From: Simplicispira suum
Lineage (GTDB): Bacteria > Pseudomonadota > Gammaproteobacteria > Burkholderiales > Burkholderiaceae_C
Reading direction: 5' to 3'
Assembly: GCF_003008595.1 (NCBI RefSeq)
Contig: NZ_CP027669.1
Location: 1-64,000, forward strand
DNA length: 64,000 nucleotides
Part shown: positions 1 through 64,000 of the stretch, one piece after another
How positions within the stretch are numbered: the first letter of the stretch is position 1
Layout of the letters: the number at the start of each line of letters is the position of its first letter
Made by a program: the position numbers and the translations under genes
Notes under the pieces: model-generated
What the model was told of the DNA's origin: nothing
The model's input: only the letters and a program-made list of their open reading frames with translations
Databases searched by the model: none

Positions 1-185
1 GGATCGTGCTGCGGAACTACCTGGCCGAACAAGCCATCCGAACAGCAGGCGCTGGCGATTTCAGCGAAGTGCACCGCTTGCTGGCTTTGCTTGCCCATCC
101 TTTCACCGAGAGCCCCGGTCACGCCGCCTATGCGGCGCCCCCGCCCGACTGGGCGTCGCACCTATCCATCAGTTGTTCATCATGA
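1..185 (+). CDS. selO: SelO/YdiU protein AMPylase, C-terminal end (5' partial)
   Basis: Only the last 60 codons are present, entering in frame at base 3. The peptide runs from RNYLAEQAI through [18 protein letters not shown] to the terminal SISCSS, which matches the end of the SelO/YdiU (UPF0061) pseudokinase family. Members transfer AMP to protein Ser/Thr/Tyr residues and act in redox homeostasis. The family's conserved C-terminal redox residue, selenocysteine in animals, is Cys here (TGT at 174-176). The TGA stop overlaps the ATG of msrB by four bases, so the two are translationally coupled, consistent with a shared oxidative-stress role. The catalytic part lies outside the window. Confidence 0.88.
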
Positions 186-595
186 CCTTTCCTGTTCAGA
201 AATCCGAAGCCGAGTGGCAGTCGGTATTGAAAGAAAAAGGCGCCGAACCCGGCGCGCTGCAGGTCACGCGCCACGCAGCCACCGAGCGCCCTTTTACTGG
301 TAAATATGAAGCGCATTGGCAGGATGGCAGCTACCACTGCATCTGCTGCGGCAACCTGCTCTTCGACGCGGGGACCAAGTTCGACGCCGGCTGCGGCTGG
401 CCCAGCTTCTCGCAGGCCGTGCCCGGCGCCATTAAGGAAAACGTGGACCTCAGCCACGGCATGCGGCGGGTGGAAACCGTTTGTGCACAATGCGGCTCGC
501 ATCTGGGCCATGTGTTCGAGGACGGCCCCGCTCCGACCGGACTGCGCTATTGCATGAATTCCGCCTCGCTCGATTTCGACGCGAAGGCCTCCTGA
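182..595 (+). CDS. msrB: Peptide-methionine (R)-S-oxide reductase MsrB
   Basis: 137 aa, the normal size of a single-domain cytoplasmic MsrB, which reduces the R epimer of methionine sulfoxide in proteins. Two zinc CxxC pairs are visible (Cys53/Cys56 in the YHCICCGN region and Cys101/Cys104 in [12 protein letters not shown]). The catalytic Cys124 sits in [15 protein letters not shown], another family signature, is at about 71-76. I chose ATG 182 over an in-frame TTG at 173, because 182 overlaps the selO stop (ATGA) and gives the usual MTFPV-type start. It is probably cotranscribed with selO and the yciB gene downstream. Confidence 0.96.
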
Positions 596-621
596 CCCAG
601 CCGCTGCCAAAGCGCCCCTTC

Positions 622-1176
622 ATGAAACTTCTGATCGACTTTTTCCCCATCATCCTGTTCTTTGTGGCCTTCAAGGTCTGGGGCATCTACGTGGCAACCG
701 GCGTGGCAATTGCTGCAACCGTGCTGCAAATAGCCTACCTGCGCTACAGGCACGGCAAGGTGGAAGCCATGCAATGGGTGAGCCTGGGCGTCATCGTGGT
801 GTTTGGCGGCGCCACGCTGCTGGCGCACAGCGACACCTTCATCAAATGGAAGCCCACGGTGCTGTACTGGCTGATGGGCGGCGCCCTGCTGGTGGGGCAA
901 TGGGTGTTTCGCCGCAACCTCATCAAAAGCCTGATGGGTGCGCAAATGGAACTTCCGGAACCCGCCTGGAACGCGCTCAACTGGGCATGGAGCGGATTTT
1001 TCGCTGCGATGGGCTTGCTCAATCTGTGGGTGGCTTTCAACTTCGACACCGATACTTGGGTGAACTTCAAGCTCTTTGGCGGACTCGGACTGATGCTGGC
1101 CTTTGTGCTGGCGCAGGCGGTTTTCCTCAGCCGCTATGTCAAAGACACCGAACCCGAAAAGGACCCACAGCCATGA
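622..1176 (+). CDS. yciB: Inner membrane septation protein YciB/IspZ family
   Basis: 184 aa starting MKLLIDFFPIILFFVAFK, the typical N-terminus of the YciB (septation protein A, IspZ) family. About five hydrophobic membrane segments span the protein. A central KWKPTVLYWL motif and a late NLWVAFNFDTDTWVNFK segment are also family features. Members are inner membrane proteins linked to cell division and envelope synthesis; the biochemical activity is not settled. The reading frame is open upstream, but ATG 622 gives the family length. The TGA overlaps the bolA ATG by four bases, so the yciB-bolA pair is coupled. Confidence 0.93.
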   Translation: MKLLIDFFPIILFFVAFKVWGIYVATGVAIAATVLQIAYLRYRHGKVEAMQWVSLGVIVVFGGATLLAHSDTFIKWKPTVLYWLMGGALLVGQWVFRRNLIKSLMGAQMELPEPAWNALNWAWSGFFAAMGLLNLWVAFNFDTDTWVNFKLFGGLGLMLAFVLAQAVFLSRYVKDTEPEKDPQP

Positions 1177-1445
1177 CCATCCCGTTGGCCATCACCGCTC
1201 CCGCCATGGACGCCGCCCTGCGCACGGCACTCACACCGACACAGCTTGAGGTGTTGGACGAAAGCTACCAGCACGAAGGCCATGCCGGCGCCAACGGTAC
1301 GGGCTTTGGCACCCATTTCCGGGTGCGCATCGCGTCACCAGCGCTTACAGGTCTGCCCCGCGTCAAACAGCACCGGCTTGTGTATGATGCGCTGCAAGAA
1401 TTTATCGACGAAGGCGCTCACGCCATCGCCATTGAGGTTCTTTGA
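1173..1445 (+). CDS. bolA: BolA family protein
   Basis: 90 aa. The core GTHFRVRIASPALTGLPRV followed by KQHRLVYDAL and a C-terminal HAIAIEVL is the BolA class II KH-like fold. The His in QHRLVYDAL is the conserved ligand used when BolA binds a [2Fe-2S] cluster with a monothiol glutaredoxin. Members act as morphology and stress regulators or as Fe-S chaperones. The start overlaps the yciB stop (ATGA). The reading frame is also open further upstream, but that stretch is yciB in another frame. The order yciB-bolA-PPIase fits a small conserved envelope and stress cluster. Confidence 0.93.
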   Translation: MTIPLAITAPAMDAALRTALTPTQLEVLDESYQHEGHAGANGTGFGTHFRVRIASPALTGLPRVKQHRLVYDALQEFIDEGAHAIAIEVL

Positions 1446-1513
1446 TCCCACCCGGCAACGCGGTGCGGCTCGCCGGCAATCTGCTGGCACCTTTTCCACC
1501 TTTTGGATTTCGA

Positions 1514-2299
1514 ATGAAGAAACAGCTTTTGTCCGGCCTTGTGGCCGCCGCCTTGCTGGGCACCGTGGCATTGCCTGTGGCCGCCCAGAACATTGCCGTG
1601 GTCAACGGCAAGGCCATCCCCAAAGAGCGCGCCGACATCCTGCGCCAGCAGGTGGAGCGCTCGGGCCGCCCCGTCACGCCCGAGATCGAAAAACAGATCA
1701 AGGACGAAGTGATTGCGCGCGAAATCTTCCTGCAGGAAGCCGCCAAGCGCAACCTCGAAAAAGACCCCGATTTCAAGGTGCAGATGGAGCTGGCGCGCCA
1801 GACCATCCTGATTCGCGAGTTGTTTGCTGATTTCCAGAAGAACAACCCGGTGACCGACGCCGAAATCAAGGCCGAATACGACAAGTTCGTTGCCGCCAAC
1901 AGCGGCAAGGAATACAAGGCCAGCCACATCCTGGTGGAAAAAGAAGACGAGGCCAAGGCCATCATCGCTTCCATCAAGAAGGGCGCCAAGTTTGAAGACA
2001 TCGCCAAGAAGCAGTCCAAAGATCCAGGTTCGGGCGCCAAGGGCGGCAACCTTGATTGGGCCAACCCAAGCAGCTACGTGGCCGAGTTCACCGAAGCGCT
2101 GATCAAGCTCGAAAAAGGCAAGATGACGCAGACCCCGGTGAAAAGCCAGTTTGGCTGGCACGTGATTCGCCTGGACGATGTGCGCCAGGCCGAACTCCCC
2201 AAGCTCGAAGACGTCAAGGCCCAGGTGGCGCAGCAGCTGCAGCAGCAAAAACTGGCGAAGTTCCAGGAAGACCTGCGCGCCAAGGCAAAGATCGAATAG
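1514..2299 (+). CDS. Periplasmic parvulin-type peptidyl-prolyl isomerase
   Basis: 261 aa. The N-terminus MKKQLLSGLVAAALLGTVALPVAAQ is a signal peptide, probably cleaved after VAA or AAQ, so the product is periplasmic. A SurA-N-like helical part follows (about residues 30-120). Then comes a PpiC rotamase domain (about 135-230) with ASHILV, a central GAKFEDIAKKQSKDPGSGAKGG and QFGWHVIRLD. The frame opens at 1442, but ATG 1514 places the signal peptide at the true start. It is the last gene of the selO-to-PPIase string and is followed by a strong terminator. Likely role: folding of outer-membrane or secreted proteins. Confidence 0.93.
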   Translation: MKKQLLSGLVAAALLGTVALPVAAQNIAVVNGKAIPKERADILRQQVERSGRPVTPEIEKQIKDEVIAREIFLQEAAKRNLEKDPDFKVQMELARQTILIRELFADFQKNNPVTDAEIKAEYDKFVAANSGKEYKASHILVEKEDEAKAIIASIKKGAKFEDIAKKQSKDPGSGAKGGNLDWANPSSYVAEFTEALIKLEKGKMTQTPVKSQFGWHVIRLDDVRQAELPKLEDVKAQVAQQLQQQKLAKFQEDLRAKAKIE

Positions 2300-2338
2300 C
2301 CTCGCATCGAATACCACCGAATTTTTCGGTGCATCCCA

Positions 2339-2362
2339 ACGCGGCCTCGGCCGCGTTTTTTT
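2339..2362 (+). terminator. Rho-independent terminator after the PPIase gene
   Basis: An 8-bp stem (ACGCGGCC/GGCCGCGT) with a TC loop is followed by seven T. It ends the plus-strand string. The stop codon of the convergent DUF1624 gene lies inside the T tract. Confidence 0.9.
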
Positions 2363-3134
2363 ATGCTCCCTTGGCCGCGATCAGCCAGGCCAGCGCCGTC
2401 AGCGCGCCGAGCATCACGGGCTGGTGCAGCAAGTAGTACGACAGGCTCCAGCGTCCGAGCCGGGCCAGCGGCCGGGCAGCGCGCGGCACGGGCGCCGTGA
2501 GCCACCGGGGCCGCTGCGCAACAAGCCATTGCCCGGCAGCCAGGCCCCACCACATCACGCCCAGCCAGGGCAGCACGGGCACATAGTCTTCGGTGAATGG
2601 TTTGCGCGAAATCAAGCCCAACCAGTTGAGCGCCCGCCCGTCCATGAGCGCAGCCCAGTGCGCGAGCGGCCCGCCGAGCAGCTCCTGCGCCAGCCAGGGC
2701 AGGAGCAGTGCGAGCACGCCTGCCGGCCACAACCAGCGCCCCCATCCGGCCGTCAGGCGGGCCAGCAACAGCATCACCGCCATGCCATGCAGGACGCCAA
2801 AGTAAATGAAGCTGTGCGGAAACATCAGCCAGGAGCCGAAACTGACCAGCATGGCGGCGGCCAGCACCTGCAGCCAGCGGCGCGAAAACCGGCGCCAGCC
2901 GATGCCATGCGCCTGCGCCACCGCCTGCCCCAAGCCAGCGCACAGGAGGAACAGCGTGACGATGGCGGTGCGCTGCCAGGTCCAGAACGGGTCGCCCAGA
3001 AAATTCTGTGGCCACCAGCCAAAATGGCTCAGATCAAAGCAGAAATGAAACACCGTCATCCACACCATGGCCAGGCCACGCAAGGCGTCGATGGCGGCGT
3101 AGCGCTGGAGGTGGCTGGCAGAACGTTCGGGCAT
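2361..3134 (-). CDS. DUF1624 heparan-alpha-glucosaminide N-acetyltransferase-like membrane protein
   Basis: 257 aa. It starts MPERSASHLQRYAAIDALRG, and the RYAAIDALRGLAM...FHFCFDLSHFG pattern is the N-terminal signature of the DUF1624 / HGSNAT-like acyltransferase family. About seven hydrophobic helices follow, with WSLSYYLLHQPVM near the end, also typical. These are inner membrane proteins thought to transfer acyl groups across the membrane; the substrate is unknown here. The frame is open to 3275, but that part crosses the tRNA-Pro gene and its terminator, so ATG 3134 is the likely start. It converges on the PPIase gene. Confidence 0.85.
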   Translation of the reverse strand: MPERSASHLQRYAAIDALRGLAMVWMTVFHFCFDLSHFGWWPQNFLGDPFWTWQRTAIVTLFLLCAGLGQAVAQAHGIGWRRFSRRWLQVLAAAMLVSFGSWLMFPHSFIYFGVLHGMAVMLLLARLTAGWGRWLWPAGVLALLLPWLAQELLGGPLAHWAALMDGRALNWLGLISRKPFTEDYVPVLPWLGVMWWGLAAGQWLVAQRPRWLTAPVPRAARPLARLGRWSLSYYLLHQPVMLGALTALAWLIAAKGA

Positions 3135-3190
3135 GCAGGGCAGGCTCAGTCTTGGCGTGGCATTGGGACAACGATTCTCGCGCAGCCATG

Positions 3191-3223
3191 AAAAAAGGAC
3201 TTGCAGCGCGTGCTGCAAGTCCT
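3191..3223 (-). terminator. Rho-independent terminator of tRNA-Pro
   Basis: On the minus strand a perfect 11-bp or longer stem (GGACTTGCAGC with GCTGCAAGTCC) and a four-base loop are followed by six T (A run 3191-3196 on the plus strand). It lies 9 bases past the tRNA 3' end. Confidence 0.92.
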
Positions 3224-3231
3224 CGGTTCGG

Positions 3232-3308
3232 TGGTCGGAGCGGCGGGATTCGAACTCGCGACCCTCTGCTCCCAAAGCAGATGCGCTACCAGGCTGCGCT
3301 ACGCTCCG
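3232..3308 (-). tRNA. tRNA-Pro (UGG anticodon)
   Basis: 77-nt cloverleaf on the minus strand. The acceptor stem is CGGAGCG/CGCTCCG with discriminator A and an encoded CCA. The D-arm is GCGC...GCGC, the anticodon stem TCTGC/GCAGA has loop TTTGGGA giving anticodon TGG, and the T-loop is TTCGAAT. It sits between infA and the DUF1624 gene, with its own terminator immediately downstream. Confidence 0.97.
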
Positions 3309-3397
3309 ACAGCTAGTATTCTAACCTGCAGATTTCTTTCAAATTGCCGCAAACGGCCAGTACATGAAAAGAAATTCAGGCAGCAAATACTGGTTTG

Positions 3398-3643
3398 CTA
3401 GCGCGACGGGCCCGGACCCCGGCCCGCGAGATGGCGGAACGTGATGCGGCCCTTGGTCAAGTCGTAGGGCGAGAGTTCAAGCGACACCTTGTCGCCCGCG
3501 AGGATGCGAATATGGTGCTTGCGCATCTTGCCGCCGGTGTAGGCGATCAGTTGGTGCCCGTTCTCCAGCGTCACGCGAAAGCGCGAATCGGGCAACACCT
3601 CGGTCACACTGCCCTGCATTTCGATCAGTTCTTCTTTGGCCAT
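3398..3643 (-). CDS. infA: Translation initiation factor IF-1 (second-type paralog)
   Basis: 81 aa, an OB-fold S1-like protein beginning [13 protein letters not shown]. Family landmarks are [27 protein letters not shown] and [16 protein letters not shown]-1 occupies the ribosomal A site during initiation and helps select the fMet-tRNA. The C-terminus is about nine residues longer than the 72-aa form and ends GRGPGPSR. It stands alone next to a tRNA rather than in a ribosomal protein operon, so it is probably the additional IF-1 seen in many Burkholderiales. ATG 3643 matches the E. coli start; an in-frame TTG two codons upstream is ignored. Confidence 0.95.
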
Positions 3644-3946
3644 TTTCAATCTCTGGTAAACGATTCAATCCGCCCGCTGGCATGGTCCCCAGCGTCATTG
3701 CCAGGAGCGGGCTGCTACAGCGTGCACTGTCCGTTCGGTAAGAACAGACGCGCTGTGCATTGCGGTCGGGGGGTTGCTGCACCCGCAGCGCAGCTCGGTA
3801 GGAAGGCCGGCGTGACGGCTTCAATGGACAGGCGGGGGCGCAGGCCCTTAGCCAGTCAATTGTAGCGTGACACGCTCGCCTTGACTACATGGCGTGCCGC
3901 ACCGCTCTATAGAATGGCCCGCCATACCTGCACTTGACTCCTTGCC
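3644..3946. other. Intergenic region between infA and psd
   Basis: 303 bp between divergent genes. I see no convincing gene. Near the psd side there is TTGACT (3881-3886) and a -10-like TATAGAAT (3908-3915), but the spacing is longer than optimal, so the psd promoter is only tentative. Confidence 0.4.
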
Positions 3947-4812
3947 ATGTCCGATTCGTTTGCTGTTTCTCTCCAGTACCTGCTGCCCAAGCAGGCGCTG
4001 ACCGTGCTGGCCGGCAAGATGGCCTCGGCCCGCGCGGGTTGGTTCACCACCGCCCTGGTGCGTGCCTTCATCTCACATTACGACGTGGACATGACCGAGG
4101 CCGAGCATGCGGACCCGTCTGCCTACCCCAGTTTCAACGCCTTTTTCACCCGCGCATTGCAAGCAGGCGCACGCCCGATTTCGGCCGCCGAATGGGCCTG
4201 CCCGGTGGATGGCTCCATCAGCCAGTTCGGCGCCATTGAGCAAGATCAGATCTTCCAGGCCAAGGGCCACCACTACTCCACCACCGCGCTGCTGGGCGGC
4301 GATGCGGCGCTGGCCGCGCGTTTCACCAATGGCCACTTCGCCACCCTCTACCTGAGCCCGCGCGACTACCACCGCATCCACATGCCGTGCGCTGGCAGGC
4401 TCGTCCGCATGGTGCATGTGCCAGGTGACTTGTTCTCGGTCAACCCAGCCACCGCACGTGGCGTGCCGGGCCTGTTTGCGCGCAACGAACGGGTGGTCTG
4501 TATCTTCGAGGGAGCGCAAGGCCCTTTGTCATGGTGCTGGTAGGGGCAACCATTGTGGGCAGCATGGCCACGGTATGGCACGGCCTGGTCAACCCGCCGC
4601 GCACGGGGGTGCTTCGGCACTGGGATTACCCCGAAGGAAAAATTGTGTTGCAAAAGGGCGAAGAAATGGGCCGCTTTCAACTTGGCTCCACCGTCGTTCT
4701 GCTGTTTCCACAGGGACCGCTGCACTTCAGCTCCCACTGGGAAAGCGGGGGCGCAGTGCGCCTGGGACAAGCCATGGCCGAGCGCAGTGCGACCACCGGC
4801 ATCAGTTCCTGA
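3947..4812 (+). pseudogene. psd: Phosphatidylserine decarboxylase, interrupted by a -1 frameshift
   Basis: Two overlapping frames together make one psd. The first (3947-4543) starts [16 protein letters not shown] and carries [13 protein letters not shown] and [14 protein letters not shown]. It then runs into a TAG. The second frame (entering near 4528, ending 4812) continues with [19 protein letters not shown] and the pyruvoyl-forming LGST (Gly/Ser cleavage between 4686 and 4687). Adding one T to the TTT at 4525-4527 restores a single ORF of about 288 codons, the normal length. The enzyme makes phosphatidylethanolamine and is the partner of PssA (encoded at 32739). Since psd is usually essential, a missing base in the read is as likely as a real mutation. 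Confidence 0.9.
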
Positions 4813-4993
4813 ATGCAAGCCCTGCGAGGTATATAGAGAGTGAACAAAGACGAAGTGCGCGTGCCGATCGGCCGCTACCACTTCAGCGAACGCGGTATGA
4901 CCTTATAGCGAGGATGTCGTTCGCGCCGATGGACTGCGCTGCAACAATGGCGGCTTGCCGCCCCCCCATTTCGCAAACCCCCGGAGAACCTGA

Positions 4994-6277
4994 ATGAAGC
5001 TCGAAACCCTTGCCGTCCACGCCGGCTACTCGCCCGACCCGACGACCAAATCCGCCGCCGTTCCGCTGTACCAGACGACGGCCTACGCCTTCGACAACGC
5101 CCAGCACGGCGCCGATCTGTTCGACCTCAAGGTGGCGGGCAACATCTACACCCGCATCATGAATCCGACCACCGACGTGCTGGAACAGCGCGTGGCAGCG
5201 CTCGAAGGCGGCGTGGCGGCCCTGGCCATGGCCTCGGGGATGGCGGCGATCACGGCGGCCATTCAGACCATTGCGGAGGCCGGCGACAACATCATCTCGG
5301 CCAGCACGCTCTACGGCGGCACCTACAACCTTTTCGCCCACACCTTCCCGCAGCAGGGCCTGGAAGTACGCTTTGCCGACCCGGCCAAACCTGCCAGCTT
5401 TGCTGCGCTGATTGACGAGCGCACCAAGGCAGTGTTCTGCGAATCGATTGGCAACCCGTTGGGCAACGTCACCGACATCGCTGCGCTCGCCAAGGTGGCG
5501 CACGATGCTGGCGTGCCGCTCATCGTGGACAACACCGTGCCCAGCCCTTATCTGTGCCGCCCCTTCGAGCACGGCGCGGACATCGTGGTGCACGCTTTGA
5601 CGAAATACATGAACGGCCACGGCAACAGCATTGGCGGCATCATCGTGGACAGCGGCAAGTTCCCCTGGGCCGAGCACAAAGAGCGCTTCAAGCGCCTGAA
5701 CGAGCCTGACGTCAGCTACCACGGCGTGGTTTACACCGAAGCCCTGGGCGCTGCCGCCTACATTGGCCGTGCCCGCGTGGTGCCGCTGCGCAACATGGGC
5801 GCCGCCATTTCGCCCTTCAACGCCTGGCTGACGCTGCAAGGCATTGAAACCCTGCCGCTGCGCATGGACCGCACCTGCGAGAACAGCCTGGCCCTGGCCA
5901 AGTTCCTGCAAAGCCACCCCAAGGTCGAATGGGTGCGCTACGCGGGCCTTCCCGACCACCCCGACCACGCGCTGGCCCAGCGCCAGATGGGCGGGCGGGC
6001 GTCAGGCATTCTGTCCTTCGGCCTCAAGGGCAGCGGCGCCGACCCCCGTGCCGCGGGCGCCCGCTTCCTTGACGCGCTCGGCCTGTTCACACGCCTGGTC
6101 AATATTGGCGATGCCAAGTCGCTGGCGACGCACCCGGCCTCCACCACGCACCGCCAGCTCGACGCTGCCGAGATGGAAAAGGCCGGCGTGAGCGAGAACA
6201 TGGTGCGCCTGTCGGTGGGCATTGAGCACATCGACGACCTGCAGGCCGACCTGGCGCAGGCGCTGGACAAGGTCTAA
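4994..6277 (+). CDS. metY: O-acetylhomoserine aminocarboxypropyltransferase (PLP-dependent, MetY type)
   Basis: 427 aa Cys/Met-metabolism PLP enzyme, of the length of the O-acetylhomoserine sulfhydrylase class. Landmarks are the N-terminal ETLAVHAGYSPDPTT, YTRIMNPT, MASGMAAI, the VDNT active-site segment, and the Schiff-base lysine Lys204 in VVHALTKYMNGHG. Near the end is SLATHPASTTH. The reaction joins O-acetylhomoserine with sulfide (homocysteine) or methanethiol (methionine). CCGGAGAACCTGAATG gives a reasonable ribosome binding site. No riboswitch was recognised in the 181 bp upstream. The gene stands alone. Confidence 0.93.
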   Translation: MKLETLAVHAGYSPDPTTKSAAVPLYQTTAYAFDNAQHGADLFDLKVAGNIYTRIMNPTTDVLEQRVAALEGGVAALAMASGMAAITAAIQTIAEAGDNIISASTLYGGTYNLFAHTFPQQGLEVRFADPAKPASFAALIDERTKAVFCESIGNPLGNVTDIAALAKVAHDAGVPLIVDNTVPSPYLCRPFEHGADIVVHALTKYMNGHGNSIGGIIVDSGKFPWAEHKERFKRLNEPDVSYHGVVYTEALGAAAYIGRARVVPLRNMGAAISPFNAWLTLQGIETLPLRMDRTCENSLALAKFLQSHPKVEWVRYAGLPDHPDHALAQRQMGGRASGILSFGLKGSGADPRAAGARFLDALGLFTRLVNIGDAKSLATHPASTTHRQLDAAEMEKAGVSENMVRLSVGIEHIDDLQADLAQALDKV

Positions 6278-6304
6278 GTCGAAACCAGGTGAAAAATTTG
6301 TTGT

Positions 6305-6360
6305 TTTTTGCCCCTGTCGCTTGCTATATATAGATAGTTTGCTACATATTAAATAGCAAT
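6305..6360 (+). repeat. Dispersed ~55-bp repeat, copy 1 (degenerate)
   Basis: Between metY and the first GGDEF gene. It has the family pattern TTTTGCCCCTGTCGCTTG then TTTGCTACATATTAAATAGC. It is more diverged than most copies. Confidence 0.6.
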
Positions 6361-6382
6361 CACGCAACTGACGGCAGCCAGT

Positions 6383-8353
6383 ATGTGCTGCGTCAGAAGG
6401 AGCTGGTCTGCGGCCTGCGATGATAGGCGCCTCACCAGCTCCTGCGCCTTGAGCGCAGTCCGTGCCTTGGTGCATCGGCGTCTCTTTTTCCATCCGCATT
6501 GCGCGCTGCGCTGGCTGCTTTGCGTGCTGGCTCTGGCAGGCGCATCTGTAGCGCTCGCCAGCAGTGGCGACCCCGCTGCGCCAGCGAACAGAACGCTGGA
6601 CGTGACCCATGCTTCGGCAGGGCCGCTGACCCTCACACCGTGGTTCGATGTGCTGGAAGACCCCTCCGGCGCACTCAGTTTCGAGCAGATCCGCTCCCCG
6701 GACATCGCTGCACGCTTCACTCCCAGTGGCCGTTCCGGCACGGCCCTGAACTTTGGCATCACTCCCTCCGCCTGGTGGCTGCGGCTGCGGCTGGCCAACC
6801 CCGGCGACGGTGCGCTGGACCGCTTGCTCGAAGTGGCCTACGCGCGCCTGTCCCACCTGGACTTCTACGCGCCGCAAAGCGACGGCACCTGGCAGCAGCT
6901 GCACACCGGCACCACCCAGCCCTTTGACAGCCGGGGCTACGCGCACCGCAACTTCGTCTTTGGCATCGCCCTGCCGGCGCACGCCGAACCAACGATTTAT
7001 TTGCGCATTGCGTCCACCACCGCCTTCGTCGTGCCGACCCGCCTGTGGGAGCCCGCAGCGTTTCATGCCTTTGAGCGCAGCGACTACGCCGCACAGGCCT
7101 GGTACTTCGGCATGGTGGCCGCCATGGTGCTGTTCAATCTGCTCCTGTTCGTGCGCCTCAAGGACTGGCTGTACCTGCAATACGTCGGCTTTGCGCTCTC
7201 GGTGGCCTTTGCGATGGCGGCGCAAAACGGTCTGGTGAAAGAGGTGTTCCGGCTCGAATCGCCCCTGTGGTCCGACCTGTGCACCAGCTTTGGCTACTGT
7301 TTTTCGATCGCCAGCGGCACGCTCTTCATGCGCCGCATGGTGGAAGTACCGCGCTTGCTGCCCCGTCTGGACCCATGGCTGAAGGGCTTCATCAGCTTTT
7401 ATTTTCTCAGTCCCTTTTTGTTCCTGGTGCCGGGCCAGACCTTGATCAAGGCAATGGCTGTGGGCTACATACTGGCCATCGCCGTCGTCCTGTCGGTGGC
7501 CGCATACAGCGCCTGGCTGCGCCAGCGCAGCGCGTATTTCTTTCTGGCCGCCTTCACGCTGGTGTGCCTGGGTGCGGCCATCTACGCACTGCATGCAATA
7601 GGCCTGATGCCTACCAATGTGCTGACGGCCAACGCCATTCAGCTTGGATCGACCCTGGAGATGATTCTGCTGGCACTGGCGCTGGCCGACCGTTTTATCC
7701 AGATGCGGCGCGAGCGAGCGGCCATGCAAGCGCAGTTGCTTGCCACGCAAAAAACCTTGATTGATACCCTTCGCCACAATGAGCAGCGCCTGGAAGAGCA
7801 TGTGGCTGAGCGCACCGTGGCCCTGGAAGCGGCTAATCGCCGGCTTGAGGCCTTGAGCCGCACCGATGGCCTCACCGGCATCGCCAACCGGCGCCGATTC
7901 GACGAGGTACTGGCCAGCGAATGGGCACGCTCGCAACGCAGCGGCGAACCGCTGGCGCTGGCCATGATCGACATCGACTGGTTCAAGGCCTACAACGACC
8001 ACTACGGACATCTGGCGGGCGACGACTGCCTGCGCAGTGTTGCGGGCGTGCTGGCGAACTGCGCAGCGCGCAGCACCGATCTGGTGGCACGTTACGGCGG
8101 AGAGGAATTTGCCATCATTTCACCGCATACCACGGCGGCGCAGATGCAGGCCTTGGTACTGGCACTTCAGCAATCCCTGGCGGCTCTGGCGCTGCCGCAC
8201 CCCACTACACCAAGCTGCTGCGTCACGCTCTGTGCGGGTGTCGCTGCGCAAATAGCCCAGCCAGGTGAAGCGCCCGAAGCCCTGGTGGCAGCGGCCGATC
8301 AGGCGCTCTACCAGGCCAAGGTCGCAGGGCGCAATGGGGTGGTGCTTGCTTGA
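6383..8353 (+). CDS. 7TMR-DISM membrane diguanylate cyclase (GGDEF), paralog A
   Basis: Up to 656 aa. After a signal-like hydrophobic stretch (about residues 38-58) there is an extracellular 7TMR-DISMED2-like beta domain (about 75-220, including WWLRLRLANPG). A 7-helix membrane block follows (about 230-430), then a short coiled coil and a C-terminal GGDEF domain (about 485-650). The active site is GGEEF at 572-576 and the allosteric I-site is RSTD at 563-566, so it should make cyclic di-GMP with product inhibition. The start is unsure: an in-frame GTG at 6470 would place the signal peptide nearer the N-terminus. It is followed by a close paralog, an evident tandem duplication. Confidence 0.88.
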   Translation: MCCVRRSWSAACDDRRLTSSCALSAVRALVHRRLFFHPHCALRWLLCVLALAGASVALASSGDPAAPANRTLDVTHASAGPLTLTPWFDVLEDPSGALSFEQIRSPDIAARFTPSGRSGTALNFGITPSAWWLRLRLANPGDGALDRLLEVAYARLSHLDFYAPQSDGTWQQLHTGTTQPFDSRGYAHRNFVFGIALPAHAEPTIYLRIASTTAFVVPTRLWEPAAFHAFERSDYAAQAWYFGMVAAMVLFNLLLFVRLKDWLYLQYVGFALSVAFAMAAQNGLVKEVFRLESPLWSDLCTSFGYCFSIASGTLFMRRMVEVPRLLPRLDPWLKGFISFYFLSPFLFLVPGQTLIKAMAVGYILAIAVVLSVAAYSAWLRQRSAYFFLAAFTLVCLGAAIYALHAIGLMPTNVLTANAIQLGSTLEMILLALALADRFIQMRRERAAMQAQLLATQKTLIDTLRHNEQRLEEHVAERTVALEAANRRLEALSRTDGLTGIANRRRFDEVLASEWARSQRSGEPLALAMIDIDWFKAYNDHYGHLAGDDCLRSVAGVLANCAARSTDLVARYGGEEFAIISPHTTAAQMQALVLALQQSLAALALPHPTTPSCCVTLCAGVAAQIAQPGEAPEALVAAADQALYQAKVAGRNGVVLA

Positions 8354-8375
8354 GAAAAGATCCTGGATTTTAACG

Positions 8376-8421
8376 AAAACCGTTCTGTAGCAGGTGTCGA
8401 TTGCTCTTGTTTTAATAGCAA
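8376..8421 (+). repeat. Dispersed ~55-bp repeat, copy 2 (degenerate)
   Basis: Between the two GGDEF paralogs: AAAACCGTTCTGTAGCAG, then TTGTTTTAATAGCAA. It keeps the family ends but has lost the inner palindrome. Confidence 0.45.
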
Positions 8422-8523
8422 TAAACCATTGCACTTGCTACGGAGATAACGCGATTCTGGCCTGTGGCGGTGTAGCTCTGCCATCATGCGCGCCTTGCCG
8501 TCGGCATTTGGTCCCTGCCCTTC

Positions 8524-10386
8524 ATGCGCTGTCTCCTGTATCGGTCCTGGTGTTTGTCGCTTCGCTTCCTCGTGACAGCGTGGTGTCTGCTCGCGGCGGC
8601 GTGGGCAAATGCTGCTCCCGGCCCCGTGCTGGATGCGGCTGCGACAGGCGCATCGCCTACCCCCCTGACCGCCTGGTTCGAGTTGCTGGAAGATCCCAAG
8701 GGCACGCTCACCCTGGAGCAAGTCCGCTCGCCCGAATACCGTGCCCGGTTCATCCCCAGCAGGGACAGCGGCGAAGCGCTGAACTTTGGCATCACCCCCT
8801 CCACCTGGTGGCTGCGCCTGCGGCTGGCGAACGGGAGCAGCACTGGCGTTGAGCGCCTGCTGGAAGTCGCGTACGCGCGCCTGTCCCACCTGAACTTCTA
8901 CGCGCCGGAGGCCGGCGGCCATGTTCGCACCATTGAGACCGGCACCACTGCACCGTTTGAGAGCCGTGGCTACCTGAACCGCAATTTCGTCTTCCCCGTC
9001 ATCCTGCCTCCCCAGACCGAACAAACCCTGTACCTGCGGGTGGCCTCGACCACGGCATTCATCGTGCCGGCCCGGCTCTGGGAACCCACTGCTTTTCACG
9101 CCTACGAGCGCAGCGACTACACGGTGCAAGCGTGGTACTTCGGCATGGCGGCGGCCATGGTGCTGTTCAACCTGCTCTTGTTCGTGCGCCTCAAGGACTG
9201 GCTGTACCTGCAGTACGTGGGCTTCGCGCTCTCAATGGCCTTCGCCCTGGCGGCGCAAAACGGCCTGGTGAAAGAAGCCTTCCGGCTCGAATCCGCCCTG
9301 TGGTCCGATGTGTGCACCAGCTTTGGCTATTCGTTTGCGCTGGCCAGCGGCATGCTGTTCCTGCGCCGCATGGTGGAGACGCGGCGCCTGCTGCCTCGCC
9401 TGGAGCCATGGTTGCAGGGTTTCATCGCATTTTTCCTTATCAGTCCCTTGCTGTTTCTGGTGACAGGTCAGGCGCTGATCAAGGCTGCCGCCCTGACCTA
9501 TCTGCTGGCCATGGTCACCCTGATGGGCGTCGCGATCTACGCCGCCTGGCGGCGCCAACGCAGCGCGTATTTCTTTTTGGCAGCGTTCGCGCTGCTGGGC
9601 TTGGGCGCGGTTACCAATGCGTTGCGCGCCATGGGGCAGGTGCCCAGCAACGTTTTTACCGCCAATGCCATGCAGTTCGGCTCGGCACTGGAGATGATCT
9701 TGCTGGCGCTGGCGCTGGCCGACCGCTTCAACCAGATGCGCCGCGAGAAAGCGATCATGCAGGCAGAGCTGCTGGCCACGCAAAAGGCCTTGATCGACAC
9801 GCTGAAGGACAACGAGCTACGCCTGGAAGCGCGCGTCACCGAACGCACTGCCGCTCTGGAGACGGCCAACCACCGGCTCAGAGCCCTGAGCCGTACCGAT
9901 GGCCTCACGGCCATCGCGAACCGACGCCGGTTTGACGAGGTGCTGGCCAACGAATGGGCGCGCTCACAGCGAACCGGCGAACCCTTGGCGCTGGCCATGC
10001 TTGATATCGACTGGTTCAAGGCCTACAACGATCACTACGGTCACCTGGCGGGCGACGACTGCCTGCGCACCGTGGCAGGCGTGCTGGCGAATTGCGCAGT
10101 ACGCAGCACCGACCTGGTGGCGCGCTATGGTGGAGAGGAATTCACCATCGTCGCCCCCGGAACCACGGCGGCGCAGATGCAGGCCTTGGCACTGGAAGTC
10201 CAGCAGGCGCTGGCCGCCCTGGCGCTGCCCCATCCCACCACACCGAGCGGCTGCGTCACGCTCAGTGCCGGCGTCGCAGCACACATTGCCCAGGCGGGTG
10301 AAACACCCGAAAGCCTGGTGGCAGCCGCAGACCAGGCGCTGTACCAGGCCAAGGCCACGGGGCGCAACCGGGTGGTGCTTGCATGA
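8524..10386 (+). CDS. 7TMR-DISM membrane diguanylate cyclase (GGDEF), paralog B
   Basis: 620 aa with the same architecture as the gene upstream: signal peptide (about 8-36), extracellular 7TMR-DISMED2-like domain, seven membrane helices, a linker and a GGDEF domain. GGEEF is at 536-540 and the I-site RSTD at 527-530, so it is predicted catalytically active. The two proteins align end to end with long identical blocks such as LLLFVRLKDWLYLQYVGFAL and DWFKAYNDHYGHLAGDDCLR. The N-terminal segment and periplasmic domain differ most, so the two may sense different ligands with the same output. ATG 8524 places the signal peptide at the start. Confidence 0.92.
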   Translation: MRCLLYRSWCLSLRFLVTAWCLLAAAWANAAPGPVLDAAATGASPTPLTAWFELLEDPKGTLTLEQVRSPEYRARFIPSRDSGEALNFGITPSTWWLRLRLANGSSTGVERLLEVAYARLSHLNFYAPEAGGHVRTIETGTTAPFESRGYLNRNFVFPVILPPQTEQTLYLRVASTTAFIVPARLWEPTAFHAYERSDYTVQAWYFGMAAAMVLFNLLLFVRLKDWLYLQYVGFALSMAFALAAQNGLVKEAFRLESALWSDVCTSFGYSFALASGMLFLRRMVETRRLLPRLEPWLQGFIAFFLISPLLFLVTGQALIKAAALTYLLAMVTLMGVAIYAAWRRQRSAYFFLAAFALLGLGAVTNALRAMGQVPSNVFTANAMQFGSALEMILLALALADRFNQMRREKAIMQAELLATQKALIDTLKDNELRLEARVTERTAALETANHRLRALSRTDGLTAIANRRRFDEVLANEWARSQRTGEPLALAMLDIDWFKAYNDHYGHLAGDDCLRTVAGVLANCAVRSTDLVARYGGEEFTIVAPGTTAAQMQALALEVQQALAALALPHPTTPSGCVTLSAGVAAHIAQAGETPESLVAAADQALYQAKATGRNRVVLA

Positions 10387-10399
10387 TTGCAATCTATAG

Positions 10400-10457
10400 A
10401 AAAATTGCCTCTGGCGCTTATTCAGCAAGCCCTGATAGCTCTTAAATCAATAGCAAA
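10400..10457 (+). repeat. Dispersed ~55-bp repeat, copy 3
   Basis: AAAATTGCCTCTGGCGCTTA, then CAAGCCCTGATAGCTCTT and TCAATAGCAAA. It lies between the second GGDEF gene and the convergent egtB, abutting the egtB stop. Confidence 0.75.
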
Positions 10458-11714
10458 CTAGAGACTCTGCGCCAGCCGCAGTCCGCTGAACTGCCAGCGC
10501 GCCGTGGTAGGAAAGAAGTTGCGGTACGAAAGCCGCGCATGCCCCGGCGGCGTGGCGCAGGAGCTTCCGCGCAGCACGTACTGGTTGACCATGAATTTGC
10601 CGTTGTATTCGCCCACCGCCCCTTTGGCAGCGCGAAAGCCAGGGTACGGCGCGTAGCTCGACTGCGTCCACTGCCAGACTTCGCCAAACAGCTCGCGCAG
10701 GCCCTTGCCGCCTGCGGCCTCGGGCTCGATGCGCTCGCGCGGCGCGCCGGCTTGGGCCAGCATGGCGGGCGCAAGAGACATTGCGGATGCGGCGGCCGCT
10801 TCCCACTCCGCCTCGGTGGGCAGGCGGGCACCCGCCCAGCGCGCGTAGGCATCGGCTTCAAAGTACGACAGATGCGCCACTGGGGCCTGTGGCGCGATCG
10901 GCTGCTCGCCGTGCAGGCCAAACCGGTTCCAGCCGCCCTGCTCTGCCTGGCGCCAGTACAGCGGATGGGCAAGCTGCTGCGCCGCGAGCCAGTCCCAGCC
11001 CTCGGCCAGCCACAGCTCGGGCCGCAGGTAGCCGCCATCGGCAATGAAGGCAGCGAACTCGGACTGGTTCACCAGCCGCTCCCCCAGGGCATAGGGCGCG
11101 AGGAAGCTGGCATGGCGCGGCAGCTCGTTGTCAAAGCAAAACCCGGTGCCAAGGTGGCCCACATCTGCCAAGCCACCGGGGAACTCCAGCCAAGCCATCG
11201 GCTGCACAGGCGCCGTACCCTGCAGCGGCGCGGCATCGCGGTAGGCCGGCGCGGTGGGGTTGCAGGAGAGCAAATGCAGCACATCGGTCAGCAACAATTC
11301 CTGGTGCTGCTGTTCGTGCTGCATGCCCAGCTCCACCAAGGCGCGCAGTGCCGCGTTGCCGTCTTGCTGCGCCAGCAAGGCGTGCATGCGCTGTTCTACG
11401 TTGCTGCGGTAAGCAAGCACCTCGGACAATGCCGGCCGGGTAAGCAAGCCGCGCTGTGGGCGCGGGTGTTTGGCGCCCACACCGTTGTAGTAGGAATTGA
11501 ACAGCACCCGAAAGGCCGGGTGGAACGGCTGAAAACCCGGTTCATTCGGCTCCAGCACAAAAGTCTCAAAGAACCAGGTGGTGTGCGCCAGGTGCCACTT
11601 GACGGGGCTGGCGTCGGGCATGGACTGGGCGCTGCAATCTTCGGCAGACAGGGGCTCGGCCAGCACGGCGGTGTGGTGGCGAACCGCTGCAAAACGGATC
11701 AGAAGATCGTTCAT
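10458..11714 (-). CDS. egtB: Ergothioneine biosynthesis protein EgtB (sulfoxide synthase)
   Basis: 418 aa. An N-terminal DinB-like bundle carries the metal ligands: His in WHLAHTTWFFETF and the HEQQHQE motif (HxxxHxE). A C-terminal formylglycine-enzyme-like fold follows, with WLEFPGG, HLSYFEADAYARWAGARL PTEAEWE, and GSSCATPPGHARLSYRNFF. EgtB is a mononuclear iron enzyme that couples hercynine to a thiol and oxidises it. The start is ATG 11714, 13 bp after the egtD stop; the frame stays open upstream only as antisense to egtD. No egtA, egtC or egtE is adjacent, which would suit a cysteine-using short pathway, but that is inference. Confidence 0.93.
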   Translation of the reverse strand: MNDLLIRFAAVRHHTAVLAEPLSAEDCSAQSMPDASPVKWHLAHTTWFFETFVLEPNEPGFQPFHPAFRVLFNSYYNGVGAKHPRPQRGLLTRPALSEVLAYRSNVEQRMHALLAQQDGNAALRALVELGMQHEQQHQELLLTDVLHLLSCNPTAPAYRDAAPLQGTAPVQPMAWLEFPGGLADVGHLGTGFCFDNELPRHASFLAPYALGERLVNQSEFAAFIADGGYLRPELWLAEGWDWLAAQQLAHPLYWRQAEQGGWNRFGLHGEQPIAPQAPVAHLSYFEADAYARWAGARLPTEAEWEAAAASAMSLAPAMLAQAGAPRERIEPEAAGGKGLRELFGEVWQWTQSSYAPYPGFRAAKGAVGEYNGKFMVNQYVLRGSSCATPPGHARLSYRNFFPTTARWQFSGLRLAQSL

Positions 11715-11727
11715 TCGGGCTTGGCTT

Positions 11728-12645
11728 TCATGGCTGGGCGTGCACCACGGCAAACCACCCGCGCGCATCCTGCCAGGCGCGCGCACGGGAAAATCCGGCT
11801 TGCGCCAACAGATCGCAAAAGCGGTCCAACGGGTACTTGTAGCTGTTTTCGGTATGGATGCGCTCGCCTGCGGCAAACGTCCTCGCGCCGCCCGGCCAGC
11901 GCACCTGAACCGGCGCGCAGGCTTCCAGGTGCATCTCGATGCGCGATTCCTCGGTGTTGAAGAAGGCGCGGTGCTGCCAGTCGTCGGCCTCAAAGTCGCT
12001 GCCGATCAGGCGGTTGATGTGTGCCAGCACGTTGATGTTGAACTGCGCCGTCACGCCCTGCGCATCGTCGTAGGCGGCTTCGAGCACCGACACCTCTTTG
12101 GGCAGGTCAATGCCGATGAGCAGGCCGCCATCGCTGCGCGCCAAGGCACGCATCTGGCGCAGCAAGGCGAGCGCACTCGGTGGATCGAAATTGCCGATCG
12201 ACGAGCCGGGATAAAACACCAGGCGCGGCGCCACCGGCAAATCGTCGGGCAAGTGGATGCCGCGTGTGATGTCGCCGCCCAGCGCGCGCGCGTCCATCCC
12301 AGGAAAGCGCGCTCCCAGGCGCTGGACCGACTCAGTGAGGTAGTCGGCAGAAATATCAACGCCGACAAAACAGCGCGGCGCAATCAGCCCACAGAGCACC
12401 GCCGCCTTGGCGCAACTGCCAGCGCCGGGCTCGATCAGGGTGCAGCCGGACCCGACGGCACGGGCAATCTCTGGCCCGTATTGCTCCAGGATGGCGTGCT
12501 CGGTGCGTGTCGGGTAGTACTCGGGGAGCTGTGTGATGGCCTCAAACAGTTGGGAGCCGCGCTCGTCATAAAAGTACTTCGGTGAAATGCGGGCCGGCGT
12601 GCGGGAGAGGCCTTCAATAATCTCGGCGTGGCGGGGCTCATGCAT
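11728..12645 (-). CDS. egtD: L-histidine N-alpha-methyltransferase EgtD
   Basis: 305 aa. SAM-dependent methyltransferase with the DUF2260/EgtD signatures SPKYFYDERGSQLFEAIT, LPEYYPTRTE, IEPGAGSCAKA (SAM loop), FYPGSSIGNFDP and HTENSYKY. It trimethylates histidine to hercynine, the first step of ergothioneine synthesis. The frame is open to 12729, but ATG 12645 (MHEPRHAEII) gives the family start. It lies directly upstream of egtB in the same direction, forming a two-gene operon. Ergothioneine is an antioxidant thiol, so the pair extends the oxidative-defence theme of the window's left end. Confidence 0.94.
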   Translation of the reverse strand: MHEPRHAEIIEGLSRTPARISPKYFYDERGSQLFEAITQLPEYYPTRTEHAILEQYGPEIARAVGSGCTLIEPGAGSCAKAAVLCGLIAPRCFVGVDISADYLTESVQRLGARFPGMDARALGGDITRGIHLPDDLPVAPRLVFYPGSSIGNFDPPSALALLRQMRALARSDGGLLIGIDLPKEVSVLEAAYDDAQGVTAQFNINVLAHINRLIGSDFEADDWQHRAFFNTEESRIEMHLEACAPVQVRWPGGARTFAAGERIHTENSYKYPLDRFCDLLAQAGFSRARAWQDARGWFAVVHAQP

Positions 12646-12779
12646 GTCTGGACAGCGCTTTCTCGTCAGGGTGGCCGGTCCATTGTGACGGCCCGCCGTG
12701 GCCTGCGGTGTAAGCCATTGCCCCGGCACTGCCCGCTGCGGGGAGAAGGCCGACCCGCTCGCCTCGCGCAGCGCCCGCG

Positions 12780-13763
12780 TCAGGCGGCCGCTTTGCGCAG
12801 CCGCTGGATCAGCGTCACCCCCACCAGCACCACCGCGCCCGCAAGCACCCCCACCCCGGCATTGAGCAGCTGCTCAGCCAGGACATCCCACACATGGCCC
12901 AGCGGCCCGATGGCGGCGCGCCCCGCCAGAGCGTCGATGGTCTCGGCCACGGCATGCACGCCGTGCACCAGGATGCCACCGCCCACCAGAAACATGGCCG
13001 CTGTGCCAATCACCGACAAGGACTTCATCAGCCAGGGGGCGGCGCGCACGATCGCATCCCCCAGCCCCCGCGCCAGGCTGCTGGACTTGCGGCTGAGCCA
13101 CAGCCCCAGGTCGTCGAGCTTGACGATGCCCGCCACCAGGCCATAGACGCCAATGGTCATGACGACCGCGATCGCCGACAACACCCCCACCCGCTGCGCC
13201 AGCGGTGCAGCCGCCACGGTGCCCAGGGCAATGATGATGATTTCGGCCGACAGGATGAAATCGGTGCGCACGGCGCCCTTGATCTTGTCCTTCTCAAACG
13301 CCACCAGATCGACCTGTGGATCCAGGTTGGCGCGCACGCGGCTCTCATGCACCACCGCGTCTTCTTGCCGACCGTGCAGAAAGCGATGCGCCAGTTTCTC
13401 GGCGCCCTCAAAGCACAGGAAGGCGCCGCCCACCATCAACAGCGGCGTCACGGCCCAGGGAGCAAACGTGCTGATGACCAAGGCCAGCGGCACCAGAATC
13501 ATCTTGTTGATCATCGAGCCCTTTGCCACCGCCCAGACCACGGGCAGCTCGCGATCGGCGCGCACCCCGGAGACCTGCTCGGCGTTCAAGGCCAGATCGT
13601 CGCCCAGCACGCCCGCCGTTTTTTGTGCGGCGACTTTGGACATCATGGTGACGTCGTCGGCAATCACGGCGCTTTTCTTGGCGGCCACCTTGGTCATCAG
13701 CGCCACGTCGTCGAGGATGGTGGCGATGTCGTCAAGCAGCGTCAGCAGACTGGCTCCGGCCAT
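12780..13763 (-). CDS. DUF808 family inner membrane protein
   Basis: 327 aa beginning [20 protein letters not shown], followed by the doubled [20 protein letters not shown] and [17 protein letters not shown], the hallmark of DUF808 (E. coli YedI type). Four to six hydrophobic segments follow (about residues 80-115, 170-215, 245-275 and 290-320). The molecular function of the family is unknown. It reads toward egtD with a gap of about 134 bp and is not obviously part of that operon. A copy of the dispersed repeat lies just upstream of its start. Confidence 0.87.
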
Positions 13764-13803
13764 GGGAATCCTTGTGGGTCAGGTTAAGGTCAGAGATTTT
13801 GAT

Positions 13804-13860
13804 AAAAACCGGCTTCTAGCGCTTGTAGGACATGCGCTGATAGCTATATTTTTAATAGTG
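13804..13860 (+). repeat. Dispersed ~55-bp repeat, copy 4
   Basis: AAAACCGGCTTCTAGCGCTT, then ATGCGCTGATAGCTAT and TTTTTAATAG. One of the best conserved copies, between purL and the DUF808 gene. Confidence 0.85.
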
Positions 13861-13994
13861 AATCAGCTCAAATGGATGCTTATAGCGGCTAACAAAACTC
13901 AGCGAAGCGGCCCTGGCTAGGCGTTCCGTCTCAGGCAGTACGGGCAGTACGACAAGACGGAACAACGACGCCAGGGGAGTTTTGTTCGTCGCTC

Positions 13995-16900
13995 TCAGCC
14001 CACCCAGCGCCGCGCGTTGCGCCACAGGCGCATCCACGGGCTGGCAGCGTCCAGGCCACCGGTCGCCGCCAGATCCGTCCAGCTCATCTGCACGTTGCGA
14101 AACACCCGCTCGGGGTGCGGCATCATGGCCGTGAAGCGCCCGTCGGCCGTGGTCACCGCCGTAAGGCCGCCGGCGCTGCCGTTGGGGTTGAAGGGGTACT
14201 GCTCGGTCGCCGCGCCGTGGTGGTCGACGAAGCGCATCGCGGCGATGGCCTGGGACGCGTCGCCGCGCTGGGCAAAGTTGGCATAGCCCTCGCCATGCGC
14301 CACGGCGATCGGCAAGCGGCTGCCCGCCATGCCGGCAAAGAACAGGCTGGGGGAATCAAGTACCTCCACCAACGATAGCCGCGCCTCAAAGCGCTCGCTC
14401 TGGTTGGTGGTGAAGCGCGGCCAGTGCACTGCGCCGGGAATGATGTCGGCCAGCTCGGCAAACATCTGGCAGCCGTTGCAGACGCCCAGGCCAAAGGTGC
14501 CCTCGCGCGCAAAGAAGGCGGCGAACTGGTCGGCCAGGCGCGGGTTGAAGGTGATTGAGCGCGCCCAGCCGATGCCGGCGCCCAGCGTATCGCCGTAGCT
14601 GAAGCCCCCGCAGGCGACCAGGCCGGCAAAGGTTTGCAGGTCGGCGCGACCGGTTTGCAGATCCGTCATGTGCACGTCCACCGCCTCAAAACCGGCTTCG
14701 GTGAAGGCGTAGGCCATTTCCACATGGGAATTGACACCCTGCTCGCGCAGCACGGCGACGCGCGGGCGCGCGCTGTGCACGAAAGGCGCGGCCACGTTTT
14801 CGCCTGGGTCGAAGCTGAGTTGTACGTGCAGGCCGGGATCGGTGGGCTCACCCCGGCTGGCATGCTCGGCATCGGCGCAGGCAGGGTTGTCGCGCTGCTG
14901 GCAGATCTTCCAGCTCACGCTGTCCCAAACCTGGTGCAGGTCGTGCAAGCTGGCGGCAAACACCTCGCGCGTATCGCGCCAGACGCTGAGCTTGCCCTTG
15001 CCCACGTCAATGCCCGAGTGCTCTGGCCGCGTGTTGCCGACCACATGCGAGAAGCGCGAGAGGCCGTGCGCGCGCAGCACCTGCAGCGCGGCGTCGCGCT
15101 CGCTGGTGGCCACTTGCAGCAGCACGCCGAGTTCTTCGTTGAACAAGGCTTTGAGTGTGAGCTCTTCGCGCCGCGCGCTGACCTGCTGGGCCCAGTTCTT
15201 GGCGTCGCCCGCCTCCATGCGGCTGTCGCTGACGCCGTCGCCTTCGATCAACAGCATGTCGACGTTCAGCGCCACGCCAACCTGGCCGGCGATTGCCATC
15301 TCGAATGCCGCAGCGAACAGGCCGCCGTCGCTGCGGTCGTGGTAAGCGAGAATTTTGCCGTCGGCGCGCAGCGCGTTCACGGCGGCCACCAGGTTTTTCA
15401 GGTCCTGCGCGTCGTCCAGGTCGGGCACGGCGCCGCCGGACTGATTCAAGGTCTGCGCCAGGATGCTGCCGCCCATGCGGGCCTGGCCCTTGCCCAGGTC
15501 GATCAGAATCAATGTGCTGTCCACATCGCGTGCCAGCTGCGGCGTGAGCGTGCGGCGCACGTCGGGCAGCGTGGCAAAGGCGGTGACGATGAGGCTGACC
15601 GGCGAGACCACTTTTTTAGCTTCATCGCCGTGCTGCCACTGGGTGCGCATCGACAGGCTGTCCTTGCCGACCGGAATCGAGATGCCCAGCGCCGGGCACA
15701 GCTCCATGCCGACCGCGTGCACCGTGTCGTACAAGGCGGCGTCTTCGCCCGCCTCGCCGCAGGCGGCCATCCAGTTGGCCGAGAGCTTGACGCGGTCCAG
15801 CGCCATCGGCGCGGCCAGCAAGTTGGTGATGGCTTCGGCCACGGCCATGCGGCCCGAGGCCGGGCCATCGAGCGACGCCAGCGGGGTGCGCTCGCCCAGG
15901 GCCATGGCTTCGCCGGCAAAACCGGCGTAGTCGGCCAGGGTGACCGCGCAATCGGCCACCGGCACCTGCCAGGGGCCGACCATCTGGTCGCGGTGCGTGA
16001 GGCCACCCACCGTGCGGTCGCCAATGGTGATGAGGAAGCGCTTGGACGCCACCGTGGGGTGGCTGAGCACGTCCAGCGCGGCCTTTTGCAGCGCCATGCC
16101 TGTCAAATCGATGGGCTCGGCGGTGCGCGCCACGCGGGCCACGTCGCGGTGCATCTTGGGCGGCTTGCCGAGCAGCACATCCATCGGCATGTGCACCGCG
16201 TGATCGCCTTCGGGCAAGGCGGCGCCGGGCGCCAGCGGCACGCCGGCACCCACCACCAGCTCGCGCGCCTCGGTCGTCACGCCCACCACCGCAAACGGGC
16301 AGCGCTCGCGTTCGCAGAAGGCTTCAAGCAGCTCCAAAGACTCAGGGGCGACGGCGAGCACGTAGCGCTCCTGGCTTTCGTTGCACCAGATTTCGCGCGG
16401 CGCCATGCCAGATTCTTCCAGCGGCACGGCGGACAGGTCAAAGCGCGCGCCGCGCCCGGCGTCGTTCACCAGCTCGGGGAAGGCGTTCGAGAGCCCGCCC
16501 GCGCCCACGTCGTGGATCGCGAGGATGGGGTTGTCAGCACCGAGCGCCGCGCAGTGGTTGATGACCTCTTGTGCGCGCCGCTCGATCTCGGGGTTGCCGC
16601 GCTGCACCGAATCAAAATCCAGCTCGGCTGCGTTCTGGCCGGTGGCCATGGAGCTGGCGGCGCTGCCGCCCATGCCGATGCGCATGCCGGGGCCGCCCAG
16701 CTGCACCAGCAGCGAGCCAGCGGGGAATTCAATTTTTTGCGTCAGCGCCGCGGCTATGCTCCCGAGGCCACCGGCAATCATGATGGGCTTGTGGTAGCCG
16801 CGCTGCACGCCGGCAACCTCGGCTTCGTACTCGCGGAAGTAGCCCAGCAGGTTCGGTCGGCCAAACTCGTTGTTGAACGCCGCGCCACCCAGCGGCCCTT

Positions 16901-18038
16901 CGGTCATGATTTGCAAGGGGCTGGCAATGTGGCCGGGCTTGCCGCCCTCCGCATCCGACAGGCCGCCCCAGAGCTTGGACACCGTGAAACCTGTCAGGCC
17001 CGCTTTTGGCTTGGAGCCGCGCCCGGTGGCGCCTTCGTCGCGGATTTCGCCACCCGCGCCGGTCGAAGCGCCAGGGAAGGGCGAGATGGCCGTGGGGTGG
17101 TTGTGCGTTTCCACCTTCATCAGCACATGCTGCAGCAAGCTCTCTTTTTCGTAGCTGGGAGCGCTTGCCCCACCTGCGCTGGAGGCCGATTTGGCTTGAA
17201 ATTTCTCGACCACGCCGCCTTCCATCACCGATGCGTTGTCCGAGTACGCCACCACGGTGTGCTGCGGGCTCGTCTTGTGGGTGTGGCGGATCATGCCGAA
17301 CAGGGTCAGATCCTGCGGCGCGCCGTCGATGGTGAACTGCGCGTTGAAGATCTTGTGCCGGCAGTGCTCGCTGTTGGCCTGCGCAAACATCATCAGTTCG
17401 ACATCGGTGGGGTTGCGCCCCAAGCTGGTGAACGCCTGCACCAGGTAGTCGATCTCGTCGGCGGCCAGCGCCAGGCCCCACTGCGTGTTGGCCGTCTCCA
17501 ATGCCGCGCGGCCACCGGCCAGCACGTCGACCAGCGCCATCGGCTGGGCCGGCAGTTCGGTAAACAGCGCGCGGGCGGCCTCCACGTCGGTGAACCACGA
17601 TTCGGTCATGCGGTCGTGCAGCAGCGCGCCCACCTGGGCGATCTGGCCGGCGTCCAGCGACTTCACACCGCCCAGCAGGCCCGAGCGCAGGCTGATGCGG
17701 TATTCGGTCACGCGCTCGATGCGGCGCACGTCCAGGCCGCAGTTGTGGGCAATGTCGCTGGCCTTCGAAGCCCAGGGCGACACAGTGCCCAGGCGCGGCG
17801 CCACCACAATCGCCTGTCCGGCGTCCCCGCCCTCGAACGGCTCGCCGTAGTTCAGCAGCGCCGCCAGCCGCTCGGTCTCGGCTGCAGTGGGCACTTTGGG
17901 TGTCGCCACCCAGTGCACGTGGCGCGCGCGCACCGCATCGATGCGGGGTTCAATGGCCTGCAGTTGCGGCAACAACTGGCGCGCACGGAAAGGGCTCAGG
18001 GCGTTGCCGCCCACAAACAGGGTCAGGTGCAAAGTCAC
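13995..18038 (-). CDS. purL: Phosphoribosylformylglycinamidine synthase (single-chain PurL)
   Basis: 1347 aa, the full length of the proteobacterial large FGAM synthase. The N-terminal linker and AIRS-like domains carry [36 protein letters not shown], and [10 protein letters not shown]. The C-terminal glutamine amidotransferase begins near [16 protein letters not shown] and has the nucleophile Cys in [14 protein letters not shown] plus a late MMPHPERVF. It converts FGAR, glutamine and ATP to FGAM in purine synthesis. The start is GTG 18038 (reads VTLHLTLF), diverging from map. A long open frame on the opposite strand is only an antisense shadow of this GC-rich gene. Confidence 0.97.
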
Positions 18039-18194
18039 GGTGGCAGCGTTCCAGTGGGAAAGGAGGCGGGGCGGAGCCTGTCAGCTCCGGCGCACTGCGA
18101 TCTGCAGGCGCCAAAGCCTGCCATTTTAGTTGGCAGGCCCAAGGCCGACCCCGGTGCCAGCAAGCAAAAGAGCCCAATGGGATAATTTCGCCCC

Positions 18195-19010
18195 ATGAGT
18201 ATCTCCATCAAGACCGCCGAGGACATTGCCGGCATGCGCGTTGCCTGCCGCCTCGCGTCCGAAGTGCTGGACGCCATTGCGCCGCACATCCAGCCTGGCA
18301 TCACGACGCGCCGAATCGACGAAATTGCTGCCGCCTGCATGGTCGAACAAGGCACCATTTCCGCCACCATTGGCTACCAGCCGCCGGGCTACCCGCCCTA
18401 CCCGGCGTCGCTCTGCACCTCGGTCAACCATGTGGTCTGCCACGGCATACCCAACGACAAGCCGCTCAAAAAAGGCGACATCGTCAACGTGGACGTCACC
18501 GTCATCACCAAAGACGGCTGGTACGGCGACAACAGTCGCATGTACCTGATTGGCGAGTGCTCGATAGCGGCCAAGCGCCTCTCGGCCATCACCTTTGAGG
18601 CCATGTGGCACGGTATCCTGCAGGTCAAGCCCGGTGCCCACCTGGGCGACATCGGCCACGCGATCCAGAAGTTTGCCGAAGGCCACGGTTTTTCGGTGGT
18701 GCGCGAGTTCTGCGGCCACGGCATTGGCAAGCGCTTTCATGAAGAACCCCAGGTGCTGCATTACGGGCGCCCAGGCACGCTGGAGAAGCTGGAGCCCGGC
18801 ATGGTCTTCACCATCGAGCCCATGATCAACGCCGGCCGGCGCGATATCAAAGAGTTCGGCAACGACGGCTGGACCATCGTCACCAAGGACCACAGCCTTT
18901 CCGCCCAGTGGGAGCACACGGTGCTGGTGACGCCCACCGGCTACGAGGTGATGACGCTCTCGGCCGGCTCGCCCGCGCTGCCCGATTTCGTCACGGCCAC
19001 CACCACCTGA
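18195..19010 (+). CDS. map: Type I methionine aminopeptidase
   Basis: 271 aa. Type I enzyme removing the initiator Met after deformylation. Metal ligands are in VNVDVTVITKDGWYGDNSRM, in FCGHGIGKRFHEEPQVLHYG, in FTIEPMIN, and in QWEHTVLVT near the C-terminus. The substrate His is in VNHVVCHGIP. The start ATG 18195 gives MSISIKTAEDIAGMRVA, the usual N-terminus. It is followed by glnD, the same map-glnD order as in enterobacteria. Its functional partner, peptide deformylase, is also in the window (22430-22969). Confidence 0.97.
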   Translation: MSISIKTAEDIAGMRVACRLASEVLDAIAPHIQPGITTRRIDEIAAACMVEQGTISATIGYQPPGYPPYPASLCTSVNHVVCHGIPNDKPLKKGDIVNVDVTVITKDGWYGDNSRMYLIGECSIAAKRLSAITFEAMWHGILQVKPGAHLGDIGHAIQKFAEGHGFSVVREFCGHGIGKRFHEEPQVLHYGRPGTLEKLEPGMVFTIEPMINAGRRDIKEFGNDGWTIVTKDHSLSAQWEHTVLVTPTGYEVMTLSAGSPALPDFVTATTT

Positions 19011-19055
19011 GGCGCTTGGAGGCGGTCTGCGCACGCTTCTTGCTTCGCCTGTCGC

Positions 19056-21686
19056 ATGAATCTGACCCCTCCTCCCGCAGCCAGCACGCCGAACCTCCAG
19101 GCTCTGCGTGAAGCCTACCGCAGCGACAAGGCGGCCCTGGTCGCCACACTGCTTGCGCCGCTGCCTACCGTGCGCGGCATTCATGGCCTGCTGCGCCGGT
19201 TCAACCGGCTGGCCGATCGTTTGCTGCACACCCTGTGGAAGGCCAGCGCCCTGCCCCCTGGCCTGGCGCTGCTGGCGGTGGGCGGCTTTGGCCGTGGGCA
19301 ATTGCTGCCCTATTCGGATGTCGACGTCGTGGTGCTGCTGCCGGGCGGCTCGCACGCGGCGCTGGGAACCGATACGCGGGCACGCGTTGAAGACTTCATT
19401 CGCAACTGCTGGGACGCGGGGCTGGAGATCGGCTCCAGCGTGCGCTCGGTGCAGGAATGCCTGCAGGAAGCAGCCGATGACGTCACCGTGCAGACCTCGC
19501 TGCTGGAGGCGCGGCGCATCTGCGGCAGCGCCGCGCTGTTCGGCCGCTTTGAGCGGGAATTTCGCGCATCCATCGACCCGCGCGCCTTTCTGACCGCCAA
19601 AACGCTGGAGCTGCGCCAGCGCCACAACAAATACGAAAACACCGCTTACGCGCTGGAGCCCAACGCCAAGGAGTCGCCCGGCGGCCTGCGCGACCTGCAA
19701 ACCATCTTGTGGGTGGCCGACGCGGCCGGCCTGGGCCAGAGCTGGCGCGCGCTCGCAGCCAGCGGTCTGGCTACGGTGTATGAAATGCACCAACTCGAAC
19801 GCAACGAAGCCGTGCTGCTCTTGATTCGTGCACGCTTGCACGCCGTGGCCGGGCGGCGCGAAGACCGGCTGGTGTTCGATCTGCAAACCACCGTGGCCGA
19901 GGCGTTTGGCTACCGCAGCGCTTCCGAAGGCGGCTCGCACCTGCCCCTGCGCCCAAGCGAAACCCTGATGCGGCGCTATTACTGGGCCGCCAAGGCGGTC
20001 ACGCAGCTCACGCAGATCCTGCTGCTCGACATTGAAGACCGGCTCAATCCGCCGCAGACGCCACCGATTCCCATCGACGAGCGTTTTCTGGACAAGGGCG
20101 GAATGATCGAGGTGGCCAGCGACGATCTGTACCAGCGCGACCCGCACGCCATCCTGGAAACCTTCTTGCTGTTCCAATCTTCGTCGGCGCTGCAAAACCT
20201 CTCGGCGCGCACACTGCGGGCGCTGTACGCTGCGCGCAACGTGATGAACAGCGCGTTTCGCAACGACCCGGTGAACCGCGCGGCCTTCTTGCACATCCTG
20301 CAGCAGCCCTCCGGCATCACCCACGCCATGCGGCTGATGAACCAGACCTCGGTGCTGGGGCGCTACCTCTGGCCGTTTCGCCGCATCGTGGGACAAATGC
20401 AGCACGATTTGTTCCACGTTTACACGGTGGACCAGCACATCCTGATGGTGCTGCGCAATGCGCGGCGTTTCTTCATGGCCGAGCATGCGCACGAGTACCC
20501 GTTTTGCTCGCAACTCGCCGCTGGCTGGGACAAGCCCTGGGTGCTCTACATTGCCGCGCTGTTCCACGACATCGGCAAGGGGCGCGGCGGCGACCATTCG
20601 CAAATCGGCGCAGTGGCGGTGCGGCGCTTTTGCCGCCAGCACGCCGTGGACCGGCCAGACGCGCGTTTGATCGAATTTCTGGTGCGCGAGCACCTCACGA
20701 TGAGCCGCGTGGCGCAAAAAGAAGATCTGAGCGACCCGGATGTGATCACTGCCTTCGCGCGGCACGTGGGCAACGAGCGCTACCTCACCGCGCTCTACCT
20801 GCTCACCGTGGCCGACATTCGCGGCACCAGCCCCAAAGTGTGGAACGCGTGGAAAGGCAAATTGCTGGAAGACCTGTACCGGGCGACGCTGCGTGTGCTG
20901 GGTGGGCGCGCACCCGACGCCGCTGCCGAAGTCGAGGCCCGCAAGCGCGACGCCCTGGTGCTGCTGGCACTCAGTGCCCTGCCATTCGAAGCACACAAGG
21001 CACTTTGGGACACGCTGGACGTGGGCTATTTCATGCGCCACGAGGCCACCGACATCGCCTGGCACACACGCCACCTCTCGCGCCACGTCGGCAGCAGCCG
21101 CCCCGTTGTCAGCGCCCGCCAGTCGCCCGTGGGCGAAGGCTTGCAGGTCATGGTCTACACCGCCGACCGAAACGACTTGTTTGCCCGCATTTGCAGCTAC
21201 TTTGATCAAGCGGGCTTCAGTATTCTGGACGCGCGCATTCACACCACCCAGAACGGCTTTGCGCTTGACACCTTTCAGGTGGTCAGCGACAACCTGCCAG
21301 GGCACTACCGCGAGTTGACGCACCTGGTTGAAAGCGGCCTGATTCACGCGCTGCAGGACACCAACCCCCTGCCTGAGCCGAGGCGCAAGCGGGTTTCACG
21401 CCGGGTGCGCAACTTCCCCATGGCGCCGCGCGTGACCCTGCGCCCGGATGAAAAAGCCCAGCGCTGGCTGCTCGGCGTCTCGGCCAGCGACCGCGCCGGC
21501 CTGCTCTACTGCATTGCCCGGGTGCTGGCAAAGCACCAACTGAGCGTGCAACTGGCCAAGATCAGCACCCTGGGCGAGCGCGTGGAAGACACGTTTCTGG
21601 TGCAGGGGCCCGAACTGCAAAAGAATGCGGCGCAGATTCGCATCGAAACCGAGTTGCTGCAAGCGCTGGCCGGCGACGCCAGTTGA
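19056..21686 (+). CDS. glnD: Bifunctional PII uridylyltransferase / uridylyl-removing enzyme
   Basis: 876 aa with the standard order. The nucleotidyltransferase domain has [16 protein letters not shown] (metal Asp88 and Asp90). The HD phosphohydrolase domain has His504-Asp505 in [12 protein letters not shown]. Two C-terminal ACT domains begin near [15 protein letters not shown] and [16 protein letters not shown]. It senses glutamine and adds or removes UMP on Tyr51 of PII, so it controls nitrogen assimilation. A PII gene lies at 41043-41381. ATG 19056 is 45 bp past map, so cotranscription with map is likely. A repeat copy follows the stop. Confidence 0.97.
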
Positions 21687-21689
21687 TTA

Positions 21690-21745
21690 CTACTCAAACA
21701 ATAGCTGCCTGCGTACACCCATAAAGCGCTAGAGCCATTTTTTAC
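21690..21745 (-). repeat. Dispersed ~55-bp repeat, copy 5
   Basis: Read on the minus strand: AAAAAATGGCTCTAGCGCTT, then GGCAGCTATTGTTTGAGTAG. It follows the glnD stop by four bases. Confidence 0.75.
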
Positions 21746-21874
21746 TAAAAATTCGTCCTGTTCGCCGAGGCTGCACGCCCGGCACTGGCGCTACCATGGC
21801 CTGACGCGCGCTGCGCCCGGCCTGCCAGCCGGAGCGCAGCACCAAGCCATCCCCCCTTTGCAAGGAGTCCTCGC

Positions 21875-22324
21875 ATGTTTCAGCATCTGCTTGTTCCCAC
21901 CGACGGCTCGGCCCTTTCACGCGACACCGCACTGCAGGCCGTACGGTTTGCCAAGTCCATCGACGCCAAGATCACCGCCTTTCACGCCATGCCCGAACTG
22001 CGGCTGCTGGCCAATCATCCTGGCCTGACCCCCGAAACGCGCAACAGCTTTGTGGAGCAGGCACGCGCGCATGCCGACGAACTGCTGGCCTTTGTCAAAG
22101 AGGCAGCGCAGGCCCAGAGCGTGGCGTGCCAGACCGTGATGGTCAGCAGCGACCATCCGCACGAAGCCATCCTGCGGGCGGCGCTCGACCGCGATTGCGA
22201 CCTGATCTTCATGGCATCGCACGGCCGGCGCGGCATCGAGGGCATGCTGGTGGGCAGCGAAACCCAGAAAGTACTGACCCACGGCAAGATTCCGGTGCTG
22301 GTCTGGCGCGGACAGACCGAGTGA
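21875..22324 (+). CDS. Universal stress protein UspA family
   Basis: 149 aa single-domain Usp. It starts MFQHLLVPTDGSALSRDTAL and ends with the ATP-binding loop region MASHGRRGIEGMLVGSETQK followed by HGKIPVLVWR. In the G-2x-G-9x-G(S/T) motif the first Gly is Ala (A-SH-G-nine residues-GS); the rest is intact, so nucleotide binding is plausible but not certain. Usp proteins are cytoplasmic and induced by stress or growth arrest; partners are unknown. It has its own leader (188 bp after glnD) and a clear ribosome binding site (CAAGGAGTCCTCGCATG). It converges on def. Confidence 0.93.
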   Translation: MFQHLLVPTDGSALSRDTALQAVRFAKSIDAKITAFHAMPELRLLANHPGLTPETRNSFVEQARAHADELLAFVKEAAQAQSVACQTVMVSSDHPHEAILRAALDRDCDLIFMASHGRRGIEGMLVGSETQKVLTHGKIPVLVWRGQTE

Positions 22325-22381
22325 GCGGCAGTTTGCCCGTCGGAGCCTGGAAGTGCTTCAGGCGCGCAAGCCCATGAAACT

Positions 22382-22432
22382 TAGGGCCTGTAAACGCTAT
22401 GCAAGGGGATCACGTAGTGTTAACAGGCCCTA
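22382..22432. repeat. Inverted repeat at the usp/def junction
   Basis: Arms TAGGGCCTGT (22382-22391) and ACAGGCCCTA (22423-22432), with further imperfect pairing inward. There is no T tract, so it is not a classical terminator. The right arm contains the TAG stop of def, so it may be a small mobile or palindromic element that landed at the gene end. Confidence 0.6.
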
Positions 22433-22969
22433 GTCGTCCGCATCGGGCGCCAAGTCTGGAAACAGCACCTCAGTAAAGCCGAACTGCGAAAAATCCACCA
22501 TCCGCATGGGATACAGCATGCCGGCCAGGTGATCGCATTCGTGCTGCACAACGCGCGCGTGAAAGCCCTCCACGCTGCGATCGATCGGCTCTCCCTCGAT
22601 GTCCACACCCTGGTAGCGCACACGCTGCCATCGCGGTACCCAGCCTCGCAGACCCGGCACGGACAGGCAGCCTTCCCAATCGCTCTCTTGCTCGGCGTCC
22701 AGAGGTGTCACCACAGGATTGATCAGCACGGTGGGTGGAACCACGGGCCGGCCTGGGTAACGCGGATTGGACTCATTCGAGCCAAAGATCACCACCTGCA
22801 GGTCCACGCCGATCTGCGGCGCGGCCAGACCGGCACCCCGTGCCGCAAGCATGCTGTCCTGCATGTCGGCCACCAGAGCGCGCAAGTCCTTGGTGCCGAA
22901 TGCGGTTACCGGACGCGAGACGCGCAGCAGTCGCGGATCGCCCATTTTGAGAATGCTCTGGATGCCCAC
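22430..22969 (-). CDS. def: Peptide deformylase
   Basis: 179 aa with all three family motifs: [11 protein letters not shown] (GxGxAAxQ), EGCLSVPG (with the metal Cys) and HECDHLAG (HExxH-type ligands). It removes the formyl group from nascent peptides before Met aminopeptidase acts. The frame is open far upstream, but a GTG at 22969 ([17 protein letters not shown]) aligns with the E. coli start and has GGGGATTTCAC upstream as ribosome binding site. It is divergent from the DUF454 gene. Its stop codon lies in an inverted repeat. Confidence 0.94.
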
Positions 22970-23065
22970 GTGAAATCCCCTTTTGTTTTGCCGCACTGTC
23001 CGAAGGGCCAGCAGCCATGGCGCGAGAATAGCGCTCTCTGGTCGCCGCGCCGGCGCTCTACCGAC

Positions 23066-23509
23066 ATGCCCGAAGACACGTCCATTCCGCCCAGCATTCC
23101 AACGGGTATTCCACCACCACCCAGCCTCTCGCCGGTACCGCGCGCGGTGCGCTGGCTGTTGCACGCATTTGCGGTGCTGTGTCTGGCGCTCGGCGTGCTC
23201 GGCATTTTTCTGCCGGGGCTTCCCACCACCGTCTTCATCCTCATGGCCGCCTGGGCGGCGGCACGCAGTTCGCCGCGGCTGCATGAATGGCTGTGGTACC
23301 ACCGTTTTTTTGGACCCATGCTGCGCGACTGGGCGCGCGGTGGCTGGGTCAGCCGCCGGGCCAAGTGGAATGCCAGCTTTGTGATGGCGCTGTGCGCGGT
23401 GGTGCTGTTTCTGACGGTTCAAAAATTATGGATACCTATCCTGGCAAGCACCAATATGGCGGTGGTGCTGACCTGGCTGTGGTTCCGGCCAGAGCCTCCG
23501 CAGGCGTGA
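23066..23509 (+). CDS. DUF454 (YbaN-type) inner membrane protein
   Basis: 147 aa. After a Pro-rich N-terminus ([13 protein letters not shown]) it carries the DUF454 core: [20 protein letters not shown], a [14 protein letters not shown] stretch, and [15 protein letters not shown]. Three or four membrane helices are expected. The family is common but functionally uncharacterised. ATG 23066 is the first plausible start; the frame is open upstream only across def. It is followed after about 47 bp by tRNA-Asn. Confidence 0.88.
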
Positions 23510-23556
23510 CAAGTTCCAGGGAACGCCCATTTCCTTGTATATAATCTAAGGCTTGT

Positions 23557-23632
23557 TCCTCGATAGCTCAGTTGGTAGAGCGCCGGACTGTTAATCCGTA
23601 GGTCCCTGGTTCGAGCCCAGGTCGAGGAGCCA
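23557..23632 (+). tRNA. tRNA-Asn (GUU), copy 1
   Basis: 76-nt cloverleaf: acceptor TCCTCGA/TCGAGGA, discriminator G, encoded CCA, anticodon loop CTGTTAA (anticodon GTT), T-loop TTCGAGC. A -10-like TATAAT is at 23540-23545; no good -35 is visible. Confidence 0.97.
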
Positions 23633-23645
23633 GAATATTTCATTG

Positions 23646-23673
23646 AGCCCTGCGTGTGCAAGCGGGGCTTTTT
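23646..23673 (+). terminator. Weak hairpin and T run between the tRNA-Asn copies
   Basis: A five-base stem AGCCC/GGGCT with a long loop, followed by TTTTT. It may end transcription of copy 1, or act as a processing site if the two tRNAs are cotranscribed. Confidence 0.5.
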
Positions 23674-23685
23674 CATGCCGATTTT

Positions 23686-23761
23686 TCCTCGATAGCTCAG
23701 TTGGTAGAGCGCCGGACTGTTAATCCGTAGGTCCCTGGTTCGAGCCCAGGTCGAGGAGCCA
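23686..23761 (+). tRNA. tRNA-Asn (GUU), copy 2
   Basis: Identical over all 76 bases to the copy at 23557, 53 bp downstream. This is a recent tandem duplication or a pair kept identical by gene conversion. Confidence 0.97.
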
Positions 23762-23766
23762 AGCTC

Positions 23767-24717
23767 TCACCGAGTATCGTCGCCAGCGGCCGCATTGCGC
23801 TCTGGGTCGACCGCCCACGGCGCATCGGCAAAGTGCTGCACCAAGAATGCCATCAGCGCCTGCACGCGAGCAGGCCTGGCGCGGCCCGGCGAGGTCACGA
23901 TGTACAGCGCAATCGTTGGCGCTGCCCAGTCTTCCATCACGGCCTCGATTCGGCCAGCGCGCAGATCTTCCCAAGCCAGGAATTCGGGCTGCATGGCCAA
24001 GCCCAGGCCGGCACGCAGCGCGGGCATCAAGGCTTCGGCATTGTTGACCTGCAGTATGTCTGGCACCACCTGCGCAAAATCGCCTTGCTTGTGGTGATGA
24101 AACCGCCACGCCTCCCCGCCCCGAGCGTGCGTGTATCGCAGCGCGCGGTGCGCAACAAGATCGCGCGGATGGGTCGGATGCCCGTATTGCTCCAAATAGG
24201 CCGGCGCGCCCACCAGCAGGATGCGTACGGTGCACAGGCGGCGCGCCAGCAGGCTTGAATCGGGCAGTGCGGAGATGCGCAGCGCCACGTCAAAGCCCTG
24301 CGCCACCAGGTCGGTCATCGCGTCGCTGAAATTGACCTCGAGCGTCACCTCGGGATGGCGCTGCATGAACAGCGGCAGCGCCGGTCCCAGGTGCGATACG
24401 CCAAACGACATGGGTGCCGTGACGCGAATGGTGCCGCGCAGGCTCTTGGACTGCTCGCTTACCTCGGCCTCCACCGCCTCGCCTTCGCTAAGGATGCGCG
24501 CAGCGCGCACAAGCGAAGCCTCTCCGCTCGCAGTGAGCGACATCTTGCGCGAGGTGCGGTGAAAGAGCGTGATGCGCAGCCTCCCTTCAAGCCGGGTAAT
24601 GGCCTTGGAGACGGTCGACTGGGACATGGAGAGGTCGGCCGCTGCCTTGGCAAAGGAGCCGGTCTCAGCCACCTTGGCGAACACCGCCCACGCCTCAAGG
24701 TCGGGTAGCTTGCTCAT
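23767..24717 (-). CDS. LysR family transcriptional regulator
   Basis: 316 aa. N-terminal winged helix-turn-helix (about residues 5-65: AVFAKVAETGSFAKAA, then LSMSQSTVSKAITRLE). A LysR substrate-binding domain (about 90-295) follows. It is divergent from the pirin gene with 117 bp between the starts, the usual arrangement for a LysR protein controlling its neighbour and itself. The effector cannot be told from the sequence. It converges on tRNA-Asn copy 2 with only five bases between. Confidence 0.93.
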   Translation of the reverse strand: MSKLPDLEAWAVFAKVAETGSFAKAAADLSMSQSTVSKAITRLEGRLRITLFHRTSRKMSLTASGEASLVRAARILSEGEAVEAEVSEQSKSLRGTIRVTAPMSFGVSHLGPALPLFMQRHPEVTLEVNFSDAMTDLVAQGFDVALRISALPDSSLLARRLCTVRILLVGAPAYLEQYGHPTHPRDLVAHRALRYTHARGGEAWRFHHHKQGDFAQVVPDILQVNNAEALMPALRAGLGLAMQPEFLAWEDLRAGRIEAVMEDWAAPTIALYIVTSPGRARPARVQALMAFLVQHFADAPWAVDPERNAAAGDDTR

Positions 24718-24834
24718 ATCGATCTAAAGCTCATGCATTTTTTGGAATGAATGGTTTTCCATGTTTTCTATTCTCTTGTTGATCCCCGAATATTACAGTT
24801 CTCTTATCGCAACCCGAAACGCAGGAGAAACACC

Positions 24835-25536
24835 ATGATCGAACGCCGTCCCTTTGCCGAACTCGGTGGTGCCAATCACGGCTGGCTCGATGCCAAGCAC
24901 CATTTTTCTTTTGCTGGCTACCACGATGCCGCGCGCATGGGTTGGGGCGCCTTGCGGGTCTGGAACGACGACACCATCGCCCCCGGCACCGGCTTCCCGC
25001 CGCATGCCCATGCCGACATGGAAATCATCACCTATGTCCGCGAGGGCGCCATCACCCACCAGGACAACCTGGGCAACAAGGGCCGCACCGAAGCGGGTGA
25101 CGTGCAAGTGATGAGCGCCGGCAGCGGCGTGCGCCACTCGGAATACAACCATGAGTCGGTGACGACCAAGATTTTCCAGATATGGATCATCCCGGATCGC
25201 CGGGGCCAGCCGCCATCGTGGGGTGCAAAGCCTTTCCCCAAGAGCGATCGCTCGGGTCAATTCGTGGCTTTGGCCAGCGGCATGCCGGGTGATGAGGACG
25301 CGCTGCCGATCCGAACCAACGCCCGAGTGTCAGGCGCCACGCTGAAAGCGGGCGAATCTGCCGAGTACCGTTTGGGCACGGACCGCCGCGGCTACCTGGT
25401 GACGGCCAGCGGCGAGGCCGAGATCGACGGCGTGCATCTGGATGCCCGCGACGGCGCCGCCATCAGCGACGTGGAGACGTTCCGTGTCACCGCCAAGTCG
25501 GATGCCGAACTGGTGCTTGTGGATTCCGCTCCGTAG
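24835..25536 (+). CDS. Pirin family protein (YhhW-type bicupin)
   Basis: 233 aa. N-terminal cupin with the pirin metal ligands in FPPHAHADMEIITYV and in GSGVRHSEYNH. A second, degenerate cupin makes up the C-terminal half. Bacterial members of this type bind one metal; some are quercetin 2,3-dioxygenases and others are redox-sensitive regulators. ATG 24835 (MIERRPFAELG) has a strong ribosome binding site (GCAGGAGAAACACC); the frame is open upstream but without one. It is divergent from the LysR gene, which is its likely regulator. Confidence 0.92.
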   Translation: MIERRPFAELGGANHGWLDAKHHFSFAGYHDAARMGWGALRVWNDDTIAPGTGFPPHAHADMEIITYVREGAITHQDNLGNKGRTEAGDVQVMSAGSGVRHSEYNHESVTTKIFQIWIIPDRRGQPPSWGAKPFPKSDRSGQFVALASGMPGDEDALPIRTNARVSGATLKAGESAEYRLGTDRRGYLVTASGEAEIDGVHLDARDGAAISDVETFRVTAKSDAELVLVDSAP

Positions 25537-25648
25537 TGCGCTGCCTGCGGCCTGGGTCCCGGTGAATGGATTCCCCGCGCACTTGCGGGGGAAACCGCCA
25601 ATCTTGCGGCGGGTCGCGATTACCATGGAGCATCCCCACTGACCACCG

Positions 25649-26404
25649 GTGCACGTGAATCTTCCCTGGCTGGCATCCACCGACCCATTTCCCCCGGTAT
25701 CGACTGCCTGGGATGAATTCTCGCCCGCTCCCGGTTTGCTGGCGGTCGGCGGTTCTCTATCGGTCGAGCGCCTCCAGGCAGCGTATCGTTCGGGCATTTT
25801 CCCGTGGTACTCCGAAGGCCAACCCATCCTGTGGTGGTCTCCGAATCCGCGCATGGTCCTGGAGGTGGCGCAGTTTCGCGTGCATCGTTCACTGCGCCAA
25901 GCCTTGCAAAAATTTCGCCACGATGCCCGTTGCGAGATTCGCATCGACCACGATTTTGCCGGGGTGATCCAGGCCTGCGCCCAGGCCCCGCGCGCCGGAC
26001 AGCCCGGTACCTGGATCGGGCCGGACATGGTGCAGGCCTACATCCGCCTGCACCAGGCCGGCAATGCCCACAGTGTGGAAACCTGGGTCGGCGCAGAGCG
26101 CGTGGGCGGTCTGTATTGCGTTGCCATTGGGCGCGCGGTCTTTGGCGAGTCAATGTTCTCCCATGTGCCCGACGCTTCGAAGATCGCGCTGGCCGCGCTG
26201 GTGGCGCTGTGCCGCAGAGGAGGTGTCCACGCGATCGATTGCCAGCAGAACACCGCCCATCTGGCGCGTCTCGGGGCGCGCGAAGTGCCGCGCGCGCAGT
26301 TCACCGCACAGGTGGCGCAGGCTTGCCAACTGGCACCGTTGGTTTGGCAATTCGAGCCTCTATACTGGAGCGAACTGTTGCCCTTTGCGCCCACCGACGC
26401 ATGA
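25649..26404 (+). CDS. aat: Leucyl/phenylalanyl-tRNA-protein transferase
   Basis: 251 aa. Landmarks are the [22 protein letters not shown] region, [20 protein letters not shown] and PRMVL near the N-terminus, and [19 protein letters not shown] in the middle, then [20 protein letters not shown]. The enzyme adds Leu or Phe to proteins with N-terminal Lys or Arg and so marks them for ClpS/ClpAP (N-end rule). The start is GTG 25649 (a second GTG lies two codons on). The stop overlaps the bpt ATG by four bases, a coupled N-degron pair. Confidence 0.96.
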
Positions 26405-27150
26405 CGCACCTTAACGAGCTTCCGTTCCAGACCCTGCAGTTCTACGCCACTGCTCCCTACGCGTGCAGCTACCTGCCGGGTCGCCAGGCTCGTTCGCAGG
26501 TGGCAACCCCTAGTCATCTGGTGCGCAGCGACAGTTATTCGGCACTGGTCGCACAGGGATTTCGACGCAGCGGCATGTTCACCTACCGCCCCTATTGCGA
26601 CAGTTGCCGTGCCTGCATTGCCTTGCGGGTATTGGTAGAGTCTTTCAAACCCAACCGAAGCCAGCGCCGCGCACAAGCTCGGCACGCCGACCTTCAGGCC
26701 CGTGTGCTGCGTCCGAGCTTCAGCGCCGAGCACTACCAGCTGTATCTGCGCTATCAGACAGGTCGCCACAGCGGCGGCGGCATGGACCATGACAGCGTGG
26801 ACCAGTACACGCAGTTCTTGCTGCAAAGCCGCGTCAATTCACGCTTGGTGGAGTTTCGCGAGCCAGGCAATGCACAAACCCCGGGCTGCCTGCGGATGGT
26901 GGCGATTCTTGACGTGCTCGACGACGGCCTCTCGGCGGTCTATACCTTCTACGATCCGCTGCCGGGCAACCATTTTGGAACCTACGCTGTGTTGTGGCAG
27001 ATTGAGCAAGCGCGCGCCCTCGGACTCTCGCATCTCTACCTGGGCTATTGGATCGAGCAAAGCAAAAAGATGCGCTACAAGGCGCGTTTTGTCCCACACG
27101 AGATTTTGGTCGACGAACAGTGGCAGCGAGTGGAGCACCGGCCTGACTGA
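26401..27150 (+). CDS. bpt: Aspartate/glutamate leucyltransferase
   Basis: 249 aa Bpt/ATE-like enzyme. The N-terminal Cys-rich motif is [18 protein letters not shown] and [18 protein letters not shown]. The C-terminal GNAT-like part contains [18 protein letters not shown], then [18 protein letters not shown]. It adds Leu to N-terminal Asp or Glu, creating an N-degron. The start overlaps the aat stop (ATGA). Together with aat it forms the full bacterial N-end rule transferase set. Confidence 0.96.
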
Positions 27151-27209
27151 TCTGCAGGATTCCATTTCACGAAGTAAAATGGCATGCCGCACTGCGGAGC
27201 AAAGTTGCC

Positions 27210-28031
27210 ATGAAAAAACACCCGGATTTTCCACCCGCCAAACCGAGCGTCCAGGTATTGGAGCGGATGTTTGCCATCATGGATGTACTCGCCTCCCGCG
27301 CAGACCCCGTCTCACTCAAGGACGTGAGCGAGCGCACTGGCCTGCATCCGTCCACTGCACATCGCATACTCAATGACCTGACCATCGGTCGCTTTGTGGA
27401 TCGACCAGAGGCCGGAAGTTACCGACTCGGTATGCGCTTGTTGGAGCTGGGCAATGTGGTCAAGGGGCGGCTGAGCGTGCGAGACGCCGCCCTCGCACCC
27501 ATGCGCGAATTGCACCGACTGACGCAGCAGCCCGTGAACCTGAGCATGCGCCAGGGCGACGAAATCATCTATGTCGAGCGCGCATTCAGCGAACGTTCCG
27601 GCATGCAGGTGGTGCGTGCCATAGGGGGGCGCGCACCGCTGCACCTGACATCGACCGGAAAACTGTTCCTGGCTGCCGAAGAAGCTTCACGCGTACGCGC
27701 CTACGCGACGCGCACCGGCCTCTCAGGACACACACGCAACAGCCTGACGCGGCTGGCAGACCTGGAACGCGAACTGGCTCAGGCACGTGAAAGCGGCGTC
27801 GCACACGACAACGAAGAACTGGAACTCGGGGTGCGTTGCATGGCTGCGGGCATTCACGACGACCAAGGAAAACTTGTGGCCGGACTGTCCATCTCAGCGC
27901 CCGCTGACCGGCTGGACAACGCCTGGTTGGCCAAACTGCAGGCCACGGTGCGCGCCATTTCTGCCGCCTTGGGCTACCTCGGTGAGGACGACGCCTTGCA
28001 CGCCGGATCGGTGGGTCTGCCGCTGCGCTGA
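27210..28031 (+). CDS. IclR family transcriptional regulator
   Basis: 273 aa. N-terminal winged helix-turn-helix (SVQVLERMFAIMDVLA, then SERTGLHPSTAHRILNDL) and a C-terminal effector domain (about residues 95-260) with YVERAFSERSGMQVV, LHLTSTGKLFLA and GVRCMAAGIHDDQGK. Members control small-carbon or aromatic catabolism, but no such genes are adjacent, so the target is not predicted. ATG 27210 follows bpt by 59 bp. It converges on the D-Ala-D-Ala endopeptidase gene. Confidence 0.94.
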   Translation: MKKHPDFPPAKPSVQVLERMFAIMDVLASRADPVSLKDVSERTGLHPSTAHRILNDLTIGRFVDRPEAGSYRLGMRLLELGNVVKGRLSVRDAALAPMRELHRLTQQPVNLSMRQGDEIIYVERAFSERSGMQVVRAIGGRAPLHLTSTGKLFLAAEEASRVRAYATRTGLSGHTRNSLTRLADLERELAQARESGVAHDNEELELGVRCMAAGIHDDQGKLVAGLSISAPADRLDNAWLAKLQATVRAISAALGYLGEDDALHAGSVGLPLR

Positions 28032-28059
28032 CGCAGCTTGTCTGGCCGAAGCTTCCGCG

Positions 28060-29148
28060 TCAGCCCTTGATGGCTTGCGCATGGTGGGCGCCAGAGGCCA
28101 GGCCAGCGCTCGACTCCACCCAGTTGCGCACCCGCTCGGCATCGGCAATGCGGCTGAGTTTGCCCGCAGAGTCGAGAAACACCATGATGAGCTTGCGCCC
28201 GGAGATTTCTGCCTGCATCACGAGGCATCGCCCGGCTTCCGAAATATAGCCCGTCTTCTGCAGACCAATATCCCAGTCGGGACTCTTCACGAGGCGATTG
28301 GTGTTTCGGTACTGCAGCGTGCGGCGACCCACTGCCACTTCATAGCCCGGAGACGTGGTGAATTCACGCAGCACGGGGTCGGTGTGAGCCACGTTGACCA
28401 GCGCGGCAAGATCCCGTGCGCTGGACTGGTTTTGGCTCGACAGCCCGGTGGGCTCCACATACCGGGTATCGCTCATTCCGAGCAACCGGGCTTTGATATT
28501 CATTTGCGTCACGAAAGCGGACAGTCCACCGGGGTAGGTTCTTCCCAGCGCATGGGCTGCACGGTTTTCGCTGGACATGAGCGCCAGATGCAGCATCTCG
28601 CGGCGGCTCAGGGTCGTGCCCACAGCCAGCCGCGAACGGCTGTTCTTCTCAGTGTCTATGTCGTCCTCGGTAATGGTGATCGGCTCGTCCATTGGAAGAT
28701 GGGCTTGGCTGATGATGAGGCCGGTCATCAGCTTGGTCAGCGAGGCAATCGGCAGAACAGCGTGGTCGTTCTTGCTGAGCAGCACTTCATTCGTGTCCTG
28801 GTCAATCACGAGTGCCACGCTCGACTTGAGGTCAAGCAGATCGTCGCTGGAATGCAAGCCAGCAAGTTCGCCAAAAGACGGTTTCGCTCGCACCACTGCT
28901 GCGGCAATCACCGGCTTGCGCGCCGAAGCCGAGACTTTGCGTGTACTCCTTGTCTTGGTGCTTTGCTTGCGAAGCGTTACCTTGGACGCGACCGGTGCGC
29001 GCTTGGCGACGGACACTGTTTTCTTCGAAGATGTGTGTTTTCGCTGCGCTGCATCTGCGGCAGGCGCTGCCAGCGCCGCACCTAAAACCACTACCGAAAA
29101 AAGCTTCAAAAATGGAGAAAAAGCAGCGTGCAGGCGTCGAAAGGTCAC
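28060..29148 (-). CDS. pbpG: D-alanyl-D-alanine endopeptidase (PbpG type, S11 family)
   Basis: About 362 aa. A signal anchor (about residues 8-32: FLKLFSVVVLGAALAAPAA) is followed by a Lys/Ser/Thr-rich basic linker (about 35-80) and the S11 peptidase domain. The catalytic motifs are all present: SLTK (SxxK), SEN in MSSENRAAHALG (SxN) and KTG in LQKTGYIS. It cuts cross-links in peptidoglycan in the periplasm. I chose GTG 29148 because GGAGA lies seven bases upstream; the frame extends to 29205. The long basic linker is unusual and could bind the wall or nucleic acid-like polyanions. Confidence 0.92.
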   Translation of the reverse strand: MTFRRLHAAFSPFLKLFSVVVLGAALAAPAADAAQRKHTSSKKTVSVAKRAPVASKVTLRKQSTKTRSTRKVSASARKPVIAAAVVRAKPSFGELAGLHSSDDLLDLKSSVALVIDQDTNEVLLSKNDHAVLPIASLTKLMTGLIISQAHLPMDEPITITEDDIDTEKNSRSRLAVGTTLSRREMLHLALMSSENRAAHALGRTYPGGLSAFVTQMNIKARLLGMSDTRYVEPTGLSSQNQSSARDLAALVNVAHTDPVLREFTTSPGYEVAVGRRTLQYRNTNRLVKSPDWDIGLQKTGYISEAGRCLVMQAEISGRKLIMVFLDSAGKLSRIADAERVRNWVESSAGLASGAHHAQAIKG

Positions 29149-29192
29149 GACATGTCTCCAAATAGCAACAAACGTGTGCCAGTGTACAGAAT

Positions 29193-29227
29193 AAAAAAAA
29201 GACACGCAAGATCAATATCTTGCGTGT
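29193..29227 (-). terminator. Rho-independent terminator after leuA
   Basis: Perfect 11-bp stem (ACACGCAAGAT/ATCTTGCGTGT) with a four-base loop, followed on the minus strand by eight T (A run 29193-29200). It closes the ilv/leu block. Confidence 0.93.
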
Positions 29228-29268
29228 TGTTTTGAAGAATCTGCGTGAGATCAATACGCAGGGCTTGC

Positions 29269-30807
29269 TCAGCCCTGCGCGGGAACCTTTTCTGCTTTGC
29301 TGTGGAGTTTGTTGAGCGCACTGAGATAGGCTTTTGCAGACGCCACGACGATGTCGGGATCGGCGCCAACTCCATTCACGACACGCCCGCTGCTCTGCAG
29401 GCGCACCGTCACCTCGCCCTGGCTCTCCGTGGATCCGCTGATCGCGTTCACCGAATAAAGCACCATTTCAGCACCACTCTGAACATGCTGCTCAATGGCT
29501 TTGAGCGAAGCATCCACCGGCCCGTTGCCATCGGACTCGCCCTTGATTTCGCTTCCCGACGCCGTAAAAACCACTGTGGCGTGCGGGCGTTCGCCGGTTT
29601 CGCTGTGTTGCGAGAGCGAGACAAAGGCGTACTCCTCGCCGTGGTTTGTGAGGCTCTCGTCACTCACCAGCGCCAGGATATCCTCGTCGAAAATCTCGCT
29701 CTTGCGATCCGCCAATTCCTTGAAGCGCGCAAACGCTGCATTGGTATCGGCTTCGCTTTCCATGCTTACGCCCAAGTCCTGCAGGCGCTGCTTGAACGCG
29801 TTGCGCCCACTGAGCTTGCCCAGCACGATTTTGTTGGCGCTCCAGCCCACGTCCTCGGCACGCATGATTTCGTAGGTGTCGCGCGCCTTGAGGACGCCGT
29901 CCTGGTGGATGCCGCTGGCGTGGGCAAAGGCGTTCGCCCCGACAACAGCCTTGTTGGGCTGCACGACGAAACCGGTGGTCTGGCTCACCATGCGGCTGGC
30001 CGCGACGATATGCTGCGTGTCGATTCCCACTTCGAGTCCGAAGTAATCCTTGCGCGTTTTCACCGCCATCACGACTTCTTCAAGCGAGCAATTGCCAGCG
30101 CGCTCGCCCAGACCATTGATGGTGCATTCGACCTGGCGTGCGCCGCCAATCATCACGCCGGCAAGCGAATTAGCGACCGCCATGCCCAAGTCATTGTGGC
30201 AATGCACCGACCACACCGCCTTGTCGCTGTTGGGCACGCGCTCGCGCAGCGTCTTGATGAAGTTGCCGTACAGCTCGGGGATGGCATAGCCCACAGTGTC
30301 AGGCACGTTGATGGTAGTTGCCCCCTCGCGTATTACCGCCTCGATCACGCGGCAAAGAAAGTCCACGTCGCTGCGGTAGCCGTCTTCGGGGCTGAACTCA
30401 ATGTCGCCGCACAAATTTCGTGCGAAGCGCACCGACTGTATGGCCTGCTCCAGCACCTGCTCAGGTGTCATGCGCAGCTTCTTCTCCATGTGCAGTGCGC
30501 TGGTGGCAATAAAGGTGTGAATACGCGCGCGGTTGGCGCCTTTCAAAGCTTCGGCAGCGCGGGAGATGTCGCGGTCGTTGGCGCGCGAGAGCGAGCATAT
30601 GGTCGAATCCTGAATGCTGTTGGCGATCAGCTGCACCGCTTCGAAGTCGCCATTCGAACTGGCGGCAAAGCCCGCTTCGATCACGTCGACCTTCAGGCGC
30701 TCAAGCTGGCGGGCAATCCGCAGTTTTTCGTCGCGCGTCATGGAGGCGCCGGGCGACTGTTCGCCATCGCGCAAGGTGGTGTCAAAAATGATGAGCTTGT
30801 CTGTCAT
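29269..30807 (-). CDS. leuA: 2-isopropylmalate synthase, type 1 (LeuA)
   Basis: 512 aa, the length of the E. coli-type enzyme. The TIM barrel starts [20 protein letters not shown] and carries the metal-binding [13 protein letters not shown] and [19 protein letters not shown]-terminal regulatory domain (about residues 390-500) contains [18 protein letters not shown] and is where leucine would bind for feedback inhibition. It condenses acetyl-CoA with 2-oxoisovalerate in leucine synthesis. It lies 54 bp downstream of a second, unlike IPMS and ends at a strong terminator. Confidence 0.96.
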
Positions 30808-30861
30808 CGTGCTCTCCGAAAAAGGCTGGTAGTCAATGTTTTGGGTCTCTGGCGCGCAGTG

Positions 30862-32556
30862 TCAGGCGGGCACAACCGTGCATTGTGCACCTTGCCTCCC
30901 CTGTGCCGTGGCGCGCTCCAGGCCCGAGACGATGGCCTTGAGTGCTGCGGAAATGACGTCGGCGTCCAGTCCCACGCCAAACAGGGTTTGGGCCTCGTCC
31001 ACGCGCAGTTCAAGATAGGCGGCGGCCTTGGCATCTGCGCCAGCGCCAATGGCGTGCTGGTGGTAGTCGATCACGCGGACGCGATGTCCCGTGGCCTCCT
31101 GCAGCGCTTGGATAAAGGCGTCTATGGGGCCATTGCCCTGCCCTTGCATGTCGACCAGCGCCCCTTCCCAGTGCAACTGACCGCGCAGCAGCACCGACGC
31201 ATCGGCCTGCGCCTCAAGCACCCGGTTTGAGAGCGCCTGGACGGTGGCAAGCCCGTACTCCCGCTCGAACAAGGCATAGATATTGGCTGCCGACAACTCT
31301 GTGCCGGCCACGTCCATCACACCCTGCACCACCTGCATGAATTCGATTTGCAGTCGCCGGGGCATTTCAATGCCGTATTCGCTCTCCAGCAGGTAGGCCA
31401 TGCCACCCTTGCCCGACTGGCTGTTGACGCGGATAACCGCCTCATAGCTGCGGCCCACGTCTTTCGGGTCGATGGGCAGATACGGCATGTCCCAGACATC
31501 CCCTTCGCGCCGCGCGGCAAACGCCTTCTTGATGGCGTCCTGGTGCGAGCCCGAAAACGAGGTGTACACCAGATCGCCCGCATACGGGTGGCGCGGGTGC
31601 ACGGCAATCTGGTTGCAGTGCTCCACCGTCGCCCGGACTTCGTCGATGTTTGAGAAATCGAGTCCCGGCCACACGCCCTGGGTGTAGAGGTTGAGCGCCA
31701 CGTTCACAAGGTCCAGATTTCCGGTGCGCTCGCCATTGCCGAACAGGCAGCCTTCGATGCGGTCGGCACCCGCCATCAGGGCAAATTCACCGGCCGCCGT
31801 GCCGGTGCCCCGGTCGTTGTGTGGATGCACCGAGAGCACGATGCCATCGCGGCGCGCGAGATGGCGGTGCATCCACTCGATCATGTCGGCAAAGATATTG
31901 GGTGTGGAGTGCTCAACCGTTGAGGGCAGGTTGATGATGCACTTGCGCTCGGGGCTTGCGTTCCACACGGCGGTCACCGCGTCGACCACACGCTTGGAAA
32001 ACGCGAGGTCGGTGCCCGAGAACATCTCGGGCGAATACTGGAACGTCCAGCAGGTGTGCCGTTGGCGCGCGGCCAGATCGTTGAACATTGCCGCATGGCT
32101 GGTGGCCAACGCCACGATCTCGTCTTCGTCCATTCCCAGCACCACGGTGCGCATGATGGGCGCTACCGCGTTGTAGAGGTGCACGATGGCGCGGGGCGCC
32201 CCCTGCAAGGACTCGAAAGTGCGTGCAATCAGGGGCTCGCGTGCCTGCGTCAGCACCTGGATCGTGACGTCGTCGGGAATCCGGTCTTCCTCGATCAGCT
32301 TGCGCACAAAGTCGAATTCCACCTGCGACGCCGAAGGAAACCCGACTTCGATTTCCTTGAAGCCAATCGCCACGAGCTGCTCGAACATGCGCATCTTGCG
32401 CGCGATGTCCATGGGCTCCACCAGCGCCTGGTTGCCATCGCGCAGGTCGGTCGACAGCCAGATGGGCGCGCGAGTCAGAACGGCGTCGGGCCAGGTGCGG
32501 TCTTTGAGACCGATTGGGGCGAATGCGCGGTACTTGGTGTGGGGCTGCTGAAGCAT
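30862..32556 (-). CDS. leuA: 2-isopropylmalate synthase, type 2 (long LeuA)
   Basis: 564 aa, belonging to the second LeuA class found in actinobacteria and yeast, with the diagnostic [18 protein letters not shown] and [13 protein letters not shown] instead of the type 1 forms. [19 protein letters not shown] and [16 protein letters not shown] are also class markers. The C-terminal leucine-binding domain spans about 440-550. The reaction is the same as that of the type 1 enzyme encoded next. It is directly preceded by a leucine leader peptide and attenuator (32598-32711), so leucine levels should control its transcription. Why two classes coexist in tandem is unclear. Confidence 0.95.
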
Positions 32557-32597
32557 GTCGTGGTCTCTGCCATGGTTGGTAAATCAACCAGCAACCC

Positions 32598-32635
32598 CAA
32601 AAACAAAACGGCCCGTTGCTGGTGCGAACGGGCCG
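32598..32635 (-). terminator. Attenuator (leucine leader) terminator upstream of the type 2 leuA
   Basis: On the minus strand a 9-bp stem (AACGGGCCG and CGGCCCGTT as seen on the plus strand, 32609-32635) with a nine-base loop is followed by TTTTGTTTTT. It lies between the leader peptide stop and leuA. A competing helix is possible between CCAGCAAC in the loop/arm region and GTTGCTGG further downstream (plus-strand 32586-32595 with 32615-32623). Confidence 0.85.
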
Positions 32636-32657
32636 AAGTGAGGATTGTGCTTGCGCG

Positions 32658-32711
32658 CTACCGTATCCGCCCGTGAGGAACGTTTAGTAGGGCTAGCAAA
32701 ATCTGGGTCAT
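32658..32711 (-). CDS. leuL: Leucine operon leader peptide (LeuL-like)
   Basis: A 17-codon ORF on the minus strand, peptide MTQILLALLNVPHGRIR. Codons 5-9 are TTG CTA GCC CTA CTA. Four of these five are Leu, three of them CTA, which is rare in genomes this GC-rich. This is the design of an amino-acid attenuation leader: ribosome stalling at uncharged Leu codons would favour read-through of the terminator at 32598-32635. A -10-like TAGAGT with a TGCACA-like -35 lies just upstream, overlapping the end of pssA. Too short for ordinary gene finding. No strong ribosome binding site is seen. Confidence 0.8.
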   Translation of the reverse strand: MTQILLALLNVPHGRIR

Positions 32712-32738
32712 GAGGGAGATGACTCTAGCACAGGTTTT

Positions 32739-33572
32739 TTAGTTGTGCAGCCCACGTTCGTCGGGTTCATCGGTAGACGTGCTGATGACGCTGGTTTGCT
32801 GGCCTTTCGCCTTGCGCCATGCGTATACGCCATAGCCGCTGAACCCGTAGCAAACAAAAACCAAAAACAGCACCAGCGACGGACGTATGCTGATCATGGC
32901 CAAGCCCAGGGCAATCAGCACGATGACAGCAAAGGGCACGCTTTTTTTCATGTGCACGTCCTTGAAGCTGTAGAACGGCACATTGGTCACCATGGTGAGC
33001 CCGGAATAGAGCGTGAGGGCAAACATGATCCAGGTGATCTGGGTCCAGCTGAGCCATCCCGGCAGGTCGCGTGCGACCCCAAACTCGGTCAGCAACCAGA
33101 TGAACCCCGCGACCAGCGCGGCAGCGGCCGGCGATGGAAGTCCCTGAAAGAACCGCTTGTCGACCACGCTGGTGTTGACGTTGAAACGGGCGAGCCGCAA
33201 GGCAGCGCAGGCACAGTAGACAAAGGCCGCGATCCAGCCCCAGCGGCCAAGATCTTTCAGAGCCCATTCGTAGGCGATTAGCGCAGGGGCGGCGCCGAAG
33301 GACACCATGTCCGATAGCGAGTCCATTTGTTCGCCGAAAGCACTTTGCGTATTCGTCATGCGTGCCACGCGGCCGTCCAGGCTGTCGAGGACCATGGCAC
33401 AAAAAATACCAATGCCAGCCAGGTCGAAATGGCCGTTCATGGCCATGACGATGGCATAGAAGCCTCCGAACAACGCGGCGAGCGTGAACAGGTTGGGCAG
33501 TATGTAGATGCCCTTGCGCCGCTTGCGCACGAACACCCCATGGGACGTCCCGCCATCGTCGGTTTCATGCAT
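32739..33572 (-). CDS. pssA: CDP-diacylglycerol-serine O-phosphatidyltransferase
   Basis: 277 aa integral membrane enzyme. The CDP-alcohol phosphotransferase motif is complete: DSLDGRVARM, then FGEQMDSLSD (D-x2-DG-x2-AR-x8-G-x3-D-x3-D). Seven or eight helices are predicted. It makes phosphatidylserine, which Psd (3947-4812) decarboxylates to phosphatidylethanolamine. ATG 33572 has GGGAGG eight bases upstream; a TTG one codon earlier is ignored. Its place between ilvC and leuA is typical for Burkholderiales, where psd often sits beside it, but here psd is elsewhere. Confidence 0.95.
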   Translation of the reverse strand: MHETDDGGTSHGVFVRKRRKGIYILPNLFTLAALFGGFYAIVMAMNGHFDLAGIGIFCAMVLDSLDGRVARMTNTQSAFGEQMDSLSDMVSFGAAPALIAYEWALKDLGRWGWIAAFVYCACAALRLARFNVNTSVVDKRFFQGLPSPAAAALVAGFIWLLTEFGVARDLPGWLSWTQITWIMFALTLYSGLTMVTNVPFYSFKDVHMKKSVPFAVIVLIALGLAMISIRPSLVLFLVFVCYGFSGYGVYAWRKAKGQQTSVISTSTDEPDERGLHN

Positions 33573-33589
33573 CAAAAAGGCCTCCCGCG

Positions 33590-33630
33590 CTTAATTCTAT
33601 TGCGCATATAGCTAGTCTTTTAATAGTATT
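33590..33630 (+). repeat. Dispersed ~55-bp repeat, copy 6 (truncated)
   Basis: Only the right half is present: TGCGCATATAGCTAGT, then CTTTTAATAGTA. It lies just upstream of pssA. Confidence 0.55.
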
Positions 33631-33684
33631 TTCTCCGAGGACTCAGGCGGCAGTGTAGTCGTGGCTTTCAATCTGCCCCCAACG

Positions 33685-33710
33685 GCAAAGGCCACCGAAG
33701 TGGCCTTTGC
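33685..33710 (-). terminator. Terminator-like hairpin after ilvC
   Basis: GCAAAGGCCA paired with TGGCCTTTGC around a CTTCGG-type loop. Very stable but with only a short T run, so termination may be partial, leaving some read-through to pssA and leuA. Confidence 0.75.
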
Positions 33711-33734
33711 ATGGCTCAGCGCACGGCTGGGCGA

Positions 33735-34886
<1,152 letters not shown>

Positions 34887-35378
34887 TCAGACGCGCAGCA
34901 CGCGTTCGCCCCGGCCAATGCCGCTGGCACCTGTGCGCACCGTCTCCAGGATGGCGGTGCGGTCGATGGCTTGCAGGAAGGCGTCGTTCTTGGCCTGGTC
35001 GCCGGTGAGCTCCAGCGTGTAGCTGCGCTCGGTGACGTCGATGATGCGGCCGCGGAAGATGTCGGCCATGCGCTTCATCTCCTCGCGCTCCTTGCCCACG
35101 GCGCGCACCTTGACCATCATCAGCTCGCGTTCGGTGTAGGCGCCTTCGGTCAGGTCGACCACCTTCACGACCTCGATCAGGCGGTTGAGGTGCTTGGTGA
35201 TCTGCTCAATGACGTCGTCCGAACCCGTGGTCTGGATGGTCATGCGGGAGAGCGATGCGTCCTCGGTGGGCGCGACGGTCAGCGATTCGATGTTGTAGCC
35301 CCGGGCCGAGAACAGGCCCACCACGCGCGACAGGGCGCCGGGCTCGTTTTCCAGCAGGACGGCAATGATGTGTTTCAT
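34887..35378 (-). CDS. ilvN: Acetolactate synthase, small regulatory subunit
   Basis: 163 aa (IlvH/IlvN class). N-terminal ACT domain starting MKHIIAVLLENEPGALSRVV with FSARGYNIESLTVAPTED, and a C-terminal ALS_ss_C domain with VMVKVRA-like MMVKVRAVGKEREE and ELTGDQAKNDAF. It binds valine and stimulates the catalytic subunit. It lies 133 bp downstream of ilvB; this gap holds a dispersed repeat, so the subunits are not translationally coupled. Confidence 0.95.
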   Translation of the reverse strand: MKHIIAVLLENEPGALSRVVGLFSARGYNIESLTVAPTEDASLSRMTIQTTGSDDVIEQITKHLNRLIEVVKVVDLTEGAYTERELMMVKVRAVGKEREEMKRMADIFRGRIIDVTERSYTLELTGDQAKNDAFLQAIDRTAILETVRTGASGIGRGERVLRV

Positions 35379-35454
35379 GAAAGGATTCCTCTTTTTGCTG
35401 CCCTCCGCGCGCGCCGGTAAGCGCGCACCTTGGCAGGCAATAGATTCGTCAAAA

Positions 35455-35510
35455 TACTATCGAGATGATAGCTGCTAAGGCTTATACAGCAAGCGCTGGA
35501 AGCCAATTTT
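35455..35510 (-). repeat. Dispersed ~55-bp repeat, copy 7
   Basis: Read on the minus strand: AAAATTGGCTTCCAGCGCTT, then AAGCCTTAGCAGCTATCA and CGATAGTA. It abuts the ilvB stop codon, inside the ilvB-ilvN operon. Confidence 0.85.
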
Positions 35511-35511
35511 C

Positions 35512-37299
35512 TTATAAATCCTCGGAGCCGAGCAGCATTTCAGTGATGCCCTTGCCGGCCTGGACCATGGGGAACACGTTCTCGGTCGGGTCGGTGCGGA
35601 AGTCCATGAACACCGTACGGTCCTTGAGCTTGCGGGCTTCGCGCAGCGCCGGCTCCACGTCTTGCGGGCGCTCGATCAGCATACCGACGTGGCCAAAGGC
35701 CTCGGCGAGCTTGACGAAATTGGGCAGTGCGTCCATGTAGCTGTGGCTGTAGCGGCCGGAGTATTCGATCTCCTGCCACTGGCGCACCATGCCCAGGTAC
35801 CGGTTGTTCAGCGACACCACCTTGATCGGGGTGTTGTACTGCAGGCAGGTGGAGAGCTCCTGGATGTTCATCTGCACCGAGCCTTCGCCGGTGATACAGA
35901 ATACCTCGCTTTGCGGCTTGGCCAGCTTGATGCCCATGGCATAGGGAATGCCCACGCCCATGGTGCCGAGCCCCCCGGAGTTGATCCAGCGGCGCGGCTC
36001 GTCGAAGCGGTAGTACTGCGCCGCCCACATCTGGTGCTGGCCGACGTCGGACGTGATGTAGGTGTCTGCGTCCTTGGTCATGTTCCAGAGCGTCTCGACC
36101 ACATACTGGGGCTTGATGACGTCCGAGCTACCCATGCTGTACTTGAGGCAGTCGCGGCTGCGCCAGCCTTCGATGGTGTCCCACCACGCCGCCAAGGCTC
36201 CAGCGTCGGCGCGGGTCGTGGTTTCGCGGATCATGGAGATCAGCTCGGTCAGCACGTCCTTGACATCGCCGACGATGGGGATATCGACCTTGACGCGCTT
36301 GGAAATGCTCGACGGGTCAATGTCGACGTGGATGATCTTGCGTTCGTTCTGCGCGAAGTGTTTGGGGTTACCAATGACGCGGTCGTCAAAACGCGCACCC
36401 ACAGCCAGCAGCACGTCGCAGTTTTGCATGGCATTGTTGGCTTGCACCGTGCCGTGCATGCCGGGCATGCCCAGGAATTTGCGATCGCTCGCAGGGTAGG
36501 CGCCCAAGCCCATCAGCGTGTTCGTTACCGGGTAGCCCAGCATGTCGACCAATGTGCGCAGTTCGTTCGTGGCGTTGCCGAGCAACACGCCGCCGCCGGT
36601 GTAGATGTAGGGGCGTTTGGCGGTCAGCAACAGCTGCAGCGCCTTGCGGATCTGCCCGCCGTGGCCGCGACGCACTGGGTTGTAGGAACGCATTTCCACC
36701 GTTTGCGGGTAGCCCTCGTAGGCAGCCTTCTTGAACGATACATCCTTGGGTATATCGACCACCACGGGCCCTGGACGGCCCGAGCGGGCAATGTGGAAAG
36801 CCTTTTTCAAGGTGATTGCCAGATCGCGCGGATCCTTGACCAGGAAGTTGTGCTTGACGATGGGGCGCGTGATGCCAACGGTGTCGCATTCCTGGAAGGC
36901 GTCCAGGCCGATCGCGGCCGTGGGCACCTGACCGGTGATGATCACCATCGGGATGCTGTCCATGTAGGCCGTGGCAATCCCGGTGACGGCATTGGTCACG
37001 CCAGGGCCCGAAGTGACCAGCGCCACGCCCACATCGCCTGTGGCGCGGGCATAACCGTCTGCCGCGTGGACAGCCGCCTGCTCGTGGCGCACCAGCACAT
37101 GCTGCATGGTGTCTTGCTTGTACAGCGCGTCGTAGATGTAGAGAACAGCACCGCCGGGGTAGCCCCAGATGTACTTGACGCCTTCGGCCTGCAAGGCCTT
37201 GACGAGGATTTCGGCCCCCATGAGTTCCTGGGGAGCGGGCGCAGCGCCCTGCTTTTGAGCGGCAGCTGCCGATGCGAGTTCGGCTGATGAGATTTCCAT
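35512..37299 (-). CDS. ilvB: Acetolactate synthase, large catalytic subunit
   Basis: 595 aa ThDP-dependent AHAS. The N-terminal domain has IWGYPGGAVLYIYDAL, the ThDP Glu in VRHEQAAVHAADGYAR and GVALVTSGPGVTNAVTGI. The C-terminal ThDP domain runs from CITGEGSVQMNIQELS to VSLNNRYLGMVRQWQ. It forms acetolactate or acetohydroxybutyrate, the first common step for Val, Leu and Ile. The first 20 or so residues are an Ala-rich extension before GAEILVKALQ. The 5' region holds a weak hairpin and T run (37327-37352), a possible attenuator. Confidence 0.96.
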   Translation of the reverse strand: MEISSAELASAAAAQKQGAAPAPQELMGAEILVKALQAEGVKYIWGYPGGAVLYIYDALYKQDTMQHVLVRHEQAAVHAADGYARATGDVGVALVTSGPGVTNAVTGIATAYMDSIPMVIITGQVPTAAIGLDAFQECDTVGITRPIVKHNFLVKDPRDLAITLKKAFHIARSGRPGPVVVDIPKDVSFKKAAYEGYPQTVEMRSYNPVRRGHGGQIRKALQLLLTAKRPYIYTGGGVLLGNATNELRTLVDMLGYPVTNTLMGLGAYPASDRKFLGMPGMHGTVQANNAMQNCDVLLAVGARFDDRVIGNPKHFAQNERKIIHVDIDPSSISKRVKVDIPIVGDVKDVLTELISMIRETTTRADAGALAAWWDTIEGWRSRDCLKYSMGSSDVIKPQYVVETLWNMTKDADTYITSDVGQHQMWAAQYYRFDEPRRWINSGGLGTMGVGIPYAMGIKLAKPQSEVFCITGEGSVQMNIQELSTCLQYNTPIKVVSLNNRYLGMVRQWQEIEYSGRYSHSYMDALPNFVKLAEAFGHVGMLIERPQDVEPALREARKLKDRTVFMDFRTDPTENVFPMVQAGKGITEMLLGSEDL

Positions 37300-37326
37300 G
37301 ATGAACCTTTGTGATTTTCTCTAACG

Positions 37327-37352
37327 AAAAACCTTGGGTGCTTCTTGCAAGG
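37327..37352 (-). promoter_or_regulatory. Possible ilvB leader hairpin (attenuator candidate)
   Basis: On the minus strand CCTTG-loop-CAAGG is followed by TTTTT, 28 bp before the ilvB ATG. Other copies of CCTTG and CAAGG slightly upstream could form an alternative helix. The preceding short ORF (37321-37509) has scattered Leu and Val codons but no run of control codons, so the case is weak. A -10-like GATAAT lies near 37453. Confidence 0.3.
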
Positions 37353-37538
37353 CCCTTGTGAAGCCCGCTCGAAACTTGAGACCAAGGCCATAGGCGGGAT
37401 GATTGCCACGCCGGACCTTGACCCGTTTGCCTTGATGATGCAGCCTGAGATTATCGCACTGCAACAAACAGACTGTGTGCATAGCATCGAAAAAATCGCG
37501 GCGATGCAATAATTCGCGCGGCGGCGCCTCTGCAATGG

Positions 37539-38144
37539 GTGCGCGGCCTCTGTATCCACGGCGTTGTCCCCCTCTTGGCCACCGAAAAAGAACTGTCTGA
37601 TTTCCTCAAAAGCGTCGAAAAACGGGCCTTTAAACGCTCGTACTACCACGTACGCAATGAGGAATCCGCTCTCGACATCGTGCAGGACAGCATGATGAAG
37701 CTGGCGCAACACTATGGCGACAAGCCTCCCGGCGAGCTGCCAATGCTGTACCAGCGCATTCTGAGCAACTGCACCTTGGACTGGTTTCGCCGCCAAAAAA
37801 CCCACCGGGCGCTGTTCTCTTCGATGGGCGAATTCGTTGCGACGGGCGACGATGGGGCAGAATTTGATGCCTTGGAAGCACTGTCGTTTGCCAGCAACGG
37901 TGAGCATGCCCAAAGTACAGAAGATCTGGCGCGGCGCGCGCAGACCTTTCACCAAATTGAAGACGAGGTTGCGCGTTTGCCGCCGCGTCAACGAGAAGCG
38001 TTCTTGATGCGTTACTGGGAAGAGATGGACGTGGCAGAAACTGCAGCTGCCATGGGCTGCTCGGAGGGCAGCGTAAAAACCCACTGCTTTCGAGCGGTCC
38101 AGACCCTCGGCAAGGCACTCAAGGCCAAAGGAATCGAACTATGA
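37539..38144 (+). CDS. ECF-type RNA polymerase sigma factor
   Basis: Up to 201 aa. Sigma region 2 (about residues 20-85: DFLKSVEKRAFKRSYYHV, then ALDIVQDSMMKLA, WFRRQKTH) and region 4 (about 145-195: LPPRQREAFLMRYWEEM, then ETAAAMGCSEGSVKTHCFRA) are linked by an acidic stretch. The start is GTG 37539; a TTG at codon 13 (LATEKELSDF) may be the real one. It is divergent from ilvB and overlaps the DUF3619 gene by four bases (ATGA). A membrane protein gene coupled directly after an ECF sigma suggests a regulator pair. Confidence 0.9.
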   Translation: MRGLCIHGVVPLLATEKELSDFLKSVEKRAFKRSYYHVRNEESALDIVQDSMMKLAQHYGDKPPGELPMLYQRILSNCTLDWFRRQKTHRALFSSMGEFVATGDDGAEFDALEALSFASNGEHAQSTEDLARRAQTFHQIEDEVARLPPRQREAFLMRYWEEMDVAETAAAMGCSEGSVKTHCFRAVQTLGKALKAKGIEL

Positions 38145-38590
38145 ACAATCTTCCCCAGAGCAGCGCCGAACGGGCCATGGAAGGCTTTGCGCAGCGCATC
38201 ACTGCCCAGCTCGACGAAGCAACTGGCCATTTGGACTACCACGTCGTCGAGCGCCTGCGCGCCGGACGCGTGCAAGCGCTCGCCCATCGCAGAAAACCGA
38301 TGTCGGTGCGCAAACCGGTGCCGGTGCTCACGCGGCTTGGGGCCAGTTTGGCATGGGGCGGTAGTTCGGGCGGCGGTTCGGGCAGTTGGTGGCACTCGCT
38401 GCTGGCAGCGGTGCCCATGCTGGCCCTGGTTGCGGGCATCATGGTCATCGGTGCGGCCCAGGATGAGACCGGTGTCATGGAAATTGCCGAAGTCGATGCC
38501 GCGCTGCTCGCCAGCGATCTGCCCCCTGCCGCCTATGCCGATCCTGGCTTTGTGCAGTTCCTCAAGGCGCGCGCAGAGGAAAGCCACTGA
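38141..38590 (+). CDS. DUF3619 family single-pass membrane protein
   Basis: 149 aa. A basic cytoplasmic N-terminal part (about residues 1-85, with ERAMEGFAQRITAQLDE and LRAGRVQALAHRRK) is followed by one membrane helix (about 86-105: SLLAAVPMLALVAGIMVIG) and a short acidic tail with AEVDAALLASDLPPAAY and FVQFLKAR. This matches DUF3619. It is translationally coupled to the ECF sigma gene. The topology and position are those of an anti-sigma factor, although the family is not formally described as one, so this is inference. Confidence 0.85.
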   Translation: MNNLPQSSAERAMEGFAQRITAQLDEATGHLDYHVVERLRAGRVQALAHRRKPMSVRKPVPVLTRLGASLAWGGSSGGGSGSWWHSLLAAVPMLALVAGIMVIGAAQDETGVMEIAEVDAALLASDLPPAAYADPGFVQFLKARAEESH

Positions 38591-38618
38591 ACCGGCTGCG
38601 TTTTAACAATTTTTGTGC

Positions 38619-39446
38619 ATGCATCCACCCACCGCGTCCGTTCCTCGCTCGCCCCGGACCACGCCAGCCCTTGTGCTGGCGTTGGTTTTGTTGGTGGTGT
38701 TCGGTGCGGGCGGCCTGGCAATTCTCAATGTTGTTCCGATGGCACCCGGCACAGCCATCCCCGCGCAAGCGCTGGAGTCTGCAGGCGAACGCAGCGCAGA
38801 GACGCTGACTGCGGGCCCACGCAAGCCGCCGCGCTCATTGGGGCCAGGTTGGGAACTGATGACCACACCGCAAAAGCTCGCGCTCTATCCACTTGCCGAA
38901 CGCTGGGCTTACCTGAGCGAAGCACAAAAGCGCCGCTGGCTGGTGTTGGCGGAGAATTTTGGCTCACTGTCTGAGCCCGAACAGGTGCGCCTGCATGAGC
39001 GCATGACGGCCTGGGCCAGCTTGAGCGCCCAGCAACGCAGCCAGGCCCGACTGAATTTCGCCGTCACACGCGCTCTGGCGCCGGAAAATATCCAATCGCA
39101 ATGGGAAGCCTACCAGGCACTGAGTGAAGCTGAGAAGCAACGCCTGGCAGCGCATGCCGCGAAACCGCGCGGTGCTGCCACAGCGCTCAAGCCGGTGCCC
39201 TCCAAACGCCTGGCCCATGTGCCTGCTGCTCCGGATGCACGGGCACAATCGGCCAATCCTCCAAAAATCGTGTTCCCGTCCGCGTCTGCGGTCCGCGTGG
39301 TGCCCGCGCTTGAACCCAGCGCACTGCCTCCCTCGCCACCCGCGTCCAGCAGCTCACAGGCGGCAGGCACAGAGGTCCCGAGCGAGTCCAGCGCCGACGA
39401 AACTCCGCGCCCCTCAGACCCGCTGCCTGATCCCTACATCAATTGA
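38619..39446 (+). CDS. DUF3106 family envelope protein
   Basis: 275 aa. A membrane anchor (about residues 15-40: ALVLALVLLVVFGAGGLAIL) leads into an alpha-helical domain with repeated W-x2-L-S/A-x2-Q motifs (AERWAYLSEAQKRRWLVLA, EQVRLHERMTAWASLSAQQR, QARLNFAVTR), the DUF3106 pattern. A Pro/Ser/Ala-rich C-terminus follows. The repeated helices resemble the LTxxQ type of periplasmic stress proteins, which is only an analogy. ATG 38619 is preferred to a TTG two codons upstream. The stop overlaps the RDD gene start by four bases. Confidence 0.85.
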   Translation: MHPPTASVPRSPRTTPALVLALVLLVVFGAGGLAILNVVPMAPGTAIPAQALESAGERSAETLTAGPRKPPRSLGPGWELMTTPQKLALYPLAERWAYLSEAQKRRWLVLAENFGSLSEPEQVRLHERMTAWASLSAQQRSQARLNFAVTRALAPENIQSQWEAYQALSEAEKQRLAAHAAKPRGAATALKPVPSKRLAHVPAAPDARAQSANPPKIVFPSASAVRVVPALEPSALPPSPPASSSSQAAGTEVPSESSADETPRPSDPLPDPYIN

Positions 39447-39988
39447 ACGCCTTGAACCCGACGCCCACGCCCTCCTCCGCTTCGCTACGCTCACCGGGCG
39501 ACTCCCTTGTGGCCCCGGCGCTCTCGCGCCGCATGGCGTGCTGGCTCTACGAAGGCATTCTGATGTTCGGCGTCGTCTTCATTGCCGGCTACCTGTTTGG
39601 CACCTTGAGCCAGACCCGCAATGCACTGGACAACCGGCACCCGCTGCAGGCCTTTCTCTTTGTGGTGTTCGGCATCTATTTCGTCTGGTTCTGGGCCAAG
39701 GGCCAGACGCTGGCCATGAAAACCTGGCATATCCGCGTGGTAGACAGCGCCGGACAACCGCTGACGCAGCTTCGCGCACTGGGCCGCTACGTGCTCGCCT
39801 GGCTGTGGTTTTTGCCGCCTCTGGTGGTGCTCGCGCCGTTCGGACTTCCTGCCAGCGAGATCGTGGTGATTCTGGTGGGCTGGGTTGTTTTCTGGGCGCT
39901 CGCCAGTCGCCTGCACCCCCAGCGCCAGTTCTGGCACGACGCCCTGGCCGGCACGCGCCTCGTCAACAGCCAGCCGCGGGCCCAATAA
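39443..39988 (+). CDS. RDD family membrane protein
   Basis: 181 aa with the RDD topology: LSRRMACWLYEGILMFGV (first helix with the Arg), a GIYFVWFWAKGQTLAMKTWHIRVV core, and the late FWHDALAGTRLV motif. Three or four helices are expected. The function of the family is mostly unknown; some members are linked to ion or envelope homeostasis. The start is TTG 39443, overlapping the DUF3106 stop (TTGA). It is the fourth gene of the ECF sigma string. Confidence 0.88.
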   Translation: MNALNPTPTPSSASLRSPGDSLVAPALSRRMACWLYEGILMFGVVFIAGYLFGTLSQTRNALDNRHPLQAFLFVVFGIYFVWFWAKGQTLAMKTWHIRVVDSAGQPLTQLRALGRYVLAWLWFLPPLVVLAPFGLPASEIVVILVGWVVFWALASRLHPQRQFWHDALAGTRLVNSQPRAQ

Positions 39989-40028
39989 GCACGCGGTGAG
40001 CTCTTTCGAGGCGCGCGACAATGCGCCC

Positions 40029-40439
40029 ATGTCAGATATGCCCGGATCCAAGGCCCAATACGCCAATCCACAAAAAGAGCGGCGCGGCGCCAGCCGCATG
40101 CTGCACGCCACCCGCTATTCCCTGCTTGGGCTGCGCGCCGCCTGGGGGGAAACTGCATTTCGCCAGGAAGTCCTTGCCGCGCTGGTGCTGGTGCCCGCCG
40201 CATTCTGGTTGGGGCGCAGCTGGGTTGAGGTCGCACTGCTGGCCGGTTCAGTCGTACTGCTGATGATTGTTGAATTGCTCAACACAGGTATTGAGGCGGC
40301 CATCGACCGTATTGGCCCTGAATGGCATGCGCTCTCGGGCCGGGCGAAAGACATGGGCAGCGCCGCCGTACTGCTCAGCCTGCTGCTGTGCATGGGCATC
40401 TGGGGCGCCGCCATTTACCAAAGGATTGTTCATGGCTGA
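40029..40439 (+). CDS. dgkA: Diacylglycerol kinase
   Basis: 136 aa three-helix membrane kinase. Family landmarks are ASRMLHATRYSLLGLRAAWG, EAFRQE-like ETAFRQEVLAA, and the active-site VELLNTGIEAAIDRIG, followed by AKDMGSAAVLL. It rephosphorylates diacylglycerol to phosphatidic acid for phospholipid and envelope turnover. ATG 40029 is the family start; the frame extends upstream over the RDD gene. It overlaps the LOG gene by eight bases. Confidence 0.94.
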   Translation: MSDMPGSKAQYANPQKERRGASRMLHATRYSLLGLRAAWGETAFRQEVLAALVLVPAAFWLGRSWVEVALLAGSVVLLMIVELLNTGIEAAIDRIGPEWHALSGRAKDMGSAAVLLSLLLCMGIWGAAIYQRIVHG

Positions 40440-41028
40440 GCCACGTTTTTCGGTGTGTGTGTACTGCGGTTCGCGGCCCGGCGAGAACCCGCTGTTTGCC
40501 GAGGCCGCGCAGGCGGTGGGCAGCTGGATTGGTGCGCAGGGGGGTCAACTCGTCTATGGCGGTGGCCGCAGCGGCTTGATGGGCACCGTGGCGCAGGCGA
40601 CGGCGCAGGCCGGCGGGCGCGTGGTGGGCGTGATTCCCCAGTCGCTGGTGGACAAGGAACATGCCAACCGCGCCTGCGACGAGTTGCACATCGTGCAGAC
40701 CATGCACGAGCGCAAGGCATTGATGGCCGAGCGCAGCGACGCCTTCCTGGCGCTGCCGGGCGGCATCGGCACGTTTGAAGAACTGTTTGAAGTCTGGACC
40801 TGGAGCCAGCTCGGCTACCATGACAAGCCGATTGGCCTGCTCGACGTGGCCGATTATTACCAACCCCTGCTGGCATTTCTGGCAGGCAGTGTTCAGGCGG
40901 GTTTCATGGGCTCGTGGCAAATGGACCTGGTGCGCATTGGCACGGAGCCGGCGAGCCTGCTGGAGCAGTTGGTGCAATCGGGGCTGCGCAACGCCCCGCA
41001 AGATGGGGCGCTGCGGGCCAGGATTTGA
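40432..41028 (+). CDS. LOG family (TIGR00730) protein, cytokinin-type nucleoside 5'-monophosphate phosphoribohydrolase
   Basis: 198 aa. Both signature motifs are present: YGGGRSGLMGTVAQA, and ALPGGIGTFEELFEVWTWSQ (PGGxGTxxE). The N-terminus FSVCVYCGSRPGENP is also typical. Group members hydrolyse AMP-like or cytokinin ribotides to base plus ribose 5-phosphate; the natural substrate here is unknown. ATG 40432 overlaps the end of dgkA, so the two are coupled. It converges on the PII gene. Confidence 0.93.
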   Translation: MAEPRFSVCVYCGSRPGENPLFAEAAQAVGSWIGAQGGQLVYGGGRSGLMGTVAQATAQAGGRVVGVIPQSLVDKEHANRACDELHIVQTMHERKALMAERSDAFLALPGGIGTFEELFEVWTWSQLGYHDKPIGLLDVADYYQPLLAFLAGSVQAGFMGSWQMDLVRIGTEPASLLEQLVQSGLRNAPQDGALRARI

Positions 41029-41042
41029 CCCCCCTGGGTTGG

Positions 41043-43066
<2,024 letters not shown>

Positions 43067-43143
43067 GGGGTCCAGAGGTTCGGACAAAAACCATTGGCAG
43101 GTCACTGCGCCCGTGGAATGCGCACGCGTTGCCTGGGCGGTGC

Positions 43144-44370
43144 ATGGCTGAAAAAGCGATTATCACCCGCGTACATACCAGTCCGCTGGCGCTGGACGCC
43201 GCCGAATGGAACGCGTTGCTGGCACAGCAAGGGCACGTCACTCCATTTATGCGCCATGAATATCTGGCTGCGCTGCACACGAGTGACAGCGCCGTGCCTG
43301 CGACTGGTTGGCACGCACGCTACCTGACGCTTGAGCAGGAAGGCCGATTGGTTGCCGCCTGCCCGCTGTACCTGAAAGAGCACTCCTACGGCGAGTACAT
43401 ATTCGACTGGGCCTGGGCACGCGCCTACCAGGAACACGGCCTGCACTACTACCCCAAGGCCCTGATCGCCGTGCCCTTCACCCCGGTGCCAGGCACCCGC
43501 CTGCTGGCGCGCGATGAATTTGCGCGCACGGCCCTCCTTCGTGCGGCAGTGGCTTGGTGTAAGGAGCAGTCTTTGTCTTCCCTGCACCTGCTTTTTGGCA
43601 GCGATGAGGACATGGCGGCAAGCAGAAATGTTGGGCTGATGCAGCGCACCACGGTGCAATTCCACTGGAACAACCGTGCGCCAGACGGTGGAAAATTCCG
43701 TGATTTCGAGCATTTTCTCGGCGCCCTTACCCAGGACAAGCGCAAGAAAATCCGCCAGGAACAGCGCCGCGTGCGGGATGCAGGCGTGCGCTTTCGCTGG
43801 GCGCGCAGCACAGACATTGCAGTTGCCGACTGGGAGTTCTTCTACCGCTGCTACGAACGCACCTATCTGGAGCACGGCAACCCGCCCTACCTCAGCCGTA
43901 CCTTCTTTGAGCGCATGGCGCAAGACATGCCGGACGCCTGGCTGCTGTTCATTGCCGAGCGGGGGGGACAGGCAATAGCTACCAGTTTGATAGCGATCAA
44001 CGCAGACCCATCAAGCGCTGGAGGCCAAAATGTATTGAATTTCCCGTCGCCAACAGCCTACGGACGCTACTGGGGAGCGCTGGAGCGCGTCGACAGCCTG
44101 CACTTCGACGCCTGCTACTACCAGCCGCTCGCCTGGTGCATTGCGCATGGATTGGGCGCCTTCGAGGGCGGCGCACAAGGTGAGCACAAAATGGCCCGCG
44201 CGCTGATGCCTGTGGCCACGCACAGCGCCCATTGGCTGGCGCACCCGGCCTTTGCCGACGCGGTGGAACGCTTCCTGGAGCGCGAAGATGCCGGCATGGC
44301 GGCGTATGTGGAAGAACTGCGGGCGCACACACCCTTTCGCACTGCAACGCGCCCGGCACCAAACCCCTGA
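43144..44370 (+). CDS. COG3146 / DUF482 GNAT-like acyltransferase
   Basis: 408 aa. It belongs to the family annotated as putative peptidoglycan-related N-acyltransferases (COG3146, FemAB-like double GNAT). Landmarks are PFMRHEYLAALHTSDSAVP, YGEYIFDWAWARAYQEHG, YYPKALIAVPFTPVPGTRL, LTQDKRKKIRQERR-like KRKKIRQEQRRV, and AFEGGAQGEHKMARALMPV. The substrate is unknown. Between residues about 277 and 297 a dispersed repeat is translated in frame (AIATSLIAINADPSSAGGQN), enlarging the loop before AYGRYWGALE. ATG 43144 is chosen because it gives the usual start; the next gene is the suf operon. Confidence 0.88.
   Translation: MAEKAIITRVHTSPLALDAAEWNALLAQQGHVTPFMRHEYLAALHTSDSAVPATGWHARYLTLEQEGRLVAACPLYLKEHSYGEYIFDWAWARAYQEHGLHYYPKALIAVPFTPVPGTRLLARDEFARTALLRAAVAWCKEQSLSSLHLLFGSDEDMAASRNVGLMQRTTVQFHWNNRAPDGGKFRDFEHFLGALTQDKRKKIRQEQRRVRDAGVRFRWARSTDIAVADWEFFYRCYERTYLEHGNPPYLSRTFFERMAQDMPDAWLLFIAERGGQAIATSLIAINADPSSAGGQNVLNFPSPTAYGRYWGALERVDSLHFDACYYQPLAWCIAHGLGAFEGGAQGEHKMARALMPVATHSAHWLAHPAFADAVERFLEREDAGMAAYVEELRAHTPFRTATRPAPNP
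43971..44031 (-). repeat. Dispersed ~55-bp repeat, copy 9, in frame inside the COG3146 gene
   Basis: Read on the minus strand: ATTTTGGCCTCCAGCGCTT, then TGCGTTGATCGCTATCAAAC and TAGCTATTG. A clear family member that leaves the host ORF open. Confidence 0.85.
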
Positions 44371-44398
44371 TTGCAACGCGGCGGTGCGTCCCATGCAG

Positions 44399-44436
44399 TT
44401 GCCAGCCCGTCCAAAGATGCATATCATGTACATCTA
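44399..44436 (+). promoter_or_regulatory. suf operon promoter with an NsrR-like box
   Basis: -35 TTGCCA (44399-44404) and -10 TATCAT (44422-44427) are 17 bp apart. A 23-bp imperfect palindrome (44414-44436), half sites AAGATGCATAT and ATGTACATCTA, covers the -10. It matches 8 of 11 paired positions and closely resembles the known NsrR consensus (AAGATGCATTT half site). It is also similar to the box at 51956 beside nsrR. Binding there should block transcription. Confidence 0.7.
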
Positions 44437-44512
44437 ATAAAACCAGCCATTTCCACGATGCCCGTTACCACCCCAACCGCTCTGCTCTGCTCCCCGACGC
44501 CCGAGGTCTGCC

Positions 44513-45967
44513 ATGGGCGCGTCTGACCAAGAGGCGCCTCTGGCGCAAGCGCTGGAGCGTTCCTATCAGCACGGTTTCACTACCGACATCGAATCCGACT
44601 CGCTGCCGCCAGGCCTCGACGAAGGCACGATCCGCGCCATTTCCCTGCGCAAGCGCGAACCGGAGTTCTTGCTCAAGTGGCGCCTGGCCGCCTACGAGCG
44701 CTGGCTGACCATGCCCGCCCCCGAGTGGGCGCATGTCCACATGGAGCCGGTGGATTTGCAGGCGCTTTGTTACTACTCGGCGCCCAAATCGCTCAAGGAC
44801 GGACCCAAGAGCCTGGCCGATGTAGACCCCAAACTGCTGGAGACCTACGAAAAATTGGGCGTGCCGCTGCACGAACGCGCGCGCCTGGCGGGTGTGGCGG
44901 TGGATGCGGTGTTCGATTCGGTCTCGGTGGGCACCACCTTCCGCGAGCAACTGCACAAGGTCGGTGTCGTCTTTTGCTCGTTCTCACACGCCGTGGAGCA
45001 TTACCCGGAGCTGATTGAACGCTACATGGGCAGCGTGGTGCCGGTGGGTGACAACTACTACGCCGCGCTCAATTCTGCGGTGTTTTCCGACGGCTCCTTC
45101 GTCTACATCCCCAAAGGCGTGCGCTGCCCGATGGAGCTGTCTTCGTACTTCCGCATCAACGCCAAGGGCACCGGCCAGTTCGAGCGCACGCTGATCATTG
45201 CCGAGGAAGGCAGCCATGTGAGCTACCTGGAAGGCTGCACGGCGCCGCAGCGCGACGAGAACCAGCTGCACGCCGCAGTGGTCGAGCTGGTGGCGCACGA
45301 CGACGCCTATATCAAGTATTCAACCGTGCAGAACTGGTACCCCGGCGACGAAAACGGCCTGGGCGGCATCTACAACTTCGTCACCAAGCGGGGACTGTGC
45401 GCCGGCAAGCGCGCGCATATCTCGTGGACGCAGATTGAAACCGGCTCGGCCATCACCTGGAAGTACCCCAGCGTGGTGCTGCGCGGCGACGATTCGCGCG
45501 GCGAGTTCCATTCGATTGCGGTGTCCAACCACTTCCAGCAGGCAGACACCGGCACCAAGATGATTCACCTGGGCAAGAACACCAGCAGCCGCATCGTCTC
45601 CAAGGGCATCAGCGCCGGCAATGCGCAAAACAGCTACCGCGGCCTGGTGCGCATTTCCCCCGGCGCGGCCAACGCGCGCAACCACACGCAGTGCGATTCG
45701 CTCTTGATTGGCCCGAAATGCGGCGCGCACACCTTCCCCTACATCGACACCGCCCGCAGTGACGCCGTGGTGGAGCACGAAGCCACCACCACGCGCATTT
45801 CACAAGACCGTTTGTTCTATTGCCAGCAGCGCGGCATAGCGCCCGACGACGCGACAGCGCTCATCGTCGGCGGCTTCTGCCAGTCGGTGCTCGAAGAGCT
45901 GCCGATGGAATTCGCGCTTGAAGCCAAGGCCTTGCTGGCCGTCTCGCTCGAAGGCTCGGTGGGCTGA
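44513..45967 (+). CDS. sufB: Fe-S cluster assembly scaffold protein SufB
   Basis: 484 aa. Landmarks are [37 protein letters not shown], a [20 protein letters not shown] core, the beta-helix region with [20 protein letters not shown], and the C-terminal [19 protein letters not shown] and [11 protein letters not shown]. SufB binds the nascent cluster with SufC and SufD. ATG 44513 has GAGGT five bases upstream. A 22-codon ORF (44458-44526) overlaps its start and may be a chance ORF. First gene of a compact sufBCDSUT operon. Confidence 0.97.
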
Positions 45968-45997
45968 GCCCAACATTCATAAAAATCGAAACACCCC

Positions 45998-46771
45998 ATG
46001 ACCACTTCCTCCACCCCCCTGCTGCAACTGGACGCCCTGCGCGTTGCCATTGGCGAGAAGACCATCCTGCAATCGATCAACCTTGATGTGGCCCCCGGCG
46101 AACTCGTGGTGCTCATGGGCGCCAACGGCAGCGGCAAGAGCACGCTGGGCCTGGCGCTGGCTGGCCATCCTGCTTACCAGGTGACGCACGGCACAGCGCG
46201 AATGAATGGCGCGGACCTGCTCGCCATGGAACCGCAGGACCGCGCCCGCGCCGGGCTGTTTCTGTCGTTTCAGTCGCCGCCCGAGATTCCTGGCGTCAAG
46301 AACAACCTGTTCATCCGCACCGCGATGAACGCCGTACGCGCAGCCCGTGGTGAAGAGCCGCAGGACGCGTACGACTTTCTCGGCAGCGCCAAGGCCGCCG
46401 CGGCGACGCTTGGTCTGCCCGACACCATGCTCAGCCGTCCGGTGAACGACGGCTTTTCCGGTGGCGAGAGGAAGCGCAACGAGCTTCTGCAACTGTCCTT
46501 GCTGCGCCCGCGCCTGGCGGTGCTCGACGAAATCGACTCCGGCATGGACGTCGATGGCGTGCGCGCCGTCGTCGAACTGGTGCAGCGCCTGCGCAGCGAA
46601 GGCACGGCCTTCATCGTTGTCTCGCACTACCTGCAGCTGATTGAGTCGCTGCAACCCGATACGGTGCTGCGCCTTGCCAACGGCCAGATTGCCGAACGCG
46701 GCGACATCGCCCTGGCGCAGCGCATAGCGCGCACCGGTTTTGTCCAGGCCCCCGAGCTGGCAGAGGCTTGA
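45998..46771 (+). CDS. sufC: Fe-S cluster assembly ATPase SufC
   Basis: 257 aa ABC-type ATPase without membrane domains. Walker A is MGANGSGKSTLG, the ABC signature FSGGERKRNELLQL, and Walker B LAVLDEIDSGMD with a switch His in VVSHYLQLI. It powers conformational change of the SufBCD scaffold. The Q-loop is in FLSFQSPPEIPGV. It lies 30 bp after sufB and 4 bp before sufD. Confidence 0.97.
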   Translation: MTTSSTPLLQLDALRVAIGEKTILQSINLDVAPGELVVLMGANGSGKSTLGLALAGHPAYQVTHGTARMNGADLLAMEPQDRARAGLFLSFQSPPEIPGVKNNLFIRTAMNAVRAARGEEPQDAYDFLGSAKAAAATLGLPDTMLSRPVNDGFSGGERKRNELLQLSLLRPRLAVLDEIDSGMDVDGVRAVVELVQRLRSEGTAFIVVSHYLQLIESLQPDTVLRLANGQIAERGDIALAQRIARTGFVQAPELAEA

Positions 46772-46775
46772 GACC

Positions 46776-47987
46776 ATGAACATTCGCCCCTTTACCGCGC
46801 ATGAGGCCATGCTCATGGCCCGCGAGCACCTCGCCGCCACCGGCTGGATAGGAAAAAAAAACGAGTCGTTTCGCCACCTGTCGCCACCTCCGGCTGCCGA
46901 CTGGCTGGAACATGCTGCCGCAACCCGATTGACCGAGAGCAGCGGCTGGTCCCTCACCACGCTGGCCGGCGGCACGCCCAGCGGCGTCACCGCGCACGAG
47001 CTATCTGCCACCGACACGGCGCAGCGTGCCGAGTTGTTCGCCGACCTGGACTTGCCGGGTGACGGCGACGCCGCACCGTTTGCCTGGGCGCACCGCGCCT
47101 TGTGTTCTGCAGGCCTGCGTCTGCGGGTGGAGGCCGGTACCGCACAGCAACCCACGCAGCTTGAACTGCGCCACCAGCCCACGGGCCAGGTGGAGGCGCC
47201 CCTGCTGGTGCTCGATATCGCCGAAGGAGTGCACTGCGTCCTGCGCGAACTCCATCTGGCGGGCGACACAGCCCCCTCTGGCGGCAAGGTCCAGAACCTG
47301 CAGTTGCACGTGCGTCTCGCGCGGGGCGCGAATCTGCAGCACCTGCGCATCCTGGCACCGCACGCGGACGACCGCTGCGCACACATCGTCCACGCCCAAG
47401 TCGGCCAGGATGCCCGCTACGTTCAGGCCTTTGTCGCCGGCGGCAGCAGCTACCACCTGCAGCGCAGCGACGTGCTGCTCAGCGGCGCCGGTGCTTCGGC
47501 CCATGTTGCAGGCCTGACCTGTGCGGCCGACACAAAGTTCGAGCAGCAGGTTTTCATGCGCCACGCTGCAGCACACACCACCAGCCACAGCGAAGCGCTG
47601 GTACTGGCCAGCGGCAAGGCGCACACGGTGGCCAACGCCAGCACGCACATTGCACCGGGCTCGGACGAGGCCGACGTGCACCAGCGGCTCGCGGGCATCC
47701 CGCTGGGTGGCCAGCCACGCCTCATCCTGCGCCCGCACCTGGAGATTTACCACGACAACGTGCAAGCGGCCCACGGCGCCACCTGGGGCGCTTTGCCCGA
47801 AGACGCCTTGTTCTACGCACGCCAGCGCGGACTGGACGCGGTGGCCGCACGCTCGCTCATCATCGAAGGCATGGCCAACGCTCTGCTGTCGCGCTGCTTC
47901 ACGGACACCGCCACGCTCGATGCCCTGACCCAGGGCGATGCCCTTCAAGGCGTGCTGCGCCAGGTGCTGGAGACAAGCCATGGGTGA
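46776..47987 (+). CDS. sufD: Fe-S cluster assembly protein SufD
   Basis: 403 aa. The N-terminal half is poorly conserved. The C-terminal beta-helix part is recognisable from QAFVAGGSSYHLQRSDVLLS, a FMRHAAAHTTSHSEALVLA segment, and the terminal ARQRGLDAVAARSLIIEGMA. It is the paralogous partner of SufB and helps acquire iron. ATG 46776 was chosen because it follows the sufC stop and gives MNIRPFTAHEAM; the frame is open 12 codons earlier inside sufC. Its end overlaps sufS by eight bases. Confidence 0.92.
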   Translation: MNIRPFTAHEAMLMAREHLAATGWIGKKNESFRHLSPPPAADWLEHAAATRLTESSGWSLTTLAGGTPSGVTAHELSATDTAQRAELFADLDLPGDGDAAPFAWAHRALCSAGLRLRVEAGTAQQPTQLELRHQPTGQVEAPLLVLDIAEGVHCVLRELHLAGDTAPSGGKVQNLQLHVRLARGANLQHLRILAPHADDRCAHIVHAQVGQDARYVQAFVAGGSSYHLQRSDVLLSGAGASAHVAGLTCAADTKFEQQVFMRHAAAHTTSHSEALVLASGKAHTVANASTHIAPGSDEADVHQRLAGIPLGGQPRLILRPHLEIYHDNVQAAHGATWGALPEDALFYARQRGLDAVAARSLIIEGMANALLSRCFTDTATLDALTQGDALQGVLRQVLETSHG

Positions 47988-49269
47988 CATGCTTCCCGCC
48001 CGCTGGCTCAGCGCATCCGGCGCAGCTCCCACCGGCCCGTCCGGCGTTGCCGGACTGCGCGCGCTGTTTCCGGTGCTTTCCCAGCACATTCAGGGCCACC
48101 CGCTGGCCTATCTGGACAACGCCGCCACCACGCAGATGCCGCAGCCGGTGCTGGACGCCTTGCAGCACTTCGAGCGCCACAACCGCGCCAACATCCACCG
48201 CGGCGTGCACGCACTGAGCCAGCGCGCCACCGACGCCTACGACGCTGCGCGCGCCCAGCTCAAACGCTTTGTCGGTGCAGGATCTGAGCACGAACTGGTG
48301 TTCACCTCGGGCACCACCGAGTCGCTCAACCTCGTGGCGCATGGCCTGTCGGCACACGCCGGCGGCAGCAAGCCTTTGCAGCCGGGCGACGAAATCATCG
48401 TCAGCGGCCTGGAACACCACGCCAACCTGCTGCCCTGGCAGCGCGCCGCGCGCGAGAGTGGCGCGCTGCTGCGCATCCTCTTGCCCGACGCCCAAGGCCA
48501 TCTGCGCGCCGAGGACCTGGCTCGCCTGCTGACACCGCGCACCCGCGTGTTCGCCGTGACCGCCTGCGCCAACGCCACCGGAGAACGCCCGCCCTTTGCC
48601 GAACTCTTGGCCATGGCGCATCAAGCCGGCGCCCTGACCGTGCTGGACGCTGCCCAGGTGGCGGCGCACGCCGTGCCCGACATCTCTACCCTGCCCTGCG
48701 ATTTCCTCGTCTTCTCCGGCCACAAGATGTATGGCCCCATGGGCACTGGCGCGCTGGTGGGCAGGCGCGAAGCCCTTGAACTGCTGGCGCCGTTTCGCGT
48801 CGGCGGCGACATGGTGGAATGGGTGAGCTTCACCGACGCCAGCTACGCCGCGCTCCCGGCCCGACTGGAAGCCGGCACGCCCAATGTCGGCGGTGCCATC
48901 GGCATGGCGGCCGCGGCGAAATTCATTGACGCCGTGGGCCGGGATGCGATTGACCAGCATTTGCACGCCCTGCGCGCCCAAGCCGTGCAAGGCCTCTCGG
49001 CCCTGCCCGGCCTGCGCGTTCTGTCGGCCGACACGCTGGATACCGCCATCGTCTCCTTCGTTACCGACGGCGCGCACCCGCACGATGTCGGCACCCTGCT
49101 CGACGGCCAGGGCATCGCCGTGCGCACGGGTCTGCACTGCGCCCAGCCCCTGCTGGAGCACCTGGGCTGCGGGCCGACGACGCGCGCCTCGTTTGCCCTC
49201 TACAACACGCCGGAAGAAGTCGAGCGCCTGGTCGCAGGCGTCGCCAAGGCCCTGGAGTTGTTGCGATGA
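47980..49269 (+). CDS. sufS: Cysteine desulfurase SufS
   Basis: 429 aa, type II class V PLP enzyme. The N-terminal YLDNAATTQMPQPVLDAL, the NIHRGVHALSQRATDAYD segment, PLP lysine in FLVFSGHKMYGPMGTG and catalytic Cys in VRTGLHCAQPLLEHLG are all present. It takes sulfur from cysteine and hands it to SufU. ATG 47980 overlaps sufD; a second ATG is three codons on. The stop overlaps the sufU start (ATGA). Confidence 0.96.
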   Translation: MGDMLPARWLSASGAAPTGPSGVAGLRALFPVLSQHIQGHPLAYLDNAATTQMPQPVLDALQHFERHNRANIHRGVHALSQRATDAYDAARAQLKRFVGAGSEHELVFTSGTTESLNLVAHGLSAHAGGSKPLQPGDEIIVSGLEHHANLLPWQRAARESGALLRILLPDAQGHLRAEDLARLLTPRTRVFAVTACANATGERPPFAELLAMAHQAGALTVLDAAQVAAHAVPDISTLPCDFLVFSGHKMYGPMGTGALVGRREALELLAPFRVGGDMVEWVSFTDASYAALPARLEAGTPNVGGAIGMAAAAKFIDAVGRDAIDQHLHALRAQAVQGLSALPGLRVLSADTLDTAIVSFVTDGAHPHDVGTLLDGQGIAVRTGLHCAQPLLEHLGCGPTTRASFALYNTPEEVERLVAGVAKALELLR

Positions 49270-49742
49270 GCAGCGCCGAAACCGACCTGTACCAGGAGCT
49301 GGTGCTGGAGCACAAACGCTCGCCACGCAACTTCGGCCACCTCTCCGCACCCACGCACCAGGCACGCGGCACCAACCCCTCGTGCGGAGACGACCTGTCC
49401 GTGGAACTGGCAGTTGCCGATGGCAAACTGGCCGACATCCGTTTTCACGGCCAGGGCTGCGCCATCTGCATGGCGTCCGCCTCGATGATGAGCGAAGCCG
49501 TCAAAGGCCAGGAGATCGCTGCAGCCCAGAAGCTGCAACAGCACTTTCGCGCCGTGCTTACCGGGGAAGAAAGCGCCGACGCCGCCCCGCTCGGCAAGCT
49601 CGTCAGCCTGGCCGGCGTCAGCCGCTACCCCAGCCGAATCAAGTGCGCACTGCTGGGCTGGCATGCGCTGATGCACGCCATTGCCAGCAACCCAGCCGCG
49701 CCCACCGTCCCCGTATCGACGGAAGGAGAAACCCCATCATGA
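49266..49742 (+). CDS. sufU: SufU-type Fe-S scaffold / sulfurtransferase
   Basis: 158 aa. The IscU/NifU fold has the zinc/sulfur ligands Cys40 and Asp42 (NPSCGDD), Cys65 (GQGCAICMAS) and Cys127 (RIKCALLGW). The stretch between about residues 80 and 120 is the SufU-specific insertion. SufU is the zinc-dependent partner of SufS. A short Pro/Thr-rich tail follows. It is translationally coupled on both sides (ATGA overlaps with sufS and sufT). Confidence 0.95.
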   Translation: MSSAETDLYQELVLEHKRSPRNFGHLSAPTHQARGTNPSCGDDLSVELAVADGKLADIRFHGQGCAICMASASMMSEAVKGQEIAAAQKLQQHFRAVLTGEESADAAPLGKLVSLAGVSRYPSRIKCALLGWHALMHAIASNPAAPTVPVSTEGETPS

Positions 49743-50287
49743 TGAAACGCATGCGCGAAGACGTGCTGATCAACCGGCCTGTAACGGTCGAGCGCATCCC
49801 CGATGGCACCCCCATGGATTTGCCTGGCGGCGGGTGGGCGCAGGTGACCCAGGCCCTGGGCTCCAATTTCACCTTGGTGGTAGATGGCCAGTTGGTGCGG
49901 CTTAAGGGCAGCGATGCCGACGCCATTGGCAAGGAGCCGCCAGCCCAAGTCGAGCATCCCGAGAATGTTGAAGTTGAAGACGTCAGCGAGCTCATCTGGA
50001 ACACGCTCAAAACCTGCTATGACCCGGAAATTCCGGTCAATATCGTTGACTTGGGTCTGGTGTATCGCTGTGATCTGGAGCCCATGGAGGGCGGCGATGT
50101 GCGCGCTCTGATCGACATGACCCTCACCGCACCCGGCTGCGGCATGGGCGAGGCCATTGCTGACGAAGTTTGCGACAAGGTATTGGCGATTCCACGCGTC
50201 GGCGAGATCACGGTGAACATGGTGTTCGACCCGCCATGGGACCGTTCGCGCATGTCTGAGTCAGCCATGCTGGCCCTCGGCATGTAA
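49739..50287 (+). CDS. sufT: Fe-S cluster assembly protein SufT (MIP18/DUF59 family)
   Basis: 182 aa. An N-terminal beta part with GTPMDLPGGGWAQVTQALGS and FTLVVDG is followed by a DUF59 domain: LKTCYDPEIPVNIVDLGLVY and TLTAPGCGMG, with the conserved Cys and the DPE motif, ending FDPPWDRSRMSESAMLALGM. It helps deliver clusters to target proteins. ATG 49739 overlaps the sufU stop; GGAAGGAGAAACC is the ribosome binding site. A second ATG follows immediately. Last gene of the suf operon, before a bidirectional terminator. Confidence 0.95.
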   Translation: MMKRMREDVLINRPVTVERIPDGTPMDLPGGGWAQVTQALGSNFTLVVDGQLVRLKGSDADAIGKEPPAQVEHPENVEVEDVSELIWNTLKTCYDPEIPVNIVDLGLVYRCDLEPMEGGDVRALIDMTLTAPGCGMGEAIADEVCDKVLAIPRVGEITVNMVFDPPWDRSRMSESAMLALGM

Positions 50288-50302
50288 ATCACCGCACCCA
50301 AC

Positions 50303-50329
50303 AAAAAGGCGCCTCGTGGGCGCCTTTTT
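50303..50329 (+). terminator. Rho-independent terminator after sufT
   Basis: AAAAAGGCGCC paired with GGCGCCTTTTT around TCGTG. T runs occur on both strands, so it can end both the suf operon and the convergent nnrS/DUF2249 transcript. Confidence 0.92.
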
Positions 50330-50347
50330 GTCGTGCCAAGGAGAAGC

Positions 50348-50640
50348 TCAGCCGCCGCAAGCCCCCCTGAGCAGCAGTGGTGTTCTTCTGCATCTTCGGG
50401 TATTTCCAGCTTGCTGATCAGCACGCGCCACTGGTCCGGACCGGACTGCAGATACGCCCACTGAAACTGGCCGGGCGAGCGCGCATCGAACTGGTGGTGC
50501 AGCGGGCGCGGGTCGTGATCGCTGACAATTTGGACGGCCTCTCCGGGAAGCAGCTCGTCAAACTGGCCAAAAATGGTGGTGTGGCGCTGAGGCGGGGGAA
50601 TCTGGCGCACGTCGATCACGGGAGACTGGGTAGGAAGCAT
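50348..50640 (-). pseudogene. DUF2249 domain protein, C-terminus disrupted by a likely one-base deletion
   Basis: The protein starts MLPTQSPVIDVRQIPPPQRH and has the DUF2249 pattern (FDELLPGEAVQIVSDHDPRP, then WRVLISKL). In the given sequence the frame does not stop but runs on to 50017, antisense to sufT. The run of six C at 50362-50367 is probably one short: with seven, the end reads CCSGGACGG then TGA at 50348-50350, the normal Cys/Gly-rich tail of this group. DUF2249 proteins often accompany NO and heme-copper genes, here nnrS 54 bp upstream. Read error versus true mutation is open. Confidence 0.75.
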
Positions 50641-50694
50641 GAGAACCTTTCTTCAGGGTTTCGGGGGGAAATCAGCGACAAAAACAGCGGACGG

Positions 50695-51906
50695 TCAGCC
50701 ATCCTTGCCGTCGAGCCGGGTGCTCGTCAGCCAAGGGACATACATCACGAGATAGATCAGGAATGCCGTGGTCCACGCGGTGGCGGCGCCCACGAGGGCC
50801 TGTGAATACCACTGCGGTGCCACCATGGGCACCAACACCCGCAGCAGCGCAGCAGCCATCACCAGCACATAGGCCAGCACTTCGGCGCGCGACACCTGCA
50901 GCGGCCGGCCGGTGTGACCGCGCGCCGTACGCGTGAGCATGCCGATGATCAGCCCGCCAGTAGCGCCTACCGCAAGAGCATGGACACCCACCGAGACCAG
51001 CACCCAACCGGGCTGCGCGAGTGCCAGCAAGGCCAGGCCCAGCGGAATCCATGCGTACGCCGCGTGCAAGATCCAGAGGATCGGCTTCTTGAGCGCAACC
51101 TTCGAATGCCAGTGCAGCATGCGGGCCGCTTGCAAAACGGCGGCTGCGGCCAACGCAGCAAACGTGATCCATCCACCTGAAGCAAAGACCCACAGCGCCA
51201 ACGCCACGAAGGTGCTGCCGAGCGCGCTGCGTTCGAGCCAGGGCGGCACGGCGATTTTCAGCCCTGGTGTGACGCTCATGGTGAACGCCGGTATCACCCG
51301 GCCGGCCATCACGCACTCAACCATTACGATCAGACCCAAGGCTGCGTACAGCGCGCTGGTGGGCGGCAGCGCAAGCCATCCCAAAACCGCCAAGTGGAAC
51401 GCCAGATTGGCCACCGACAGCAGCACCAGTATGCCGACCAGCGGCAAGTTGCGCTTGTTGCCAGCGCGCAAAAGAATGCGCAGCAAAATCACGGCCACGG
51501 CTGGCAACAGCACGACGTCAAGCGCCGCGTACACCGGGTAAGGCGCAAGCCATGCGGCCACACGGGCCGCCAGCCAAAGCAGCACCAGTGCACCCAGCGC
51601 GGCGCCACGCGGTGTTTGCAATCCGGTCCAGGCTTTGACCGCCGTTAGCAGGAAACCGATGATCACGCCGGTGGCAAAACCCAGCAGCATCTCGTGCGCA
51701 TGCCAGAGCAACGGCGAGACGCTGAGATCAAGTGAAATCGCCCCGAGCATGGCAGCCACCCAGAACGGAACTGCTACGCAGGCCAGCGCCGCAGCAGCAA
51801 TATAAAAGGGACGAAAGCCCAACCGGAGTACCGGCCAGCCGCGCGGCGTTTTGCTTGCAGGTTTTGCAGCGCCAGCGCTGACCAGGGGCGGAAGAGGTGT
51901 TTTCAT
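50695..51906 (-). CDS. nnrS: NnrS family heme-copper membrane protein
   Basis: About 403 aa with twelve hydrophobic helices. Family motifs are LRLGFRPFYIAAAALA, WHAHEMLLGFATGVIIGFLL, VMAGRVIPAFTMSVTPG, and GATGGLIIGMLTRTARGHTG. NnrS proteins bind heme and copper and relieve nitric oxide stress, especially in cells that meet or make NO. The start is ATG 51906 or 51915. It is divergent from nsrR; the NsrR box (51956-51978) lies between, so repression by NsrR is expected. Confidence 0.94.
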   Translation of the reverse strand: MKTPLPPLVSAGAAKPASKTPRGWPVLRLGFRPFYIAAAALACVAVPFWVAAMLGAISLDLSVSPLLWHAHEMLLGFATGVIIGFLLTAVKAWTGLQTPRGAALGALVLLWLAARVAAWLAPYPVYAALDVVLLPAVAVILLRILLRAGNKRNLPLVGILVLLSVANLAFHLAVLGWLALPPTSALYAALGLIVMVECVMAGRVIPAFTMSVTPGLKIAVPPWLERSALGSTFVALALWVFASGGWITFAALAAAAVLQAARMLHWHSKVALKKPILWILHAAYAWIPLGLALLALAQPGWVLVSVGVHALAVGATGGLIIGMLTRTARGHTGRPLQVSRAEVLAYVLVMAAALLRVLVPMVAPQWYSQALVGAATAWTTAFLIYLVMYVPWLTSTRLDGKDG

Positions 51907-51955
51907 GGAGTCCATATCAGGCCCGGCGCGCTTGCGCTGGGGGGAGCAAAGCTAT

Positions 51956-51978
51956 AAGATGCATTTTATATGTATCTT
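51956..51978. promoter_or_regulatory. NsrR box between nnrS and nsrR
   Basis: A 23-bp palindrome with half sites AAGATGCATTT and ATATGTATCTT, nearly identical to the NsrR consensus. For nsrR, TTGCGC (51932-51937) and TAAGAT (51955-51960) with 17 bp spacing form a plausible promoter that the box overlaps, giving autoregulation as well as control of nnrS. Confidence 0.85.
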
Positions 51979-52025
51979 ACAGTGCCAATCGACTTTTATC
52001 AATCGACTGTGCACTGCACACCACC

Positions 52026-52508
52026 ATGCGGCTTGCCAACTACACCGACTACACCCTGCGCGTGCTGATGTACTGCGCGCAGCACCGCGAGCGCCGCGTC
52101 ACGATTGCCGAACTCGCGCAAACCCATTCCTTATCGAAAAACCATTTGATGAAGATCGTCAATGACTTGGCTCGACACGGACTGTTGGAAACTGCGCGGG
52201 GACGCGGAGGCGGCGTGCGGCTGCTTCTCGAACCAGCGGCGATCGGTATTGGCGCAGTCGTGCGTTGGTGCGAAAGCGATTTCCGCATGGTCGAGTGTTT
52301 CGACGAAAACTCCAACACCTGCCGATTGACTGCGGCTTGCCGGCTGAAAAATTTGTTCCAGCGCGCTCTGGCGTCCTGGTTGCGCGAGCTTGACACCGCT
52401 ACGCTGGCAGATCTGGTGGGTGAAGGTGCTGCAGAGCCGCTGGGCGCTCCAGCCATCATCAGCTTGTCGCGGCGCCCAGCTGCGACGGCCGTTCTGGCGC
52501 ACGGTTGA
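52026..52508 (+). CDS. nsrR: NO-responsive Rrf2 family repressor NsrR
   Basis: 160 aa. Rrf2 winged helix with YTDYTLRVLMYCAQH and LAQTHSLSKNHLMKIVNDLA, then GRGGGVRL. Three Cys (91, 99 and 105, in ECFDENSNTC and AACRLK) match the Fe-S ligand cluster of NsrR, though the first spacing (seven residues) is two longer than in E. coli NsrR. NO destroys the cluster and releases the operator. A near-consensus NsrR box sits in its own promoter, and a weaker one in front of suf. Confidence 0.92.
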   Translation: MRLANYTDYTLRVLMYCAQHRERRVTIAELAQTHSLSKNHLMKIVNDLARHGLLETARGRGGGVRLLLEPAAIGIGAVVRWCESDFRMVECFDENSNTCRLTAACRLKNLFQRALASWLRELDTATLADLVGEGAAEPLGAPAIISLSRRPAATAVLAHG

Positions 52509-52528
52509 CGCTGTTGAGGCCTCTTTGA

Positions 52529-52590
52529 ATTGCTATTAATTAAATAGCATTCAACGCATATCTATAAAGCGCTAGAAGCGGTTTTTAATG
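52529..52590 (-). repeat. Dispersed ~55-bp repeat, copy 10
   Basis: Read on the minus strand: AAAAACCGCTTCTAGCGCTT, then ATGCGTTGAATGCTATTTAA and TTAATAGCAA. It lies between the convergent nsrR and chemoreceptor genes. Confidence 0.85.
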
Positions 52591-52601
52591 GAAAACCGTA
52601 G

Positions 52602-54344
52602 TTAGAACGATTCCCAGTCATCGCTCGCCCCTGCTCCGCCCTTCGCGGGCTTGGGCGCGGGCGCCGCAGGGGTGGCTTGCCGAGCAGTCGGCTTGGCCGA
52701 AATGCGTGCAGCAACCTTCGGCTTGGGCGCTGCCACGGCCGCTGCTGCCGTACGCTTTGGTGCGGCCACCGGCGCGCGCAACACCGTGTTGCTGCCTGCA
52801 AGCCGAAACACCGCGACAGACTGCACCAGATCCTCTGCCTGTCCCTTGAGACTGCTGGCGGCTGCCGCCATCTGCTCAACCAGCGCCGCGTTCTGCTGTG
52901 TGGCCTGGTCCATTTGCGTGACCGCCTCGCCGACTTGCGAGACACCCGAACTTTGCTCGCTGCTGGCTGCGCTGATTTCTGCCACGATATCGGTCACCCG
53001 GCGGATAGCGGCCACGACCTCATTCATGGTGGCCCCGGCCTTGCCTACCTGGTCGTTGCCCTGCTCGACACGCTCGACGCTGGCGGAAATCAGCGCCTTG
53101 ATTTCCTTGGCAGCATCGGCGCTGCGACCGGCCAGACTGCGCACTTCGCTGGCCACCACGGCAAAACCCCGGCCCTGCTCACCGGCCCGGGCCGCCTCGA
53201 CTGCCGCGTTCAGCGCCAGGATGTTGGTCTGGAAAGCAATGCCGTCGATCACCCCAATGATGTCGGCAATCTTGCGGCTGCTTTCGTTGATGCCCTTCAT
53301 GGTTTCCACGACCTGGGCCACCGTCTCGCCGCCCTGCTGCGCAACGCCCGAGGCGCTGACGGCCAGTTGATTCGCCTGGCGCGCGTTGTCGGCGTTCTGA
53401 CGCACGGTGCTGCTCAGTTCCTCCATGGAGGCTGCGGTTTCCTCAAGGGCACTGGCCTGCTGCTCGGTCCGCGCCGAAAGGTCGTGGTTGCCCTGGGCAA
53501 TTTCAGCGCTGGCAGTTGCCACGCTCTCAGAGCCTTCGCGCACCCGGGTCACGATGCGCACCACGCTGTTCCGCATGGCTTCTATGCCATGCAGGACGCT
53601 GCGCTCATCCGCAGGAGGAATTTCCACCGCCAGGTCGCCCTGCGAGATCCGGTTGGTGATGGAATTGAGAAGCTCGGGCTCTCCCCCCAATTGGGTCAGG
53701 ATGCCCCGCGTGAACCACCAACCGATCAGTCCCAGGACCAGGGCCAGGGCCAGGGCAATGGCCCCAGCCTCCCAAACACGACCCATGAACGTGTTCTGCA
53801 CCGTGTCCACGTAGACCCCGGAACCCACAATCCAGCCCCAAGGAGCGAAACCTTTGACAAATGAAACCTTCGCAACGGGATCCGTGCTCCCCGGCTTGGG
53901 CCACAGATAGTTGACAAAACCGGAGCCGTTCTTCTTCACCGTGTCGACAAATTCCACAAAAAGAAACTTGCCGGTGGGATCCTTATTGCCACTGAGATCT
54001 TGCCCCTCCAACTTGGTGCTGATGGGATGCATCACCATGGTTGGATGCATGTCGTTGATCCAGAAATACTCGGTGTCGCTGTAGCGCAGGGTGCGCACCG
54101 CTTCCTTGGCACGCTGCTTGGCCTCCTCTTGGGTCATCCCCCCCTTGCTCGCCTGCGCATGAAAATCGGCAATCACGCCATACGCGGTCTCCACCGCCTG
54201 ACGAACACTGCGCTCTCGCTCTTGCATGATCAGACTGCGCTCCGACACCATGAGAACTCCCGCGAGCACCAGCATGGCCAGCAAGGCAAGCCCCACGAGC
54301 CCGGAGAGGCGTCGTGAAATAGTGAGCTGTTTGAATGCGGTCAT
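52602..54344 (-). CDS. Methyl-accepting chemotaxis protein with sCache domain
   Basis: 580 aa. First membrane helix (about 13-33), periplasmic single Cache domain (about 38-190, with YFWINDMHPTMVMHP and PWGWIVGSGVYVD), second helix (about 193-213), HAMP (about 214-268) and a signalling domain whose tip is GIAFQTNILALNAAVEAARA. The C-terminus has an Ala/Pro/Lys-rich linker ending DDWESF, a pentapeptide-like tether for the adaptation enzymes CheR/CheB. The ligand is unknown; sCache receptors often bind small carboxylates. No che or flagellar genes are near. Confidence 0.94.
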   Translation of the reverse strand: MTAFKQLTISRRLSGLVGLALLAMLVLAGVLMVSERSLIMQERERSVRQAVETAYGVIADFHAQASKGGMTQEEAKQRAKEAVRTLRYSDTEYFWINDMHPTMVMHPISTKLEGQDLSGNKDPTGKFLFVEFVDTVKKNGSGFVNYLWPKPGSTDPVAKVSFVKGFAPWGWIVGSGVYVDTVQNTFMGRVWEAGAIALALALVLGLIGWWFTRGILTQLGGEPELLNSITNRISQGDLAVEIPPADERSVLHGIEAMRNSVVRIVTRVREGSESVATASAEIAQGNHDLSARTEQQASALEETAASMEELSSTVRQNADNARQANQLAVSASGVAQQGGETVAQVVETMKGINESSRKIADIIGVIDGIAFQTNILALNAAVEAARAGEQGRGFAVVASEVRSLAGRSADAAKEIKALISASVERVEQGNDQVGKAGATMNEVVAAIRRVTDIVAEISAASSEQSSGVSQVGEAVTQMDQATQQNAALVEQMAAAASSLKGQAEDLVQSVAVFRLAGSNTVLRAPVAAPKRTAAAAVAAPKPKVAARISAKPTARQATPAAPAPKPAKGGAGASDDWESF

Positions 54345-54686
54345 CGTCGCTCCCTCGGTGGTTCAACTGAGATGGGCTTGCGAATCCTACATCTGAGCGG
54401 CAAAGTTCACCGGCTTCTGACCATCAACACGGTCGTGGGCAGCGAACGACCATGTCACGGTGCTTGGTGGAGTCAAGCGCCAGGCATGTCCTCCAAGAAC
54501 GGCCGGCCCGCAGAAGCAAACGGACCACAGCAGGCGTGGAAACCGAGAAAAGCAACAACATGCGCAGCGCAAATTCGCTCTGCCCACGCTGCACTCGGTC
54601 ATCCATCAAAAAAGCACGCACACCCAACGGTTAGCGTGCATTTTTCCGAACCTGGGCCGACTGGGCCCGTCAATCGTTGCGCGTTT
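54345..54686. other. Intergenic region between the chemoreceptor and ppa
   Basis: 342 bp. Apart from the chemoreceptor leader (GAGGGAGCGACG before its ATG) and the ppa terminator at 54608-54645, I recognise nothing. Open frames of 60-70 codons on both strands have no family resemblance that I can see. Confidence 0.5.
54608..54645 (-). terminator. Rho-independent terminator after ppa
   Basis: On the minus strand GCACGC and GCGTGC pair (plus 54614-54619 with 54634-54639), followed by six T. An A/T-rich extension lengthens the stem. Confidence 0.8.
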
Positions 54687-55223
54687 TCAGCCCTGCGCCT
54701 TGGCGTAGTTGGCCAGCCCGTCCATGATCTCTTGGTGCGCCGACTCAATGCCTTCCCAGCCCAGCACCTTGACCCATTTGCCGTCTTCCAGATCCTTGTA
54801 ATGCTCAAAGAAGTGACTCAGCGCACGCAGACGGGCCGGGTTGACATCCTCGACATTTTTCCAGGCAGAGTACATCGCCAGCACCTTGTTCGTCGGTACG
54901 GCGAGCACCTTTCCGTCAATGCCGGCTTCGTCTTCCATTTTCAAAATGCCCAAGGCGCGGCAGGGAACCACGACGCCTGGGTGCAAGGGATAGGGGGTAA
55001 TGACCAGCACGTCCACCGGGTCGCCGTCGCCGCTGAGCGTCTGCGGCACGTAGCCGTAGTTCGACGGGTAGTACATGGCAGTGGTCATGAACCGGTCAAC
55101 AAAGATGGCGCCCGACTCCTTGTCCACCTCGTATTTGATCGGGTCCGAATCCATGGGGATTTCGATCACGACGTTGAAGGATTCGGGGAGGTTCTTGCCG
55201 GGAGTGACGCTGTTGAGGGACAT
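54687..55223 (-). CDS. ppa: Soluble inorganic pyrophosphatase (family I)
   Basis: 178 aa. Family I motif residues are visible: [39 protein letters not shown] (the D-x-D-P-x-D metal motif) and KVLAVPTNK. It hydrolyses PPi in the cytoplasm, pulling biosynthetic reactions forward. It is divergent from the membrane H+-pyrophosphatase gene, with 209 bp between them, so PPi can either be burned or used to pump protons. ATG 55223 follows a weak ribosome binding site. Confidence 0.96.
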
Positions 55224-55432
55224 ATTGCTTATTTTCGAGGTGGATGACTAGTGACTAACCCTGATTTTACCGGTCGACCCCTTGCGCCCGGCTTGCAGGC
55301 GCGTTTTTCGGAGTAAATTGTCGGGGTTGGCCAATCGACTCCGGGACGGGAGCACGAGGAAGCAACGCAAGCGGAGACCCTCCCCATGCGTTGAGTCTCC
55401 TTCCGTGCGAAACAACACCTGGAGCGATAAGA

Positions 55433-57511
55433 ATGGCTGGAACCACAGCGTCGAATTTCCCCCTCATCCTTGCCCTGGTCTGTGGCCTGATTGCCGTGGC
55501 CTACGGCTTCTGGGCCCGCAGCTGGATTTTGGGCAAAGACCCCGGCAACCCCCGCATGCAGGAGATTGCCGCCGCCATCCAGGCCGGCGCTGCCGCCTAT
55601 CTGGCCCGCCAGTACAAAACCATTGCCATCGTCGGCGTGGTGCTGGCCATCCTCATCGGTGTTTTCCTTGACGGCAAAACCGCCGTGGGCTTCGTCATCG
55701 GCGCCGTGCTCTCTGGCGCCTGCGGCTTCATCGGCATGAACGTGTCGGTGCGCGCCAACGTGCGCACGGCGCAAGCGGCAACCCAAGGCATTGGCCCGGC
55801 GCTGGATGTCGCATTTCGTGGCGGCGCCATTACCGGCATGCTGGTGGTGGGCCTGGGGCTGCTGGGCGTCACCGGCTTCTATTGGTACCTGGTGGGCAGC
55901 AATCCGGTGGCGGACAAGTCGCTCGCCGGCCTGCTCGACCCGCTGATCGGTTTTGCCTTTGGCTCGTCGCTGATCTCCATCTTCGCACGCCTGGGCGGCG
56001 GCATCTTCACCAAGGGCGCTGACGTGGGCGCCGACCTGGTGGGCAAGGTCGAAGCCGGCATCCCGGAAGACGACCCGCGCAACCCGGCCGTGATTGCCGA
56101 CAACGTCGGCGACAACGTGGGTGACTGCGCCGGCATGGCCGCCGACCTGTTCGAAACCTACGCTGTGACGCTGATCGCCACCATGGTGCTGGGCGCGCTG
56201 ATGCTGACGGCCGCGCCCGTCAACGCCATGATGTACCCGCTGGCGCTGGGCGCCGTGTCCATCGTGGCCTCGATCATTGGCTGCTTTTTCGTCAAGGCCT
56301 CGCCTGGCATGAAGAACGTGATGCCGGCGCTGTACAAAGGCTTGGCGATTGCCGGTGTGCTCTCGCTCATCGCCTTCTACTTTGTCACCGCCTGGATCAT
56401 TCCTGACAACATCCTGGGCGGCACGGGCGCACAAATGAAATTGTTTGGTGCTTGCGCCACGGGTCTCGTGCTGACCGCAGCGCTGGTCTGGATCACCGAG
56501 TACTACACCGGCACGCAGTACAAGCCGGTACAGCACATCGCGCAAGCGTCCACCACGGGCCACGGCACCAACATCATTGCCGGCCTGGGCGTTTCCATGC
56601 GCTCCACCGCCTGGCCAGTCATCTGTGTCTGCGCCGCCATCCTGGTGTCGTATTCGCTCGCCGGGCTGTTCGGTATTGCCGTTGCTGCGACGTCCATGCT
56701 CAGCATGGCAGGCATCGTGGTGGCGCTCGATGCCTATGGACCGATTACCGACAATGCGGGCGGCATTGCCGAAATGGCCGAGATGCCCAGCAGCGTGCGT
56801 GACATCACCGATCCGCTGGACGCCGTGGGCAACACCACCAAGGCCGTGACCAAGGGCTACGCTATTGGCTCGGCGGGTCTCGCCGCACTGGTGCTGTTTG
56901 CCGACTACACCCACAAGCTGGAGGGCTACGGGCAGGCAATCGACTTCAATCTGAGCGATCCGATGGTCATCATCGGCTTGTTCATTGGCGGTCTGATTCC
57001 CTACCTGTTCGGTGCCATGGCCATGGAAGCCGTGGGCCGGGCTGCCGGCGCCGTGGTGGTGGAAGTGCGCCGCCAGTTCCGCGATATTCCCGGCATCATG
57101 GATGGCAGCGGCAAACCGGAGTACGGCAAGGCCGTGGACATGCTGACCAGCGCCGCCATCAAGGAAATGATCGTACCCAGCCTGCTGCCGGTAGTGGTTC
57201 CGATTCTCGTTGGTCTGCTGCTCGGCCCGAAAGCGCTCGGCGGCCTCTTGATGGGCACCATCGTCACCGGGCTGTTTGTCGCCATCTCCATGTGCACCGG
57301 CGGCGGCGCCTGGGACAACGCCAAGAAATACATTGAAGATGGCCACCACGGCGGCAAGGGTTCTGAGGCGCACAAGGCCGCTGTGACCGGCGATACCGTG
57401 GGCGATCCGTACAAAGACACCGCTGGCCCCGCCGTGAACCCACTGATCAAGATCATCAACATCGTGGCGCTGCTCATCGTGCCGCTGGTCGTGAAATTCC
57501 ACGCAGGTTGA
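55433..57511 (+). CDS. hppA: Membrane-bound proton-translocating pyrophosphatase (K+-independent type)
   Basis: 692 aa with about sixteen membrane helices. Catalytic motifs are [40 protein letters not shown] and [19 protein letters not shown], the last near [19 protein letters not shown]. In that last motif Lys470 takes the place of the Ala of K+-dependent enzymes, so this should be the K+-independent, H+-pumping class. It couples PPi hydrolysis to proton export across the inner membrane. ATG 55433 ([10 protein letters not shown]) has GGAGCGATAAGA upstream. A terminator follows. Confidence 0.96.
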
Positions 57512-57543
57512 ATCACCTCCGCCGCTGAAGGCAGCTTTTTGAC

Positions 57544-57566
57544 GAAAGGGGCTTTGCGCCCCTTTC
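57544..57566 (+). terminator. Rho-independent terminator after hppA
   Basis: A 9-bp stem, GAAAGGGGC with GCCCCTTTC, loop TTTGC, with short T content after it. Confidence 0.75.
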
Positions 57567-57605
57567 TCAATGCACACGAGGAAGCAAGGACTGAGAGATG
57601 GCCCC

Positions 57606-59906
57606 ATGAATCACGCTGCCTCGCCCCCCGCTGGCCCCGATGTCGTGGTCTACACCGAGATTGTTCGCACCACGCTGGCAGGTTCCGGTCATTTGATGGA
57701 GCGTGTCATCGAAGTCAGCCGCAGGGCATTGCAAGCCCGCGAAGACCAGGCGCGCACTCCCCGCGAGAGCCACAGCGTGATGCATGCGCGCCAGCACCTT
57801 GAGCGCGTTGCCTTCGTCCTGTTCGAACGATTTGCAGGCGCCCTAGAACAAGCTGTAGCCAAAGGCGCCGATCAGAATCAAACCGCGACACGCTCGCTTT
57901 TTTCGGTGCAGTTTGATGAGCTGGAGCTGATGGACGAATCGCAACTCAGCGAGAACGTGGAACGTGCGCGGGCAAGGCAGTCGCTCGCCGAAGCCGTGAC
58001 GGCGCCCCTGGCCGAACTCAACGCACTCATGAGCGCTGCGCAAGGGCAATCGAGCGTCGATCCTGGGCACAACCCCCTGCAACCCGAGCTTTTTCTGCAG
58101 GCCATGCAAGCCGTGGTCGGGCAGATGCAGCCGTCCGACGAGGTGCGGCGCGACTGGATGACCCATCTGGCCGAGGCCATGGGAGCCGAGCTTCGGACCC
58201 TGTATCTTCAACTGATCGCGCAAATGCAGGAAAGCGGCATCAAGCCTGCTGGGTATGCGGTGCGCCAGCAAGGCGGAAACTACGTCTACGTGAAGCCTGC
58301 AGGCGAAGAAGGCCACGCTCCAGGGTTTGGCCCCGAAGCCGCGCCGTGGTGCAGGGGTGATGCGCAAGCGCCCGCGAAACCCGCAGCCGGCACCGACCAC
58401 ACCTTGCTCACGCTGCACCAACTGCGCCGTCTGCTCAGGGGTGAGCTCGCCGATGGTCCAACGCCCGAAATCCCATTTTCTGAACGGTTTTCACGTGAGT
58501 TCGAGAGCACACCGTCCCACGCGGCGGCGCCCTCGCCCGACTTCGACATCACCGTACCGGCCGCCTTTGAGGCACTCCAAGAGATGAAGCAGGTAGATCA
58601 CATGATGGAGCGCCTGGGCAACCGGGGCCCGCTGGGCACAACCGCTGCGGCGGCGACAGCGCCGCAGAATCCCAAAGCGGCACTCGGCCAAGCCTTGAGC
58701 ATGGAAGTCGTGGCCCTCATGCTGGACAACATCGCGCGCGATGGCCGCTTGCTCTGGCCCGTGCAGCAACTCGTAAAGAAGCTGGAGCCCGCTTTGTTGA
58801 AACTGGCCGTGGCAGATCCGCGGTTCTTCAGTGACAAGGACCATCCGGCTCGCCGCCTGTTGCAGGAGATGACGGACCGAAGCCTGGCCTTTGAGAGCAT
58901 TGACACCCCCGGTTTCGAGAGCTTCATGCAACCACTGATCGACGTGATGGGCCCTTTGACCCACTCGTCCATTGAAGACCAAGAACCCTTCGGCCATGCC
59001 TTGGACCAGTTGCTGGACGCCTGGGCCACGCGTGAGAAGAAGCGCGAGCACGAGCGCCTGCGGGCCATCGACGCCTTGCGCCATGCCGAGCAGCGCAACC
59101 TGCTCGCTGCCAGGATGTGGCAAGAGATGCGCTCGCTGCCTCAAATTGAAGTGGTCCCGGCCGAAGTTGCGCGCTTCCTGCTCGGCCCCTGGACCCAGGT
59201 AATGGCCCAGGCGCGGCTGGACGACACCAGTGGCAGCAACGATCCGGGCCGTTACCGGGAAGCGGTCGATGCACTGATCTGGAGTGCGCAACCCCAGCTC
59301 ACCCGGATCAACGTGGGCCGCCTCGCCCGCCTCGTGCCCAAACTGCTCTCCAGACTGCACGCAGGCCTTGTCGCCATCGACTATCCGCCCACCGACACCG
59401 AAAGATTCTTCGAACTGCTGATGCAGTTGCATCAGCAGGCCTTTGAGCCCGACCGCTCTGCACAAGCCCCCCCACCCAGCCACCCAAAGCGAAGCAAGGC
59501 GCCCACCATGGAGACGGATGAGCCCTGGATTGCGCCGTCGGAAGCAGTCGAATCGGGATTTATGGACGCGTTGGCTGACCCGCAACCCGGCAACGCCGCC
59601 GACGAGGCGCTCGATCCCATATCTACCGGGATAGCACCGCACCGGGAGATGGCCGTAGGCACCTGGGTCAACCTGCAAGTTGAAGGCAAATGGGAGCGCA
59701 CACAGCTCTCCTGGATTGGCTCCCATGGCAACCTCTTCCTGTTCACCAACACCTACGGCCATACGCAGTCGATGACGCGGCGACTGCTCGACAGGCTGGT
59801 CGCTCGGGGCACGCTGCAGATCATTTCCGGGCAAACCGTGGTGGCTGGCGCACTGGACGCCGTGGCGCAAACGGCCTTGCGCAACAGCCTCGACACAGGC
59901 TATTGA
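57606..59906 (+). CDS. DUF1631 family protein
   Basis: About 766 aa and largely alpha-helical without membrane segments or signal peptide. The layout fits DUF1631: an N-terminal helical part with VMHARQHLERVAFVLFERF, a middle SMEVVALMLDNIARDGRLLW region, and a C-terminal domain with GTWVNLQVEGKWERTQLSW, ISPHGNLFLF-like GSHGNLFLFTN and SMTRRLLDRLVARGTLQII. That end looks like a small beta domain, perhaps PilZ-like. The function is unknown. The frame is open 12 codons before ATG 57606. It is flanked by hppA and a TetR gene with no clear operon partner. Confidence 0.8.
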   Translation: MNHAASPPAGPDVVVYTEIVRTTLAGSGHLMERVIEVSRRALQAREDQARTPRESHSVMHARQHLERVAFVLFERFAGALEQAVAKGADQNQTATRSLFSVQFDELELMDESQLSENVERARARQSLAEAVTAPLAELNALMSAAQGQSSVDPGHNPLQPELFLQAMQAVVGQMQPSDEVRRDWMTHLAEAMGAELRTLYLQLIAQMQESGIKPAGYAVRQQGGNYVYVKPAGEEGHAPGFGPEAAPWCRGDAQAPAKPAAGTDHTLLTLHQLRRLLRGELADGPTPEIPFSERFSREFESTPSHAAAPSPDFDITVPAAFEALQEMKQVDHMMERLGNRGPLGTTAAAATAPQNPKAALGQALSMEVVALMLDNIARDGRLLWPVQQLVKKLEPALLKLAVADPRFFSDKDHPARRLLQEMTDRSLAFESIDTPGFESFMQPLIDVMGPLTHSSIEDQEPFGHALDQLLDAWATREKKREHERLRAIDALRHAEQRNLLAARMWQEMRSLPQIEVVPAEVARFLLGPWTQVMAQARLDDTSGSNDPGRYREAVDALIWSAQPQLTRINVGRLARLVPKLLSRLHAGLVAIDYPPTDTERFFELLMQLHQQAFEPDRSAQAPPPSHPKRSKAPTMETDEPWIAPSEAVESGFMDALADPQPGNAADEALDPISTGIAPHREMAVGTWVNLQVEGKWERTQLSWIGSHGNLFLFTNTYGHTQSMTRRLLDRLVARGTLQIISGQTVVAGALDAVAQTALRNSLDTGY

Positions 59907-59919
59907 AGCCGAGGACGCC

Positions 59920-60516
59920 CTAAAGCTCCGACGAAATCACCGCCCTGAGCAAAGCACTGGCGGGTGCCACCAGCGTGTGCAACTCATGCACGCGCTCCTG
60001 CTCGATGGCTTGCAACACCAGTTCGTGGATGCCGCCCACCACCGCCAGCGCCATGGTGGGCTGCAACGGCGACTTGCGCATGCGCGCACCAGGACGCTGA
60101 TTGACCACTTCGAGCATGAGCGCGGCCAGTTGCTGGTGTACCCGACTGCGCACCGCCAGACCGCTGGCGCCCAGGCCCAGGATCTCGATAAATAGTGTGC
60201 GCAGCAGCACCGGGTTGCGGGCCAGGGCTGCCAGGTAGGCGGCCATGGCCTGCTCCACCTGCGCCTCCCAGTCGCTGCTGGGATTGATCGCGGCGCGAAG
60301 TGCTGCGGTGGCCTCGTCGGTGGCCGCAAGATACAAGGCCATCAGGCATTCGGCCTTGTCACCAAAGTGCTCGTAAAAGGTGCGCCGTGAGACGCTGGCC
60401 TGGCGGACGATGTCGGCAATCGTCGTCTCGGCGTAGCCCTTGTCGGCGACACAACGCGCCATACCGTTCAGCAGGCGGGCCCGGTGCCCAACGGCATCGT
60501 TGCAGTTTTCGTGCAT
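59920..60516 (-). CDS. TetR family transcriptional regulator
   Basis: 198 aa. N-terminal helix-turn-helix (about residues 12-58: LLNGMARCVADKGYAETTIA, then VSRRTFYEHFGDKAEC) and an all-helical ligand domain. It is divergent from the TolC/HlyD/ABC-2 operon; two GGTAC palindromes in the shared 112-bp gap (60542-60604) are probable operators. ATG 60516 (MHENCNDAVG) is preferred; the frame extends upstream through those operators. It probably represses the exporter until a substrate binds. Confidence 0.92.
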   Translation of the reverse strand: MHENCNDAVGHRARLLNGMARCVADKGYAETTIADIVRQASVSRRTFYEHFGDKAECLMALYLAATDEATAALRAAINPSSDWEAQVEQAMAAYLAALARNPVLLRTLFIEILGLGASGLAVRSRVHQQLAALMLEVVNQRPGARMRKSPLQPTMALAVVGGIHELVLQAIEQERVHELHTLVAPASALLRAVISSEL

Positions 60517-60541
60517 GGTTATTTCACTCTCCGGATCAATC

Positions 60542-60604
60542 GGTACTTGACAGTACCACATCTTTCTTCGATGATTCACGCCGTTTGGTACTCTTCGGTA
60601 CCAG
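60542..60604 (+). promoter_or_regulatory. Promoter and twin GGTAC operators of the export operon
   Basis: -35 TTGACA (60547-60552) and -10 GATGAT (60570-60575) are 17 bp apart. A perfect palindrome GGTACT-TGAC-AGTACC (60542-60557) covers the -35. A second, TGGTAC-TCTTCG-GTACCA (about 60586-60603), lies just after the start site. This layout suits a TetR dimer at each site. Confidence 0.7.
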
Positions 60605-60628
60605 CGCATGTCTCCGAGTTACTTTGTC

Positions 60629-62032
60629 ATGAAATCACTTTTCGCGCCCCGCGCGCTCCCTCTTGCTGGCGCAGCTGCTTTGTGTCTCTTGGCACAGGCG
60701 GCCAGTGCCGCGCCCATGGACTTCGCCACCGCCCTGCAGCACATGGACGCGTCGTCCGACCGCTTGGCGGCCTCGTACCTGGCCGTGAACAGTGCCGCGC
60801 AGCAGCGCCGCGCCATCGAACGCCTGGGCGGCCCCAGCGTGAGCCTGACCGGCGCTGCCTACGCCTACAACGCCAACCTGAACCTGGACCTGAACCCGCT
60901 GGGCCAGGCGCTGCCGGGCATGCTTGCTCAACTGCCACCGCAGCTGGGCGGCATGGTGGCGCAGCTGCCCCATCTTCCGGCCAGCTACACGCTCAACCGC
61001 CACCGGACGGACGCCACAGCCTCGGTCAACGCCGTCTGGCCGATTTACCTGGGCGGCGCCAGCGAAGCCGCACGCGGCCTGGCCGACGCCCGCACCCGCG
61101 AAGCGCAAGCCGACAGCACACGCGTGAACGACGAACTGGCCACGCTGCTGGTACAGCGCTACTTTGGCGCCCAACTGGCCAACCGCGCCGCGACGCTGCG
61201 CGAAGCCGCGCTGCACAGCATTGAGCAGCACGACGCCGCCGCGCAAAAAATGATGGACGCCGGCGTCATTGCCAAAGTCGAGCGCCTGCAAGCCCGCTCG
61301 GCCCTGGAAGACGCGCGCAAAAGCGCGCAAAAGGCCCGCGACGACGCCGACCTGGCCGGCACCGCCCTTGCGCGCGCGGCCCGCGTGGAAGAGCGCCTGG
61401 AACCGACCAGCCCGCTGTTTGTCATCAGCCAGGCCGTCGAACCCCTGCCTTACTTCATCGACGCCGCGCTGGCGCACCACCCCGGTTTGGCCAAAGTTGC
61501 CGCCAAAAAGGCGCAGGCCGGCCAGTTGCACGCCGCCGAAGAAGCGCTGCGCCGCCCCCAGGTGTTTGCCTTTGGCCAGCGCGAGCTCAAAAGCGGCAAC
61601 GCCGACTGGGTCGCCGGCATTGCCGTGCGCTGGACTCTGTGGGATTCGATTGACCGCAACGCCCTGCAAGCTTCGTCACAAGCCAAGATTGACCAGGCCG
61701 AGCGCACCGGCGCCCAGGCGCGCAGCGACATCGCCCTGCTGGTAGAAAAAAACTGGCTGGCACTGGAGCAAGCCCGCCGCCAATACTTCGCCCAGCAAGC
61801 CGGGGTGGATCTGTCCGCCGAAGTGCTTCGGCTGCGGGAGTCCGGCCTGCGCGAAGGCACCAGCACCACGCTGGACTTGATTGACGCGCAACTGAACAAC
61901 GCCAAAGTGTTGACCGAGCGCGCCCAGGCCGCGCACGACTACGTGCTGGCGCTGGCCGCGCTGCTTGAGAGCAGCGGCTTGTCGGACGAATTTGCAAACT
62001 ACATGGCGCGAGCCGACGTGAAGGTGGATTGA
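60629..62032 (+). CDS. TolC family outer membrane efflux protein
   Basis: 467 aa. A signal peptide (PLAGAAALCLLAQAASAAP) is followed by two OEP repeats rich in Ala/Leu coiled-coil helices. GGASEAARGLADARTREA and VGIAVRW-like AGIAVRWTLWDSIDRNAL, then EGTSTTLDLIDAQLNNAKV, are typical. It should be the outer membrane duct of a tripartite exporter with the HlyD and ABC-2 genes that follow. ATG 60629 gives a compact signal peptide; an ATG at 60608 is the alternative. It stops one base before the HlyD start. Confidence 0.92.
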   Translation: MKSLFAPRALPLAGAAALCLLAQAASAAPMDFATALQHMDASSDRLAASYLAVNSAAQQRRAIERLGGPSVSLTGAAYAYNANLNLDLNPLGQALPGMLAQLPPQLGGMVAQLPHLPASYTLNRHRTDATASVNAVWPIYLGGASEAARGLADARTREAQADSTRVNDELATLLVQRYFGAQLANRAATLREAALHSIEQHDAAAQKMMDAGVIAKVERLQARSALEDARKSAQKARDDADLAGTALARAARVEERLEPTSPLFVISQAVEPLPYFIDAALAHHPGLAKVAAKKAQAGQLHAAEEALRRPQVFAFGQRELKSGNADWVAGIAVRWTLWDSIDRNALQASSQAKIDQAERTGAQARSDIALLVEKNWLALEQARRQYFAQQAGVDLSAEVLRLRESGLREGTSTTLDLIDAQLNNAKVLTERAQAAHDYVLALAALLESSGLSDEFANYMARADVKVD

Positions 62033-62033
62033 G

Positions 62034-63017
62034 ATGAACGCAAAGACAAAAGCCGCCGCAGCGGTCACCCTGGGCCTGGCCGTGGCGGCCTTCACCGGCT
62101 ACGGCCTGTGGCAGGCCGCCCAGCCCGCACCCGAGGTGTTCCAGGGCCAGATGGAAGCGCGCGAAGCCGACATCGCCCCCAAACTCAGCGCCCGCATTGC
62201 CGAAGTGCTGGTGAAAGAAGGCGACCAGATCGCCGTGGGCACGCCGCTGCTGCGGCTCGACAGCCCCGAAGTCGCCGCCAAGATGGCCCAGGCCACGGCC
62301 GCCCAGGCGGCAGCGCAGGCGGTGGCCAGCAAGGCCGCGCACGGCGCCCGCCCGCAAGAAATTGAAATGGCCCGCCTGACCTGGCAGCGCGCCCAGACGG
62401 CCGCTGAGTTGGCCGACACCTCGTTTCGCCGCGTGGAAGGCCTGGCTCGAGAAGGCCTGATTGCCGCCCAAAAACGCGACGAGGCCGACGCCAACCGCAA
62501 GGCCAGCCGGGATCAGGCGCTGGCCGCCAAGGCGCAGTACGACATGGCCCGCGCCGGCGCCCGCCCCGAAGACCAGGCGGCGGCCGCCGCACAGGCCCGC
62601 CAAGTGGCCGGCGTGGTGGCCGAAGTGCAGGCCGCTCAGGCCGAGACCGAGCTCAAAAGCCCGGTGGCCGGCGAAGTCGCCAAGGTGCTGGCGCGCGTGG
62701 GTGAACTCTCGCCCCAGGGCGTGGCCGTGGTGTCGGTGGTCGACCTGTCGGACCAGTGGGTGGTGCTGAACGTGCGCGAAGACCGGCTGCAGCGCTTTGC
62801 CGTGGGCAGCGAGTTCGACGCCACCCTGCCCGCGCTGGGCGAGCAGACGGTGCGCTTCAAGGTGTACGCCAACAGCGTGCTGCCCGACTTTGCCACCTGG
62901 CGCAGCACACGCGCCGGCCAGGGCTTTGACGTGCGCACCTTCGAAGTGCGCGCCCGCCCCGTAACCGCCCTGCCGGGCGCACGCCCCGGCATGAGCGTCT
63001 TGGTCAAAAATACATAA
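62034..63017 (+). CDS. HlyD/EmrA family membrane fusion protein
   Basis: 327 aa. N-terminal signal anchor (about 5-27), lipoyl-like half motif VFQGQMEAREADIAPKLSAR and IAEVLVKEGDQIAVG, a long Ala/Gln-rich helical hairpin (about 80-200), the second lipoyl half (ELKSPVAGEVAKVLARVGE), and a beta-barrel domain. It bridges inner membrane permease and TolC. It is of the YbhG/YhiI type that pairs with ABC-2 permeases. It ends next to a dispersed repeat. Confidence 0.92.
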   Translation: MNAKTKAAAAVTLGLAVAAFTGYGLWQAAQPAPEVFQGQMEAREADIAPKLSARIAEVLVKEGDQIAVGTPLLRLDSPEVAAKMAQATAAQAAAQAVASKAAHGARPQEIEMARLTWQRAQTAAELADTSFRRVEGLAREGLIAAQKRDEADANRKASRDQALAAKAQYDMARAGARPEDQAAAAAQARQVAGVVAEVQAAQAETELKSPVAGEVAKVLARVGELSPQGVAVVSVVDLSDQWVVLNVREDRLQRFAVGSEFDATLPALGEQTVRFKVYANSVLPDFATWRSTRAGQGFDVRTFEVRARPVTALPGARPGMSVLVKNT

Positions 63018-63071
63018 TAAATTGGCCTCTAGCGCAATCTCCATAAGCGCTAATAGCTATGAATTCAATAG
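63018..63071 (+). repeat. Dispersed ~55-bp repeat, copy 11, supplying an ATG
   Basis: AAATTGGCCTCTAGCGC, then AAGCGCTAATAGCTATG and AATTCAATAGTA. It lies between the HlyD gene and the permease gene; the permease start codon (63059) is inside it. Confidence 0.85.
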
Positions 63072-64000
63072 TACACAGTGCCCGGCGTGAAGTCTGGCGC
63101 CTGCGCCAAAGCTCCTGGGACCTGGCCATGATCACCTGGGTGCCGCTGCTGGCCGTGGCGCTGCTGTGGTGGATTTTTTCTGCCGGCGTACCGCACGACC
63201 TGCCCATCGGCGTGCAGGACGAAGACCATTCCGCGCTCTCGCGCCAGCTCACCCGCATGCTGGACGCCACGCCCGGCTTGCACGTGGCGCGGCCCGTGAA
63301 CGGCAGCCTGGAGGCCCAGGCCGCGCTGCGCAGCACAGACGTTTACGCCGTTGTGGTGGTGCCGCGTGGCATCTCCAACGACGTGAAGCAGGGCCGGGTG
63401 GGTGAGGTCACGCTCTTGCACAACGCCCAGCTGGGCACGCATTCGGGACTGATCCAGCGCGACGTGCGCGCCGCCGTCGGCACGCTCTCGGCCGGCGTCG
63501 AGCTGGCGGCCCGCGCCAAGCGGGGCGAGAGCGCGCTGGCCGCGCGCGTGAGCATGGACCCGATCCACACGCAGCTGGTGGGCCTTTTCAACGTGGCCGG
63601 CAACTACGAGCAGTTCCTGGCCTCGGCCCTGGTGCCGGCGCTGCTGCACATCCTGGCCATGACGGCCGGTGCCTGGGCTGTGGGCCGCGAACTGCGCGAT
63701 GGCAGCCTGCGCGACTGGCTCGGCGAAAGCGGCCACCCCGTACGCACCGCTGGCGCCCTGCTAGGCAAGCTGCTCTGGCCTTGGTTGAGCCTCACGCTCG
63801 TCGGCTTGCTTACGCTGGTGTGGTTCACCTGGGGGCGCGGCTGGCACCCGCTGGGCAGCGTCGCCTGGGTGGCGGCGGCGCTGGCGTTGCTGGTAGGCCT
63901 GTCGGTGGTGTCGGGCGCCCTGCTGGCCGCGCTGACGCGCTCGCTGCGCATGGCGTTGTCGGGTGTCGGCTTTTTTTCGGCGCCGGCGTTTGCCTTCAGT
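63059..64000 (+). CDS. ABC-2 type transporter permease (3' partial)
   Basis: 314 codons are present and the frame is still open at the window end. The first residues (MNSIVHSARR) lead to EVWRLRQSSWDLAMITW and a first membrane helix (VPLLAVALLWWIFSAGVP), a large extracellular loop with LPIGVQDEDHSALSRQLTRM and QLGTHSGLIQRDVRAAVGT, then several helices (from about residue 185). This is the YhhJ/YbhR-like ABC-2 permease that follows TolC and HlyD genes in drug exporters. ATG 63059 lies in a dispersed repeat and has no good ribosome binding site. No ATPase gene precedes it; one may follow or be fused. Confidence 0.88.
   Translation, partial: MNSIVHSARREVWRLRQSSWDLAMITWVPLLAVALLWWIFSAGVPHDLPIGVQDEDHSALSRQLTRMLDATPGLHVARPVNGSLEAQAALRSTDVYAVVVVPRGISNDVKQGRVGEVTLLHNAQLGTHSGLIQRDVRAAVGTLSAGVELAARAKRGESALAARVSMDPIHTQLVGLFNVAGNYEQFLASALVPALLHILAMTAGAWAVGRELRDGSLRDWLGESGHPVRTAGALLGKLLWPWLSLTLVGLLTLVWFTWGRGWHPLGSVAWVAAALALLVGLSVVSGALLAALTRSLRMALSGVGFFSAPAFAFS

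Follow-up and report, generated by a model that had tools for sequence, protein, structure and literature searches.

Dispersed repeats in bacterial genomes are usually classed as mobile debris. The palindromic elements of Rickettsia are whole inserted units, while the ERIC/IRU repeats, with ERIC about 127 bp long, and HIP1 are dispersed, palindromic and conserved, with a function that is unsettled. One paper describes HIP1 as the 8-bp sequence GCGATCGC and links it to methyltransferases (PMC4390886). Here we describe a repeat of about 71 bp in Simplicispira suum, analysed in a window comprising the first 64,000 nucleotides of contig NZ_CP027669.1 and then across a larger part of the genome and in relatives. 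No name for the repeat appeared among the literature matches listed, and the consulted passages of PMC3733652 contain none of six genus and order names of the group of S. suum.

Architecture of the repeat and its copies in the window

A seed profile was built from eight copies and used at a threshold of at least 15 bits; the 153 copies that it detected gave an extended profile of 72 columns, with which copies in the window were called at 25 bits or more. The unit is about 71 bp long, not ~55 bp as in the original prediction, and is quasi-palindromic with nearly fixed spacing. In the 153-copy set, 150 copies carry no indel, the information spans about -11 to 59 and the architecture is fixed around a variable centre. 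The profile correlates with its own reverse complement at 0.54 (axis 24), the next best value being 0.37. Its information content is about 58–65 bits, which is inflated since the copies were picked by profile score. The positions are near-independent, with a top mutual information of 0.16 compared to shuffle maxima averaging 0.14 and reaching 0.17 in 20 column shuffles.

The extended profile places ten copies in the window. At 10388–10458 (plus strand, 45.1 bits) a copy lies between two convergent genes that were assigned by Pfam, 7TMR-DISM/GGDEF (end 10386) and FGE-sulfatase/DinB_2 (end 10458). The copy at 13793–13863 (plus, 44.8 bits) is found between two minus-strand genes, purL (stop 13995) and a DUF808 gene that starts near 13763, and a further copy at 17135–17205 (minus, 39.7 bits), missed in the original list, runs in the sense direction within purL itself (ORF 13995–18038, minus; PurL by PDB match). 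The copy at 21685–21755 (minus, 44.5 bits) follows glnD (19056–21686, plus; NCBIfam) and is opposite to its sense. The next copy, at 33561–33631 (plus, 30.9 bits), is between ilvC (stop 33735) and a CDP-alcohol phosphatidyltransferase (pss-like; Pfam) gene whose start it abuts. The one at 35452–35522 (minus, 45.9 bits) is within the ilvB-ilvH pair, bounded by the stop of ilvB (35512) on one side and the ilvH RNA motif (35383–35450; Rfam RF02993) on the other. The copy at 42287–42357 (minus, 25.9 bits) is in sense within nadE (ORF 41411–43105, minus; NAD synthase NF010588) and that at 43974–44044 (minus, 41.8 bits) is antisense within a FemAB-like gene (ORF 43129–44370, plus; PF04339). The copy at 52528–52598 (minus, 39.6 bits) sits a few bases past the stop of a chemoreceptor-like gene (52602–54344, minus), for which the NCBIfam chemotaxis matches are below cut-offs, and the last, at 63006–63076 (plus, 44.7 bits), overlaps the end of an HlyD-like gene (62034–63017, plus; Pfam). 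For sites that serve transcript ends, positions within genes, in the ilvB-ilvH spacer or next to the pss-like start are odd.

Nine of the eleven copies originally listed thus score at least 25 bits. The one at 6305 corresponds to a candidate at 6291–6361 (plus) that is probably a degenerate copy, judging from its score of 13.6 bits (E 0.003) against a best score of 7.3 bits in reversed sequence, and the one at 8376 is not supported (7.1 bits, E 0.36). The claim that the repeat encodes nothing is wrong for three of the ten copies, those in purL, nadE and the FemAB-like gene.

Abundance, placement and conservation in place

In 1.264 Mb of S. suum sequence the seed profile, at its 15-bit threshold, detected 153 copies, and in 1.404 Mb the extended profile gave 199, a count that leaves out the stretches L167 and L168, which overlap later stretches; both profiles found 0 copies in the reversed sequence. 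The predicted genome-wide family is supported by this excess over chance in a sample of about one third of the genome, and the counts suggest a chromosome total of ~590 copies, or about one per 6–7 kb. Copies also occur in relatives: the motif is matched in the majority of the genus genomes sampled and in one third of the family sample, with 0 matches in G002 and 2 in G005, both members of the genus, and 9 of 80 named ilvB loci carry a copy of at least 15 bits. Among the fetched relatives, the copy at 33561 is found in 14 of the 18 whose stretch includes the pss-like gene, that at 35452 in 17 of 20 and that at 43974, at 12 bits or more, in 14 of 14 ilvB-region relatives with the FemAB-like gene. 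Across genera, 38 comparable orthologs include 11 G146 genes with copies, four of them common to S. suum and in the same orientation in 4/4; two S. suum copies lack a counterpart in G146, numbers too small to yield a rate (ends, p 0.11). Single copies used as blastn queries, two against a plasmid collection and one against a phage collection, gave no match, a weak test as copies diverge. A degenerate pattern matched three viral contigs, in which the profile found one, one and two copies.

Placement was assessed with gene calls from a codon-usage script whose starts are approximate. Convergent gene gaps are favoured and divergent ones avoided. In S. suum, gaps of at least 60 bp contain a copy in 30/75 convergent, 71/413 codirectional and 13/131 divergent cases; in a second genus, with gaps of at least 55 bp, the counts are 10/22, 29/116 and 4/49. 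The original statement that copies sit mostly just after stop codons holds in codirectional gaps, where the median distance past the upstream stop is 17 bp for 45 same-sense copies and 7 bp for 28 opposite ones, seven edge copies being left out; in the window, the copies at 13793 and 33561 are nearer the start of the next gene. Orientation to codirectional genes is near-neutral on these counts, and in three stretches the orientation tallies are 9/12, 6/9 and 17/21. Copies within genes make up 17–29% and run both ways (12 sense, 13 antisense). One genus has few close pairs: compared to a gene-end null, pairs under 1.5 kb number 1 vs 7.4 in S. suum, 0 vs 6.6 in G007 and 7 vs 11.6 in G146, where the spacing as a whole is no more regular than under the null and the deficit of close pairs is suggestive at most (p 0.057). 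We saw no leading/lagging strand or ori-ter pattern of copies.

Comparison with G007, the genome of another species, indicates how stable the positions are. All window copies are matched there at the same place and strand (9/9 with the seed profile, 10/10 with the extended profile), including orthologs of the copies at 10388, 13793, 17135, 21685, 52528 and 63006 and a counterpart of 27.5 bits at the corresponding place in nadE, and the syntenic G007 stretch holds no extra copies. The aligned DNA around the copies is 77–88% identical. At eight loci, identity between the two species is 92.5% at high-information positions, 72.2% at middle and 70.8% at low-information ones, and in three ortholog sets variability drops as paralog information rises (rho -0.55, -0.62 and -0.35; in set B the row for G015, a hit on the opposite strand, was left out). 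As judged from these alignments, the copies are held in place by purifying selection. Outside the window, one S. suum copy, in cca, is missing in G007 with the length of the gene unchanged, and in both truB and cca the orthologs with and without a copy are equal in length; in these two genes, which were compared closely, copies came or went without insertion.

Mobile-element, transcript-end and self-marker readings

The original prediction listed a MITE- or REP-like element among its explanations. An ancient family of this kind, now immobile and with copies retained later, has the appeal that copying is the easiest way to spread a long common sequence to hundreds of places, and copy-free ilvB-ilvH spacers are numerous, though too diverged to fix an insertion point in a check for target-site duplications. 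The purL gene is 5 codons longer at its copy than in G002/G005 and the FemAB-like gene has 15 extra codons compared to distant homologs; the latter is weak evidence, because the G002/G008 homologs are only 47% identical. Against this, six in-gene copies are accompanied by just 3–10 extra residues (3 in nadE relative to PDB 4f4h, 4–10 in five others relative to solved homologs) while the unit itself amounts to 20–24 codons, occupied orthologs are not longer by the unit in the genes checked, there is no subfamily correlation among copies, and all ten window positions are common to S. suum and G007 with no positional turnover. On these fixed positions and the equal lengths in truB and cca, an insertion element was rejected as the main explanation. 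No RAYT link was seen either, the Y1-type transposase gene following the copies neither in its distribution nor in its surroundings: a Y1 match occurs in 22/26 genomes of the genus, including copy-poor G002, G005 and G008, and not in copy-rich G003; eight loci around the RAYT-like gene hold a single copy of at least 15 bits, about 3.3 kb off in G004, and the 8 kb around the S. suum gene hold none. We therefore regard even an ancient mobile origin as distinctly unlikely. A structure at transcript ends was also suggested originally; in the form of an intrinsic terminator working in both directions, or of another RNA structure at 3' ends, it agrees with the location of copies past stop codons and in convergent gaps. 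By a loose rule, 35/153 copies are terminator-like in the forward and 50/153 in the reverse direction; codirectional ends are terminator-like in 28/57 cases with a copy vs 64/216 without (p 0.007), convergent ends in 22/51 vs 20/65 (p 0.18), and in 43/50 terminator-like ends the T tract is in or at the copy. Small pairing excesses are seen among paralogs at 17/31, 16/32, 41/53, 39/55 and 36/58 and among related orthologs at 19/29 (p 0.0025). However, paralog stem pairs are mostly at expectation (for example 19/29, WC 91 vs 94.9), and an RNA hairpin was rejected as stem positions in paralogs scarcely covary, although a profile-selected set favours consensus and could hide weak covariation. No selected stem followed by a U tract emerged, copies lie within genes in both senses and between ilvB and ilvH, and their near-neutral orientation likewise does not suit a transcript-end structure. 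That copies replace terminators was hinted at by a T tract outside the copy in 7/50 ends, a hint removed by the length-matched control (from which G007 was left out as orthologous to S. suum): separate terminator-like sites beside copies are not depleted (8/90 ends vs 8.3 expected). Location and the loose rule aside, a transcript-end structure thus appears very unlikely.

The main rival of the protein-bound signal proposed below is a self-marker of the uptake type, in which a sequence favoured in uptake or recombination builds up in the core genome via biased exchange (molecular drive), as do DUS and USS, with no use at each site. Copy density climbs with GC (rho 0.50, p 1e-4, 54 chromosomal 20-kb pieces) and 80 kb of plasmid pieces contain 0 copies (P 3e-5), again 0 with the extended profile, as if acquired DNA lacked the motif; judged by these proxies alone, the repeat shows the leaning to core DNA and the lack in acquired DNA that mark DUS/USS. 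Permissive locations, near-neutral orientation, the paucity of close pairs in one genus and the nearly nil correlation between positions are likewise in its favour. On the other hand, a unit of 71 bp and about 58–65 bits is far longer than a DUS of 10–12 nt. A ComEC-family match (PF03772) does not discriminate because it is also present in motif-poor G002 and G005, as in all 15 of the better-quality genomes; it is absent in G008, which is 84% complete. We consider a self-marker unlikely.

A putative protein-bound signal and its relation to known systems

Our preferred reading, to which we give a probability of roughly 40%, is that each copy is a ~71-bp dyad-symmetric double-stranded DNA signal for a putative protein, perhaps serving chromosome topology. 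Of the three explanations in the original prediction, a protein-binding site fits best, and we infer recognition of the unit by a protein from its dyad symmetry, the near-independence of its positions and selection in place. The preference for convergent and 3' gene gaps in near-neutral orientation, the scarcity of close pairs in one genus, the lack of copies in the plasmid pieces and the equal gene lengths at truB and cca also count in its favour. The reader would be one DNA-binding protein, dimeric or tetrameric, or else a pair of proteins, and occupied sites behind transcription units, about one per 6–7 kb, might help to organise the chromosome or handle supercoiling. Gene ends may be permissive places and nothing more. 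Against binding, the information content is far beyond the need of one binding site and G002 and G005 manage with no or almost no motif; among the features tested, no gene was linked to motif presence.

A ~60-bit signal of 71 bp, written and kept by in-place substitution at ~600 sites per chromosome, even in essential genes, and across many genera of one family, would represent a long-signal recognition system for chromosome architecture or self-marking. We put this forward tentatively, and know of no described counterpart. The copies examined are fixed in place and conserved column by column; those in truB and cca are laid over coding sequence without insertion. If read by a protein, the repeat would reveal, in a large family of environmental bacteria, a DNA reader acting on the scale of the chromosome, for which the genome itself provides the site list; if made by drive, it would be far longer than the uptake signals known to us.

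The repeat shares with REP/BIME and with REPINs and their RAYTs a palindromic form, hundreds of copies, gene-end locations and either orientation, and differs in lacking a RAYT link, in window positions that do not change between S. suum and G007, in truB and cca copies that are not inserted units, and in showing almost no stem covariation. Like Rickettsia palindromic elements, it is palindromic and read through within genes in recurrent frames, but in the genes checked the length differs by just 0–15 codons and the majority of copies lie between genes. It resembles ERIC/IRU and HIP1 in being dispersed, palindromic and conserved; ERIC, at about 127 bp, and HIP1, at 8 bp, differ from it in length. 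With the DUS of Neisseriaceae and USS of Pasteurellaceae it has in common hundreds of conserved copies, an apparent core-DNA bias, permissive and gene-end locations and few close pairs in one genus, while its length and dyad symmetry set it apart from a DUS, and a role in uptake would be putative.

Extent and abundance of the repeat

A seed profile built from eight ungapped window copies found 153 copies with scores of 15 bits or more across 1.264 Mb of the S. suum genome and none in reversed sequence, in agreement with the original prediction of a genome-wide family; 150 of the 153 carry no indel. In a whole-genome search, all 150 matches scored out of 1595 first-look candidates were chromosomal, with E ≤7.7e-8. 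An extended profile of 72 columns identified 199 copies in 1.404 Mb of the genome, none in 80 kb of plasmid pieces and none in a reversed sample, where the top score was 7.3 bits. Extrapolated from this sample, the 3.917-Mb chromosome would thus carry about 590 copies.

The conserved stretch spans model positions −11 to 59, extending leftward beyond the ~55-bp unit first proposed. Positions 16–18 and 39–41 hold one base in at least 97% of copies, positions 24 and 25 are almost random (0.01 and 0.06 bits), and the profile correlates with its own reverse complement at 0.54 around axis 24, i.e., the repeat is a quasi-palindrome around a random centre. The site at 8376, originally counted as a copy, does not fit the family; window positions 8376–8470 contain inverted repeats of TTGCTAT/AATAGCAA type. 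The window also contains a tandem 7TMR-DISM/GGDEF gene pair (6383–10386) with long stretches of about 70–80% DNA identity, an apparent duplication, and a tRNA gene pair (23553–23761), 129 bp apart, within 80-bp repeats that are 99% identical.

Distribution and positional stability

In the syntenic 64 kb of the genus relative G007, where aligned blocks are 77–88% identical to the window, all nine seed-profile window copies have an ortholog in the same place and on the same strand, and the converse also holds; with the extended profile ten of ten are matched, the tenth paired by position. One exception is known outside the window, the S. suum cca copy being missing in G007. Three loci were traced through 20 fetched relatives with a threshold of 12 bits. 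A copy is present between ilvC and a pss-like gene in 14 of the 18 stretches having the latter, between ilvB and ilvH in 17 of 20 relatives (one called on the opposite strand), and inside a FemAB-like gene in 14 of 14 stretches having it. Immediately behind the 35452 copy comes the ilvH RNA motif RF02993 (35383–35450, minus strand, 84.6 bits). The relatives G002, G005 and G008 have no copy at the ilvC/pss-like or ilvB–ilvH loci, and G002 and G008 also lack one in their FemAB homologs, which are located elsewhere in the genome. These three genomes have 0, 2 and 1 matches, respectively (G008 is 84% complete), while the other 20 of 23 genus relatives have 124–133 of 133 scored matches.

Within the family, 66 of 200 genomes (S. 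suum included) and 47 of 126 genera match at E up to 0.001, and 40 of the 200 have at least 23–26 of 26 scored matches, per-genome counts being lower bounds owing to stricter filters and capped scoring. Genomes from other families of the order gave no match (0/16). Copies of at least 15 bits occur at 9 of 80 named ilvB loci: three in Acidovorax sp. NB1, with distances and strands as in Simplicispira, two in an unassigned MAG, and one each in Xenophilus, Extensimonas, a Comamonadaceae MAG, and Rhodoferax, Polaromonas, Variovorax and Delftia MAGs. Just 3' of the ilvB stop in Acidovorax sp. CF316 (L031), apparently only the right motif part (GCTAT..ATAGC) precedes the ilvH RNA. Strings resembling the repeat occur in Comamonadaceae genomes; no published name was found among the literature matches listed.

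Conservation in place and copies within genes

The copies are under selection in place: at eight loci compared between S. suum and G007, identity is 92.5% at high-information, 72.2% at middle and 70.8% at low-information positions. Variability in three ortholog sets is anticorrelated with paralog information (rho −0.55, −0.62 and −0.35); the flanks gave 0.49–0.63, except the FemAB right flank (0.25). Among unchanged residues of the FemAB-like gene, mean codon identity is 0.76 in 19 motif codons versus 0.62 in 365 others (p 0.02), and motif residue identity is no higher than elsewhere (0.67 versus 0.72). The FemAB-like gene of G004, G012, G015, G016 and G238 (L233–L237, L241–L245) is split across two matches, with extra in-frame sequence near residue 185, and G018 has a second, partial gene (L201:1710–2231), likewise with a copy.

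Called genes contain 25 of 146 placed copies (12 sense, 13 antisense), in recurrent reading frames; three contiguous stretches gave in-gene shares of 9/41, 10/35 and 13/67. The truB copy of S. suum, G007, G022, G004 and G146, the last from another genus, lies in a 46-residue stretch that is equally long and ungapped in copy-free G002, G005, G008, G055, G059, G040 and G044, and 42 or 45 residues long in seven further copy-free genomes. Similarly, the cca stretch measures 44 residues with a copy (S. suum, G004, G022, G146) and without (G007, G002, G005, G008, G059), and 40, 41, 45 or 56 elsewhere. Twelve copy-free truB/cca loci checked with the profile gave no match above 3.2 bits. The equal lengths indicate that gain or loss of the copy at truB and cca was by substitution, and they argue against an inserted unit in the genes compared; both loops may have lengthened earlier by about 4 codons. 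The purL copy is accompanied by 5 extra codons relative to G002/G005. Extra residues near the copy relative to solved homologs, read by eye from printed alignments, number 3 in NadE, 4 in TruB, 5 in AroE, 8 in RumA, 9 in pyruvate dehydrogenase E1 and 10 in Tex, all fewer than the 20–24 codons of the unit. A single RAYT-like Y1 transposase gene (G000:C1:2421692–2422024, 249-aa frame) has no copy in the surrounding 8 kb; similar genes occur in most genus genomes.

Genomic placement and candidate function

Copies occupy 30 of 75 convergent, 71 of 413 codirectional and 13 of 131 divergent gaps in S. suum, and 10/22, 29/116 and 4/49, respectively, in G146. Pairs less than 1.5 kb apart are rarer than in a gene-end null in S. 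suum (1 versus 7.4, p 0.001) and G007 (0 versus 6.6; 0 of 3000 draws as low), two results that are not independent, and suggestively so in G146 (7 versus 11.6, p 0.057), where overall spacing is no more even than the null. Counts per 20 kb (54 pieces) are mildly under-dispersed (variance/mean 0.68, p 0.037). Density increases with GC (rho 0.50) despite the AT-rich motif, and replication-strand or ori–ter bias is absent (80:73).

That the copies are terminators would fit the codirectional ends, which are terminator-like under a loose rule in 28 of 57 cases with a copy versus 64 of 216 without (p 0.007), and in 43 of 50 terminator-like ends the T tract falls within the copy or at its edge. However, separate terminator-like sites beside copies are not depleted (8/90 versus 8.3 expected from length-matched ends), and in-gene copies occur in both senses. 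Orientation relative to codirectional genes was 45 same to 28 opposite in one sample, and 9 to 12, 6 to 9 and 17 to 21 in three stretches, the first partly overlapping that sample. Across the 153 copies, the highest pair mutual information was 0.16 (maxima of 20 column shuffles: mean 0.14, largest 0.17). Stem pairs lie mostly at expectation, with small excesses at 17/31, 16/32, 41/53, 39/55 and 36/58; pair 19/29 shows compensation in orthologs at two loci (p 0.0025), in sequences related to one another.

The quasi-palindrome, its near-independent positions and its conservation in place together point to a candidate duplex signal read by a putative oligomeric protein. Given that copies favour the ends of transcription units, such a signal might act in topology or chromosome organisation; alternatively, these ends may simply be permissive places for copies. 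DNA uptake sequences, the DUS among them, have several features in common with the repeat (PMC2397512, PMC7811141), and new DUS sites are described in the former as too diverged for an origin by point mutation (PMC2397512).
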